A DNA stretch of 64,000 nucleotides, taken from positions 60,300,104 through 60,364,103 of the forward strand of contig CM037587.1 of NCBI GenBank assembly GCA_021018995.1. Reading direction: 5' to 3'. The position numbers and the translations under genes were made by a program. Source of the DNA: Chloranthus sessilifolius. Its lineage: Eukaryota > Streptophyta > Magnoliopsida > Chloranthales > Chloranthaceae. The notes beneath the pieces are model-generated. The model saw only the letters and a list, made by a program, of their open reading frames with translations. It was not told the DNA's origin and did no database searches. Positions 1 to 64,000 of this stretch are shown here, piece after piece. The first letter of the stretch is position 1. Each line of letters opens with the position of its first letter.

Positions 1-2108
1 AAGGAATTCTCGCGAAAAGACTCGGGCATATCGTCTCTCGAATCCGATCTCCATCAACCCAAATCATCGTAGGATTCAATCACGCTCAACTCTAAATCCA
101 TCTTAAATTATTCAGTTATTTCTTAAAAAGAAAACCCTAATTTTTTCTTAAGTTTTGATAAATTTTAGGCCTTAAAAACATAGAAATTAGGCCCAAAATC
201 GATAGGATCGTTTTTCCCAGATTTTCGTGAAATTCGGCCAAACTCTTCAACAGACACAGCCTCGGTATTTTGGCCATAACTTTTTATCCCAAACTCCGAT
301 TAAGACGATTCTTTTTGCGTTGGAAAGCTAATGGAAAAATATACAACTTTCATGTTTTGACCAACTCATGAATCAATCGTCTTGATGGTTAAAAAAATAT
401 GAGAATGTTACATCAAATCGCTCGAGCGAGCTATTATCATCGCTCGAGCGAGGTATCACCGAACTCCGATATTACCTTAGTATTTTAGTCATAACTTTTT
501 ATTCCGAACTCCGATTAAGAAGATTCTTTTTGCGTTGGAAAGCTAATAGAAAAAAATACAACTTTCATGTTTTGACCAACTCATGAATCAATCGTCTTGA
601 TGGTTAAAAAAATATGAGAATGTTACGTCAAATCGCTCGAACGAGCTATTATCATCGCTCGAGCGAGGTATTGCCGAACTCCGACATTGCCTTAGTAGTT
701 TAGTCATAACGTTTTATCCCGAACTCCGATTGAGACGATTCTTTTTGCGTTGGAAAGATAATAGAAAAATCTACAACATTCATGTTTTGACCAACTCATG
801 AATCAATCGTCTTGATGGTCAAAAATATATGAGAATGCTACGTCAAATTCTAGGATTGGCGCAACTTGCCTGTTTTGACTTGTTTTTGAGGAAACACTTA
901 AATAGGTCTATATTATTAGTAATTAGAGTTAATCTTAATGCATGAACGTATATTGTGATGTAGATTGAGGGCGAGAGGCCATCAATAGGACCTTGCTTGA
1001 CTTCGCATTACTCTGAGTTTTGGTAGGAGAATCTCATCTTTACAGTATTTTATTTTAATTCGCATGAATATTTTGAATTAAAATCTTTAAATTTGCATAT
1101 GCCATTGAAATCACATCTGTAAACTGAAATGGATATGAATGACTGAAAATCTAAATCTACCTGAATCCTGAAACCTGAATCTGCTTAAGCTCTGAAAATC
1201 TGAAATCAAGAACCTGAACTATGTATAAGAGACTTGTATCTGATTATATTAGTATCTGCATTTGTTTTATGATTGACCTGAACGACCCCTCAAAAAAATT
1301 CCTGAACAACTTCCTGACACAAGTTTCCCTCATTACGTAGGGGCTTGTTGCATCCTGAAAAAGGGTTCATGAACGACGATGGTAGGTAGGGGTTCCCATC
1401 GGCTATATTCCTGCTCTCGAGATATAGTTTACTCGGGAAGTATTTTAAGTTGAGGATTAAGTCATGAATTACTGAACTTTGCATATAGAAGTTAGAGAAA
1501 CTAAGACATCAAACATCGTGATCTCGTTTCAAAACTGCTTTTCACACATTTAGAAATAAATCTTACATATGATTTCCGCACCTAAATTCGCTTTTATTAT
1601 CTCGCTTATATGTTTGACAAGCTATATTCATATTTGTTTTGAAACCATGTTAGTTAAAGTAAAATGCCGTAGATGTCTTTCTTCATCGAGCTTTGTTGGA
1701 CTATAAGTCAGTGTTCGTGTATTGACGCGGCTATTCGTATCGTGAGACTGATCCTGACTACGTGCCTGAGGAAGAGCTTGAGGTTCCTCCTGAGGAGTTT
1801 TTCCCAGTATAGAACTTACTGATTTTCTTATTTGTGGTGAGAGTTAGACTTGAATTTGTGGGCCCATTTTAGTTGGATACCATAGTTCTATATTTGACAT
1901 TGTTTTCTGTTATGAGCCATGTTTCGATGATGGTCGGCCATCATCGGTGGTTCTTTACTTTTAATTGCTTCCGCATTTATTTTAGCTATGGATATTTATT
2001 GCGCTTTACTCTGATATGTGCCCTGTTTGTCCGACTCATCGTTTATTCGATAGGTTGGCGAACCGGCCTTTCCTATACCTTAGGGATTGGAAAAGTCGGG
2101 TCGTCACA
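1..2108 (+). mobile_element. Chromovirus (Ty3/gypsy) LTR A, 3' portion, cut by window start
   Basis: Non-coding, ending GTCGGGTCGTCACA with no primer-binding site after it, so it is a 3' or solo LTR. The block 850-1040 aligns well with the reverse complement of the solo LTR at 56581-59898, and the block 1690-1800 resembles 6985-7070 in LTR B, which ties all three to one chromovirus group. It contains a three-copy internal repeat (272-850) and a CTGAA-rich degenerate stretch (about 1130-1240). The left end lies outside the window. Small ORFs at 1290-1484 and 1873-2115 have no family features. Confidence 0.6.
272..850 (+). repeat. Three tandem copies of a ~215 bp LTR block with paired palindromes
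   Basis: Copies start near 272, 485 and 702. Each has a core GAACTCCGATT, about 20 bases, then TTGGAAAG (320, 535, 740) and a block ending near GACCAACTCATGAATCAATC. Between copies 1-2 and 2-3 lie two palindromes TCGCTCGAGCGA (418-429, 440-451; 633-644 with one mismatch, 655-666) separated by CTATTATCAT. The same core occurs reversed in LTR E with different palindromes. Confidence 0.85.
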
Positions 2109-2330
2109 TATGTAATAAAAAACTGACCGTCTGATAGGTGCGCTATGATCTCTAGATCCATTTTGTGGAAGATCTAGTTGAAACACGATCTCCATCTTCC
2201 GATCCAAAGCAATCAACGATTTTCAAGGGGTATAACAAGTAAGTGCATTCAGAAAACGCGCCGGCTCGAGCATAGGTACCCAATTTGAACTTATCAAGCG
2301 ACCCAAGTTGGCTGTTGCACATAGTTTAAA
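2109..2330 (+). repeat. Foldback MITE family, right half only
   Basis: Starts TATGTAATAAAAAACTGACC and contains the family signature CTGATAGGTG, then GTGGAAGATC and CGATCTCCATC. Only the right arm is present, abutting the end of LTR A. No coding content. Confidence 0.6.
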
Positions 2331-2689
2331 AGAAAGACTTAGCATTTTGAGGGCCTGTGCCGTGTGAAAACATCATCTAAGCCGTCTAATTTGAAGGCTA
2401 TGATATAAAGATCTGATTTTCCAAAGATTGGCGCAAACTCACTGTCTATCATATTATTCAATTCAGTCAACTATTGAATCAGATGGTAAAGATCATATAT
2501 GGTGCCAACCTTTTTAACCTTAAGATCTTTAGATCATGACCTTGAAATCAAACGGCTTAGATAGTGCTTTCACATAAAACAAGTCACCAAATATTGTCTT
2601 CCCTTTAAACCATGCAAGGGCCAACTTGTGCAAGTAATGGCATTTGATAATGGGCACCTCTGTTTGCACCCACACATTTATTGAATGCA

Positions 2690-3015
2690 CCCATTGATTG
2701 GGTCGGATCAGATGATGAAGACTGTGATTCAACCAGATCTTTCACGCAAAGGATCTCGAGATCACGTCTCACCTATCAGACGATCAGTTTTCAATTCCAT
2801 ATGTCATCGGTCCCCAAAATATGGCCCTTGAATCATATGGTACACATCACACTCAAACGTGATTTTAGGGCCATATTTTGGGGATTTGTGGCATGTGGAA
2901 TAAAAAATTGATCGACTGATAAGTGCGATATGATATCAAGATCCTTTGTGTGGAAGATCGGGGTGAAGCACAATCTCCATCATCTAATCCAACCGAATCA
3001 ATGAGTTTTTGACGT
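2690..3015. repeat. Foldback MITE, nearly complete palindrome
   Basis: The left arm (2690-2830: GATGATGAAGACTGTG, GGATCTCGAGATCA, CCCCAAAATATGGCCCT) is the imperfect reverse complement of the right arm (2865-3010: AGGGCCATATTTTGGGG, ATCAAGATCC, CAATCTCCATCATC). The loop holds ACACATCACACTCAAACGTG. No transposase. The whole element could fold into one hairpin. The superfamily is undetermined because clean target duplications were not identified. Confidence 0.75.
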
Positions 3016-3056
3016 GGTTTTTTGACAGAGGTAGCTTTGATAATCTAGCACCATTT

Positions 3057-3345
3057 ATTCTGGTGATTGGATATTTTGATTACATAGGTCACAAATCCTC
3101 AAAAAAATGACTCTTCAATCATATGACACACATCACGCTCAAACGTTATTCTATGGTCATTGTTTGGGGATTCGTAAAACATGACCATCTGGCATCTGAT
3201 AGGTGAGTCATGATCTCAAGATCCATTTTTGTGAAATATCGTAGTGAAAAACGATCTGCATCATCTGATATGAAATAATAAACGGTTTTCAAGGGATCTG
3301 AAATGTGAGCACTTTAAGAGAATGTGTGAGCACGAATAGGGGTAC
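3057..3345 (+). repeat. Foldback MITE family, left-truncated copy
   Basis: Contains the central loop (ACACATCACGCTCAAACG) and the full right arm (CTGATAGGTG, CTCAAGATCC, ACGATCTGCATCATC). The left arm is mostly missing. Confidence 0.6.
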
Positions 3346-3679
3346 TCCTAAAAATATCACTCCTAAAAATATCGTCTTTCTTTTATACGTGCAACCATAC
3401 AAATCTCGTGTGCAAGCAGTTGTTTTTTCATATTTTGGCAATTTCTCTCTGTCATGAGAAAATTGCTTAATATGGTTATAAAAGGAAAAGTTAGACTTAA
3501 AATTGTTTAGAAAGTCCAATAGAACTAATTTTTATATGTATTAATAAGAGGCATGGGACTATGCAATCGATTGTAAGGTTTATCCCTGCATCCATTTGCA
3601 TTTCCTTTCCACTCTAATATTAATAATCAATTATTAATAAAAATAAGTAGATGATAGGTTTTTAATAATTACTTGAAAT

Positions 3680-4065
3680 GAATAGGAAAGCTCTCAATGC
3701 GCTCAAACGTTCTTTGAAAGCGCCTATATTAAAAACTATTGATTGCGCCGGATTAGATGACGGAGATTGTGTTTCACCCAGATCTTCCAAACAAAAAATC
3801 TTGAGATCATATCATACCTATCGGACGAAAAGTTTTTATTCCACATCTCACAGATCTCCCAAATATGGCCCTAAAATCACGTTTGAGCGTTTGATAGGTG
3901 TGGAATAAAAAATTGACCGTTTGATAGGTGTGACATGATCTTGTGTGGAAGATCAAACTGAAACACGATCTCCATCATCAGATTTGAAGCAATCAATGAT
4001 TTTTAAGGTGTTGCACACATGGGCTCTTTAAGAGAACGCGTGGGAGAGACCAGAGCTACCCAAAT
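3680..4065. repeat. Foldback MITE, full-length diverged copy
   Basis: Both arms are present: left GATGACGGAGATTGTGTTTC and AAAATCTTGAGATCA; right GACCGTTTGATAGGTG and AACACGATCTCCATCATC. Edges may extend through GCTCTTTAAGAGAACGCG at about 4021. The 76-codon ORF inside it is incidental. Confidence 0.65.
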
Positions 4066-4172
4066 GAATATTCTTAGATGTTTCTAATCATTATTATTAG
4101 TTTCAACCATTATTTAGGGTATTATAAGACAGAATGCCACATGGTTAGATTCTAAAACTAAATAACCATAGA

Positions 4173-4358
4173 GAGGGGCTTAGGTGAGCTGGCTAGGTAC
4201 CTGCTTTCAAAAGCAAGAAACTTGAGCTCGAATCCCCTCCCCGCCTTGAGGCCACCCTAGGGATTTATATCCTGTGCTGACCCAGGGTGCGCATGTGTCC
4301 CTGGGATTAAGCGGGTGCTCTAAGAGGCCCGGAAACCCAGGTTATCAAAAAAAAAAAA
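4173..4358 (+). mobile_element. tRNA-derived SINE
   Basis: An internal RNA polymerase III promoter is visible: box A-like TAGGTGAGCTGG at 4181-4192 and box B-like GAGCTCGAATCCC at 4224-4236, 43 bp apart as in tRNA genes. A non-tRNA body of about 120 bp follows and ends in an A-tract (4347-4358). GAGGGGCTT (4173-4181) and GAGGTGCTT (4359-4367) may be a diverged target duplication, although the first overlaps the likely SINE start. Confidence 0.75.
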
Positions 4359-4389
4359 GAGGTGCTTCATTTAATTTTTTTTTAAGGAC

Positions 4390-4544
4390 AATGTTATACA
4401 GTTTTGGTAGACAATTTTGTAGGCAACTTATGTAGCGCGGTGTGATTGGCTGCACACATAATGGGGCCCAAGCACTGCAGCTAGTCACATCACGCCACAT
4501 AAGCTGTCTATAAAATTTTCTATAAAAAATTGTCTATCATTTAT
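4390..4544. repeat. Small palindromic MITE
   Basis: The left arm (about 4390-4452, ending GTGTGATTGGCTGC) mirrors the right arm (about 4478-4544, beginning GCAGCTAGTCACATCACGCC). The AT-rich ends ATTTT..GACAATTTT and AAAATTGTC are also complementary. No ORF. Confidence 0.7.
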
Positions 4545-4619
4545 AATTTTCCTTTTTTTAAAAATTGAATAAATTTATAAATAAATATAAATTTGACTTT
4601 AATTTTAATTTTTAGGAGA

Positions 4620-5061
4620 ACTGTAGGTTGGGAGAGTTGTGTCTGGCATGGTAACCATCTTATAACTTCCTAACATCAACTGACAGATCTTGTGGACGAC
4701 TCGGACATAGTGATCGGGATTGCTTACGCACCAATGGATGCGTGTGAATCTTTGGGACGGCAACCGAAACAACACTACTACCAAGTACCCGAAGAGAAGA
4801 GCCTGAAAAAGATGGAGGTCTTGGTGGAGACGACCAGAGGCGGTATAGGGGTGGGTTGCACGGCGGCGATTGGGAGCGGGTCGTAACTAACTCGCCGAGC
4901 ATTGTTGGTAAACGGAACACTGAGGACTGTAAAAAGACCATGAAAATTGAATGGGCAACAATCAAGTGGTGGATGTTGTACCAGAGATGGAAGAGGAAGT
5001 GGCGGCAACAGTTATAGACCAAACATTGGCATTGGAGGAAACTCCTAAAATTGAGGCAAGT
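4620..5061. other. Unassigned region with overlapping ORFs on both strands
   Basis: Open frames cover 4692-4886 and 4951-5178 (+), and 4660-5124 (-, 154 codons). None shows a domain, repeat or signal that I recognise. The sequence is less AT-rich than its flanks and could be an exon remnant or part of an LTR. Confidence 0.2.
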
Positions 5062-7465
5062 TGTAATGACCCAAAAATGAGAACTCGTGTAGACCATCTC
5101 GATACATGTGCCGACACAGTGCACGGTACTATTCCGGATTTAGAAAACTTCATTAGCATGTGTGTGAATGACACTTAGGTTAGATGTGTGTGGTTCATAA
5201 GGGAACCAAGACTGGTGTGAAACACCCAAGTGTGGTGTTTATGTTTCACTTGAAAATTATTAAGTTATAAGAAGAGGGGTAAAGTTTCTTTCCCTTTTTT
5301 GCCTTGAAAACCTAGAGGAGAGGAAGAAAGAAGGAAGAGAGAAAGAGAGAAAGTTTGTGTGAATGTATGTTAGTGTTCGAGGTTTTGTGCGATCTACAGT
5401 AGAAATCACTCTTGCCATTCTTGTAGATCCGAAGAATGACCTAGAGCGAAAGGGTGTGTAGATGTGTTGGGAAGAAGAGCATTCCCTTTTGGATGAATTG
5501 TTGATCTCCCTCTCAACCTTTCAATTAAAGCTTTGAATATTACAAGAGAGGTGTGGAGAGCATCGCGGTAGGAATCGCGGGAGCGCGAACTCCAAAACCA
5601 TTCCAAAGACATCAAGGGATACTTTCGTCTGACTCCAAAATACATGAGAAATAAATAAGGTAAGATCTTGTGATCTCAAGTAGTTTCATTATGAATTAAT
5701 AGTAATAAATGAGGGCAATTAATGCCTTAAATGTGTTGCATTAATTGTGTATGAGGATTAGATAAGAAGGGGAATGGATAAAAATCCAATTTTAGGAAGA
5801 AACCCCAAAACTGCGAAAGTCGCTCGCGCGACTTTCTTCATCGCTCACGTGACTTTCTTCATCACTCGCGCGACCTTGAGTTGCTTACGCGAGTGGAGCT
5901 TCAGAATAGCCGTGAAAAGAGTGATGAACAGTTCGCTCGCGCACCTGAGATGGGCCTGGAGGATTCGCTTGCGAGACACCAGGCTCGCTCGCACGACTGT
6001 CTCAGGCTAGTGAGCTCAAGAAACACAGACAAGCCACAATCGCTCGAGCGAGCTAGCGCGACTGTGGAGTGCCATATGACCTTTACAAATATTTTAGGCA
6101 TTATTTAACGACCTTTACATACCTTGATATGTAGGTTATTAATTGGAATAGCGCATGAAGATACATGCTCCATTTTTGCGTGATTTAGCATGAACTTCGT
6201 AAGAGGTAGGGGAATTCAATACCATGACCTCCAATATATGAATTGTATAGATGATGTGAATGAGACATGCTTGTGCGTGCATTTGTGAACGAAATACGAA
6301 ATGTGTTAAATGTGATAAGCGTGACATGTAAGTGTGAATGTGAATACGATAAGCAAAACGTGGAGCGTGTGACAAGTAAGCGTGTATGTGAAAATAATGG
6401 GCAACCATGTGAAACTCGAAACCTAACTATAATTAATCGCATTGATCAACTACACGGTGAATAACTATAAGTTAGAATTGTACTACGATTTCAGGTCTCC
6501 GTGAAATGAATCCCCATTGTGTATCTGGTACGACGGAATATTCGTACATTGTGGACCGACCAACTGTCATTATGACACAAGTAGTCCTGTTAACTTAGCT
6601 CAGGGGCTTAGCAATCGTGTAAATTATTTATTGAACGACTGTGGTTCAGGGATTCCCATCGGTATTACTAGGGCTCCCAATTCTATATACGCTTGGGAGA
6701 TTATTTAAGTTAAGTTTTTAAGACGGCTCGAAGCATGTGAATTATAAGAAAATTAGTTACTTAAGAGCATGAGGAATAAGAAACTAAGTAGGTGTGTATG
6801 CACTTCCAATTCTGTCATTTCAAATTCATAACTTTAAGAGTTCAGCTTCAGTATATGTGCTTTAATTTTAGTCATAAGATCTATGCTTTAAAATATGTTA
6901 TGCATGCTAGTAATATTCCTCTATTGAGTTGTTAGCTCACCCTTCAACTATACGTCACAGGTACAGACGCTGAGATAGGCATTGGAGTGGATTCTGGTCG
7001 AGAAGAAGATCCCGATTATGTACCCGAGAAGGAATTGAATCTTCTGCCAGAGGATTGCTTTCTTTAAGAGATTTGTGGATATATATTTTGTGTAAGGCTT
7101 GGTATATCCAACCTTTTTATTTTGGTTTAGAATATTGGATTTTAGAGATATGTATATGGTTATTTTGAACCACTGTTTGAGTGATGATTGTTTATCACCG
7201 GTGGTTCATTTCGATTCTGTCAAGCTTATGGGTCACATAAGGACAGAACCGTCATTTTATCATTTTGTTAGTTGATGTATTATGTTGCGTTCTTTGATAG
7301 AAAGGTTCTAATTGTCATATATATTTATGATGACTCTATCTGTGTCATTAGATTGATCAGCTTTGCTCTACTTCGTGTGGATATACCAAGTGTTCTATAA
7401 GTAAGGGATCGCCTTAACGGGTGATCTGACGATCCGGGTTTCGGGTTAGAAAATCCGGGCTGTCA
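5062..7465 (+). repeat. LTR B, 5' LTR of the truncated chromovirus
   Basis: The right end GGGCTGTCA at 7465 is fixed by the primer site immediately after it. The left end TGTAATGACCC (5062) is inferred from the usual TGTAAY start of such LTRs. No second LTR is available to confirm it. AGTTATAAGAAGAGGGG near 5263 could be the TATA region, followed by a purine-rich leader. The segment 6550-6720 resembles 1330-1460 in LTR A. Confidence 0.5.
5820..6051 (+). repeat. Palindromic motif array in LTR B
   Basis: TCGCTCGCGCGA (5820-5831), TCGCTCACGTGA (5841-5852) and TCACTCGCGCGA (5862-5873) recur at exactly 21 bp. Degenerate relatives follow near 5881, 5933, 5965 and 5985, and a perfect TCGCTCGAGCGA sits at 6040-6051. 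The last is identical to the LTR A palindrome. Confidence 0.8.
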
Positions 7466-7468
7466 TAG

Positions 7469-7481
7469 TCGGTATCAAAGC
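7469..7481 (+). promoter_or_regulatory. Primer-binding site (tRNA-iMet type)
   Basis: TCGGTATCAAAGC starts four bases after the LTR end. It differs at a few positions from the common TGGTATCAGAGC complement of initiator tRNA-Met, the usual chromovirus primer. Confidence 0.7.
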
Positions 7482-7590
7482 TTTAACTTTATAAATTTTT
7501 GACAAATAAACATGTATTCTTAGTTAGAGATTTTGTCAGAGTATAGGGAACGTCTGCTAATGAAACTTTGGTTTCGTGCTTGTAGAACGT

Positions 7591-8948
7591 ATGTCTTTTA
7601 GAGGAAGAGGACGACCAAGGGGTGGTCGTAGATGGAATTTGAGGAGTGGGGACGAGATTCCCAAAAGTTCAAATAGGATTCCAGTTGGTGATAGAGTTGT
7701 TCCGAAAGAGGGGAATCAAGAGAGAAATCAAGAAAGAGAACAACAAAGAAATGAAGAGAGAGAAGAAAGATAGAAGATGGCTCAGGGCATGGAGGGTGTG
7801 GATAATGCCCTGGCTCAATAGAAAAAGTGGCTGGCAACAAGTAATGTTAATCATCATCAGACACCACCTCCACCTCCACCTCAGCCACCAGTTCAACCAT
7901 TGGCATTTATAGAATTTAGAAGAATGCATCCTTCGAGTTTCTTTGGATAAGTGGAACCAGTGGAAGCAGAGAATTGGATAAATGAGATGAAAAAGATCTT
8001 CAGTGTACTGTCATGCACTGAAGATGAGAAAGTCAGATGGGCTGCATTTAAATTAGAAGGGGATGCAGGCCCATGGTGGAAATCGGTGTCGAGAACTAGA
8101 GAGCAGGTGACACCGGGTGCATTATGGACATGGGAGGAATTTCTTGAGGAATTCAATAAGCAATATTTTCCACAACAAGTAAGAGATTAGATGGAGGTAA
8201 ATTTTCTAAACCTCGAACAAGGGAAGATGTCTGTGCGAGAGTAAGGAGTTGAGTTTACAAGATTATCAAGGTTTGCATTGGAGCATGTAGCTTCTGAATG
8301 AATGCAAGGGAAGAAGTTTCCACGCGGATTGAACCAAACATCCGTGATCGAGTTTCAATATTTCAGCTAGAAACATATGGGGCAGTAATGAGTAAAGCCC
8401 TAGTTGCAGAGGAAGAAATTGATGAGTTGTATAAACTCAGAGACCAACAAAATAAGAGTAAGACAGATCAAGGGAGGCCGAATAACTATGAATCGGTGAA
8501 CAAAAAGCCGAGATCTATAGCACTACTCTTGAGACCACTAGCACAATCAAACTACTTTAGGCCACCTTTGCCACCACCAGCGAAGTCTTATCGTCCGCCT
8601 AGTCCTACCTTCATGTTAGGGGCATCAATTACTCAAGGATTTTCACGTGCTACTTCGTTTACCCCTTTGGAGAAGTGTATGCGTTGTGGGAAGTCACATA
8701 AGACTTTTGAATGTCGACGTGGTACGGGTGTGTGCTTTAATTGTGGCAAGATGGGGCACATTATTAGAGATTGCCCAGAGTTGAGGAAAGAAGGGGTGTC
8801 GTCTACCACTACACCTAGTTCTGTAAGAGCTACGAGGTCTACGGTTCAAGGACACGCTTATGCGGTCAATGCTCAGGATGCCCAGACAAATAATGAGATC
8901 ATCCAAGCTGAAAATTTCCTTATAATTATTAATAAAGTTCCATTATGA
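7591..8948 (+). pseudogene. Chromovirus gag (capsid and nucleocapsid), broken
   Basis: It encodes the structural protein that packages element RNA. The first segment (about 7591-7773) is Arg/Glu-rich, starting MSFRGRGRPRGGRR. The retrotransposon gag core follows (7951-8190), with WINEMKKIF, VRWAAFKLEGDAGPWW and FLEEFNKQYFP. The last segment (8298-8948) carries two zinc knuckles: a short CMRCGKSHKTFEC and a canonical CFNCGKMGHIIRDC. The three segments are in different frames or separated by stops (for example at 7771 and 8188). The order and spacing match chromovirus gag, so this is one decayed gene. Confidence 0.8.
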
Positions 8949-9101
8949 AACTTTAGATGAAGAAGGTGCGTAGGTGTAAATGACCTTTTTATTTCCTACT
9001 CACTTTGAAACATTAAGTTGTTATTTCATTCCTAATTGTGTAAATTGCTAAATTTTATCATGCATGGCTGATTACTTAGAATATGTCACAACGTAGGTGC
9101 C

Positions 9102-9310
9102 TTGGACTTGTATAAATGGGACGATTATTATTATTATGAAGCACGAGTTTTGATAGACCCAAGGTCTACTCACTCGTTTGTGACTCCGGGGTTTGTGGGA
9201 AGATTGAAGGTCATTCCAAAGTCATTAGATTTTATGCTAGCTGTGTCGATTCCTATAGGAAATGCAGTAAATATGGATACGTTCTGTCAATTGATCGTGG
9301 TATGAGTTAC
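9102..9310 (+). pseudogene. Chromovirus aspartic protease remnant
   Basis: The peptide reads ARVLIDPRSTHSFVTPGF. This aligns with the protease active site of chromoviruses, where a glycine normally follows D-P; here it is Arg. The ORF stops at 9303, before the flap and C-terminal strands. It lies between gag and RT as expected. The missing glycine and truncation imply no activity. Confidence 0.65.
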
Positions 9311-9344
9311 ATTCCATCCACCATGAGAGAAGTCATTTTGATTC

Positions 9345-11155
9345 GTGGGTGACAAAGCTAAGGTTACACCCCTCATCTCCGCAATACGAGCCAATCATTT
9401 GATGAGAAACAGTTGCAATAGATGCCTTGTGTTCTTAAAAGAACAACGAGAGGAGAAAAATGACATCCCCAAGATTTCGGTAGTTTGTGAATTTGTCGAT
9501 GTGTTTCCTGAAGAACTACCAGGATTACCACTGGATAAGAAAGTGGAGTTCGCTATTGACTTAGCTCCAGGCATGGAGCCATTGTCGAAAGCTCCTTACC
9601 GGATGGCTCTAGCTGAGTTAAAAGAGCAGCTGCAAGAGATCGTAGATAAAGGGTTCATAAGACCAAGTGTTTCTCCCTGGGGAGCACCAGTCTTATTTGT
9701 CAAAAAGAAGGACTGATCGATGAGATTATGCATCGATTATCGTCAGTTGAACAAATTGACAATCAAGAATCGATATCCGCTTTCAAGGATCGATGATCTG
9801 TTTGATCAATTACAAGGAGCAGGGTTCTTTTTGAAGATTGATTTGAGATTCGATTTTCACCAATTGAAAGTCAAGGTCGAAGACATTTAGAAGATGGAAT
9901 TCAGAACTAGATATAGGCATTATAAATTTCTGGTGATGCCTTTTGGCTTAACTAATGCACCAGCTTCTTTCATATCTCATGAATAGGGTGTTCAAGCCAC
10001 ATCTTGACACGTGTGTGGTAGTATTTGTGGATGACATCCTTATCTACTCAAGGACAAAGGAAGAGCATGAACAACCTCTACAAATTACATTGCAGACATT
10101 GCGAGAACACCAGCTATATATCAAGCTTAGAAAATGCGAATTCTAGTTAGAACATGTGAGCTTTTTGGGGCATATTGTCTCTGAAGCAGGTATCACAGTA
10201 GATCCAGCTATGATAGAGGCCGTGGTACAATGGGAGTAATCTAAGACGGTCACAGAGGTGAGAAGTTTTCTACGTTTGGCTAGGTACTACAGAAGGTTTG
10301 TAGAAGGATTTTCTAAGCTTTCCGGTCCGCTTACACAACTGACAAGGAAGAATGCGAAGTTTGAATGGATCGATTCATGCGAGAAAAGTTTTTAAGAGCT
10401 TAAGAAGAGGTTTACTTATGCACCAGTGCTTGCCATTCCAATCGGCATTGGAGGATTTGTGGTGTTTAGTGATGGGTCACATAGCAGGCTAGGCTGTGTG
10501 CTAAACCAAAACTAGAAGGTCATTGCCTATGGATCAAGACAGCTCAAGGATCATGAAAATAATTATCCTACACACGACCTAGAACTTGCTGCGGTGATTT
10601 TTGCACTAAAGATATAGAGACACTATCTATATGGAGAGACCTTTCAGATTTTTACTGATCATAAGAGCCTTAAGTACTTATTCACATAAAAGGAATTGAA
10701 TATGAGGCAGCGCAGATGGATCGAGTTTCTCAAAGATTATGATTGCTCTATTTCATAACACCCCAGGTAAGGCAAATGTCATAGCAGATGAGTTAAGTCG
10801 GAAGAGTTCAACGCAGTTAGCAAGCCTTGTGTTGGGATTGCATCGATGGAAACTTTTAGAAGATATGTCACTTTACGTCGCAAAGATAGAGGTGGAAACG
10901 TCAGGAGCTTTAATAGCAGATATTGTTATCCGATCTACCGTGTATGATAATGTGTATGAGCTACAGTTGAAAGACAAAGAGTTAGTGAAGATCAGGCAGG
11001 ATGTAATTGATGGTACTAGATCAGATTTCTCCATCTTGGAGGATGGATCGTTGTTATTTAGAGGGCGTCTTTATATACCGACCGATGCCGACCTACGGCA
11101 TAATATTTTGAAAGAGGCACACTAATCAGTCACAGAATTTACCATTTTATCACCC
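9345..11155 (+). pseudogene. Chromovirus RT-RNase H with start of integrase, multiple stops
   Basis: Read through its stops, this is a continuous polymerase. The entry segment CEFVDVFPEELPGLPL precedes the RT fingers SPWGAPVLFVKKKD (near 9690). Next come [33 protein letters not shown] (9935) and the catalytic box [10 protein letters not shown] (10020). The RNase H part has FSDGSHSRLGCVL (10465) and IFTDHKSLKYLF (10650). The final segment, ending RHNILKEAH, is the integrase zinc-binding entry, where homology ends. At least eight in-frame stops (9715, 9890, 10144, 10239, 10394, 10516, 10616, 10687) interrupt it, most at places where Gln or Trp is usual. Confidence 0.85.
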
Positions 11156-11737
11156 TTAACTTAGTGATGTTGGGACTTAGTTTTCTATTAATAAGTTGAT
11201 GATATGGAGATATTAAAGATAAGCAGTAAAAGAAAGTTTTAATGTTAATCTTTGTCAAAGTGAACCCAAAAGATCATTAAAAAGACAATTAAGTGTAAAA
11301 AGCCAATTCGCCGCTACTGAAGGATGGAAAATTGTGTTTTACGATTCTACAGACGATTGAGCGTTACTACTGAAGAACTATAGGAAATCGTAATTTACGA
11401 TTCTTCAAAAAGAAGTATAGAAGGAAAGCGAGGAATTATAATTTAGAAAATCGTCCAGTCTAGTAAAGAAGCTATGAAAGATAGGAAGTCATGATTGACG
11501 ATTTTCCATAAAAGAAAAGAAAAGAAAAGAGATAATTGTTATCTACGATTATGATCATAGAAGTTTTCATATTACTGTTGCTGATGCTGATCACGTGAGA
11601 ATTTCTACCGCCATATACAAAAATAGAAGAAATTTTGAATTAGAAGTTTCACTAATCACGAATCTGGGAAATTGATGAGGAAGAATATTAAAGGGACTCG
11701 GCTACTAAAATAAGTAAAGAACATTCTTGAAGCATAT
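11156..11737. repeat. Non-coding spacer with a palindromic motif cluster
   Basis: There is no coding content. AATCGTAATTTACGATT (11386-11402) is a near-perfect palindrome. Related half or full sites occur at 11324-11347, about 11445, 11489-11508 and 11531-11555. It is likely a fragment of another LTR whose edges I cannot define. T1 begins right after it. Confidence 0.5.
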
Positions 11738-12144
11738 TGTAGACACCCAAATTTGGCCCAAGGCCCGATCAGTTTGTACTCCGAGAGAGATGTACCTCTG
11801 TGCTTCCGATGGCACCCCTGAACCCTTAGGAATCGCTCTGAATCCTTAAGAACCTACCCAAACCTTTAGGAATCACCCTGAACCCTTTTAGAACCATTCC
11901 CCCAACCCTTAGAGATCACCCCTAAACCCTAGGATCCCTTCCTAGACCCAACTTGAACCCTTCTGAGCAATTGATGGGAGGAGAGCTACAAAATTTTACA
12001 TAGACTACTGCTGAGGATGAGCCACATACCATTGGAAAGAGGACTTCTCCAGCTTTCCAGCAAGCTAAAGATCACTCAATTTGGATTCATAGTTCAAACG
12101 TTATGGCCGATTGAATGTTTACATCAAATCATTACTTTTGCTTA

Positions 12145-12360
12145 GGCGTACGTATTACATACGCCCAGCAAATTTTACCCCAGTTTGGTCAGGCGTATAT
12201 ATTATATACGCTTGGCATTTTTGGGCCAAATTTGGCTGGACGTATATAATACATACGCCCAACATAGGTAGGGCCCACCACGGGCACCCACCTTCTCAGA
12301 TCTCCTCCAGTTTTCATGAAAATCACTGTACATAAACTGATGTATGTAATATATACACCC
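12145..12360 (+). repeat. T1 palindromic tag array in the LTR
   Basis: Four near-palindromes of about 21 bp, with consensus core GCGTATATAATATATACGC, lie at 12145-12165, 12192-12212, 12238-12260 and 12338-12360, with short A/T-rich spacers. They sit 280-500 bp upstream of the TATA box. Confidence 0.9.
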
Positions 12361-12639
12361 AGCCTAGCTACAATAACTGTCATCAGATGCTCGAAATTCC
12401 TTCATCGGGTTTGACCTCTTGACCATCCCCTTGCTTGAGGTGGATGTCTTAAGGTTGGTTGCACTCCGTTTGAGCTTATATGCAACCCTTAAGTCACCTT
12501 TGGTCTCACCCCATCATCTGCCATTGAAACCGGTTCCCCAAACCCCTAGGACTCTAAAAACTTAGAAAACCTTAGATGGGAGATTACCTAATTGCTAAAC
12601 CAATTAGCTCTTAAGTAACCCTCTAACCCACCTTTTCTC

Positions 12640-12647
12640 TATAAATA
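12640..12647 (+). promoter_or_regulatory. TATA box of the T1 LTR promoter
   Basis: CTCTATAAATAGAG is a strong plant TATA context. It is conserved at the matching position of the inverted T3 LTR (37356-37363). Transcription would start roughly 30 bp downstream. Confidence 0.7.
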
Positions 12648-13373
12648 GAGAAGCCCCCCCTCTTCCTAAGGGTTGAAAAAATTAGGGTTGAAAGTTTTTG
12701 AGCTTGAGAGAGAGAGCCCTAGTGAGAGAAAGTTCTCTTTTATTTTTCATTCTTCAACCAGAATTCCAGCATGCTTAGTTCACCCCTTTCAATCCATTTC
12801 AACCATTAGATCACCCCTTTTTAGTCAAGCTTAGTCTCTAGCTTCACCTTACACTTCCCATCTACCGAATCCTAGCATTAGAATCCATTCTCCTACCATG
12901 TAAGCCATTTAAAGCCATCAGAAGTACACCAAAGCGAAGGTCTTCCACGATGCAACAAGGGCCCGTGAGCTCTGGCTCACCCCTCTCTTCCCCTACCTTC
13001 TTGGTGTTTCCTCCGTCCAAGGATTCAAGCCGTTACGCCGCCGAAATTTCGATTTGGCTCAAAGGTTGATAGGACCATATTGCCTTCGGGCAAGCGGAAG
13101 CTCCGCCCATTTATTTTTCATTTTGTCCATAGATAGAGACCGCTACGTGCGGGTTGATCGGGTGCCTAAACCCTTCCCGATCGATAACCAAAGCCCCTAC
13201 CCTAGAGTCTTTGGCAAAAATCGGTAAATCAGAGTCATATTTAGCACTTCGGTGCTCAAAATATTGATTTAAATGTTTCCCGGGTCACCAAAAGCTCTGG
13301 GTGGCGACTCTACATTCATTCCATCATGAACGCATCGTCGCGACGGGTTCGAGAGAATCCATGGTCGCACAAA

Positions 13374-13391
13374 TGGCGACTCTGCTGGGGA
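13374..13391 (+). promoter_or_regulatory. T1 primer-binding site, tRNA-Arg type
   Basis: TGGCGACTCTGCTGGGGA follows the LTR after AA. It is of the kind reported as complementary to a plant tRNA-Arg 3' end in Ogre/Tat elements. The T3 copy (36612-36629, minus) differs by one base. Confidence 0.75.
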
Positions 13392-14855
13392 AATCACCCA
13401 AGCGCTTCCCCTCTTGTTGGCCTTTTTTTTTTAAATCTTTACTAACCATTGCTATTTTTCTGATTTTTTGTTATTTTTTCCTTCATTTTTGTTGTTTTTA
13501 CTAACATACTCACCCCTACGATTCGGTCCTTTAAGGGCCTTAGCCGATTGGCGGGCCTACCTGCGCCTTTAAATTTTAGTTTTTACGGTTTTATCATTTA
13601 AGCCGCCTTAGCCGTTTGGCGGGCCTGCTCGCATCTACTTTCCACGTCATTTAAATTTCAGTCATTTACGAGCCTTAGCCGTTTGGTGGGCCTACGTGCG
13701 CTCTTTATTTTAGTCATCATATCTCACCGTTGAATTCCAGCCCGTTGAGGCGGCACGGGCTTGTCATCCCCGACCCAAACTTGGACTTAAACTCACTCTC
13801 CTTTAAAACTCTGTAATTAAAAGTGAACCAACAGTGTGGGGACATAATCAAATTTATTTTTGCGTGTTTTGGATAGTTTTCGGGGGGTTTAGGCACAAAT
13901 ATAACTTACCCAGTTCCCAGTAAGGTGGCAGCCCTAGTGGTGATGATCCTGAAAAGAATCACCCCTTCCAGTACCTAAGAAGGCGCTTGCACCGGAGGTA
14001 TATCGGTTGGGTTGCCAATTCCGATCAAGCCGCAAAACCCGCAATGGTGAGAGCGTAGACAGCCCGAATTCAGCCATGTATCCCTAGGAAGCGGAAAGGA
14101 GTGACCCGATAACATACACAGCAGTCCTCGGGAGCATCCCTCCCAGGAAACCAGCTCAAAAAGACTCATTTTGGGCTTGCTGTTCACTGTCAAACCAAGC
14201 TGAAAGAATAGTTTTTGCTAGGCATATATATTAAATACGCCCAACCAAAAATCCTCAGAAATACTCAGGCGTATATAATATATACGCCCAGTCAAAATCC
14301 CCAGATTTAAGCAAGGCGTATATAATATATACGCCCAGTCAAAATCCCCAGATTTAAGCCAGGCGTATATAATATATACACCCAGCCATATCTGCTTAGT
14401 TTTGATCAGGCGTATATAATACATACGCCTAGTATAAACTGGGTTCAAGTAGCCTGATCTAAGGCCCAATCCACCACCCAAGTTCCCCGATTAGCGGTCT
14501 TAGTGCCCGCAGTAGCCTCCTGCATTCTATAACACCCAATATGCTCCCGCCCAGTCAAAAGAAGGCGACTTCTCATTGATTTGCTCCGGGGGATCGGGTC
14601 GTTTGCATTGATTCCCTTACCTTCAATAGAACGAAAGGGTTCCCTTTCGCTTCTTCCGAAGTGTGTCGGATCCTGACGTGGGCCCTATTAAAGGTGCATA
14701 TATCACCCGAGACGGGAATTTTCCTAGGGCACCAGATCATCATTCATTTAAATAGGGGAGTTAATTTCCATTAAAAAAATCTAAATATATATATATATAT
14801 ATAAAGAAAAATCAAAAACCCAAATATATTATATATATATATATATACTTTTGGT
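13392..14855 (+). other. T1 leader between primer site and gag
   Basis: There is no credible ORF; a leader this long is normal for Tat elements. It has degenerate repeats of TTAGCCGTTTGGCGGGCCTAC (13540, 13605, 13680), the tag array (14221-14430), a block CAAAAGAAGGCGACTTCTC (14560) shared with T2, and AT-dinucleotide runs (14787-14802, 14826-14848) just before gag. Confidence 0.6.
14221..14430 (+). repeat. T1 palindromic tag array upstream of gag
   Basis: Five copies of the T1 palindrome lie at 14221-14241, 14268-14289, 14315-14336, 14362-14383 and 14409-14430, spaced almost exactly 47 bp start to start. Spacers are diverged copies of CAGTCAAAATCCCCAGATTT. The array ends about 425 bp before the gag start. 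Confidence 0.92.
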
Positions 14856-17766
14856 GTGATCGTCGCTATAGCGACCTCGAACCCAACCTGTAGAAAGAGA
14901 ACCAGGAAGGTATTCGGCCCTTACCCAAGACATCGATACAACACTCGTCAACAGATCATGTCGAGAGCCGATACATCCCCACCATCATTCCCATCCCATT
15001 CCCATGTAGGAGAAGACCCGATCTCCGACGCCTTCACCCAAACCCGGTTCGATGTCATGGGTCCATTTTGGGCGCCCATGTTCGCATCCACCCCATCTCC
15101 CTCCCTTACATTCTCCCAACATACCCCCATCTCATTCCCTACAGAAACCCCTCATTTCCCAACTGACCCATACATCCCCATCTCCCATCCATACACCCTT
15201 ACCGCACCCCCCTACTCCCAAAGACTCCATCGGGAGCCCCATCCCCCGCCTACCTCCCACGTCCCATCCTCCTCATCATCCATTCCCCCTACATCCTATG
15301 TCCCATCCACCTCATCTCACATGCCGTCCACAGCACATGGCCCATCCACATCCCAACATACCCCCCCTATTTACTCAGGTCATGTCCAACTTTTCCCAAG
15401 GTATGACCAGTAACCCACCATCTTCCGGAGCCATACATCCATACCCTCAAAGCATAATCATCAATACCCCCCATACCCGGGTCATGCCCAATTTCACCCG
15501 ACCCCCTCCATCCTTGAGTGGGCCATCACCCTCCACTCTCACACCAGAACCCATGCCCTCAATGGAGGACATGAGAATGATGTATGCCCTGTGGGCTGCC
15601 TCTCGGAGCCCTACATCCCAAACCCCATATCCAGGTCTCCAAAACCTCCATACCCCATTCTCTCATGACCATGCCCAACCACCCATCATTCATACCATCC
15701 AAAATCCCCCACATCAATCCCAGGCCCAAGCCCACTCATCTCAAGCCCAAACCCACACAAATCCATGGGCCCAAGCCTAAATATCTTTAGAACCATGGGC
15801 CCAGGCCAACTCCCAAACCCAAGCTCAGGCTCAGGCCCAAGCCCATTAGACCCAAGACCACTCCTCCCAGGCCCAAACCCATCAGACCCACGCCTAAAAC
15901 CCTCAAGGCTCATGGGCCTAAGCCCAAACCCATCAGACCCAGACCCAGGTCCAAAACCCTCAAGGCCCATGGGCCCAAGCCCAAACCCCACCAGACTCAG
16001 GCCTAAGCCCATCAGACCCAGGCCCAGTTCCAAGCCCCCAGGGCCCTTGCACCCAAACCTATCAAACCCAGGCCCAAGGTCCATCACCCCACACCCAATA
16101 CCCACATGACCCATTAGCCTAAACCCAAGAAGGCCCATTGGCCAAAAATCATACCAACCCCCACACCCAGGCCCAAGGCCCATCAACCCAAGCCTTTCAA
16201 AACCATCAAGCCCAAATCCATCAAACCCCAGGCCCATCCACCCACACTCATCAAGGCCTGTTCACGAACCCCTTACCCCTCCACCAGTACCCTTCATTCA
16301 CCTATACCCCTTACGCCCCCATCCCGCCTCCAACAGAAAATTCGATCCACTCCATTCCTCAAACCCACTCCTACATCATCCCGCCACATCAACCACCCCC
16401 ACCCCCAGAATGTGCACCCAGCTCAGCACATCATTCATCCACAAACCACTCATCCATTCATTCCTTCCCATCCCCTACAAACCTTGTGGCCCCACCAGGT
16501 CATCCAACCCATCACCCCCCAAGTCCAAATAGCGGACCTCGCCCCTCACCAGTACAATGACCAACAGTACGAGGAGGACGAGATCCACAACAGTGGAAGA
16601 GTTTCCAGCTTCGACCCTCCCAGGCCCACCATCGTCACACCCAGGGCCAAACAAAATGGGAGGAGGCGTCCCTTCAAAGATCAAAAGAATCGACCAAAGA
16701 AAGAGCAGATAGCGAATACAAAAGTAGCTGATGAAGATGGGAGGAGTAGAACTGCATTCGACAGACTTTTCAGACTTATGTCTGTTCTCGGATGTCCCCC
16801 TGCCACAGAAATTTAAGATGTCATCATTCAATAAATATGATGGCATTGGCAATCCCATCGCTCACTTAAAATCTTACTATGGGGATATGTGCTAGTACAG
16901 CGGAGATGAACGACTCCTCATCAAAGTGTTCCAAAAGAGTCTAATGGGCCTAACACTGAGATGGTTCACATCCCTAGAACCATCCATGATAAAAACTTGG
17001 AAAGCTTTAACACACTTATTCCAAGAACAATATGTCTATAACATGGACATAGAGCCAAGGAAGTCGGATCTGGCCCGTTTGAAGCAAAGACATGATAAAA
17101 CTTTCAGTGCCTACTTAGGAAGGTGGAGGGCATTGGCCGCCCAGGTGACCCACCGGATTCTCGATGATGAGCAGATTGAATTGATAACCAAGGGAGCTCT
17201 CCCAGTCATCGCAGATTTTTGGTATCAAGAATCGCTCGCCGATTTGGTCCGAAATGCCAACCGTTGCGAAGATGCCGTTAGAGAGGGCACGTTGGGAAAG
17301 AGCATGGCCAACGGATTGAAAAACTGCTGAACCAAGGATTGAAAGAAGACCAGAGACAGAGGTACAGAACATTGTTTACCCCCAGGCCAATACCGATGCC
17401 CCCCTGATACAACTCCAGGCTGCACAACCACCCCCAGCCCGTTTCGAGCAAGCACTAAGGCCAAACAACGGACCGAGAGCCCCATTTACCCAGGAACAGA
17501 TGAGAGCACGATTCGAACGGGTGTTCATGCCGTTGGGGCAATCTTTAAGTGTCTTATTGCCAGTGCTGTTACAAAAGGATCTGGTCAATTTACTCCAGCC
17601 TCGCCCACCACCCAATCCAATCCCGAGAAACTATGACCCGAACCTGCATTGTAACTTCCACCAGGGACCGGGTCACCCTACGGACCGGTGCTTCCCACTA
17701 AAGCACGCGGTCCAAGATTTAATAGAAGTAAGAAAAATTGTTCCCCCGCCGCTTCCTCAAGGGTAG
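14856..17766 (+). pseudogene. T1 gag, Tat-type, frameshifted
   Basis: It encodes the capsid polyprotein. The start MIVAIATSNP leads into a basic motif RKRTRKVFGPYPRHRYNTRQ also seen in T2. A long Pro/Ser/His-rich region follows, shifting frame near 15330 and containing a minisatellite (15765-16250). DQQYEEDEIHN (16560) is shared with T2. The gag core (16810-17330) has KSLMGLTLRWFTSLEPSM and SDLARLKQRHDKTFSAYLGRW. A C-terminal knuckle with C-H-H-C spacing, CNFHQGPGHPTDRCFPLKHA, is at 17650-17710. Stops or shifts occur near 15413, 15780, 16560, 16816 and 17330. The starting ATG is chosen by match to T2. Confidence 0.75.
15765..16250 (+). repeat. GC-rich minisatellite inside T1 gag
   Basis: Variable 18-33 bp units of the type CAAGCCCATCAGACCCAGGC give Pro/Ser/Gly-rich peptides such as GPSPNPSDPRPKPSRPMG in several frames. 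Expansion or contraction here would readily shift the gag frame. T2 has a shorter relative at 27715-27900. Confidence 0.8.
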
Positions 17767-17775
17767 AACTAGAAC

Positions 17776-18626
17776 ATGCATCAAGCCCCTCTACCACCGC
17801 ACCCAGGAGGCCCCAGGCCTAACATCCATTGGGTAGAAGAGGAAGAAGAAGAGTTTGACCCCTCGAATTACATCAGTAATCAAGAGGAGTTTTCATTTTC
17901 CAGGTTGAATAAGGACAAACCATTTGTGGGGGTGATCGAGCCATTCTATTTAGCTTATTACTTCCCCACCCCGACATACCAAGAGGAGCCCTTAGATTTA
18001 GGACAGTATTTTTCCACCCCCGCCCATGCCTATCATCCACGAACCCATCATCGCCCTACCATGCCACCCCATATACAAACCCTTCATATTCGTACCCCCC
18101 TGCTCCATCCGCTACCCCGTCATATCCCTATCACCCCGCTCCACCCGCACCTCCGACGTCTCCCAGTCACTACATCCCATGCAACATACCACTCATCCCC
18201 AGTTACCCCGTCTCACACCCCATCCCATAAGCACTTGATCCCACCCCACAACATTCGATCCCATCGCCCTCCGACCCCTCCATCCTAGTTACACTCCCAT
18301 CATCCCTTCGTTAATTTTCCCCCAATCCAACTCCACCCCCACCCAAACAAACAACTCCTCACCCACTACCCTTATCACCCGCTCCCAATCACCACTGGTC
18401 TTACCACGCCCAGGTAATACCTGTACAAGCCCCCTCCGTACCCACAAATCCAACCTCGCCAATTCCCGTCACTACCGTTCTGCCCCCTATTGGAGTCAAC
18501 CTGGTTGGACCCGAGAATTCGACGTACCCAGCCCAATCCTCCCCAGAATCACCATGCACTCCCTTCCTCATCTCGAAACCTGCCTATGACCCGCATCAAC
18601 TATCGTTAAGCTATGAACAGACGGAC
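17776..18626 (+). pseudogene. T1 gag-protease linker, Pro/His/Tyr-rich
   Basis: An acidic start, WVEEEEEEFDPSNYISNQEEFSFSRL, is followed by low-complexity Pro/Thr/His/Tyr sequence across frames up to the protease ORF. T2 has the matching acidic segment at about 29635-29690. No catalytic motif. The acidic-then-proline-rich layout is shared by both copies, so it belongs to the polyprotein. Confidence 0.5.
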
Positions 18627-19670
18627 ATGAATGCTGGTTGCAACCGAGAGGAGAGTGTTGAATTATTACCCGGTCAGGTAGGATTTCTACATAGTTGGAA
18701 GCATCGGGGGCCGTCAGAGGAGAAGAGAAGAAGAAAGAGCAGGCCGCAGGGAACCCCTTTGAGAAAATGGCTAGAGAGCACGGAGACACAGCTCAAGAGA
18801 ACACCCACACATAATACTGTGTGGGATTTGTTAATCACGTCCCCGCTTCACTTTCAAACCTTAATGGGAGCACTCAAAGACGCACATGTTTCCACTCACG
18901 TAACCGCAGATAAAGTGGGAGAAATAATCAGGCAAGTATTGGCCCTAAATGCCATCTCATTCGCTGATGTGGATCTGTCGCTCGAGGGGAACAACCACTC
19001 TAAGCCCTTGAATATAATAGTGGAAACAGGACACCTGGTGGTGCCGTTGGTCTTAATAGACAATGGGTCAGCACTAAACGTATGCCCTCTAAGGACGATA
19101 ATCAAAATTGGTGCAAATCCCAACACCTTCCTGCCATCCATAACAAGCACCAGGGGATTCAAAAACACAAGGAGAGAAATCATAGGAGAAGTAGAGCTCG
19201 AACTGATCACCGGGCCGAAAACCTCCACCATCCCCTTTCAGGTGATGGACATCAAGTCTACATTTAATCTACTGTTGGGCCGACCGTGGCTACATGAGAT
19301 CCGGGCAATACCATCAACTTTACACCAAAAACTTCGATTCATCTCAGAGGGAAGAATCGTCACCATCTTAGGTGAAAGCAGAGAAGACAGGCAGAGGAGC
19401 GCTCTTCATATTGAGAATCTGAAAGTGCTTAACATGCTGCACACATCAGATGACGCCGATCTCCATCGATTTGTGTATGACTTCTCAACCGTTACCCTCG
19501 GGTCAACTGAAAAAACCCCTACCAAAACTGGAAGAGGAATGGATGCAGCTGTGTTCATGCTCCACAAATGGGGCTACCAAAAAGGGAAAGGGCTGGGCCA
19601 GCACCTTCAAGGAAGAAGAGACCCGCTGGCTAAGGGCAAGAAACCAAATTCCCGGCCATGTGCCCATTGA
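18627..19670 (+). CDS. T1 aspartic protease with G-patch domain
   Basis: An open frame of 347 codons. The protease processes the gag-pol polyprotein. Its active-site segment PLVLIDNGSALNVCPL lies at about residues 143-158 and the conserved closing strand FNLLLGRPWLHEIRAIPSTL at about 213-232. D-N-G-S in place of D-T/S-G is seen in both T1 and T2. A G-patch follows (GMDAAVFMLHKWGYQKGKGLG, residues about 305-330), an RNA-binding motif known beside some retroelement proteases. The ATG at 18627 is simply the first in the frame; the real protein is probably part of a polyprotein. No internal stop, unlike its neighbours. Confidence 0.8.
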   Translation: MNAGCNREESVELLPGQVGFLHSWKHRGPSEEKRRRKSRPQGTPLRKWLESTETQLKRTPTHNTVWDLLITSPLHFQTLMGALKDAHVSTHVTADKVGEIIRQVLALNAISFADVDLSLEGNNHSKPLNIIVETGHLVVPLVLIDNGSALNVCPLRTIIKIGANPNTFLPSITSTRGFKNTRREIIGEVELELITGPKTSTIPFQVMDIKSTFNLLLGRPWLHEIRAIPSTLHQKLRFISEGRIVTILGESREDRQRSALHIENLKVLNMLHTSDDADLHRFVYDFSTVTLGSTEKTPTKTGRGMDAAVFMLHKWGYQKGKGLGQHLQGRRDPLAKGKKPNSRPCAH

Positions 19671-19793
19671 AGAAGAAGTCAGAGAGGCCAAGGAAAAGAT
19701 AAGAGCTGCGGCAGTCGCCAGGGCCAGAGGAATCAACCTGGAAGAAGAACTTCACGCTCGACCCCACATCCGTCAAACCTTTATGAGCGCGGG

Positions 19794-20081
19794 GTGGTAA
19801 AGATTGATTTGAATGGGGAGATGAGGGTAACCCCACACAAGCCCGCTTCCGCCCACCCCACCAACCCTTACATCATCCCCCCAGACCTCGAGGTGGACTT
19901 AGCTGCCCTCTCCTTATTTGAGGAGGAAGTCCCCCGGTCCACCCATCACTCTAGCATCGACCACTTTGGGCCCATCCTAACCATAGAGGGCAGGGTCCCA
20001 GAGGATCCCTCCGTAATTATGCTGAGGGAGGAACTGCAAGAGCCTACCGATGCCGCTTCCAACCGAAGAGTTAAAGGCTAG
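19794..20081 (+). CDS. T1 linker segment between protease and intron
   Basis: A 95-codon acidic segment containing NPYIIPPDLEVDLAALSLFEEE and STHHSSIDHFGPI. It lies between the G-patch and the predicted splice donor at 20091 and reads to a TAG 10 bases before it. No domain recognised. It is probably polyprotein sequence just upstream of the intron. Confidence 0.4.
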   Translation: MVKIDLNGEMRVTPHKPASAHPTNPYIIPPDLEVDLAALSLFEEEVPRSTHHSSIDHFGPILTIEGRVPEDPSVIMLREELQEPTDAASNRRVKG

Positions 20082-20090
20082 GCCTCGCAG

Positions 20091-20206
20091 GTAAGTAACT
20101 GGGCATCTTTGCCCCAACTCCTGGGAGCCGCCAAAGGCCGTGAATACGGCACCGGTTCTAAAAAAAAAAACAACCTGTCAAAAGTGAGGTTAGCCTCTGG
20201 GACACT

Positions 20207-20257
<51 letters not shown>

Positions 20258-20411
20258 CCACCTCACTAGGGGCTGACTTTAGAAAAAATGCAAAAAACCA
20301 TAAAAATAGAAAAAATACAAATTCCAAAAATATTGTCTTTTAAAATTCTCAATAAAATTAAAAATAATGTCGTGATACCCGTCCCGCGTGACGCCGATCC
20401 CTTTCCTGTAG
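20091..20411 (+). other. Predicted intron between protease and RT (Ogre-type)
   Basis: The donor is a perfect CAG|GTAAGT at 20091. A candidate acceptor CTTTCCTGTAG ends at 20411, preceding EIQEEVGVTSLDEEG, which leads into RT. The interval has a 42 bp TA-dinucleotide run (20213-20254) and no coding similarity. Ogre-group elements are known to splice an intron at this place. The acceptor is inferred. Confidence 0.5.
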
Positions 20412-22030
20412 AAATACAAGAAGAGGTAGGAGTCACGAGTCTAGACGAGGAAGGTCAAATCGATGAGCCCCCTAATGAGCTCCTCAAACAATTTGTCGAT
20501 TTTGAGCATGGCCCTCCCCGATCGTCGAAGAGATGGAGGACGTCAATTTGGGCACCAAAGAGGCCCCTAGAATCACCAAAATCGGAACATCGCTGTCCCC
20601 TGCTGAGAGAAAAGGTATGATAGACTTTATTCGGACATACCAAGACATCTTCACATGGTCGTATGAAGACATGCCTGGTTTGAATACCGATCTGGTTGAG
20701 CATGAGTTGCCACTCTACCCTGATATTAAGCTGGTTAAACAGAAGCTGAGATGCCTCCGACCTAAATGGATGTTGAAGGTGAAGGACGAGGTCATTAAGC
20801 AGTATGATGCAAGTTTCCTCATGGTATCCAAGTACCCGTAATGGCTGGCCAATATCGTCCCCGTACCGAAGAAGGATGGGAAGGTTCGAATGTGCATTAA
20901 TTTCTGAAATTTCAACAAGGCAATTCCTAAGGGTGACTTTCCATTACCACACATTAATATCTTGGTCGATAACACTGCTAGGCACGAAATGCTCTCATTC
21001 ATGGATGGATTCTTGAGCTACAATTAGATTAAGATGGCAGAGGCCGACCGAGAAAAGACTGCGTTCATCACTCCCTGGGGTACCTTCTGTTACAAGGTGA
21101 TGCCATTCGGGCTCAAGAATGTCGAGGCAACCTATCAGAGAGCAATGACGGCCCTGTTCCATGACATAATTCACCGAGAGATCAAAGTGTATGTCAACGA
21201 CCTGATTGCCAAATCACCGAAAAGGGATGACCACCTGGTAAACCTCCAAAAGCTGTTCGAGAGGTTGAGAAAGTACAGGTTGCAGTTGAATCCCTAAAAG
21301 TGCACGTTCGGCACTATGTCAGGAAAACTGTTAGGCTTTATTGTCAGTAGGAGAGGGATTGAGGTCGATCCGACCAAGATCAAGGCCATCACTGAAATGC
21401 CACCACCGTCTACAAAGAAGGAGGTCAGAGGCTTTTTTGACAGAGTCCAGTATATCAGCCGGTTCATTACACAGTTAACTCCGATATGTGCACCGATCTT
21501 CAAGCTATTAAGAAAGGATTCACCAGTTGAGTGGAATGATGACTGCCAAGCTACATTTGACAAGATCAAAGGTTACCTCTTAAATCCTCCAGTATTGGTA
21601 TCACCTGTACCTGATAATGTACCTATCCACGATAGAGTTTTCCATGGGCTGTGTGTTAGGGCAGCATGATGAGACAAGAAGAAGAGAGCAGGCCATCTAC
21701 TGCCTGAGCAAAAAGTTCACTGATTATGAGACGCGCTATTCTCAACTTGAGAAGGCATGCTTAGCGCTCGTATGGGCTACTCAAAGACTTTGACACTACC
21801 TGTTATCCCAGGCCGTTCTACTTCGAGCACAGATGGATCCGTTGAAGTACCTGTTCAAGAAACCTGCTCTCACTGGTCGAACTGCACGATGGCAACTACT
21901 TCTCTCCGAATTTGACATTACTTATGTCACCAGAAGTCGATCAAGGGGCAAGCACTCGCTTATCATCTTGCTGAGAACCCTCTGTCGGACTATGAGCCTC
22001 TAAAGACTGAATTCCCTAATGAGGACATCC
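20412..22030 (+). pseudogene. T1 reverse transcriptase and RNase H
   Basis: It copies element RNA into DNA. The entry DIFTWSYEDMPGL (20650) is followed by IVPVPKKDGKVRMCI (20855), DFPLPHINILVDNTA (20935), VMPFGLKNVEATYQRAM (21100) and the active-site box VYVNDLIAKS (21190). The box should read Y-V-D-D, so a catalytic Asp is replaced by Asn. The connection (KCTFGTMSGKLLGFIVS) and RNase H segments (QAIYCLSKKFTDYETRYSQLE, 21690) follow. Stops at 20839, 20906, 21025, 21296 and 21791, and frame changes near 20530 and 21660, make it inactive. Confidence 0.85.
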
Positions 22031-22035
22031 TGTTC

Positions 22036-22644
22036 ATGACTGAAGAAGATACGGAGGAAACAGAGGAGTCCTGGGTAATATACTTTGATGAGGCATCGCA
22101 TGTTGAAGGCCAAGGAGTTGGCGCCATTCTTATCTCACCAAGAGGATCGCATGTACCCATCTCAATCAAGTTGAACTTCCCATGCGCCAACAATATGGCT
22201 GAGTACGAAGCCTGTACAGCTAGTTTACAGGTGGCTCTTGATCTGAATATAACTCACCTCAAGGTCTTTGGGGATTCACTGTTAATCATATGCCAGACCA
22301 ACGGAGATTGGAATACCAAGGATGAGAAGCTGATCCAGTACCATGAACATCTTGAGGGTCTGATAACCTGCTTTGAGGAAGTCACCTTCTCCTATGTGCC
22401 ACGAACAAGAAATCGGTTTGCTGATGCCCTGGCTACCCTAGCCTCTATGGTTGAGATTTCGTACGGGGTTGAGATGAAATCGATCATGATAGAGCAGAGG
22501 GACGGACCGACATTCTGTCACCTGATCGAGGGATCTACCGAGTTAGATGATGAGCCACCCTGGTTCTCAGACATCAAGAATTTCCTCGAGACTCGAACTG
22601 TCCCTGAAGGAACATCGAATGTAGACAGACGCACCATCCAGTGA
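22036..22644 (+). CDS. T1 second RNase H (archaeal-type, Tat lineage)
   Basis: An intact 202-codon segment. It carries WVIYFDEASHVEGQGVGAIL (first catalytic Asp at about residue 20), NNMAEYEACTASLQ (Glu), KVFGDSLLIICQ (Asp) and RFADALATLASMV (last Asp), so all four metal-binding acids are present. It degrades RNA in RNA-DNA hybrids during reverse transcription. Having a second RNase H between the ordinary one and integrase is diagnostic of the plant Tat lineage. It continues in frame into integrase after a TGA at 22642. The ATG is probably internal to a polyprotein. Confidence 0.85.
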   Translation: MTEEDTEETEESWVIYFDEASHVEGQGVGAILISPRGSHVPISIKLNFPCANNMAEYEACTASLQVALDLNITHLKVFGDSLLIICQTNGDWNTKDEKLIQYHEHLEGLITCFEEVTFSYVPRTRNRFADALATLASMVEISYGVEMKSIMIEQRDGPTFCHLIEGSTELDDEPPWFSDIKNFLETRTVPEGTSNVDRRTIQ

Positions 22645-23808
22645 TTGGCAACGAACTATGTCATCTGCGGCGATCTCCTGTACAGACGGTCTCATGACAA
22701 TGTTTTGCTCCGACGCCTACTCGAGAGAGAAGCAGTTGAGATCATGAAGGATATCCATGAAGGAGTCTGCGGGGCACGCGTCAGTGGACACATGCTCACT
22801 AAGAAAATCCTAAGGCAAGGATACTTTTGAACCACTTTAGAGACTGATTACTGCAAACACGTTTAGAAGTGCTACAAGTGCCAAGAACACTCTAGTCTAA
22901 TACATGCTTCGGTCATTGATTTACACAGCATGACTACTCCTTGGCCGTTCGCCACCTAGGGTCTCGACTTCATCGGCAAGATCAATCCTAAGGCTTCCAA
23001 CGGACATCAGTTCATCTTCGTCGCAATGGAGTACTTCACGAAGTGGGTAGAGGCGGCCTCCCATGCGAGCATTAAGTCCAGTTATGTCGAGAAGTTCATC
23101 AAGAACAACATTTACAGATTCGGCGTGCCAAAGGATATCATCACTGATAATGGCACTAATTTTGCTAATAGGCGCATCCAGGCCTTGTGTGAGCAGTTCC
23201 AGATCAAGCATCATCGCTCATCCCCATATAGGCCTCAGACGAACGGAGCTGTAGAAGCGACCAACAAAACTCTGATCCGCATTTTGGAGAAGATGATAGT
23301 CACTTATAGAGATTGGAGTGAGCAGTTACCCTTCGCGCATTGGACCTATAGAACTTCTATCTGTCCCGCTATAGGGGCAACACCATTCTTCCTTGTGAAT
23401 GGAACCGAGGTCGTGCTACCCGTTGAGGTCGAAGTACCGTCACTCCGTATCCTTTTGGAATCCCATCTGCCTGAAGCTGAGGAGGAAAGATCCTATTTTG
23501 AACAGCTAGATTTGATTGACGAGAAGAGACTCCTAGCTTTGTGTCACACCCAGGTCTATCAGAGGAGAATTGCACGTGCCTACAATAAGCATGTTCGCGC
23601 TCGAGACTTGCAGATAGGTGACACGGTACTGAGGAGGATTTTCCCATCTCTCCATGCCGATCCAAGAGGGAAGTTTAAGCCGAATTGGGAAGGACCCTAC
23701 GTCATCCGAGAAGTATTGCCGGGATACGCCGTTCGCCTCGCCACCATGAACGGAGACCACTTTCATGAGCCCATCAATGTTGGATACCTCCGGAGGTTCT
23801 ACTCATAG
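22645..23808 (+). pseudogene. T1 integrase
   Basis: It inserts the DNA copy into the genome. The zinc-binding part (HEGVCGARVSGHM, then CKHV..KCYKCQEHS) contains stops at 22828 and 22864, and another at 22960 beside GLDFIGKINP. The catalytic core is otherwise open from 23026: first Asp in LDFIG, second in ITDNGTNF (23135) and Glu in GAVEATNKTLIR (23250). The C-terminal domain GPYVIREVLPGYAVRLA ends GYLRRFYS with a stop at 23806. No chromodomain. Three stops disable it. Confidence 0.85.
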
Positions 23809-23879
23809 GTAAAGGTAGATGCGTGACCGCTTAAGGACCCCATAGAAGAGGCCATCATTTCAAAGACAAGTAGCCAAAA

Positions 23880-23912
23880 AAATATATATATATATATATA
23901 TAATAATATATA
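23880..23912. repeat. AT microsatellite after T1 integrase
   Basis: AAAAATATATATATATATAT and similar, 70 bp beyond the integrase stop. It separates the sense ORFs from the convergent antisense gene. Confidence 0.8.
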
Positions 23913-23938
23913 TTCCCTGAAAACCTTTGCCCTTTTTG

Positions 23939-24964
23939 CTACACACGTCGGGCCTGAACTAAGCTACACATGTGCGCCGATTGGCGGGTCTCCCAGAGGG
24001 CTGCTATGAGGTCTAGGTCACTGAGAGAACCCTGAGAGAATATCAGAGAGCACAAGGGTGGCCTCATAGTGCACGACACGTGTTGGGTATATCCGAATTG
24101 AAGGAGCACCCGAGATGGGAAATAGTGGGTACTACCAGTCAACCCCAAAAGTGTGATACCCTCACAATCCCTAGAGCGGACAAGCGGAAAGGTGTCGTCC
24201 ATCCAGGGAAGTTGCCAGATCAACTCTGCATCAGTAGCACTGGGTCAGAAAGCCCCGACCCACATCCCCTCTTACAAGCAAAATCTCGGCACGGGCCCCA
24301 TGATAGCCAAATGCTCTCCTAACCAAATTTGAATGAGGAGTGGACTCTCGCTAAGAATCCCGACCTGGCCCGAAGCCGAGGCATCCAGGCCCTGATACAT
24401 CTCAGCCAGGACTAGGTGTACCAGTGAACGACCTCCCTCCAATTCGGTCAAGACATCGCATAACCCGAGGGAAAATGTCTCGCCCCTAATAAAGAAAAGA
24501 ACTTCTGACAATAAATAAAGGGCAAAGGACTTTACATTGAAAGGATCTTGGATAGACAACTTTCAGAGACTCGAGTCGCCGAAAAGTTCTCTCAGGAATT
24601 TCACCGAGCACCTGGTGGGCCCCCTGGCGAAGCCCTTCTCATACACACCCTTTTTCAAACCGAGAACCGCGTGGACCGCCTTTGCATACCCCAATTTGGG
24701 CACCACTTTGGCAAGTCCCAAATGCATCCTCAAGACAGTAATAGAGGCTAGCTCTTCCAAGGTTGGGGTGAGCTCCCTGGACCCAAATCTAAAGACATGG
24801 GCCCTATGGTCCCACGATGCCAAAGCCGCCTGCAGAAGGTTGGGCAACAGAGGAATAGCAAGGAAAGAGGAAAGACGGGATAAGCCGAGGCGATCCAGAA
24901 CAACGAGCTCGCCATCAGCCAAGCTATCACACCATTTTTGCAAAAAATTGGGCCCCGTGTCCAA
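23939..24964 (-). pseudogene. T1 antisense ORF 1, DUF7745 / plant-mobile-domain-like
   Basis: On the minus strand, from ATG at 24964, MDTGPNFLQKWCDSL leads to a helical region and FRFGSRELTPTLEELASI (residues about 59-76). This resembles the signature of the DUF7745 / plant-mobile-domain group. The next segment (24559-24272) has SFALYLLSEVLFF, VLAEMYQGLDASA and PLLIQIWLGEHLAIMG. The last (24223-23939) has EGITLLGLTGSTHYFPSRVLLQFGYTQ. Frame changes at about 24560 and stops near 24270-24230 break it. The biochemical role of the family is unknown. T1 palindromes lie 240-310 bp upstream of its start (25205-25273). Family name from memory. Confidence 0.55.
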
Positions 24965-25668
24965 ACAGGGAAGTATACTAGCCCCAGTCCCCCGTATGAG
25001 AATTTAGGTCAAGGAGCGGGTCCATTGACGTACAAAGATGTTCTTTATAAAAATCAGTCAATGTAGGGCAATGGATCCGCTTGTAGGGAGAGCAAAAGAA
25101 AAAAAAAAAAGAGGAAGGGGCAAAAAGGCCAAGTCTAGATGAAAAGAGAGGCAAAGAGGGCCAGGTTCGGGTTATGAAGAACCCCGTTGAGCCCAGTTAT
25201 ATGAGGCGTATATATTATATATGCCAAGGCAAAATTTAAAATAATTTCCTAGGCGTATATAATATATACACCCAGCTAAAATTGCAGGGAAGTGTGGCTC
25301 CCCTCACATTGGTCCATTTTTTACTTCCCCCAAAAGGGACGGGTTTCGCTTGGTCTACTTTTTTATCCCAGGGCAGCCCACAGTCGGGCACGCTCACGCA
25401 CCCATGGGAAATCCTCGGATGATGTGGTATCCGTGGGTCATATACGGAGGATCATATGCGGGCTCAATCTCATCATTGGAGGGGCTCTGGCCCCCTTCAT
25501 GCCAAAGAAAAGGAAACCATAAAAGCGGAGAGATAACTAAACAAAGCGTTCATATAAACCATGAAAATCATAAAACCATTAAAAAAAAATTGTTGTTTAA
25601 AAGATTACATATTCCCCAATAAACAAAAGTCTAAACTGTTTCAATGTTTCCAATTTTCAGAAAATAAA
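24965..25668. other. Non-coding spacer between the two antisense genes
   Basis: It contains a short A-run (about 25089-25110), the tag pair at 25205-25273, and sequence without convincing coding potential. It is the presumed upstream region of antisense ORF 1 and the 3' flank of the plant-mobile-domain gene. Confidence 0.4.
25205..25273. repeat. T1 palindromic tags upstream of antisense ORF 1
   Basis: Two copies of the T1 palindrome, at 25205-25225 and 25252-25273, again 47 bp apart as in the gag-upstream array. Confidence 0.9.
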
Positions 25669-26285
25669 CTAGTCTTGGGCAGCCCCCTTCGACTTCTTCC
25701 GGTGCCGGGTCGCGCTTTGAAAAGTACGAGTCTCTCCCACCTGAGTCCACGCTTGAGAGATGCGGCCGAGCAGAGAGCGCGACTCCTTTTCACGAGCACG
25801 CTATAGGAGCACACCAGAGGCCATCAGGTAGGAAAACAAGCAGAAGGTAAATAAGAAAATGATTAGGATTGGTCAGTATTCACTCACCACCTCAGCCTCT
25901 CTAAGCCCAAAGATGTTGCGGTAATATTCGGCTTGGTTCACGGCCGACTCATAATTCTGCACATCAAGAAAAAGAGGTGTCAGTCACACAGGTCATCAGC
26001 ATAGTTCAAGAAAAAAAGAGAGCAAAGCAACAAGGGAGAGATTACCCCGGGGATCAGCTTAGGAGGTGGGATCCGAATAGCTTCAGCGGATATGCGTGCC
26101 TTCTCAGCCACATCGGCACACATACGTGATAGGAACGCATTATCCAAGCGCTTAAAGGTCCCCTGGACCTGGGCTGGCGAACTGCTAGAAGCATCAGCAC
26201 CGGAAGGGTCAGAAGGTCCAGCACCTGTAGCCTCATCAGGAGCAGCTGCCTCATCCCCCTCATCTGAGTCGCCACCCTGCCCAAA
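25669..26285 (-). CDS. C-terminal exons of the T1 antisense plant-mobile-domain gene (partial)
   Basis: Three minus-strand exons are open with canonical splice sites and phase 0 throughout. Exon a, 26285-26046 (80 codons), runs from acceptor TCTCTATAG to donor GG|GTAATC; it starts FGQGGDSDEGDEAAAPDEAT, acidic and Ser/Ala/Pro-rich, and ends with a helix (FKRLDNAFLSRMCADVAEKA). Exon b, 25956-25888 (23 codons), is NYESAVNQAEYYRNIFGLRE. Exon c, 25800-25669, ends in a basic tail, RHRKKSKGAAQD, then TAG. The upstream exons should be the domain at 31200-33160, now separated by T2; that link is inference. This part has no stop codons, unlike sense gag-pol. Confidence 0.6.
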
Positions 26286-26344
26286 CTATAGAGAGAAACA
26301 ATTTTTGTTCAAATAGCAGGGCAATCAAGGCAATCACAGGAAGG

Positions 26345-26437
26345 TATAGTTGCGCCAATGCAAAAAATCCCACAAATACACTTACGCCAGCTTTAATCTG
26401 GGACCTTTTGCTCTGGCGCCACTATTAGTTGCGCCAG
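26345..26437 (+). repeat. T2 palindromic tags upstream of gag
   Basis: A half-site TATAGTTGCGCCA (26345-26357) and a full palindrome with core GCGCCACTATTAGTTGCGC (full extent 26413-26437). The array sits 390-480 bp before the T2 gag start, the place taken by the unrelated T1 palindrome in T1. Confidence 0.88.
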
Positions 26438-26826
26438 TGTGGTTCTGAGCAACCCCAGTCTGAATCTGTGACCTATTTCACTCCTCGGACTCTCCGATCA
26501 GTGTGTTTAGTTTCTCTGTTTAAGCCCCATATTTTTTGACACCCAATACGCCCTCGTCGATCAAAAGAAGGTGACTTATTCTTAATTCATTTCAGGGGAT
26601 CGAGTTGTTTACATTGGTTTTCGTGCCTTCAATAGATCAAGGGATTTCCCTTTGATTCTTCCGAAGAGTTTTGAAACCTTTTTCGCGGGACTTATTTAGG
26701 GTACGAGATCCACCCAAGAAGAAAATTCAAAAGGCCCCAGAACCCTCATTTCTTTTTTACTTATAAAAATCCAAACAAATCAAAAATAATAAAACAATAA
26801 TAATAATAATTTTTTTTAATAGAGTC

Positions 26827-29560
26827 TTGATTGGTGCCGGCACAACGGCATCAACGTACCCTTCATCATCCCGTAAGGGAAGAAGAAGGAAACTTTACGG
26901 GCCCCATCCGAGGCACCCGTACCTAACCCGATACCAAGACATGTCATGGGTGGTGGACTCGGCTTATGCCGATCTTGACTCATCCCCGCTACATTCTCCA
27001 ACCCATTCCCACACCGAAGAGGCCTTCAATTCCACCCCCCTCACCCATGCAAACCTCACCATAACCATCCCGTTCGGTGCCCCCATTTTCCCTTCCACCA
27101 TTTCCCAAAATACCCAAAATTTAAATTTCCCAACATTTTCCCAAACCATGCTTTCGCCCATGGCCATCTCTAACCCATCTCACCTCCCTTCCACACCCAT
27201 TCAAAACCCATCCTCTACCTTGATCAACATGCCCTATATCTCATCCTCCCAACCCGATCCACCCACATCCATCCATACCACATCCAATCCCCCACACATC
27301 CCTCAATTTACCCAAGCCATGGCCAATTTTCCTTTCCCATCTTCCACTTTCATGCTCCATACATCTCTCCCATACATACTAAATCCATCCACCGATGCCT
27401 CACCTCATTTTCCTAATCCACCATGTATCCTACCCCTCACCCGGGCCATGCCCAATTTTACCGAGAACATGCCTAATTTTTTCTATTCCCATACCCCTCC
27501 AACCATTAAATAGCCCATCTCCATTCGATCCCCCTTTCATAGTAATGATGGAGGAGATGTTCCAAACTTATAACAAATGGAAGGTCTCTCAACACATCCC
27601 CTCTCATTCACACCATACTCCCATGGATCCATCCCATACCCTAACAAGCCTCCATGCCTCATTCCCCCATGACCCCCATCATCCACACTACCCAAACCCT
27701 CACTACCCATATGTCTCGAGGCCCCATGGCCCAAAGTCCCACAACCCATACCTATCAAGGGCCCATGGCCCAAACCCATCAAGGCCCATTGGACTAGACC
27801 CACCAAGGGCCATGGGCTATACCAATCAAGGACCCATGGCCCAGACCCATCAAGGCTCATGGGGCCAGACCCATCAAAGGCCCATGGCCCAAACCCATTA
27901 ATAGCCCATGACCGAAGCTTATAATGACCAAGGCTTTGTGGTCCAACCCTCCTAAGGTTTCATAGCCCAAAATCAAGCCCAACAAAACCTTGGAGCCTCA
28001 CACCCATACCCTTCAAAAATCTTTCAGAATTTCACCCATTCACAACCCTCATACCGAGCTCAAACCCATGCCTTATATCAACCCCAGTTTACCCATATCC
28101 CTACATCCCAAAGTCAGCTTCAAACCTTCCCCCATGCTCAATGGCCTCATCAGGCCCCGCTCCAAAATCTAACTTCCACTCATCCCATCACCCAACAAAC
28201 TTTCCCTCATCCCCAATGGGCTCACCTAACCACCCCTACTCATGTCATTCCCACTCAGTCCATGCAACACCAGCATGAGAATCCCACCCTTACTGCACAC
28301 TATGTCGACCAACAATATGAAGAGGATGAGATTAGGAATAATAGAGTCTATGCTGGGGCATTAACCAGCCTTAACCCTCCCTAAATCATTTCCCACCCTT
28401 GGCAGCACAAAGTGAAATCTAACCAACTGCTGAGAATGCGGCCCCCATATCTAAGGAGTCAGATCAGCTGAAACAATAGTTGGACAAGATATAAAAGTAG
28501 TTGACGAAAATGGGTGGTGCAGAAATCCACGCACGGACTCCACAAATTTATGTTTGTTTGCTGAGGTCCCCTTACCTCCCAAATTCAAGATGTCAGCGTT
28601 TGACAAATACAACGGCACCGACAATCCTATTGCACACTTCAAGTCCTACTGTGGGGATATGTGCTAATATGGAGGGGAAGAAAGACTGCTGATAAAGGTC
28701 TTTCAAAAGAGTCTGATCGGTCCGGCCTAGAGATGGTTCACATCTTTGGAACCATCTATGAAGAAAACATGGAAGGACTTAATGCACTTGTTCTAGGACC
28801 AATATATCTATGACATTGACATCGAACCGTGTAAGTCTGACTTGGCCTGGTTAAAGCAGAACCCAAATGAGACCTTCAGCGATTATCTAGGGTGGTGGAG
28901 AGCACTAGCAGCTCAGGTCAGAAACAGGATACTTGACGATGAGCAGATTGAAATGATTTTCAAGAATACTCTACCAGTGATCTCAGACTTTTGATGTACT
29001 AGCAACAGTCCAGTTTTACTGATCTGGTGAGGAACACCAATCGCTGTGAAGATGCCATCAGGGAGGGGCGCCTGAACAAAAATATACCAAGTAGAGCCAG
29101 TGGGGTTAGAAGGTTTTCAGAATAAAGGAATGATAAGAGAACCGGGGCCGATGTCCAAAGCATTGCCAATACCAACAATAACATAACCCCTTTCCAATTT
29201 CTAGCGGCCCAGCCAGCACCAGTCAAAACTGAGTAAATGTAGAGAGTAGGAAACGGTCAGGGAATGCAAATGACTATGGAGTAGAGGAGAGCCTGCTATG
29301 ACCGAGTGTTTACACCCTTGGGGCAATCACTAAGTGTACTTTTGCGTTTATTAATAGAAAAGTGATTAGTTACTATTCATCAACCGCAACCTCCTCCCCA
29401 CCTAATCCCAAAGAACTATGACTCGAATATCCACTGTAATTTTCATCAGGGTCAAGGTCACCCGACTGACCGCTGCTTTCCATTAAAGCACGCGATCCAA
29501 GATTTGATTGATGCCGAAAAAATCATTCCACCGCCACCTTCTCAAGTAAACTAGCACGCA
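26827..29560 (+). pseudogene. T2 gag, heavily decayed
   Basis: The start region (MIGAGTTASTYP, then RRRKLYGPHPRHPYLTRYQ) parallels T1. Pro/His/Ser-rich sequence follows to 27513, then a frame change to FDPPFIVMMEEMFQTYNKW and a minisatellite (27715-27900) giving AHGPNPSRP-type repeats. VDQQYEEDEIRN lies at 28305. The core (28570-29090) holds KVFQKSLIG, RWFTSLEPSM and WRALAAQVRNRILDDEQIE, with several stops. The C-H-H-C knuckle CNFHQGQGHPTDRCFPLKHA is at 29430-29490. Too many stops for function. Confidence 0.75.
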
Positions 29561-31190
29561 AACATCCATCAAGTGTCGTTGCCCTCACATCCTACCGGAG
29601 GAGTAGGTCCCAGATCCACCATCGGGATGGTAGAGGGATATGAGGAGGAGTTCAAGTTTGACCCATCAGACTACATCAGTGATCGGGAGAGCTATGTGGC
29701 ACAATTGCCAAGGAACTGTTAAGAAAGGAATATTGGGGTGATTGAACCCCTGAATTTATCAGACTACTTTCCCAGTCCAACTCCACAAGTTGAACCTTTA
29801 GATCTTAGGATTTATTTTCCATCACTCACTCCTATCAATTATTTGCATATAAATGCATACCTACCACACACCACCACCCCTGTCAATTACCCGATCACCC
29901 ATCATCCCCCCAATCCCCCGTTTGCACCTATCGGCTACCAATGGCCTACTTTTACCCCTTTTCCACCAGTGCCACCACCCTCAAGCTTCACCACCCCCAT
30001 TTGGCCTAATTTTTCCACTCAATCAACTATTACCAAGGTAAATCAGGTGCTGCCCACACCTCCTGAGCTCGTAGTGTAAGTGCCTCCGATACTGGTAGTT
30101 ATACCGTTTCAGATCTCGGGACCGACCTATGATCCCCATCAGGTCCCGCTGAGTTATGAACAAATAGATGTCAATGTTGGCAGCCACAAGAAAGGGGCAA
30201 TGGACTTCATGACCTGATTCGAAAAGATCTCAAAGCAACCGGAAGAACCGGTAGCAGTACAAGCCCAACCCGAAGGAAAGAAAGACAGCGCAGTGAATCC
30301 TTTCGAGAAAATGAGTCGATAACATATACTGAAGACTCTGCTGAGAAGAATTTATATGGGATTTAGTGATGACATCCCCACTCTATTTTCAAGCATTAAT
30401 GGGGGCGTTAAAGAATGCGCATGTGTCACTTCAGGTTAGCCCGGACGAAGTTCGGGCAAATAATCGGTCAAGTGATGGCTCCAAATGCCATTTCATTTTC
30501 TGATGCCGATTTATTTGAGGAAGGAGGTAGTCACTCGAAGTCTTGAAATATAATAGTTGAGTCTGGAAATATGGTAATCCCCTTAGTTCTAATTGATAAT
30601 GGGTCCGCATTGAATATATGCCCATTAAGAACCGCCACAAAGATCGGGGTAGATCCATGCATGTTGAGGCCCACGAGAACCAGTGCCAGAGGTTTTGACA
30701 ATACCCGGAGAGAGATAATGGGAGAAGTTGACCTTGAACTGTTGATTGGGCCAATAACCTTCTCCATATTGTTTCAAGTGATGGACATCAAATCCTCATT
30801 TAATCTGCTGCTGGGGCGCCAATGGCTACATGAGGTTGGAGCCATACCCTCCACATTGCACCCGAAACTCAAATTTATATCTGGGCATAAGATCATCACA
30901 ATCATCGGTGAGGGGCACAGTGAGAAAGAAAATGCCACCAATAGTGTTGAAAAGCCTAAAATGATGGATGTCCCGCACACCACCGTGGACATCGACCTCC
31001 ACAATTTCGAATACGAGGTGTCGGCAATACTTCTGGATCCCATCGAGGGCATCATTCCAAGAATCGGAGGGAGAATGGTAGCTACGGCGGCCATTCTCCA
31101 AAAGTGGGGCAACTAAAAAGGAAGGGGACTTGGGCCCAGACTCCAAGGCAGAAAGGAACCCGTCACACGCAAGGCGGGTCAGAATGGGAT
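29561..31190 (+). pseudogene. T2 linker and aspartic protease with G-patch remnant
   Basis: A Pro/Tyr-rich linker (29738-30079) precedes the protease. From 30571 an open 181-codon frame has PLVLIDNGSALNICPL and SFNLLLGRQWLHEVGAIPST, closely matching T1. It ends at ATAAILQKWGN with a stop (31114), just inside the G-patch. The G-patch continues past the stop as KGRGLGPRLQGRKEP. Homology to T1 ends at about 31190; the RT that should follow is absent. Confidence 0.75.
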
Positions 31191-31194
31191 AGGG

Positions 31195-33160
31195 CAGAGA
31201 CTCATACCACATCTGATATCCCCCTTGGAAAAAGAAGGTCATCAATGGGGACCCCATGATGGAGAAAGCGAGTGGTAAGCACGTCAGTGGAACCTTCAGG
31301 AGCCAACACATCGACTGGAGGAGCTTGGGGCACAGCGAAAAGAAGACGGTACTGATGAACCACCCTCTCTCCTAGGTAATGGGCCCTAGCCCAGGACCCA
31401 TAGAAGAAAATGATGCGTTGGTCTAACAAAAAATGAGAAGGACCCACTGCAGCCAGGTTCCAGAAGGGAGATCCGACGTAGGGGTCAAGAAGCAAAAAAA
31501 GAGGAGGGATATATACATGTGGTCAAAACCCACAGCACGAAAGAACTATCAAACTTGTAAAGAGAGAAATTCTTATACCTGCTCAGGGATCAACAGATCA
31601 AACTGGGAGCGCAGCCCTAACTCCAGGTGCTTCATGCCTAAATCCCGACGGCGGTTCGCGTGCCAATTGCTCATAAGGGGGAACGTAGGAACTTCAGATA
31701 GAAGCAGAGGGTGACCAGGTTGGAAATGCAGATACCCCCAAACCTGAGAAGGCAAGCAGATAAAAATAGATATGCCATAAAAGGAAAAAGTTAGACAAAT
31801 TAAAACCAGAGGATAAAATATCTCAAGTGCGGGCCAAAAGCCCACAACGGAGCTGGACTCCCCATGTACGGCTCATGCCAGGCTAGACATGAGCACCGCA
31901 TTTCCAGCACCGCCCCAATCAAACCGATGCACGTTGTCCCAGTTCACCATAAAACTAAGAAGGGACAATGAGACCAGCCCTCCGCTAGTATTTGAAAGAA
32001 GAGTCTTACTTAAAAGGAACAACAGAGAAATACGAGCCAACATCAATGCACGCTCTGGCTCGAGATAAATGGCCGCATCAGGCTGGCCCAGATCCATTAA
32101 CTCATGAGACTCAAACAAACTAACCAGCTAGGATAACTTAACTTCAGAACCATGAACATTCCCTAAGGTTAGGTAGACCCTTATCAGCCGAGTCACCTCC
32201 TCCCTATCAGGTGTGCGGGTAAGTGTCATTGGCACCCCTCCAATGCGAACCCCAGTGATCATGGACTAGTCCACAGGTGTAAGGGTCATCTCAGCCATGG
32301 CCATATGAAACGTCATGGTCTCAGGGCGAAAGCTCTCTATCAGGGCCTTCACATAGGCCGTGTCGGCCCTCATAGCGGGGCATGAAATAAAATCCCCAAA
32401 ACCGGCTTGAGCAAGCAAGTACTTCACTACTGGGGGAAGATAGAGCACGAGGCACTGGAGATCGAACCAGCCACCCCGAAACATGATATGAGGTAAAGGT
32501 TGTAAACAAAAGGAATCTATCAAATAGGAGCGAAGTGGTATAGCAAAAGCATCAAAGGAAAAGAAAAGGGCTCATCTGTTTACCTGGCCAACAATCCTGA
32601 AGTTGGAGATATGGGTGTGCTGACAATGGAGGAGGCCGGTATGGGCGGCTTCACCTTACATTTCATACTAGGGCTGAGAGGAGCGCTGAGAAACGATAAA
32701 CTACTCCCCATGAGGACCATAGGCCATCTCTGGCCCCTCCTGTTGATCTTGCCCTTCGTTGCCAGACATCCTGAAAATGTGGAACACATCGGTATAAGAA
32801 AAGGTTGCTAAAAAAAAAAAAATGAAAAAAAGAAGAAAAAAGAGAAGGAGGAAAAGGGGGAGAAATGCACTAATCCATCATGGAAGAAACATAAAAAAAA
32901 AAATGAAAAAAGGGGAACATAGGCATAAAAAAGGAATCACATATGCTTGAAAGAAAATAAAAAGCATTAATCTTTCACCACAAAGAGGAAGAACATCAAG
33001 CATTTCAAACAAGAATCATTATCAAAATCTAAAGGAAAGGTGAAAGAAGGATGATGATTACCTTCAATAGGAGAGGAAATAGATCTAAAGATCGGCGGAG
33101 AGTGAATGCTCTTGATCGGCACAAGCGACTCTTGGTGGTAGAACTCAAGTAAAATCAAAC
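31195..33160 (-). pseudogene. T1 antisense plant-mobile-domain gene, N-terminal and core part
   Basis: The minus strand reads from a 5' exon (about 33158-33060, VPIKSIHSPPIFRSISSPIEG before a GT donor) through Ser/Pro-rich sequence (32789-32580) to the domain core. LLAQAGFGDFISCPAMRAD, FRPETMTFHMAMAEMTLTPVD and MITGVRIGGVPMT lie at about 32470-32240. Then come WDNVHRFDWGGAGNAVLMSSL (31940) and YLGERVVHQY...VPIDDLLFPRG (31370-31220). These match plant mobile domain (PF10536) proteins. Stops interrupt it near 32264, 32128 and 31865. It breaks off at T2, and its likely C-terminal exons are at 25669-26285. The role of the domain is not established; related host proteins act in silencing and meristem maintenance. 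Confidence 0.6.
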
Positions 33161-33271
33161 ACAGAAACCCTAGGAGGCTGTCCCGGACTTGGGAAGGAAG
33201 GAGGAAAGAAAATAGAATTTGAAAGGAGGGCCAAGGCTCGGGCAGTTTTTAGAACTGCCAGCTTTTGGTCA

Positions 33272-33340
33272 GGCGCATATAATATATACGCCCGGCTATT
33301 TTCGCTGCGGATTTGCCAGGCTTATATATTATATACGCCC
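33272..33340. repeat. T1 palindromic tags upstream of the antisense plant-mobile-domain gene
   Basis: Two T1-type palindromes, at 33272-33293 and 33319-33340, spaced 47 bp and 110-180 bp upstream of the first antisense exon. Confidence 0.9.
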
Positions 33341-33764
33341 AGCCAATTTTTGGCTTTGGTGACCCGACAGGCCCTTTGTATGCCCCAGATCAAGGCTCAG
33401 CCCCTCTTAGAAGCCCATATATCACCGGGCGATGGTGCACGCATCCCCAAATGGCCTTTCGAGCTCCCTTCGATTGGCCCAAAGGGATTGTGCTACAATA
33501 AACGGATCTAGATCTGTTAGCGCCCGTCGAGTGCTCCCATAAAATCGTAAAATCAAAAAAAAGTTTGCATAAAAGAAAGAAAAAAAGAAGATTCACATGA
33601 AATAACAACAAAAAAAAATAGAGAGAAAAAGGAAAAATGCTGAAACACAACACTAGTTCTCAAAAGAGCGTCGCAACGCCTGTTTTCCCCACTCCGAGAT
33701 CCGTGTTAAATCAATTCGGAATGATCGAGTTCACCCAAAAATTTTCGAACCCTGTTTTACACAG

Positions 33765-34115
33765 AGACACCTCATGCCTGATCCGGCAGGCAAAATACTG
33801 GTCATGTTTATCCCTAGTCATTAGGAACCCGCTTCCGAACCAACTTTCCTAAACAAGATAGTTGGGTTTAATTTGTTTAAAGACCAAGACCACGCATCCC
33901 CAAGAATCAGGACCTGATCCGACAGGCAGATAATTTTACCCATCCCCGATCACTGTTCCCTAAACATTCCCTAGGAGTCAGGGCCTGATCTGGCAGGCAA
34001 ATAAACTTATCCATCACCGGTCGCTCCTAGGAACATATACCTAGCCCAAAATCTTCTCCAACAGGAGGTGAGACCTGATCTGACAGGCAAACCAAGGACC
34101 TATCACCGGAATACA
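33765..34115 (+). repeat. Four degenerate tandem repeats in the T1 3' region
   Basis: The unit contains CCTGATCYGRCAGGCAAAT followed by a CATCACCGG-like tail. Copies begin near 33775, 33908, 33978 and 34070. Non-coding; tandem repeats near the 3' end are common in Tat/Ogre elements. Confidence 0.75.
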
Positions 34116-34165
34116 CACGTCCTTAAGGTGTATCAGCATGGCAAGTTGATCTGCCTAAGGATACA

Positions 34166-34320
34166 TGCAAAAAAAAAGAGAAGAAAAAAAAAAGAAAGAA
34201 GAAGAAAAAAAGAGAAAAAAAAAAGAGAGGAAGAAAAAAAAAGAAAAAAAGAAGAAAAAAAAAGGAAGAAAAAAAATAGAAGAGAAAAGAAAAAAGAGAA
34301 GAAAAAAAAAGAAGGAGAAG
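34166..34320 (+). repeat. 155 bp homopurine tract
   Basis: An almost pure A/G strand of irregular AAAG/AAGA units. The Lys/Glu-rich ORFs read from it are compositional artefacts. Its mirror-like purine strand could adopt triplex structure. Confidence 0.85.
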
Positions 34321-35612
34321 GTTCGGAATAATAGCCTTTTGTTTTGTAGTTAAAATCCTGTGTAGGTTGACCCCGCCTTCCAAGCATTGGCTATGATCAC
34401 CCACCTTCGGATCTATGTTGACCAAGAGTGCACCCGACTTCAAACCATTCGAAATGTTTATTGTCAGTTGAAACTGACCCGTCAAAAATGAAATTACAAC
34501 CAACCAAACTATGTGCAAACATACAGGCCGAAGGGCTCATTCCCTTTTATTTCCTTTTACACAGGCTTAAAACCTGTATAGGCATGATATCCCTGTTAAA
34601 TGTACGCACTTGCGTCTGGGTATCCACAGGATGGTTGTTTATCCTCGTAAATTATACCTTAGGGTCGAGGCTTCCGTTCGTACCTATTTGCTGCTTATCA
34701 CCCCTGATGGGTGTCTGTCTGTGCATAGTTAGTAAGATGTGATTTCATTAGGGATGGAGGCTAGAATTTGCCAGCTCTTTTGATAGATGTTTGGTCCTAG
34801 CCCGATCTCTTTTAGCTTTGTCTCAAGTTAAGGCACTCCGGTTCGTGTGAATCAGGAGCACCTCACCATCGGAATGTGCACATCCCCAAGGTGTACCTAT
34901 CCCCGGCAGAGCGCACGCACTCTTAAAGCGTATCAACTGGCATTTGATCCACTTAAAGAGTTGTGCAAGAATAAAATTGCCAGAGGTCCTTGATCTTTGC
35001 TTAGAGGCCTCGAAATAAAAGAAAATTCAAAAAAAAATAACACACAAAAATTCACTCTGAAAATGGGCATGCATTCCCAAGAAGTGTTGCAACATCAATA
35101 TTCGCTTCACTCGGGTAAATCATGATAAAGCAACCTCGAGGTTGATGGGTTTGCCCAAAGACTCCGAGCCTTACCTAGGTAAGGGCACCCGTGGCCAATC
35201 CAATGGAGCTATCGATACCCCATAGGATTGGACACAATTTGTAGGCCTTCGCTTTGTGTACTTCGTGTCGATTTCGAAGCATAGATCGATCACCCTGTTT
35301 CATGGAGCTGTCTGGTTCAGATTAATACTCAACATCACAAATCTATAATTTCCCTCAGGAAGTGGACGATATCTCGGCTAGCGGGCTTACACTTTTTGTG
35401 ATCATCACAGTTATGCCCAGTAATGTCGCAATGCGCTTGGGGACTGTTAGCATTGAGGTACGGACGATATCCCGAAATGAGAGGGCTTACGTACACTCAC
35501 CATCACCATGGATGTTTGAGAATTGAGTTGAACCAGGCGGACCCATCAAATGTTCCTTGGACCTCTTCGGATGTCTCTTGTCTTTGGCATCTGATTATTA
35601 GTGATCGAATAC
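34321..35612 (+). other. T1 3' non-coding region
   Basis: No coding similarity. A repeated block GGACGATATCYCG followed by GGGCTTAC occurs at about 35364 and 35463, spaced about 100 bp. ORFs here (for example 34428-34742 and 35423-35710) show no family features. Confidence 0.5.
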
Positions 35613-35624
35613 CAAAGAGGGGCA
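35613..35624 (+). promoter_or_regulatory. T1 polypurine tract
   Basis: CAAAGAGGGGCA ends two bases before the TGTAGACACCC start of the 3' LTR. This is the plus-strand primer position and confirms that the LTR at 35627 is a 3' LTR. Confidence 0.75.
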
Positions 35625-35626
35625 TC

Positions 35627-35806
35627 TGTAGACACCCAAATTTGGCCCAAGTCCCAATCAGTCTGTACTCTGAGAGAGATGTACTCCTGTGCTTCCGATG
35701 GCACCCCTGAACCCTTAGGAATTGCCCTGAACCCTTAGGAACCTACCTAGACCTTTAGGAATCACCCTGAACCCTTTTAGAACCATTCTCCCAACCCTTA
35801 GAGACT
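35627..35806 (+). repeat. T1 3' LTR, first ~180 bp only
   Basis: It aligns from TGTAGACACCCAAATTTGG with 11738-11917 of the 5' LTR. I counted about 13 differences, nearly all transitions. It stops abruptly after AACCCTTAGAGA where the inverted T3 leader begins. Confidence 0.85.
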
Positions 35807-36611
35807 AAAAGTGCTCTCCAGTTTGCTTGACAGCAGCAGGCCTAGTCCGAAATGAGTCTCCAAACTGGTTTTTGGTGGAAGCTGGGCTTCTGGGGACCGA
35901 CAGTTTATGTGATCCACTCTCTTTCTCACCGAACGTAAGGGTTTAAGGCCGAATTGGGTTCACTACCGCTCACTTTTTTCTCGGGTTTTAATCTTGGAAT
36001 GAGAAGGTTACCCACCCGATATACCTCAAGTGCAAGCACTTTTCTTAGGTACTAGGTGGGCTGGGACTTTTTCGGATCATCACCACTAGGGGCTGCTGTC
36101 GTACTAAGACCCGAGTGGTTGTATGTGTGCCTAAATAATCTAACCCTTTAAAAATCTACCCTGCAAAAATTAATTTAGATCCCCCTTGTTGGTTCAATTT
36201 TATTTTTCACTTTTAAAGGAATTTTCTTAAGTTCAAAGACCGGAAGTGATGACCCTGTGCTACCTCTACGGGCCGGCGTTCACTGTTGAAATATGATTGC
36301 GGAGTTAAAAGCGCAAGTAGGCCCGCCAAATGGCTAAGACACTTTAAATGACGAAAATGTAAAGAAATTTAAATGCAAAGCACAGGTAGACCCGCCAATC
36401 GACTAAGGTGCGAAAATATAAAGAAATTGAATGATGGTGTGCAAGTAGGCCCGCCAAACGGCTAAGGCACGTAAATGACGTAAAAGTTGGGGTAAGTAAA
36501 ATGACGTAATCAGAGGGGTGAGTAAAAAAATAATATAAATAGATAGCAATAAAAAAGTTAGTAAAATAAAAAATAAATGGTCCAAGTTCAAGGGAAAGCT
36601 CTACTAGCTAC

Positions 36612-36629
36612 TCCCCAGCAGAGTGGCCA
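36612..36629 (-). promoter_or_regulatory. T3 primer-binding site, tRNA-Arg type
   Basis: On the minus strand it reads TGGCCACTCTGCTGGGGA, one base different from the T1 site, two bases from the LTR end. Confidence 0.75.
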
Positions 36630-37355
36630 TCTGTGCAACCGTAGGATTTTTTACGATCCCGCCGCGATGATGCGCTCCCTAACAAAAATATAAAGTCGCC
36701 ACCCGGAGCTTTTGGTATCTCAGGAAACCTAGATCATTTTTATAAGGACCAAAGTGCCACAAATATGACTTTGAATCCGGTCCACACCAAAGGTTCTTAG
36801 GTAGGGGCTTCGGTTATCGATTAGGAAGGTGTTAGGCACCCAATCAACCTGCTTAATGCGGTCTCTACTAACGGCCAAAACAATAACAATATAAATGAAA
36901 TGAAAAAAGCTTTTTCTTGCTCAAATGAGTCTTAAAATCCTATTTGTGTCCCTCCGTTCCTACCAAAAATTTGGCGGCAGAACGGCACAAATGGGGGGAT
37001 AGAGGAGGAACCGAGAAGGTAGAGGAATAGAGGGGAGAGCCGAAGCTCTCGGACCCTTGTTATATCATGGTGGAGCCTTGCGTTGGCTTGCTTCGGTGAG
37101 CTTTTGAAGGCTTGTATGGTAGGGAATATGGTTTTAACTCCTAAGGTTTGATAGCTAAGAGGTAGAGGGAGAAGGCAAATGGGTAACACACACCTAAACT
37201 AGAAGATCTAAGGTAGAAAATATGGCTAAAAGGAGGTTTTAGAATTCTAGATTTTATATGAGAATGGTGCACCAAAGGGAGAAAGATCTTCTCACTGAAG
37301 CTCTTTCTCTCTTAGGCAAAGTTTCTCAACCTCTAACTCAAGGGCAGGGGGGTTC

Positions 37356-37363
37356 TATTTATA
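37356..37363 (-). promoter_or_regulatory. TATA box of the T3 LTR
   Basis: TATAAATA on the minus strand, in the context CCTATAAATAGAA. It is the positional counterpart of the T1 LTR TATA box. Confidence 0.65.
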
Positions 37364-37645
37364 GGAAAAGGGTGAGTTAGGAGGCTACTTAGAGGCTAAG
37401 AAAGATTAAGAATTAGGTAATCTAGCATCTAAGGTTTCTTAGGGTTTTTGGAGCCTTGAAAAATGTGAGAAGGTGCTCCAATGGTGGATGATTGGATGAG
37501 GCTTTAAACCTCTTAAGGAGTTGTACATAGATAGTAAATGGGTGCAACAGAACTAGTAAAACGCACCCCAAAGGTTAATATGGTCAACAAGTCAAACCCC
37601 AATCTCAATTTTTGAGGTAAAAATCAGAGGTTACTGTTCATATGT

Positions 37646-37807
37646 CTGGCACAACTATTAGTTGCGCCAGGCATATGCACAGTAAAACAGTGCATGGAAT
37701 AGTTCCTGGAAGTTGGTTCACCGAGGTGGGGTCCACTTTATAACTGGCGCAACTTAACCAATGAGGTGGGGTCCACTTTATAACTGGCGCAACTATTAGT
37801 TGCACCA
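37646..37807 (-). repeat. T3 palindromic tag array in the LTR
   Basis: Full palindromes of the GCGCAACTATTAGTTGCGC type at 37646-37670 and 37784-37807, with a half-site CTGGCGCAACTT at 37744. A near-duplicated 40 bp spacer, GAGGTGGGGTCCACTTTATA, lies between. The array is about 285-450 bp upstream of the TATA box, the same position as the different T1 tags. Confidence 0.9.
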
Positions 37808-38164
37808 AATCCCTATAGGGGTTCTCTTGAAATTACCATTCTACCCCTTAGCTCCAAAATGCGATATCTTCTTGCACACAGCTCCGATTGGGGTGATTCT
37901 TGGCCCGTTGGAAAGCTGAGGACTTTTACTTTTCAATGGTATGAGATTCAATAGTAGTAGAAGGTCACAGCTAGTCCTGATGCACCCCTCTTCATCTATT
38001 GCTCGGGAAAGCTAGGTTTAGGTTTGAAATATTCTAAGGGTCGGGATTGGTTTCTAAGGGTTCAGGAGGGTTCCTAAGGGATCTAGGGTGATTCCTAAGC
38101 TTAGAGACGCGCCTCTCTTAAAGTGTGTTCCGATCGGGCCTTAGGCCAAATTTGGGTGTCAACA

Positions 38165-39270
38165 TAGGGTTTTGATAAACACACATAAAAGAATTAGAGC
38201 TAAACAACATTGACTTCTCACAAATGAGATATTATTTCAAGGTCTTGGTCCAACTCAAGGTATTACAAGCAATAACCTAGCTATGGTCAAGCCTAGGCTA
38301 CGCGTCTCACAATCTCCGTCTCCATTTGGTCAATCGTAGAAGGACATCATAGGTATCTCAATCGGATAATCACTTGATTATGTTCAAACACAAGAGATTG
38401 TCCTAGCAAATCCCAAAATCTCACTATCTCTATCCTATGGTCAATTTTAGAAATAGCAAAATAAGAAAACAAGCTCATATAACATGAATATGAGTGAAAA
38501 TCAACCCAATAATAGGAATGAAAATCAAAATATATGAGAGAATCAAGTATTTAATCCCAAATATTAGCAAAAAATGATAAAATGAATGAAACCCTAATTA
38601 TTTACTCTTGTCAAGGCTTCATCAAAGGCTTGAAACCAACGGAATTAGTCGGTCATGATCAACGATGATATCAGAAGAGGAATGATCATCTTCTTCTTCT
38701 CCGGCGAGCTTCGCAACCGTTCCGGCACCAGAACACCTCTCCTAGGGTTTCCCTTTTCCTCAAAATGGTAAAACTCAGCTCCCCCATGAAAAGGAATCTC
38801 TTGCCCTAATTTAGGATGTCTATTTTAAGTCATGCCTCCAAGATCTGTGAAAGAGTAGATTCAACGTCACTTAAAACTCTAATTTTCGCTCCCCCGGATG
38901 CCACAGTTGTGCACACAACTTCAAAGTCTTGCACACAACTTCTCCTATGCCTGCCACATTGTGATTCTGCTCTGAGTCATGCACACTCCTTTCAAAGTCA
39001 TGCACACGACTTCTCCTATGTCTGCCACATTGTAATTCTTCTCTAAGTTGTGCACACTACTTCAAAATCGTGCACACGACTTCTCCTGTACATGCATTTT
39101 TGGCCAGAAAAGAAGTCATTTTGGTGTGCCACTTCCGATAGGATTTAGTGACACTTTTCGTGTAAGGCTCGGAGGACCTGAAATGATAAAAATAAGTCAT
39201 CAATAAGTCGAGTTAGTCATCTATTAGGTACTAATAAGGCGAGTAAGAGGGTAAGAAATGTCATATTTCT
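38165..39270. repeat. LTR-like region with a palindromic motif cluster
   Basis: No coding potential. Its organisation (leader-like stretch, AAACCCTAATT at about 38592, then a motif cluster) resembles the Athila-like LTRs at 55724 and 60185. Between 38906 and 39082, GTTGTGCACACAAC, CATGCACACGACTT and ATCGTGCACACGACTT recur, with TCTCCTATGYCTGCCACATTGT in between. Borders are not determined. Confidence 0.4.
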
Positions 39271-39274
39271 AAAC

Positions 39275-39425
39275 CTATCAATGCACCGATGTTCATGTCA
39301 CATGTAATCAAAATCTGACCGTCTAATAGTAAGCCCATCATCTCATGATCTATTTTGTCGAAGAACTACATGCATTGTGTGACTCAAAACAATCAATAGT
39401 TTAAGCGAGTAAAGAAGTTAGGTTT
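39275..39425 (+). repeat. Foldback MITE family, right half
   Basis: ATGTAATCAAAATCTGACCG, CTCATGATCTATTTTGTCGA and CAAAACAATCAATAGTTT match the right arm of the family at 2109-4065. Confidence 0.5.
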
Positions 39426-39534
39426 GAGAAGGAGAATCTTGGGTTGTAAACCGGTACTCATCAATTAAAAAGAGAAAAAAAAGTTCCATTATTTACACTC
39501 CATGGAAGTGTTATCTAACCCCATCTCCTCCATC

Positions 39535-39885
39535 CAGCATGCTTTGATCGGCTTTGAATCAGACGATGGTAATCGGACTTTGTCCCAAATCTTACACAAA
39601 ATAGATCTTTAGATCATGGACGTCACATCAGAGGTCTGTTTTTCATTACACGCGCCACACATCTCAAAAAGTGACGCTAAAATCCCAATTAAGCGTTTTG
39701 AGACGCTAAAATCATAATTGAGCGTAATATGTGCCAAAGGATTTTAGGGTCACTTTTTGGGATGTGTTCCATGTGTAATAGAAAACCTGACTCTATGATG
39801 GACCATGATCTCAGGATCCTATATGTGGAATATTGAGATGAAGAACAATTTCCATGGACTCATTCAAAGGCAGTCACTGCATACA
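39535..39885. repeat. Foldback MITE, full copy
   Basis: The left arm (ATCAGACGATGGTAATCGGA, TTTAGATCATGG, CATCTCAAAAAGTGACGCTAA) mirrors the right (TTAGGGTCACTTTTTGGGATG, ACCATGATCTCAGGATCC). The central loop carries two copies of ACGCTAAAATC. Confidence 0.65.
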
Positions 39886-39904
39886 TGTCGTTTGGTGATT
39901 GATG

Positions 39905-40035
39905 TTGCCATGTGATGCAGTATGATAGGTGGGCCGTGACCTCAAGATCTGTTGTGTGAAAGATTAGGACTAAACTTGTTCTCCATCATTTGATTCATGG
40001 CATTCAACAATGTTAATGGAGGAACTCATGCAACG
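39905..40035 (+). repeat. Foldback MITE family, right half
   Basis: TATGATAGGTGGGCCGTGAC, CTCAAGATCTGTTGTG and TTCTCCATCATTTGATTC match the right arm. No left arm. Confidence 0.5.
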
Positions 40036-40279
40036 CCTGAGACATGGTTTTGAATTTCGGCCATGTTTGGTACATATTGGCTGATATGTATTGGGTTCAT
40101 GGATCAAAACCTCGGTTTCGGTCCTAACCCGAACCGTAAATTGGTCAAAATTTCAGTAATTTCGGTAAATTTCGGATTTTTTTTTAAATATGCTCCGAAC
40201 TTTACTGAACTTTGCCGAACTTTATTTTATTGATTTTTTTTAACTCTTTAACATTGTTAGAATACATATTTACACTCGT

Positions 40280-40505
40280 GAAACTAATTTTCGATCACAC
40301 AATGGATCTTGAGCTCATGCAAAACATATCAGGCAGTCAGATTTTGATTCTACATTGAATAAATCTCTAAAGTGACCCGAGAACCCTTCTCATGATACGC
40401 CCATGATCAAGGTCACTTTGGGGATGTATGTCACGTGATCAATATCTGACCGTCTGCTAGTTGGACTATGATCTCAAGATCTACTGTGTGAAATATTGGA
40501 TACCT
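40280..40505. repeat. Foldback MITE, diverged full copy
   Basis: Left CACACAATGGATCTTGAGCTCA mirrors right CTCAAGATCTACTGTGTGA. The core AAAGTGACC mirrors GGTCACTTT around 40372-40430. Confidence 0.55.
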
Positions 40506-40544
40506 CTATATATATATATAGGTACCTTTATTACTGCTCAAGCA

Positions 40545-40860
40545 ATCTCTAAAAATGCTCATCTATGCAACCCCTTTAAACCCATTGATTGCTTTGAAAC
40601 AATTGATGGAGATCGTGTTTCACTCTAATATTCCACACAATGGATCTTGAGATCATATCACACCTATCACAGTCAATTTTTAATTCCACATGTCACGGAT
40701 TCTCAAAAAATTTCCATTGAATTCTATGACACACATCACGCTCAAACATGATTTTAGGGTCAATTTTGGCATATATGACATTTGAAATAAAAAGCTAACC
40801 ATCTCTCGAATATTGGGGTGAAACAAGATCTCCATCATCTAATTTGAAGCAATCATAATG
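40545..40860. repeat. Foldback MITE, full copy
   Basis: ATTGATTGCTTTGAAACAATTGATGGAGATCGTG on the left corresponds in reverse to AACAAGATCTCCATCATC and TTGAAGCAATCA on the right. The loop holds ACACATCACGCTCAAACATG, as in the copy at 3057. Confidence 0.65.
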
Positions 40861-41050
40861 ATAAATCAAACTTTAATGATGTATAATAAAAAGTGAATTT
40901 TTAATGGCGTAAGATCATTTAAACACCATTTGACAAATCATAGGTGTGTGCTACATGGCATAATGATGAATCACACTTTAATAGTGTGGAATAAAAAGTG
41001 ATATTTTAATGGTGTGAGATCATTTAAACATTGTCTAATCGATCATATAT
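40858..41050 (+). repeat. Tandem duplication of ~110 bp
   Basis: ATGATAAATCAAACTTTAATG...AGATCATTTAAACACC (40858-40930) is repeated as ATGATGAATCACACTTTAATA...AGATCATTTAAACATTG (40968-41040). Non-coding. Confidence 0.7.
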
Positions 41051-41489
41051 TGAAGGGTGGGCAGTGAATGTGAACCATCCGATTGATAAACTTTAATATC
41101 AGCCCTTAAAATTAAAACCAATGGTTGATATTATAGTCTACATGTCAGATGGGTTAAATATCCCTAAAAAATAATTTTGACGATTCAGATCACTTACATA
41201 GTTTATACTTATAGTCTAAGATCATTTAAACACCATTCCAATGTGTATGTGAATGGCATGGGAGTCGGTCCCATTCTCTATATGAAATTCAAAACGCAAT
41301 GGAAAAAAAAGGGCAAGAAGAAGAAGCAAACGAAGACAAAGAAGAAAGTGGCTGATTTCGAGCTACAGCAACTCAGGTAAGTCCTTCTCCACTTTTTTCT
41401 TCTTCTTCTTCTTCCTTTTTTTTTTCTTCTCCATGGGTTTTAAACCCCAAAATAAATTTTAAAACAAGGCAGCAGAAACCGATCGATAA

Positions 41490-41590
41490 TTTGAAATTAA
41501 CGGCCGGCAATTTGAAATTCCAAATTATTGGCCGATAATTTAAAATTATCGGCCGATAATTTCAAATTACAGCCGATAATTTAGACTTTC
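41490..41590. repeat. Short palindromic repeats around GGCCGATAATTT
   Basis: GGCCGATAATTT recurs about four times in both orientations; GATAATTTAAAATTATC is a perfect palindrome. Related GATATCGG and CCGATATG words continue to about 41960. No function is evident. Confidence 0.65.
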
Positions 41591-41959
41591 CGGAGGGGGG
41601 CCGATTTTTTTCATTTTTCCGATTCGTTCTTGATTGAAAGCGAGACGTCTCAGCCGAATTTTCGGCCGAGATTTTGATCCATGATTGGGTTACGCCCCAT
41701 GAGAGATGATATACACCTCCAATTTTATATGGGGTTAAATATCTGATTAAGTTGATATCGGTCATTATCCGCTCATATCAGATCATTGCTGCCGATATGT
41801 ATCCAATATGACTCGGACATAATATCGAAAATACATTTTGCATAATGTTTTAATATATATAATTATTTATATATTTTTTAATATTTTAAAATAAAATAAA
41901 ATAAAATAAATGTTAAATATCGGCCTATTTAGCTGATACCTATATGATATATACGATTT

Positions 41960-42660
41960 GTACCAACATTGGACGCTCATATATATTATTTTAAATCTCT
42001 AAATATAAAAGAAATATAAAAATGATTGTAGACTGGGATTTGAGTCTTCTAAAATAGTCAAAACTTTTTCTTCGAAACCTGAACGCCACGGGGATCGGGA
42101 CTATTGTGGGTCGAACTAGTAAATGAACAACCATGATTGGGTGTCCACCAATTTAAATGAGGACAGTTCCTCACATATTCATCGTTCAATGTCCCTATTA
42201 ATATTTATTATTTAGCCCATAAAAGGATGGGAGCAACGGAATCATGAAAAACTCCATAAAATTATAGAATTATTATTTTTTAAAATAAAAAGACAACTAA
42301 AACAAAAATTAAATAAACTATTAAAAGAAACTAACCTAACACAAATGTAAGTGAGAGAATTAATCTATTCTAAACAAATATCCTAAATTAATGAATTTAA
42401 AAAGCAATTCCTAAATTTATGATCAAATCTGCAAATAGAAAAAAAGGTAATCTTCAAGGTTAGAGAATGCATGATTGTAGCCCGAAATCGCGTGGTCCTC
42501 CAAGCTTTTAAAGCAGACCTCTTTTGACCTCAAATTTTTCCTGAGAATTAAACAATAACAATAATATGTATTCCTAGAAGGGACTAAAATAATAAAAGAT
42601 TATAAAAATAAAATCCAACTATCTAGTCCTAAAACTATAGAAAACACAAATGAAAAAGAT
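41960..42660. other. AT-rich stretch, no gene
   Basis: No coding similarity. The sequence from about 42250 is A-rich and runs into the primer site at 42673, so it is probably leader of the minus-oriented Athila-like element. Nothing else is recognised. Confidence 0.4.
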
Positions 42661-42672
42661 TAAGTGCAATTT

Positions 42673-42690
42673 TTCCCGACAACGGCGCCA
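42673..42690 (-). promoter_or_regulatory. Primer-binding site, Athila type (tRNA-Asp)
   Basis: On the minus strand it reads TGGCGCCGTTGTCGGGAA, one base from the TGGCGCCGTTGCCGGGGA-like tRNA-Asp complement used by Athila-type elements, apart from the last G. It sits six bases from the LTR edge at 42697. Confidence 0.65.
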
Positions 42691-43219
42691 AAAACTTGAT
42701 TATTAAATTATTAAACCTTACAAGTGCACAAGTTCGTGAAATTAGGGTAAGTATTAAAGAGTGTCGAACACAAAGGAAGATTGGTTAATCTAGATCTATT
42801 GCACTTTCTGTTGAAAAGGTTTATAGATTTTGAAAACTAAAGTAAAAAGAAATTAATTAAAGACAAGGAAGGTGATTTCTAAAACTCCGAAAAGAAAAGT
42901 AGCAAAATGAGGAATCCAAATGAGAAAACTGCCTAGGGTCCGAATTGGTTAACAGATTTGTAAATGAATCAATATGGTTAATGTTAGATTTATAGATCGT
43001 CCCTCACTACAAGTAGGAACCAATCTCAGAGAGGATTCTTGATCAGTAGATTAGTATGAACAATCTAACAACAGTACAGATCATCTACCTTAAAGTAAGA
43101 ATGACCTGTCATGTACTGGCATTGTTCATCTATGCTACCAATACAGAAACATGAATACCATTGTATAAATACTTAGATCTAGACCACAGGTATTAGATCT
43201 GATATAAAAGCCTAAAAGA

Positions 43220-43409
43220 CACTACAAAAATAAGGTGTTTCAGCGGTAGCCAAAACTGTCGCTATTAACAAAAAAACAGCCGCTACTAGTCATGTCGCTA
43301 CTGAAACAACAAGGCTTTTTGTTAATAGCGACAATTTTGGCTGCCACTAATTGTCTTATTTTTAGTAGTGAGAATAAAACTGCCGCTAATTATCTTATTT
43401 TTTGTAGTG
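43220..43409. mobile_element. 190 bp non-autonomous CACTA element
   Basis: It begins CACTACAAAAATAAGG and ends CTTATTTTTTGTAGTG, a matching terminal inverted repeat, and is flanked by AGA (43217-43219 and 43410-43412). The 3' terminal segment is duplicated internally (about 43355, ending TTAGTAGTG). An inner inverted repeat GTCGCTATTAAC / GTTAATAGCGAC is also present. Confidence 0.85.
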
Positions 43410-43825
43410 AGAATAAAAGATTTACTTTCAAAATAAATCTAACAATAAAAATCAATGGCAATAAAATAAATAAGAGTTTAATTTGCTCATTTACACTACG
43501 TCAAAATGAGAAAAATACAACTATAGCAATAGAAAATAGACTATTGCTTAAAAGAGTGGTTGAATATTCTACCGCTTAAACTAGTAGTTTAAGTTACAAA
43601 ACAGTGGTTTTATATCTTAAACTAGTGTCATGTGCAACTTGAACCCCTGGTCATGTGCAAACCTATCGGGCAACCTAATACCGGCCTCTTACCTCTCTTT
43701 TATATTTCCTACAAAACTAAAGCCTCTGTTAAGCAACCTCATTTCAAACCAAAGCCTCTCTCTCCTCTTCCTCTCTCTCTCTCTCTCTCTCTCTCGTCTC
43801 GACAAACCCTAGACTTTGCCCTATT

Positions 43826-44062
43826 TCAACTTAGATCGAAGCTCTCAAGTTATTTTTAAGCCTCATTTCAGCTCAGATCGAAGCTCTCAACTTCCCCCAA
43901 TTCAGCTGAGATCGAAGCTAGGTTTCCATCTTGGGAGTTGAAGATCAGATCGCATTAATCTGTGCAAGGAAATTTTTAATGATCGAAGCTATTTCAGATC
44001 AGATCGAAGCTATTTCAGATCTGATCGAAGCTATTTCAGATCAGATCAGATTGAAGCTAATT
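43826..44062 (+). repeat. Leader repeats AGATCGAAGCT in the CACTA 5' region
   Basis: CAGATCGAAGCTCTCAA and TTTCAGATCAGATCGAAGCT units recur about seven times, at first irregularly and then every 23-25 bp. They follow a CT-run (43770-43796) and ACAAACCCTAGAC, typical of a plant 5' UTR. A GATTCAG|GTAATT donor at 44103 suggests a 5' non-coding exon ending there. Confidence 0.6.
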
Positions 44063-44209
44063 TTTAAAGATGGAACTAGAGATCTCAAGCAAGTGCGATT
44101 CAGGTAATTTTTCTTTTACTGTTCAAGGATTCATGCAATTATATTATGTCGATCTTTTGATGTCGAGTGTTTTTTCTCTGGCTATTTGGATAATATTGAT
44201 ATAATTATG

Positions 44210-44860
44210 GTGGATCAAATATTAAATGTTGCTTCCCGTGTGATCAACAGTTGGATGACAAAGATAAAATTATGATAAATTAATTTTAACTTTAAATCAT
44301 GTATGATCAATCGTTGGAGCATAAAAATATAATCACAATGGCTCAATATTGAAATTTGAATCTTACATAATTGACCATTGCATTATGGCGATACGATTAT
44401 TGGGATTGATTTTGGCCATTGAATGATATGCAATCAATCATTAGAACATGGAGATAGATTCATGATGGTTCAATCTTGACCGTTGGATCATATCTAGTTA
44501 ATTGTTGGCTTATAATAAGATAATTATGGCGATATTATCTTAAACATTAAATTATGCATCTAGCAGATAATTATAACAGAAGATTTTGACAATTTGATCT
44601 TGATCATTCAGTCACGTGAGATTAACTGTCCATTAAATTATAGATATAATCGTGACAGTTCAACCGTTGGATTATATAAGATCAATTGCTGAATCATGAT
44701 GACATAGCCATGTTTACTTGATCTTAACCATATTCACATGATTATTGTGGCATGATCATTTTTTAATTAATGAGAATGCTCGCCTTTCATTAAGTATAGT
44801 GACTTGATCTCGCCTATTCAATCATGTGTGATCATAATTGGATCACGGACACAATCATGA
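44210..44860 (+). repeat. Degenerate ~60 bp minisatellite inside the CACTA element
   Basis: About ten diverged units share TTGACCGTTGGATCATATGT-like text, ATCAATCGTTGGAWCAT and AATTATGRYGGTTCAAT. It is AT-rich and without ORFs; probably intronic. Confidence 0.55.
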
Positions 44861-45138
44861 TGTGCCGATATTAGCAAAACTGAAGCTAATATGTTTGTGA
44901 GATCTTTTTAACCATTTACATTAAAGATTGAGTTGATTTTCTCTGGCTATTTGTGAACTACCCTTATGGTAGTTGTTGATATGTAAATTTGAAGATGTTC
45001 AAAGAAGTCTGTTTTCATCCTGACAAATATCGGACAGTTGCTGAAGATTTCTCTGGATTTACCCCTTACACTATGCAATATTTTTACTCCATTAGTCAAT
45101 TAATACTACTGATGGTAAATAGATGTTGTATTGAGCAG

Positions 45139-45299
45139 GTGAAGACTGTTGAAGGGATTACTGAACTTCAGATTCCTTCTGGTACTCAACCTGGCGACGT
45201 GGCTGTTTTAGCAAAACGAGGTGTCCCTAAGCTCAACAAACCATCCATACGCGGTGATCATTGGTTCACTATTAAGGTCACTATTCCAAATCGCGTCAG
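45139..45299 (+). pseudogene. Captured exon of a plastid-type DnaJ (DJA5/DJA6-like)
   Basis: An acceptor TTGAGCAG precedes VKTVEGITELQIPSGTQPGD, and the exon ends IRGDHWFTIKVTIPNRV at a GT donor (45300). This is the C-terminal substrate-binding region of type-A DnaJ chaperones, matching the chloroplast DJA5/DJA6 group by LAKRGVPKLNKPSIRGDH. About 54 codons, one exon only, without J domain or zinc region. The J domain normally stimulates Hsp70; this fragment could not. The sequence at 44989-45138 in the same frame is not recognisable DnaJ and is probably intron. Confidence 0.75.
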
Positions 45300-45419
45300 G
45301 TGATTTGTTGTTACTCATATTTTCATGTCTTCTATGCCTGTACATTGGAATTTATAACATATAAAACTTTAAACGTGTACTAATTTATATGCGAAATGCA
45401 TTTGTGCATTCCTTGAGTT

Positions 45420-45600
45420 GTGATCATGGGTCAAAATATCGTCCGATACCGATACGTATTGGACGATACGTATTGATATTGGACTAGGACGATACGATAC
45501 ATTCAATGTATTGTATTGTCCTGTTTGTATGGGAAGTCCCAGACGATACATTCAATGTATCGTTCGGTACATTGAATTTCCGATACTCGGGTCATCTTCT
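45420..45600. repeat. Inverted repeats of CGATAC/GTATCG words
   Basis: CCGATACCGATACGTATTGG, ACGATACGTATT and pairs of CGATACATTCAATGTAT produce several overlapping short hairpins. It resembles a small dispersed repeat. Not coding. Confidence 0.5.
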
Positions 45601-45772
45601 TAGGCCCCCTTTAAGCCCAGTTTTATAAAGTTTTGGTTATAAAAAATATATTAGTTAGTTTTGGTTATAAAAAAAATATTAGTTAGAATTATAGTAGCAT
45701 GAATGTGTAGATAATTAGATTGCAATAGAGTTGTGCATTTTTTGTTGAACAAATTATCACTTTTAGTTTTTA

Positions 45773-45819
45773 ATGGCTAATATTGTTGATACTTGTCTTT
45801 TCCCTCAATTCTCCTACTT

Positions 45820-45850
<31 letters not shown>

Positions 45851-48800
45851 GTAAAAGATGCCTCCAGCAATCCCATACAAAAAATGGATGACAATAGTAG
45901 AACGTCATCTTACGAATATCTCGATGTTGCATCATTTATTTTGTTTGTAAAACAAAATGTTGAGGATGTTAATTGGTGTTGTTGTCCGTGTGTTAAATGT
46001 CGAAATTTTCAAAAGCATAACCTTGAAACCATTATGGAGCATTTAATTTGTGATGGCATGAATAGTTCGTACACGACATGGACGTATCATGGGGAGTCGT
46101 CTTCTACAAATCGTGTCGATGTTGGGGTTTCTAGTAGTTCAACTAGTAACCAAAATAATGATATGTTTCCAAGAATGGAAGAAATGTTGAACAACACATT
46201 TGGACATGTTCATCTTGAATACTTACCTGAGGATGAAGATGATGATCAGGATGAAGGTGATGATCAGGATCCACATGATTTACCTGAGGATATGGAGTAC
46301 AGTAATTTGAAGAAACATGCATTAGAACCACTATATCCGTCATGTAAGGGTGAGCATACGAAATTGTCAACTACAGTTGAGTTGTTGAGTATGAAGGCTA
46401 GACATCAGTGGTCTAATAAAAGTTTTACGGAGTTATTAAAAATGCTAAAAGAAATTTTGCCTGTGTCAAATACTTTACCTGATAGCACCTATGATGCAAA
46501 GAAGTTAGTTAAGTCTTTGCGCATGAAACATGAGATTATTCATGCTTGTCGCAATGATTGTATATTATATTGGAGAGATCATGCTGATAAAAATGAGTGT
46601 CCTACATGTGGTGAGAGCAGATGAAGACCCGTGGAAGCTTCAAAGCCAAATTTTAAACAATTACCGTGGAAGAAGTTAAGATACTTTCCACTAACCCAAA
46701 GACTTCAAAGATTATATAGTGTACCATGGATTGCAGAGACGATGACATGGCATGCAAATGCAATTGAAAATGAAAGTTACATGGGTCATCCAGTAGATTC
46801 TTCAAGTTGAAAATCAATCAATGCTCGTTGGAGTGACTTTTCTCTTGAGACACGTAATGTTCGTTTAGGACTTGCAACAGACGGATTTAATCCTTTCGGA
46901 AACAAAAGTAATTCTTATAGTTGCTGGCCTGTTATGATTGTTCCATTTAATCTTCCTCCATCTATGTGTATGCGAAAAGAGTTTACAATGTTAACTCTAT
47001 TAATTCCAGGCCCAAAAGGTCCAGGGCACAACATTGATGTCTACTTACAGCCACTGATTGCAGAGTTAAATGAATTATGGTCCGCTGGTGCTACAACATA
47101 TGACTCTTATAAAAAATCTATGTTCAACATGAAAGCAATTCTATTATGGGCTATACATGATTTTCCAGCATATGGCCATCTTTCGGGATGTAGGACAGCA
47201 GGAAAGTATGGTTGTCCTGTTTGTAGTGAAGAGGTTGATTCAACATGATTATCACATGGAAAAAAATATGCGTACATGGGCTACAGAAAATTTCTTACTG
47301 ATATGAGTCATCCTTTCAGAACTCAAAAGTCACAGTTTAATGGGAAGGAAGAACATAGAAAGCATCCCCACCGGTTGAGTGGTTCTGAAGTACTATGCAA
47401 AATGAGATGTATCAAAACAGAATTTGGAAAGGTAGCAAGCAAGAAGAAGAAGAGATCCGAGACTGAGCATGAAAAGAGCAGTGCATGGTCAAAGAGATCA
47501 ATCCTATATGATTTACCATATTGGAAGGTGGATAATTAATATATTTTATTTTTCTAATATGAAATTTGTACTTCACTTCACTCAAATATTAACACATGTC
47601 CTTTATGTTTGTAGGATATTCTTATTCGTCATAATTTGGATGTAATGCATGTGGAAAAAAATGTCACAGAGAACCTAATTGCTACAATTATGGACACAAA
47701 GGGTAAAATCAAAGATGGTGTTGAAGCACGTTATGATCTCAAAGATATGAATATAAGGAAAAATTTGTGGCCCGTGGAAGAAAATGATAAGTTGTATTGT
47801 CCCAAAGCTCCATTTTGTTTGTCACGAGCAGAAAAAGAAATAATTTATAAAACCTTGCACAATTTGAAGGTTCCTATTGGATACAGTGGAAATTGGAAGG
47901 ACAAGGTATGTTTGAAGGAATTCCAACTCAAAGGCTTGAAGTCACATGATTATCATATCCTCATGCAATAGTTACTGCCAGTCTTGCTGATGCATGTATT
48001 CAAGAAAGAGAAACCATTGAGAGCTGCTATTTGACAATTGTCAATATTTTTTAATGTCTTATGTTCTAAGGTTATCTCCCGTGTTGACCTTTTGAACATG
48101 AGAAGATATATAGTCGAAACGCTATGTGTATTTGAAAAGTACTTCCCGCCGTCATTTTTTGTTTCTATGATACACCTTGTTGTTCACTTAGCAGAGGAAG
48201 CGCTTGTTTGCGGACCTGTCCGATATCGATGGATGTATCCTTTCAAGAGGTAAACTATCGCAGTAAAATTAATAACTTCTTTTAGTTAATAACGTTAACA
48301 TTGATATCTAATTGAAAAAAATGTGCAGGATGATGAAGACATATAAGCATTATGTGAAAAATCAGACATATCCAGAGGGGTGTATTATGGAGCAATATCT
48401 CATGGAAGAATGTACGAGGTATTGCATGGAATATATGCCAAATTCTAGCAGAGGAAGCCATAAGAAAGGAGAAAATGTGTTCGTGGAACAAGATGTTACT
48501 TTTGGGTACCCTATTGATGGAAGTGGAAAAACTTATCTTCTTCAACACGTGCAGTATGAACAAATACGTAGATGGGTTCTAAAGCATTATCCAGAAAATA
48601 TTGAGTGGGAGAAGTAAGTAATTTATTTTATATTTTTAAATGATATATTTTATTTTTAAAATGATATAATATAATTAAGAGTTAATATTTACAGGAAGTA
48701 CCAGGCTTACCTTCAAGATTACAAGTCAAGCAATAAACATCAGAGGGACAACTACATTCCTTGGTTAAGAAAAGAATTAGAAAATGAAGAAAATTCTATC

Positions 48801-49385
48801 ATGAAGGGCCTTGCTGATGGTCCAAACTTCAATGTCATATCATATAATGCTTACATGATCAATGGTTATCAGTTTTGTACAGCACAATCAGAAATGAATA
48901 AAAGCACACAAAATAGTGGAGTATCCATGAAGGCTTTAACTAGCTTCAGGTCAAGTGCGAAAAATAAGAACCATGTGGAAGAAGAAGTTACTTATTATGG
49001 TATTATCAAACAAATACTTGAGTTGGATTATAGTTACTTTAAAAAAACAGTCTTCTACTGCGACTGGGCTCGTATAGAAGATAAAAAAAATGGTTGTGTG
49101 GTTGACCCAAAAACTGGGTTAGTGTTTGTTAATCTTAGGAGATTTATGAGGATTTCACATGAAGATGATGAGCCGTTTATTCTTGCCTCTCAAGCCACTC
49201 AAGTCTTCTATTGCAAAGATCAAACTAGGGATGATTGGTATGTCGTATTGGATGCTCCAAAGAGATTGACTCGGGATGTGGATGCCTATGAAGATCCCTT
49301 AGAACTTGAAGGAAGACCAAAAGCAGATGCTTTAGCATTGGCATTAGCAACTGATGTTGTGGATGAGGACGAGGACGAAGATTAA
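45773..49385 (+). pseudogene. CACTA transposase (TNPD), multi-exon, with stops
   Basis: The transposase that cuts and moves the element. The N-terminal transposase-associated domain (PF13963) has CPCVKCRNFQKHNLETIMEHL, probably starting at ATG 45859 (KKWMTIVER) with a frame change near 45905. The DDE core (Transposase_21, PF02992) follows: PLYPSCKGEHTKLS, WSNKSFTELLKMLK, IIHACRNDCILYWRDHAD (46310-46620), WPVMIVPFNLPPSMC and LLIPGPKGPGHNIDVYLQPL (46920-47070). Exons at about 47615-48250 and 48328-48614 hold DUF4218 (EYMPNSS), and 48694-49385 holds DUF4216 (YYGIIKQILELDY, PFILASQATQVFYCKDQ) with an acidic tail. In-frame stops at 46621, 46808, 47246, 47969 and 48033 inactivate it. Confidence 0.85.
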
Positions 49386-49597
49386 TCTAGTTCTTTCATA
49401 TTGTTCACTTGAACCTTATTTCTTATATCCAATAATTGTAACAAAAGAATAACTTTCATTTCTTATTGTTGATTTTCTCATTTTAATGTTGTTATAAGTT
49501 AGCTACAATTTTCAATTATCTTATTAATGCATTTTATATCCTTAAATGATAGTTTGATCAACAACTAGAGTTTGCCAATGTTTTCAGCAAAAGATAA

Positions 49598-51240
49598 TGG
49601 CACAGTTTGGATCAGAACCGAGTGGATCTGAATCAGTTGGAACTCAAGAGAGTGGTTAGTCTATTATTTTCTATTGTTTGGTAAATGTTATTTACAAATT
49701 ATTAACAATATTTTATTTATCCAGATACGCGTTTGAAAATTCATATGAATGAATATGGGCAGCCTATTGGAGATGCTTCAACTCAATTTGCCACATTTGT
49801 TGGTCGGAGGGCGAGGACTCATTGTCCACCTGCATATGAGTCTTGGAAAATTGTACCTGTTTCTATAAAGGAGAAAATATGGCGCTTTGTCTCAGTGAGT
49901 GCATGTTGTTCATGCCATTTTCATTTAGTTATTCTACAAATAATTTTGATATCATTTTATTTTCATTATAGGATAAATATAATGTTCCAATTAGTCAAAA
50001 AAAGATGGTCTTAACGAAAGCGAATTTAACTTGGAAGCAATGGAAACATGACCTTCGCACCGTTTATGATAAATATGAAACGGACGCAGAGCGGATGAAG
50101 TATCGACCAAAGAATGTGAAGGGAGATGATTGGAAAGCGTTTATTAAAATGTGCTCGACAGAGGAAGATAAAGCACGCCGAGAAAAGGGGAAGACTTGTA
50201 GGAAAATGATGATGAACCCACACACCACTGGTAGACGAGGATCAGCTAAGATGGCAGAAGAGATGGTAAAATCTACCACATAAATTTTATAAATAAATTT
50301 ATTAGAATATTCACAATTGCTTATGACCTTATTGTACAGAAAAAGCAGAGTTCGACTGGTACAGTGACGAGGACACAAATATTTTTAGCCTCTCATACTA
50401 AGAAGGATGGAACGTCCTTGGGCACGCAAATAGTAAGATTATTTTAATTATTCATTTGTCATTGATAAATAATTAATATTGATCTTTAGTATCACTATAT
50501 TTAATAATTATTTATTTTATTCAGGATGAAATTAGGAAGCTTGCCTTATCTGATCCATTCCTCGGAGAAAAGATTTAGATAATGACCCCTGCCGCTCTTT
50601 TGTGGGCGCGATGGAAGGGCAACATACGGTATGGGCACGGTGTATCTAAGACCTCCATTCAAGCGTCCGCTCGAGCTAGGGAGATTGCTCACCGTGAAAA
50701 GATAGCACGTGAGAGCATTCAATCACAGTTGATATGCTTAGACATGAGCTTGATGAGGAGCGTAGAGCACGCAAGATCCTTGAGGAAAAAGTGAATTTAC
50801 TATCACCTCTAGCTCCTTCTAAAGGGACATCTATATCCACATCGGTTGACCAATTCGATTCTTATCAAGTATAAATTCAATGTTATGAAATGATAATCAT
50901 TGGAGTTGTCATTGTCATATCTTATTGAAAGCACTTATGCATTGTTGTCTTAGTCTCTCTTAAACTCTACAGTTTAAAGGCTATAATTTTTGTAGGGAAC
51001 TCGACCGTCATCGGTTCAACCCGAGATACTTGTGAACCAACCATCCATGCGTTGTCTATTGAAAAACTTAAAGAATAAAGCCATTGCACTAGGGCGAATG
51101 CATAGAGAGGCGACAACGTCAAGAGATTCATACGCCATCATAATTGATAATATTTTCGAGATCAATACAGAATTATATGCGAGCGAAGGAACATTTGGCG
51201 ATGTTACAATTGGTGATATTATTACTTGGCGATGTAACAT
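49598..51240 (+). pseudogene. TNPA-like protein (plant transposase Ptta/En/Spm family)
   Basis: Probable exons: 49598-49654 (MAQFGSEPSGSESVGTQESG), 49725-49894 (GRRARTHCPPAYESWKIVPV), 49972-50265 (LTWKQWKHDLRTVYDKYETD, MMMNPHTTGRRGSAKMAEEM), 50340-50430, 50525-50868 and 50996 to about 51240, all with usable GT-AG sites. The WKQWKHDL and HTTGRRGSA segments fit PF03004; in En/Spm such proteins bind the subterminal repeats. Exon 5 has a TAG after DPFLGEKI and a frame change near 50740, after which a coiled coil (ELDEERRARKILEEKVNLL) is seen. The last exon carries ATTSRDSYAIIIDNIFEINT. Confidence 0.7.
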
Positions 51241-51260
51241 TTGGCGATGTTACAATTGTA
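51170..51260 (+). repeat. Short tandem duplication at the end of the TNPA-like gene
   Basis: CATTTGGCGATGTTACAATTG occurs twice (51191 and 51238), with a third partial TTGGCGATGTAACATT between. It may obscure the true stop codon. Confidence 0.7.
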
Positions 51261-51608
51261 GCATCTCCTCTTTGAAGTTTCAACTCTCTCTTGGAAACTA
51301 TAAAGATTCTCTGTCTCTTAACTCTTGCTATCTACTTGTCTGTAACTCTTTCAGTTTTAACTCGTAAGCCCTTGGTCTCTCCTCTCAGATCTCATTCTCC
51401 TCTCTGCCGCATATCAATGACACTGAGATAGTAACTGGCTCATCAACAACTTGAATAATTATAACTCTTATCTTTAAAGCATATACTTCCAACACATCGA
51501 GCTAAATTTGCTGTTTTGTTTTAAAGCATATACTTATAACCCTATTGAGACAAATTTGCAGTTTAGTTTATTGCTTTATCTTTTAAACAACCTGCAGTTA
51601 TTAGATGC

Positions 51609-51755
51609 CTTAACTAAAATACTACACAAATATGTTAGTAGGTGTAGGTTTGTTCCACAGCAGGTTCTTTGGGTAGCGATCCAAAATACTACACAAATAT
51701 GTTAGTAGGTGTAGGTTTGTTGTTCCACAGCAGGTTCTTAGGGTAGCGATCCAAA
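51609..51755 (+). repeat. 64 bp tandem duplication
   Basis: The block beginning CTACACAAATATGTTAGTAGG and ending GGGTAGCGATCCAAA is repeated directly, with one TTG insertion in the second copy. No coding similarity. Confidence 0.8.
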
Positions 51756-51889
51756 TTTTTTCTGTGGTTTGAATTTGGATGGGCATGTGCAGAGTGTTTG
51801 TAATTTTGAGATGGAAGTTGAGTGATCGAATATGAAATTTGAGTAGATTGGACTTGTACATATTAATTTTTAGCTTGCTCTAGGATGGT

Positions 51890-52129
51890 TTGGATTTACA
51901 GAATTTCGAGCATTCTGTTTACATTGCTAAGGAATTCACTAGAGTAGATATGGAATTTTGTTTCTCAAAATTTTATGGTTTTTTAGGAGGAAATTCAGCA
52001 TATAAAGATGGTTTCATCAAGGTTCTGTCTGATTTGAAATGGCTGATGATAAAATCAGTTTTATGCAGTTTAGTTAAAGAGGATCCCACACTTGTGCCTT
52101 GGTGCGAGAAGCAGTTTGGCGAGGCATAG
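51890..52129 (+). other. 79-codon ORF of unknown origin inside the CACTA
   Basis: MDLQNFEHSVYIAKEFTRVD to a stop after WCEKQFGEA. I do not recognise it. It lies directly before the captured MOR1 exons and may be another captured fragment, or chance. Confidence 0.25.
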
Positions 52130-52428
52130 AAGCCTTGCTTAGGTCCTAAGTAACTGTATGCAGCCAAGTGCACACCTCTGTCCATCCTGCATATAGGAAT
52201 CCCAACCCATTTTATACATGATATTGTTTGAAAAATTGGGATATTTATTCTCATTTCAAATTTAATTTAGAGATTCCTAATAAACTTTTTTTTTGCTTCA
52301 CTTGAAAACCTATGGATCCGTTTTTTTCTTCTGAAGGACCATTTTTTTTGGATAGTATGTAAACCTATGGATCCGTTTTTTTTGCTTCACTTGAAAACCT
52401 ATTTATTCTCTATGTTTCTTTTCCCTAG

Positions 52429-53805
52429 GACAAATCCTCTGAGGTTTGCAAAGCAGCGGAAGCTTCCATTGGTGAAATTTTGCGAGTTTGTGGACAAGAT
52501 GCAGTATGTGGTTGAGGCCTTGTAAAAGCTTTGGTTATCTTATTCATTGAGAAGTAAATGTAGAGAATATCCTATAAACGTTACTTTTGGTGATCTTCAA
52601 TTGCAGGTAACCAAGAATCTAAAGGATCTGCGTGGACCAGCTTTAACTTTGGTTCTAGAGCGACTGAAACCTGCTGTGGCTCTCCAAGGTTAATTCTTGT
52701 GGGCTTGCCTATCATCCCCCCCCCCCCCCCCCTCTCTCCTTCCCTACTTTAGTTGTTCTGCATATGTGACATTTGTCCACTTGTTTCATTCCCCTCAGAA
52801 GCATCTGATCCAGCAAAACTGATCTCCACCGCCCTGACATCTAAAACTAACCTGAAGAATAGTAAATCAGGTTCAAATGGTATAGGTGATCGTGTTGTGA
52901 AGCATGGTGGCAAAGCTGTTTCTTCGGTTTGTATCGGTACCTTGATACTCATTCGTTCTTTTAGTATCATTAGATACTTATCATTTCATTTGTTTGGACA
53001 GGGAGGTGCTCAGATAAAAGTTAGGCCAGAATCGGTTGTGTCAGTTCATGATCTTTCTATCCAATCTCAGGCATTATTCAATGTCAAGGACTCAAACAAG
53101 GTACTTATTATTGCAGGATATTTTTGGGATCATTATTTTAGAGCTTTGGATTTTTCATATATGGCTTGATATTTGTATAGGATGACAGGGAGAGAATGAT
53201 CATACGCAAATTTAAATTTGAGGAGCCACGACCTGAGCAGATTCAAGATCTCGAGGTTTGTATTTTAAATGCTCATAAGGTGATTTCTTAATTTCTAATA
53301 TATCCTAAAACTTGGTATCAATTTCCTTAATCTTAATTTTATTTAGAGCGATTTTGTGAAGTATTTGCGAGAAGACTTACACAGGAGGCTTCTAAGCACA
53401 GACTTTCGGAAACAAGTAGACGGGGTTGAATTATTACAAAAGGTGGTTTTACTATTTCAATTCTCGTATGTAAGAGGCACTTCAAATTTCTGAAGGCCAT
53501 TCTTAACTTAGATTTTTGTTTGTACAGGCTCTTCCATCCAGTATAAAGGAAATAATTGAAGTTGTTGATGTTCTTCTAAGATGGTTTGTTTTGCGGTTCT
53601 GCGAGTCAAACACAACATGCATGTTGAAGGTACAATTTCATTTAGGAAATTTATTATTATTTTTTAAGGTATAATTAGATTCAATCTTGAAAACCACGAA
53701 TAGGTGTTGGAGTTTCTTCCGGAACTTATTGATGCTTTGAAGGATGAGGGGTATACTTTGACCGAGTCTGAAGCAGCAATTTTTCTCCCATGCCTAGTAG
53801 AGAAG
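52429..53805 (+). pseudogene. MOR1: Captured eight-exon fragment of a MOR1/XMAP215-type microtubule protein gene
   Basis: Exons 52429-52503, 52607-52688, 52799-52926, 53002-53100, 53181-53255, 53347-53442, 53528-53629 and 53704-53805 all have AG/GT borders and stay open in one frame. They read DKSSEVCKAAEASIGEILRV, VTKNLKDLRGPALTLVLERL, then RFKFEEPRPEQ-like IIRKFKFEEPRPEQIQDLE, LREDLHRRLLSTDFRKQVDG, IKEIIEVVDVLLRWFVLRFC and VLEFLPELIDALKDEGYTLT. This is the middle of plant MOR1/GEM1, a TOG-domain protein that polymerises microtubules. The family protein is about 2000 residues; only some 250 codons are here, without start or end. Open exons suggest recent capture. Confidence 0.85.
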
Positions 53806-53878
53806 GTTTGTTTCTGATAACTTTTGGAATGACGCGATTTATGGAGTATATTGAATTACCTTTGACAAGCAAAATTGT

Positions 53879-53885
53879 GTGTGCG

Positions 53886-53940
<55 letters not shown>
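53879..53940. repeat. TC then TA microsatellite
   Basis: (TC)n at about 53884-53908 followed by (TA)n to about 53932, in non-coding sequence after the MOR1 exons. Confidence 0.85.
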
Positions 53941-53941
<1 letters not shown>

Positions 53942-54558
53942 GAAAAGCAAAGTGTGCAGGGCATGCCGAGTGTGCCCCAAGGTTCCATGTAGAGCAAGGT
54001 TATGTTGTTTAGATTATCTTCATTTTTTATTTCCTTTTCCAAACTTCATCTCCATGTCTTAAATTTTTTTTTTTTTTTTTTAATTTTCTAAAATTGTCTA
54101 TACAAATATACAATGCACCCGAGCTTCTAAAATTTTCTAACAGGTGTCAGCAGGCATGAGCAAGAGGTGTAGACTAGTGTGTTTAATTGGACAATAAGTG
54201 TGTGGTGTGAAGCTGACCTGTGTGAACTGTTAAGTGGGATTTCCTTTCCATAGATTCTTTTGGCCACCATTGTTACCTTAATTCTCTCGGTTTATAACTG
54301 AGTCTTTATAAGCAAATTCTTCGCCATCTAATTTGATGTACCTTCATTATATTTGAAAATTGTGTTAATAGAGAACTTTTTCCAATATTATGTCGTCTCT
54401 AGCACTTTATAGCTCACTTCTTTGTTATCATTTATAAATTATTGTAAAATTTTATTCTAATGTTAGCAACTGGCACTATTTTTAGCTTCTCTTTCTTTGT
54501 GAAGTGACTCATGGTCCCCACTTGCTAATGCAATTTGTTTATTTTCATGTTATGCCTA

Positions 54559-54608
54559 GGTGTGGTTCATGGGTGAGTACTCCCACATCTCAATGGACTT
54601 TGATGATG
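54559..54608 (+). other. Possible captured exon, unidentified
   Basis: An acceptor TGCCTAG and a donor GATGATG|TAAGTG bracket VWFMGEYSHISMDFDD. It looks like a real exon by its borders, but I cannot assign a family. Confidence 0.3.
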
Positions 54609-54742
54609 TAAGTGTTCTTTTCAATTATATTGATATTTGTGTTTTAGCACTAGATATCAGAACAGGAACAACCATGCCATTTTTCGTATAGTTTCGTACA
54701 GAACAGGAACAACCATGCTTTTGCATGTAATGTGTTCTACAG

Positions 54743-54857
54743 GTTGGATTCAATATGCGTAAGGTAACTAAAGGAAATGTTACAATAAAGTTGTGGGATC
54801 TTGGAGGTCAACCCAGAATTCGGAGCATGTGGGAGCGTTATTGTCGTGCAGTCATCA
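54743..54857 (+). pseudogene. ARL8: Captured exon of the small GTPase ARL8
   Basis: After an acceptor TTCTACAG the frame reads [20 protein letters not shown], then [17 protein letters not shown]. This is the switch region of the Arf-like GTPase ARL8: the DxGGQ motif is the G3 box and the final Gln aligns residues for GTP hydrolysis. Only this exon is present, so no GTP-binding fold can form. Similarity ends at CRAV, a capture or splice border. An echo, CAGAGCATGTGG, recurs at 54911. Confidence 0.85.
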
Positions 54858-55484
54858 AATAGCTTTATAAAATAAACTACTGTTTAAACATATTGCTTTT
54901 AAACAGATTTCAGAGCATGTGGCGTAGGTCCCTTTTTTGTAGTGAGAAGTCATCAATATCTCAATTTAATTGCTTAATATCATAAATATTTAATTACGTT
55001 CTCCTTTTGATTTCAGGCAAAACTTTTCGATTTGAAGCCCACCTCAAACGGATCACTAGGGGACGGGGATATTTGGCAGGAGAGGCGAAGCATATATATA
55101 TATATATATTTAATTATGAAACTAGGTCATGGGGTCCTTAGATTGTTAACTTTTTTTTTTTTTTGGAATAAAAGGATTGAGCATGTAAAGTTTAAAATAT
55201 TTGGTTGATTTGAAAGGTTGGATCATAGGTTGAAATGAAATATTTTGTTTGAATAAAAGAATTTGACATCTATTTTATTTATGGATGTGCTTGAATATGA
55301 GATTAATAGCTTTTTTTCTTTATATAATTTTTTTTAAAGCATTAAAAATTACATTAAAAAAAAGTATTACAAAAAGCATAAAAAATATTGCATTAGAAAA
55401 AAGTATAAAAAAAATATTATTTTAAAAAAATTTGCATAAAAAATTGTCGACGTAATTTTTTTTTTTTTTTAAATTTGCATAAAA

Positions 55485-55632
55485 AAGCCACTGCCCTAAA
55501 CAGTTGTAAAAAAAGGAGTGGTTTTATTTTACCACTATACAAGACAGTGGTTTATGAACTTCATAAACCACTGTCTTGTATAGTGGTAAAAAAAAACCAC
55601 TCCTTTTTTTACAATTGTTTAGGGCAGTGGTT
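55485..55632. repeat. Large hairpin in the CACTA 3' subterminal region
   Basis: The left arm starts GCCACTGCCCTAAACAGTTG and the right arm ends CAATTGTTTAGGGCAGTGG; the arms are about 70 bp and nearly perfect, with the centre at about 55558. They are made of the ACCACTGTC / GACAGTGGT words that continue to 55700. Such subterminal repeats are the TNPA binding sites in En/Spm. Confidence 0.85.
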
Positions 55633-56061
55633 TTTTGAAAAAAAACCACTGTCAAAGACAGTAGTTTTTTGAAAAAACCACTGTTTAAGGCAGTGGTTTT
55701 TTGGGCTTTTTCACGTAGTGTTAAATTTATACAATCGAATCTATTCCAATCAAAATGTAAATCTAAGCCCTATTACATTCATTCACTGATCTATAACTTC
55801 TTCTATTCCCGAGACCACTAAGATTTTTAGCCTTACATCTTCTTGTGATGACTCATCAATGGTTCAGATCTCTGGGCCATCTCTAGAAGTACTAATCTTC
55901 TCGGGTTCCTCTTCCCAATGTGTCGTCAATCTTCTCTAGGGTTTCAGAATGCTTTTTCGAAACTTAAAGATGCATTTTTATATCATTTTTCGAAGTTAGG
56001 GTTTCAAACTCATTTAATCTGGGTATTTTCATATCAGTTTCATGGTTTTCTAGGTCCAAGC

Positions 56062-56095
56062 CTCGACCGATCGACCTTGAATCTCGATCGACTGA
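56062..56095. repeat. Palindromic motifs in LTR C
   Basis: CTCGACCGATCGACC and TCTCGATCGACT. A TTGGAAAG-containing block (56159-56210) follows about 100 bp away, the same neighbour that tags have in LTR A and E. Confidence 0.65.
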
Positions 56096-56616
56096 ATTGG
56101 ACTAGATAGGAAATTCCTGCACTGTGCACTGAATTTTAAACGGTCGTTCCTTTCTACTCTAATGTCCGATCAATGCACATTTGAGGTGTTGGAAAGATGA
56201 CTTCATGTACTTTCATTTTAAATTAGTTTCGTTATGATCCAATGGTTATAGAACTAGATACACTCTTTCCAAAATAGGTCTTATCTTCTTTCATTCTTTG
56301 GCGCATGTAACTTTCGTACATTGTAACTTTTCATTGTTAACTTTTAACTTTTGGGTCCATTTTTTTGGTTTAGTAGCTTTTTACCTATAAAACATCAAAA
56401 CTAAATAAAATATACGTAACTAGCCTTCAATGAACGATAATCTATAGTGTTTTAGGGGTTAATAATCACAACTTTGCTTCTCAACAATGAGTTTGTAAGC
56501 TGTTCTAGTGAAGCAGTTAGTTTAGCTGGAAGGAAATGAGTTGTCTTTGTGAGACGATCAACCACTACCCAAATCATATTTGTAACAGCCCGACTTTCCT
56601 GTTTCCCCAAAAACCC

Positions 56617-56621
<5 letters not shown>

Positions 56622-56677
<56 letters not shown>
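56622..56677. repeat. TA microsatellite of about 28 units
   Basis: A pure TA run near the 3' end of solo LTR E. Confidence 0.9.
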
Positions 56678-56679
<2 letters not shown>

Positions 56680-57119
56680 CTTCATACACCTTAAACTCAA
56701 TGAAAATCAGACCGTCAGATCACACTTCATAATCCGAACACAGAAATACTTGGTACATCCACACACATGTGGAAATCAAAGCAGATAATACACATGACAG
56801 ATTAAATCTCTAGTTCTAATGTCCAACATGAACAGTAAACTAAAACAAACCACTAGTGCTGACTAACCATCACCAACAGTGGTGTACAATACATGTATAA
56901 CAGCACGAACGTATAAAGCCTAAACTTACCAAAATCCACGATGTACTAAATCTACGATCCCAGAGATCTTACAAATTCTCAAGTCTTCAATCCTCAAGTC
57001 TGGTGTCCTGATAAATGTTGTACTTGTGACGTATAGTCGGGGTGAGCTAACAGTCTTAGCTCAATGGAGAAAACTAATACCAATATACATCTCATCACAT
57101 ATATAGATTCAAAGACAAG

Positions 57120-57400
57120 ATCAAAACATTTTCATATTCAAAATAGAAACTGAATTCAAAGGCATTTTTCCAATCAAAGTTGAAACTAATGTCAAAGGCA
57201 TTTTCTTATCAAAACCGAAACGAATTTAAAAGGCAAATTGATTTCGAAGACATTTCCTTATAACAATCAAAACTGGGTTAAAAGAGAAACTGATTTCAAA
57301 GACGTTTCCTTATCAAAATCAAAACTAATCTCAAGGACAAACTGATTTCAAAGACATTTTCTTATCAAAACCGAAACTGATTTCATATAAAAAGCATTTT
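57120..57400. repeat. Degenerate ~60 bp repeats in LTR E
   Basis: AAACTGATTTCAAAGACATT and TTCTTATCAAAACCGAAAC recur about five times with variation. Confidence 0.7.
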
Positions 57401-57529
57401 CTTATCTTTGATTTACTCAGGTCGAATCACATTCATTTACACGTCTTATCTTTCTCACATAACTTACTTACATGTCTTACACATTCTTACATAGTTTTAC
57501 TTACATGTCTTACACATTCTTACACAGCT

Positions 57530-57860
57530 TACAAAATCGATTCACGGATATCCTGCCGTGCCGGTTCGATTCACTTACATGTCTTACATATTCTTACTTA
57601 GCTTACATAGTCGATTCACGGATATCCCGTCGTACCGGTTCGATTCACGGATTTATTACCGTACCAGTTCGATTCACGGATATCCCGCTGTGTCGATTCG
57701 ATTCACGAATATCCCGCCGTGCCGGCTCGATTCACAGGTTTAACCACCGTGCCGGTTCGATTCACGGATATCCCGCAGTGCCAGTTCGATTCATAGGTTT
57801 AACTGTCATGTCGGTTCGATTCACGGGTTTAAACGTTGTGCCGGTTCGATTCTGCCCTAG
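57530..57860. repeat. 29-30 bp minisatellite in LTR E
   Basis: About ten copies of TTCGATTCACGGATATCCCG followed by CCGTGCCGG. It is preceded by a relative (TTACATGTCTTACACATTC, 57460-57600) with the same period. The 150-codon ORF across it is a repeat artefact. Confidence 0.9.
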
Positions 57861-57867
57861 CGGCTCA

Positions 57868-57965
57868 TTGTGTACTTATAATCCGCCTATAGCGGTCCAC
57901 AACACACTTATAATCCGCCCATAGTGGTCCACAGCACACTTATTATCCGCCCATAGCGATTCACT
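57868..57965. repeat. 33 bp repeat, three copies
   Basis: The unit CACACTTATAATCCGCCCAT followed by AGYGGTCCACA, directly after the 29-30 bp array. Confidence 0.85.
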
Positions 57966-58614
57966 TAATTTTTCTTAACTTATGGTTTGATTTATTTATT
58001 TGATGTTTGATATTTCATTCCATACTCGATCTTTCTAAAATTTCAGAACAAAATGTTTTAGATCCTCCAACTGATTCCAAAACAAAACACATTTTCGGTA
58101 TTTCAAAATGTTTCAAGCAGATGTATGCTCGATATTTTAAAAGGGTAGAAAGCAACATATATTTCGATATCTCAAAAGCTATAAAGCAAATACATGAATA
58201 AACATGTCAATATTTCAAAAGATTTCAAAGAAAACATATATTTGATATTTTAACAAGTCTAAATGCAATTCAAATATGTTCAATTTATTATATTTCGAAC
58301 GATCATATCGAAGCATCTATGAAAAATCAAATCAAAATGCAATTGTGTATAAAGTTTTTTCCCACCTTAACCTTGAAGTTGCACGAAGCCAAGCAAAATC
58401 ATATCGATGGCCATTCACCCTTAATCTATATCACAAGTACACAATGATTCATCAAGGATTAACCCTAATCAGTAATAACCTAGACATAGTTAAGTGTTTT
58501 CTCAAAACGAGGCAGAAACGGACAAGCTCGTACAAACTTAGAATTTGACCCAACTTCCCACAAAATTTTGACCTTTAAAATAGTTGATTTACAAGTTGGT
58601 CAATTCACAACAGT

Positions 58615-59168
58615 TCTAGAGCTTGTTGTCCTCTTTCCAACGCCATAAGAATCGCATAAATCGGAGTTCAGAGTAAAACATTATAACTAAAATACCGAAG
58701 CAATATTGGCAAACTCAGTCAAATTCGACCAGTCGATTTCAAATTCGATCGGTCGGCTTTCAAATTCGACCGGTCGATTTCTCCAGAACCCAAATTACAT
58801 GTTCACTATTTTTCATAAATTGACCGGTATTGCTACTTTCGATCGGTCGGTTTTGTATCTCAAGAAAATAGGAATTTGACCCAACTTCCCACTAAATTTT
58901 GACTTTTAAAATAGTTGATTCATATATTAGTCAATTCACACTATAAGAATCGCATCAATCAGAGTTCAAAGTAAAAAGTTACGATCAAAATACCGAGATA
59001 GTGTCAACAAGCTCAAACAAATTCGACCGGTCAATTTCAAATTTGACCGGTCGGTTTCCAAAATCGACTGGTCGATTTTATTTTGACCGATCGGTTTTGT
59101 TTTGAAGCCTTCAGGTTCATAGCTTGACAAAATCGATCGGTCAATTTGAAAATTGACCGGTCGGTTTT
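58615..59168 (-). repeat. Palindromic tags and conserved block in LTR E
   Basis: About ten full or degenerate copies of AAATCGACCGGTCGATTT lie at 58724-58860 and 59028-59168. Between and beside them are two copies of the block (58615-58700 and 58930-59005) that on the minus strand reads GAACTCCGATTTATGCGATT and GGCGTTGGAAAG. This is the same layout as LTR A, with a different palindrome. Confidence 0.88.
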
Positions 59169-59541
59169 GTCAGATTTCTCTCAAACTCGGGTTTTTAACC
59201 TCAAAATTTAATGTTCTTCAAAACCTTAACTCTTTTCTTCAAATTTCTCACCCATATATATAAACCAAACTAACACAACTCTACTCATAATTTAACACAA
59301 TTTTCATACCTTTGATTGATCGATTTCTTGATCCACGAGCTCACGTTCAAGCTAGGGTTTCAAAGTCAGAATTTAGAAAAATACGTCAATCCTAACTCCA
59401 CGAACTTCACAAATAGGCTCAAATCTGACACACACATTCTTAGTTTAGAGCTCTCCTTCCTCCTCTTCTCTCGTTCTCTCTCTAAAACTCAAAATCCCAA
59501 AAGCAATGCAACAGAGTATTAGCTTCCAAAGGAAGCTCTTT

Positions 59542-59552
59542 GCTTTTATATA
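59542..59552 (-). promoter_or_regulatory. Probable TATA box of LTR E
   Basis: Minus strand TATATAAAAGC, about 345 bp inside the LTR start and followed by an Ala/Ser-codon-free, CT-rich leader-like stretch. It places the tags downstream, in transcribed LTR sequence. Confidence 0.5.
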
Positions 59553-60184
59553 AAAAGTGGTTGTTTCCCCCACAAAGCACATACACTCTTTTGTATATTA
59601 GTTCTTATCCAAAGAACTAGATTTCGCGTGAAACAGACATACCTAATTAATGTGTTATCTATTATATAAATGATCTTTTGGTTCAATGTGGGGCCTACAC
59701 ACCCAAACTACTTATCAATCGGATTCGGTGTTAAGCCAATATACACCACCACGGTATATGAATTTGGTCCTAAAAATCTCACACGAGCTCAAACGGACCC
59801 AAAACAATCCCATTTGAAAAATCCGTACGGGAATGTGTTTCTTAACAGACATGCAACCAATCAAGACCTATAGTTTCAAAAAATGTTAGGATGTTACAAT
59901 ATTGTAATCATTTCGACTTTTGGGGAGTCATGAGACGAAGTCCATCGCAACATGTTCCCATTTCCATTGTGGAATCTCAAGGAGTTGCAGTAATCCAACT
60001 GAGTTCTAGTGCTCTATTTTCACCTTTTGACAGATCAGACATTGCAAATGCTTTCTTCATTCTGATGCACCAGTATTTTCTCTTCAAATCGTGGTACACT
60101 TTTGTTCCACCAATATGAACTTTGTATTTTTAATGGTGAACTTCTTTCAAAATTTCCTTCTTCAACTGTGTGAGGTGGTGATCA

Positions 60185-61365
60185 TTAAAATCTTAAGCAA
60201 GTACTAAGGGTGAACCTCAGAGACGACTGTTATCTAATCTAAAATCTCAGTTAGAAAAAGTTTTGGTTTTTAAAACTAAAAGGAAACTAAATGTTTGTAA
60301 AATAGAAATAGATTTTTGAAAGCAAAGGAGAAAACAGTCTAGGACCCCTCTTGATTGCCAATTCGTAATAACTTTGAATTCCGCGTAATAACCTTCTCTT
60401 CTCTACAAGCTAAAGCTAGGTAAAATAATCAAATACCATTCATAGTCATGGACTAGTCAGGACGATATAATCCATCTAATCTCTAGCGATCTAATTTGTA
60501 AGCATCATTGCATGAAACCTATCAAACTAAACTACAACTACTAATTTAATGACGAATATTCTGTCAATTCTAATCCTAATCCCTATAAGGTGATTACGTT
60601 TATCATAAATAGAAATGAACGCTTTAGAATCATTCATAACAAGTCACAAACAATGGTGAATCTCAATCATGCTATCATTACCATAAACAAATTTAAATTA
60701 GAAAAGAAAACAAAACTTTGAATTAAATCTTATCTTTAATTACAAGAGGTCCCAAACTTCGAAAACTAGCCACGCATCATAGCTCTGATCTTCATCATCG
60801 GAGTATAACCCTCTAATTTGATCATAGGATGATGGTTTACATTCTCACAAACTCTCCAAATCTAGGAAAAGTATAAAACAAGAAAGCAAGGAGAAGCTAT
60901 AAAGTTTATATATAAAACCTAAGTAGGGTCCTTATTTATATGTCCATAAGGTCCTAGTACAATGAGAAAGTATAGGAAAGAAATCTTAAAATGACTAATT
61001 AAGAAAGGAAAGAAAGGATTCCCAAATTGAGAACAATCCCAATTCTGCCGAATTAGCACTGTTGTTGTTTTCCTAGTCTCGACAGGACGAGATCCAATCT
61101 CAACCTGTCGAGATTTGGATTTTTATTTGTCTGCTAGCCAATCTTGATTGGTCGAGTTTCAAACTGGACCTGTCGAGATTTCTATTTTCTGCTCTATTTT
61201 CTTCCATAGGCTCCTCTCTTCATGACTTTGCACCTTTTCTTTTCTTCTTCATCATTTTAACTTACATTCTTCCCTTTGCTTTCAAAACCTCCTGCACACA
61301 AAACTCAACTAATTTCAAACATTAGGTGTCTTTCAAGGTCGAGAAATGTCAGGATTCGAGGCTTT
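60185..61365 (-). repeat. LTR D: Athila-like LTR
   Basis: Non-coding. Phrases such as AGTCTAGGACCCCTCTTGATTGCCAATTCG (split here: AGTCTAGGACCCC, TTGATTGCCAATTCG) and the layout of the interior resemble LTR C (GCCTAGGGTCCGAATTGG at 42932). Palindromic motifs are at 61077-61182. Borders are not confirmed; no primer site is seen at the left edge, so it is truncated or a 3' copy. Confidence 0.4.
61077..61182. repeat. Palindromic motifs in LTR D
   Basis: TCTCGACAGGACGAGA (61077-61092), TCTCAACCTGTCGAGATT (61098-61115), TTGGTCGAG (about 61147) and ACCTGTCGAGATTT (about 61165). They fit one near-palindrome, TCTCGACNNGTCGAGA. Confidence 0.7.
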
Positions 61366-64000
61366 TGTAACACCTGTCCCTCGATTCTTGTATTGGTCAA
61401 CCAAGACCTGATGGGGCCTGACTATGCCAGGTGACTACCTGAGGCCAGGTCTACCAAAATTCTTGAGGCACCCACCTTAAAATGATAGAGAAGTTGTTAT
61501 TACTAGTGGCAATCATAGGGCACCCAATTTAATTGGGTGGGTGTGTTAGAAAAATTAATGAGACACACAACACATCTCATACCCCAGAATTAGCCCGAAT
61601 TATTGCATAGACAAATTTTGACCTGAGGTTTGACCCGAATTGAGCCTGAACTTTGGGGGTGATGAGACGATCATTACCTATGGATTGGATTTTAGAACTT
61701 GTCTCGGGATCTAGAGATATCTTTAGTCAAAGATTGACCCATAAAATAAAGGTTTGGAGATGTGCTAATACATAGAGTCATGTGTTAGTGCTTTTCACAA
61801 ATGAGTGGCATTTCCTATAAATTCCATTCCCAAGGGCAAATGAAATTAATATTCCTAATTTTTAAAATTAGAAACTAGGATATTTCAAATATCTAATTAA
61901 TCTATACCCTTGATCTATTTGACTTGAAGTTGACCAATCTTACACCACCCATTTTACATTGAGGAAATCTAGGGTGTAAGATGCACTAGGTGGCATGCAC
62001 CACAAGATCTAGAAGAAAGTAGGCATTCACAGGTTTTGAGGACCTAGGAAACCATAAAAGACAAGTCAAATGAGAGTGTGTGGTGGAAAAAGGGGAAGTC
62101 AATGGGCGCATGGGAGCTTGTAGTAAAGAGAGAGAGAAGGAATACTTTGGAAATGTGGAGAGATGGCATGGGAAGTGAGGGTGTGCCACTTGGCACAATA
62201 TTAAAGCCCATGTCTCCCCATCCCCTTGCAAAAACCGGTTTCCATAGGGAACCCTTCATTTCAAACCCTCTTCATCTTCTTCCTCTCTCCTAATCTCCAT
62301 TAGAACTCCCTTAGAACCCTAAAATTCTAGAAATTCACATCAATCCAGCCATTGGATCTCAAATCCAACACCACCACCCCACTCCCCATACCTTCTAGTT
62401 CCACATATATATTTTTGGGCTTCATCTCAGCCCTTTCAACCATAAGAACTGAGGCAAACCAGCAAGGAAGAAAAGCTTAGCTAAGGTCTAGCCTTTGTCC
62501 GGCTTCCTAGTCTTGTTGTATCTAAATTTTTTCATAGTTTTTATGGTCTTTTCTTTATTTTGGATGGCTGAAATTCTGGGATGACTATGTCCACACATGG
62601 GACCAGCATATGAGAGCTTTGGTTGTGATCTATAGGATCACCTAGAGCCATCCAATGGTCCATGATGGCCATGAAGGCCTAGACCATTAGATTATGACAT
62701 GTTTATGATTTCTCTTATAATTTTTATGGTTAAAATGGAGTTTATTTTTAAGATATCTAAACATTATGGAATAGTGTATGGACCTGAGAAAAGGGTGACC
62801 ATGCATGTGATCTTTACATCCATGCAAGGCCATCCAATGGTCCCAATTGACCTAAAAGGTCAAACTAGGTTATTTTTGCAAATTTGCTTGAAATTCTTGT
62901 ACTTTTGGCAAAATAAAATAAGATTTGAGATATGACTTTTAGAAATTTTTTATTGAGTTATGGACATGAGCAAGATGATTCCATGCATGTGATCTTTTAG
63001 TACATGCATGGCCATCTATTGGTCTAGATTGACCAAGAAGGGCAAATCTTAGAAAATTGGTATTTTCTTGGATTTTCTATGGTTTTGATAAAAATAAATA
63101 GTTTTAAAATATAGAATGCCAAAATTTTTGGTCACACAATGGACCAGTGACCTGGGATGTTAATCTTGTGATCTGGGTGATCATACAAGACCATCCTATG
63201 GCCATGATATGGTCATCCTTGGCCACTATGCTCCAAAGTGTAGAAAAATTTGTATTCTTGGATTTTCTTGATCATGCCATCTGTTTTGTGACAAATAATC
63301 CTTATAGATGAATAATATAGGCATAGTAGGTTATGTTTATGAGTTTTTTTATCTCTGTGATTCATCATTATATTCACGGATTTCTAGGTCAAATGTTGGT
63401 CAAGGATGCATCTCTACACTATGTATTGCATAGTATTGATAGCTGATATTTTATTGCATAGACTATCCATAGAAATTATGATTTGATACTTGCTGCTTAT
63501 TGATAAATTATTCATGTGAGATCTCTAATTTTATTCATCATGAATTGGTTTAATCATGATTGATATGAATGACTCTAGATGGCTTAATTTCTAGAATAGT
63601 TATAAGTGATCTAGTATAGAATTTTTGCCCTATTTCTATGAGATTTAGAATAAGCTTTTAACATGATTAAGTGGCTGGAATATAGTAAGATTTATATGGT
63701 TAAATCTCAGAAAATGTTAGTTCATTATTAATCTTGATGGATGCCTATTCGGATGGTCTCAATTGATTGTTTGGAAAACTTACTTGATTGGATAGGATTT
63801 CTTGATAAAGATACCTAGAACTTGCTTGATTTAATCATATAATGTTGATTTCTTGATGAACTTAAATAAGTTTGAAAATTGTAGAAATTTTCATGTTTGA
63901 CCATTGACTTTGATCATGAGAATTTTGATGGTATTAGATGCATGGATAGGATTAGATGCATGGGTAGGCTATATACGCGATACATAGAAATGAAATTAAG
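61366..64000 (+). mobile_element. LTR F: start of a long Ty3/gypsy-type LTR, runs off the window
   Basis: It begins TGTAACACCTGTCCCTCG, the TGTAAYR start seen in LTR E. No ORF has family features. A TATA-like CATATATATTTTTGG lies at about 62404 and a CT-rich leader-like stretch at 62260-62300. A four-copy tandem repeat (62626-63215) follows. The right end is outside the window. Confidence 0.45.
62626..63215 (+). repeat. Four degenerate ~180 bp tandem repeats in LTR F
   Basis: Each contains TGATCT, about 15 bases, then CCATCCAATGGTC-like text and a TTGACC or ATGGCC word. Units start near 62626, 62812, 62990 and 63168. The middle two also share TTTTGATAAAAATAAATAG-like A/T-rich segments. Confidence 0.7.

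Follow-up and report, generated by a model that had tools for sequence, protein, structure and literature searches.

Palindromic tags that change as a set mark four sites in Tat-like retrotransposons of Chloranthus sessilifolius and accompany antisense plant mobile domain genes

The window, a 64,000-nucleotide stretch of the Chloranthus sessilifolius genome, holds an LTR retrotransposon, T1, and pieces of related elements, T2 and T3, with two antisense genes, PMD-A and PMD-B, in T1. The features are as follows.

11739-13370 (right end approximate), + strand: 5' LTR of T1, aligning at 79-89%, whole or in two pieces, with LTRs from eight further copies
12145-12359, no strand: LTR (U3) tag array, with units at 12145, 12192, 12239 and a degenerate one at 12339, from tag and scaffold matches
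13374 (start): PBS-like TGGCGACTCTGCTGGGGA, after the T1 5' LTR
14221-14429, no strand: leader tag array before gag, five units at 47 bp, from tag and scaffold matches
16896-17327, + strand: gag fragment (Retrotrans_gag, Pfam E 4.4e-14)
21298-21666: weak RT_RNaseH_2 before RVT_3 (Pfam E 0.0022, below cut-off)
21916-22641, + strand: RNase H-like domain RVT_3 (PF13456, E 4.6e-20), read as the Tat-clade aRH
22960-23805, + strand: integrase core (rve, Pfam E 3.1e-13), directly after RVT_3
23942-25003, - strand: antisense PMD-A, broken into open pieces (Pfam PMD E 7.7e-05 and 0.002, below cut-off)
25205-25272, no strand: tag array 3, upstream of antisense PMD-A, two units 47 bp apart, from tag matches
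25280-26338, - strand: 3' part of antisense PMD-B, cut by T2, matching copy L012 as far as 26338, in an order homologous in other copies
26339-31187, + strand: T2, a fragment of the CAAC family with leader, gag and protease-like parts, inserted in T1 PMD-B, with a tag at 26415 and a half-site at 26346-26355
31188-32571, - strand: 5' part of antisense PMD-B, broken (Pfam PMD E 1.7e-05, below cut-off)
33272-33339, no strand: tag array 4, upstream of antisense PMD-B, two units 47 bp apart, from tag matches
35627-35804, + strand: start of the T1 3' LTR, cut off by T3, 93% identical to 11738-11915
35805-38166, - strand: T3, a CAAC-family LTR and leader to the first leader tag, with LTR tags at 37648 and 37786 and a half-site at about 37747

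T1 is a single element running from 11739 to 35804; its PMD-B gene is interrupted by T2 at about 26339-31187, so that the arrays at 25205 and 33272 are both T1 arrays. The second RNase H (aRH) that marks the Tat clade is present, and its position directly before the integrase fits a Tat-like Ty3/gypsy element. An earlier note on this DNA had counted T1, T2 and T3 as three elements, of which T1 stands, but T2 and T3 resemble the halves of a single element: set against a relative, L048, T3 stops at the start of the first leader palindrome and T2 starts about at the palindrome centre. A simple inversion that would rejoin the two fails as an explanation, because the T1 sequence continues on the far side of T2, about 100 bp being missing.

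The tag is a 21-bp odd palindrome, set in arrays of 47-48 bp units. At up to three mismatches, both strands counted, tag 1 gives 23 matches at 12 distinct sites within 12146-33338, compared with 0.01 expected from shuffles, confirming that the same ~21 bp palindrome recurs at four places in T1 as first reported; tag 2 gives six matches, that is, three sites at 26416, 37649 and 37787 (0.00 expected). A search for at least 10 of 13 scaffold bases finds 16 palindromes in total, in the T1 LTR (12145, 12192, 12239, 12339), leader (14221, 14268, 14315, 14362, 14409), array 3 (25205, 25252) and array 4 (33272, 33319), and, of the CAAC type, in T2 (26415) and T3 (37648, 37786). Units in T1 lie 47 bp apart in each of the four arrays, the exception being 100 bp to the unit at 12339; of the copy numbers originally given, the five leader units hold and the fourth LTR copy is degenerate. 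Neighbouring units of the T1 leader array are near-identical, which suggests tandem duplication. In the sequence surveyed the palindromes do not behave as an ordinary dispersed repeat, an outcome that the earlier note had set against its own proposal: by the same 10-of-13 search none lies in the window outside 11.7-38.2 kb, and the first eight unselected tag-1 matches of the genome list all fall in T1-like sequence, from about two elements.

The two tags of the window, which had been called unrelated, do occupy homologous places, but they have one common scaffold, GGCG-NNNN-TA(A/T)TA-NNNN-CGCC, with an inner 4-mer of TATA or CAAC, and 7 of 10 arm bases in common, and are thus not unrelated. 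This holds genome-wide: the Chloranthus genome contains 34,550 scaffold sites, compared with three for a reversed control pattern. A purine at the first variable base of both arms is found in only 6 of the 34,550 (2 in the control), and the YA class with G or C at the centre accounts for 326 sites (control 0). The TA bases of the core show 2 and 5 mismatches of 296, compared with 12-37 of 296 for GGCG, and the centre base over all arrays counted is A in 96, T in 51 and G in 1 (leader arrays: A 30, T 5, G 1). In other lineages the same places hold TGTG, TGTA, CATG, TATG or rarer 4-mers, so that several kinds of perfect, compensated palindrome, and at least five tag types across the genome, occupy homologous places. 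These are four in Tat-like LTR retrotransposons, namely the LTR U3, the leader before gag, and the regions upstream of antisense PMD-A and of antisense PMD-B; all four are tagged in a TATA element and in a CAAC element, and TGTG, TGTA and CATG elements have tags at combinations of them.

We find that tags agree within an element far better than at one position across elements, the comparison that the earlier note had put forward: half-site identity is 0.892 between positions of one element, against 0.528 when different elements are compared at one position (0 of 5000 permutations; the 84 arrays, drawn from 30 elements, include the mixed sets). A smaller set of 48 arrays, from which several others such as those of the mixed copies L046-L048 are absent, gives 0 of 5000 for all elements and 5 of 5000 for clade III. 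For clade III alone the larger set gives 0.837 versus 0.628 (29 arrays; 0 of 5000). Concordance is inflated by the way in which most clade-III elements were chosen, from two matches of the same pattern class a few kb apart. The palindromes are far better conserved than the spacers between them, whose identity is 0.51 when positions of one element are compared and 0.49 when families are compared at one position (0.34 when shuffled). The existence of at least five tag types at the same places, together with tags that agree within an element and spacers that do not, supports the concerted, set-wise replacement proposed at the outset. Uniformity within an element is not strict, and the original claim of it needs qualifying, since one-step mixtures occur and two copies hold a mixed set: in L046 and L047 array 4 has CATG with CAAG or CAAC and the LTR is half CATC, half CAAC. 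L048 is a mixture of CAAG, CATC and CAAC, TGTG_36 has TGTG in the LTR and mostly TGTA in array 4, and in the TATA family the first LTR unit is regularly a variant.

Open copies of both antisense genes contain the plant mobile domain (PF10536), with Pfam matches above the cut-off for PMD-A in copy L015 (E 1.7e-16) and for a PMD-B piece in copy L012 (E 5.4e-16). Loci chosen by PMD-A protein similarity carry a tag at the expected place in 40 of 40 cases, one or more tags lying 5' of PMD-A in 20 of 20 CAAC-clade loci and 20 of 20 clade-III loci, each 20 sampled from 150 listed; at 10 of 13 scaffold bases, 1.3% of shuffled windows have a tag. Of six array-4 windows at PMD-A-found loci, their position guessed, three are without an array, two agree and one is mostly one step off. 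Between families, the main part of PMD-A is 58% identical in amino acids and the protease region 55%, so that faster evolution of PMD-A is not seen except in its C-terminal part, which is lower, at 40%; the comparison reveals no specificity region. None of 1460 candidates from a protein database is a PMD-A homologue at E ≤ 0.001, and against PDB sequences a single match appears, at chance level (E 0.64).

The best inference from these sequences is a trans-acting recogniser of the tags. We lean, somewhat beyond an even chance, towards tags that serve as operator-like binding sites of a symmetric, sequence-specific factor encoded by the element, most likely PMD-A or PMD-B. The factor would probably be dimeric, reading the symmetric palindrome, and the arrays would mark the likely transcription-control regions of the element in the LTR U3, in the leader and upstream of each antisense gene. 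Conserved parts of the protein would read the constant scaffold GGCG-Y...TAWTA...R-CGCC, and residues that drift between lineages the inner bases; as specificity drifts, only copies whose full set of arrays follows would be served, all four arrays shifting together via one-step and half-hybrid intermediates. The probable purpose would be to activate the promoters of the element itself, or to relieve them of silencing, and to leave related families alone, as VANC acts on VANDAL. More tentatively, and with rather less confidence than in binding as such, we suggest a private lock-and-key code in which a PMD protein reads the scaffold plus a variable 4-bp half-site, each lineage seeing only its own promoters; new codes would arise by one-step changes through half-hybrid sites, splitting a lineage into mutually blind families within one genome.

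An unlikely alternative, the best of those considered, is that each lineage took up sites of one family of host DNA-binding proteins, lineages differing in the paralogue used, as a shared scaffold with a variable centre and promoter-like array positions would suit; however, this does not readily account for half-hybrid intermediates, nor for one private tag per lineage, and the tags accompany PMD-A at every locus sampled by PMD-A. Slightly less probable is an RNA hairpin, with an 8-bp stem and a UAWUA loop, kept for structure, packaging or the generation of small RNAs, in line with the earlier note's suggestion of selection on hairpin RNA. Sirevirus LTR palindromes have reportedly been proposed as elements of this type, and here arm changes are compensated, the loop-like TAWTA core is nearly constant, the LTR and leader arrays are probably transcribed, and the leader centre base is mostly A. 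The mismatches argue against it, with no wobble excess in the sense orientation (G-U 109, A-C 145, other 73), nor in LTR and leader alone (G-U 27 versus A-C 43), while arrays 3 and 4 read antisense give 102 wobble-type versus 82 other transitions, which is not significant; the centre base goes both ways over all arrays, and structure alone leaves the sameness of the 4-mer at distant sites of one element unexplained. We give marginally less weight again to homogenisation by template switching or gene conversion, in which units pass from site to site of an element, or from one co-packaged RNA to another, and no recogniser is involved: the 47-48 bp unit is common to all arrays and T1 leader neighbours are near-identical, but copying of whole units would carry the spacers too, and these differ between the sites of an element as much as they do between families at one site. 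Functionless divergence of an old tandem repeat is very improbable, although tandem repeats specific to single lineages are a known trait of Tat elements (PMC11963269), given palindromes far better kept than spacers, a nearly invariant core, and several kinds of perfect compensated palindrome at the same places.

Recognition of the tags by an element-encoded factor would have a precedent, and the earlier statement that no named system matches is too strong: VANC/VANDAL of Arabidopsis works much alike (PMC5735166), with VANC binding and anti-silencing demonstrated (PMC5735166, PMC10398659). As the accessible parts of those papers describe it, VANDAL, a MULE, has arrays of a short motif in the non-coding regions of one transposon family, the motif differing between related families and proposed to coevolve with an element-encoded trans factor acting on its own family; family-specific motif arrays in non-coding regions are likewise found here. 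VANDAL is a DNA transposon with directional motifs of 8-9 bp, whereas we describe an LTR retrotransposon with 21-bp palindromes on a fixed scaffold, and the candidate factors, whose binding is putative, are PMD proteins rather than VANC-type DUF1985/DUF287 proteins: the seven antisense pieces scanned match PMD, DUF7745 or nothing. For host genes, PMD proteins have been proposed to act via a promoter DNA motif, 'DOWN', in the case of MAIN/MAIL1 (PMC7156037, in the text available); there the authors suggest that a PMD complex may recognise the motif and leave direct binding open, whereas the genes here belong to the element.

From the portions of PMC6317226 and PMC11963269 at hand, Ogre and Retand of the Tat clade share the second RNase H with our elements, Ogre the PMD, which is present in 57% of Ogre elements (PMC6317226), and Retand the antisense ORFs between pol and the 3' LTR plus tandem repeats (PMC11963269); the same portions hold no description of a palindromic tag set common to LTR, leader and ORF promoters. 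An eORF with a plant mobile domain, as in Ogre though perhaps not there alone, is found here. The Retand antisense ORF is TRP28 (PMC11963269, same portions), unlike the PMD here, and none of the antisense pieces scanned matches TRP28 (PF04195) at E ≤ 0.1. The Pfam scan that gave the gag, integrase and broken PMD matches of T1 used E ≤ 0.01. Sireviruses reportedly have a palindrome-rich regulatory part of the LTR (a 2016 maize study by Bousios and colleagues), as our elements have palindromes in theirs; unlike those of Sireviruses, which are Ty1/copia, the tags here also lie outside the LTR, are mostly of one type per element and are linked to PMD genes, and the order of RVT_3 before integrase fits Tat-like Ty3/gypsy elements.

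No function is known for the additional antisense ORFs found in Tat-clade elements, a regulatory role having been suggested by the Retand author (PMC11963269). Here they come with listed candidate target sites, which makes their function directly testable by binding assays. A lock-and-key code, if true, would mean that sequence-specific anti-silencing had been invented independently a second time, by LTR retrotransposons; confirmation would provide a mechanism by which a retrotransposon lineage splits into families that ignore one another, as well as candidate DNA-binding domains of evolvable specificity, and might bear on the action of related host PMD proteins. A common scaffold with several different 4-mers, next to proteins of known sequence, forms a natural specificity series.

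We find that the palindromic tags of the Tat-like elements in the window belong to one family. Each tag is a 21-bp palindrome with a single central base, in units mostly 47-48 bp long; types are named here by their inner half-site bases. The TATA (tag 1, element T1) and CAAC (tag 2, elements T2 and T3) types, which the earlier note took to be unrelated, have 7 of 10 arm bases in common and one scaffold. This scaffold, GGCGNNNNTAWTANNNNCGCC, is present at 34,550 genome sites vs 3 for the backward-read pattern, with exact 19-base counts of 9,776 for TATA (4,939 + 4,837) and 12,638 for CAAC (6,312 + 6,326). GGCGTGNN matches 1,116 sites (TGTG, TGTA and mixtures among the matches listed), GGCGCATN 1,093 (mainly CATG, next CATC, among the matches listed) and CAAG 119, each with 0 for the reversed control. 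At 6 sites both arms open their variable part with a purine (reversed control, 2), and 326 sites of the YA class have a central G or C (control, 0); the true scaffold is thus GGCG-Y...TAWTA...R-CGCC. TGTG, TGTA and CATG lie at the same kinds of places in 15 short stretches, fetched for tags other than TATA and CAAC, where they adjoin homologous LTR, leader and plant-mobile-domain (PMD) sequence. Matches in this genome are located on contigs C1-C15 (96-199 Mb).

The window (C4:60300104-60364103, in a 2.17-Gb assembly of 32 contigs) holds the following elements.

11739-35804: T1, LTR retrotransposon
26339-31187: T2, part of a CAAC element, nested within T1 PMD-B
35805-38166: T3, the apparent complementary part of a CAAC element

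T1 is an old insertion: over 178 bp, the starts of its two LTRs are 93% identical. The element codes for gag, for integrase and, immediately ahead of integrase, for an RVT_3 RNase H (Pfam), in the spot held by the aRH of Ogre and Retand according to excerpts of PMC6317226. On the opposite strand, from integrase to the 3' LTR, lie two genes, PMD-A and PMD-B, both with a plant mobile domain (PF10536). The T1 copies are broken and score under the Pfam cut-off; an intact-frame PMD-A and an intact-frame PMD-B piece from elsewhere in the genome (L015, E 1.7e-16; L012, E 5.4e-16) score over it. A T1 ORF at 18315-19667 has a G-patch domain (Pfam E 1.2e-05), and the corresponding T2 ORF matches a protease weakly (E 0.0049, under the cut-off).

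All 16 scaffold tags found in a scan of the whole 64-kb window are inside 11.7-38.2 kb, none of them outside the elements, and the first eight tag-1 genome matches, taken unselected (L001-L008), are 8/8 in T1-like sequence (~2 elements), which, as far as the window and these eight matches go, speaks against an ordinary dispersed repeat. Eight extra TATA copies, chosen for clustered tag-1 matches among the first 100 listed genome matches, show four places for the arrays: the LTR U3, the leader ahead of gag, and the regions upstream of PMD-A (array 3) and of PMD-B (array 4). Some copies miss arrays; copy A has a single tag in the stretch from pol to the 3' LTR, and copy G has no leader tag at the threshold used. 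T1 matches this four-place plan, and a CAAC element (L029 + L030) carries CAAC tags at 4 of 4 places. The DNA helix has 10.5 bp per turn; a 47-48 bp unit is thus ~4.5 turns, and adjacent palindromes would sit on opposite helix faces. By eye, many of the 26-27 bp spacers look loosely palindromic, like AGCCATTTT...AAATGGCT (12166-12191, 14242-14267 and others; also fetched stretches L036 and L038), which may give every unit two dyads in alternation.

Over 84 arrays from 30 elements, with mixed sets included and only pairs at different positions compared, half-site identity is 0.892 within elements (85 pairs; inflated, since most loci were chosen through tag matches, the unbiased portion being 40 PMD-A loci and 6 array-4 windows) vs 0.528 at the same position in different elements, and 0 of 5000 reassignments reach the former value. 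The comparison proposed in the earlier note thus favors agreement within elements. For clade III (the clade of the TGTG-element PMD-A query below), this run gives 0.837 vs 0.628 (29 arrays, 18 pairs; 0/5000); a first run of 48 arrays, which omitted several, the mixed L046-L048 among them, gave 5/5000 for this clade (18 arrays).

Loci were also sampled by protein similarity, regardless of their tags. With a CAAC-element PMD-A query, the best 150 of 10,592 first-look candidates were scored, and the predicted array site at 20 of those 150 (95% to 80% identity) holds an array in 20/20, majority type CAAC. With a TGTG-element query (best 150 of 7,680 scored, 20 of these sampled, 84-70% identity), at least one tag is present at the predicted site in 20/20 when called at 9 of 13 scaffold bases, where shuffled windows match at 8%; at 10 of 13, a tag is found in 20/20, two in 18 and three in 13, vs any in 1.3% of shuffled windows. 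Majority half-sites are TGTG (10), TGTA (4), CATG (3), TATG (2) and a CATG/CAAC tie (1). In six of these loci, chosen for differing array-3 tags, the position of array 4 was guessed, and three windows hold an array and three hold none; where present, array 4 pairs with array 3 as TATG with TATG, TGTG with TGTG, and mostly TGTA with TGTG, a one-step mixture.

The uniformity within an element that the earlier note describes is not strict: four stretches are mixed, two of them with the same mixture.

C1:112828600-112831600: L046, mixed set
C1:113287600-113290600: L047, mixed set

In both, array 4 is CATG and CAAG/CAAC and the LTR is CATC with CAAC, a repeated set that may be an intermediate. L048 mixes CAAG, CATC and CAAC, and in TGTG_36 (L036) the LTR tags are TGTG, those of array 4 mostly TGTA. 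TATA elements start their LTR array with a TGGA/TATG, TATG/TATG or TACG/TATG unit, and at its edges the L029 leader array has half-hybrid sites, e.g., CATG/CAAC. We read mixed sets and half-hybrids as intermediates of change; alternatively, they could be relics, or simply tolerated.

The tags are symmetric, their outer and inner parts stay constant while the middle drifts, and the control regions of an element carry largely the same type. Operators for one dimeric protein of drifting specificity would be expected to look like this. The PMD proteins are natural candidates for this putative factor, since two arrays lie 5' of their genes, the sole further genes recognized. That the tags are instead sites for a host factor seems unlikely. 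Selection on hairpin RNA, raised in the earlier note, is also an unlikely explanation, having failed two checks. Copying of whole array units between sites is improbable too: spacer identity in the first run is 0.51 across positions of one element vs 0.49 for different families compared at one position (members of one family at one position, 0.64; shuffled, 0.34).

The operator reading has a precedent, and the statement that no named system matches goes too far: in VANC/VANDAL, the closest worked example, VANC21 and VANC6 relieve silencing via differing short motifs, which stand in arrays in the non-coding DNA of the VANDAL family to which each protein belongs (excerpts of PMC5735166). The VANC21 motif YAGTATTAY includes a TATTA core, as do the tags, a coincidence for which we claim no homology. 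A literature search largely outside the subscription journals found no paper on such tag sets among those listed, and in the Retand paper (PMC11963269) "palindrom" occurs twice, within a reference title. Tea plants have 175 phasiRNA loci at plant mobile domain genes (PMC10673657, in part), some of which might be retrotransposon PMD genes.

From their sequences, T3 and T2 seem to be complementary halves of a single CAAC element, split at its first leader palindrome, which hints that the palindrome is a breakage point. T1 PMD-B runs on across T2, minus about 100 bp. Elsewhere in the window, a 215-bp tandem repeat occurs three times at 260-904, copies 2 and 3 being 93% and 75% identical to copy 1.
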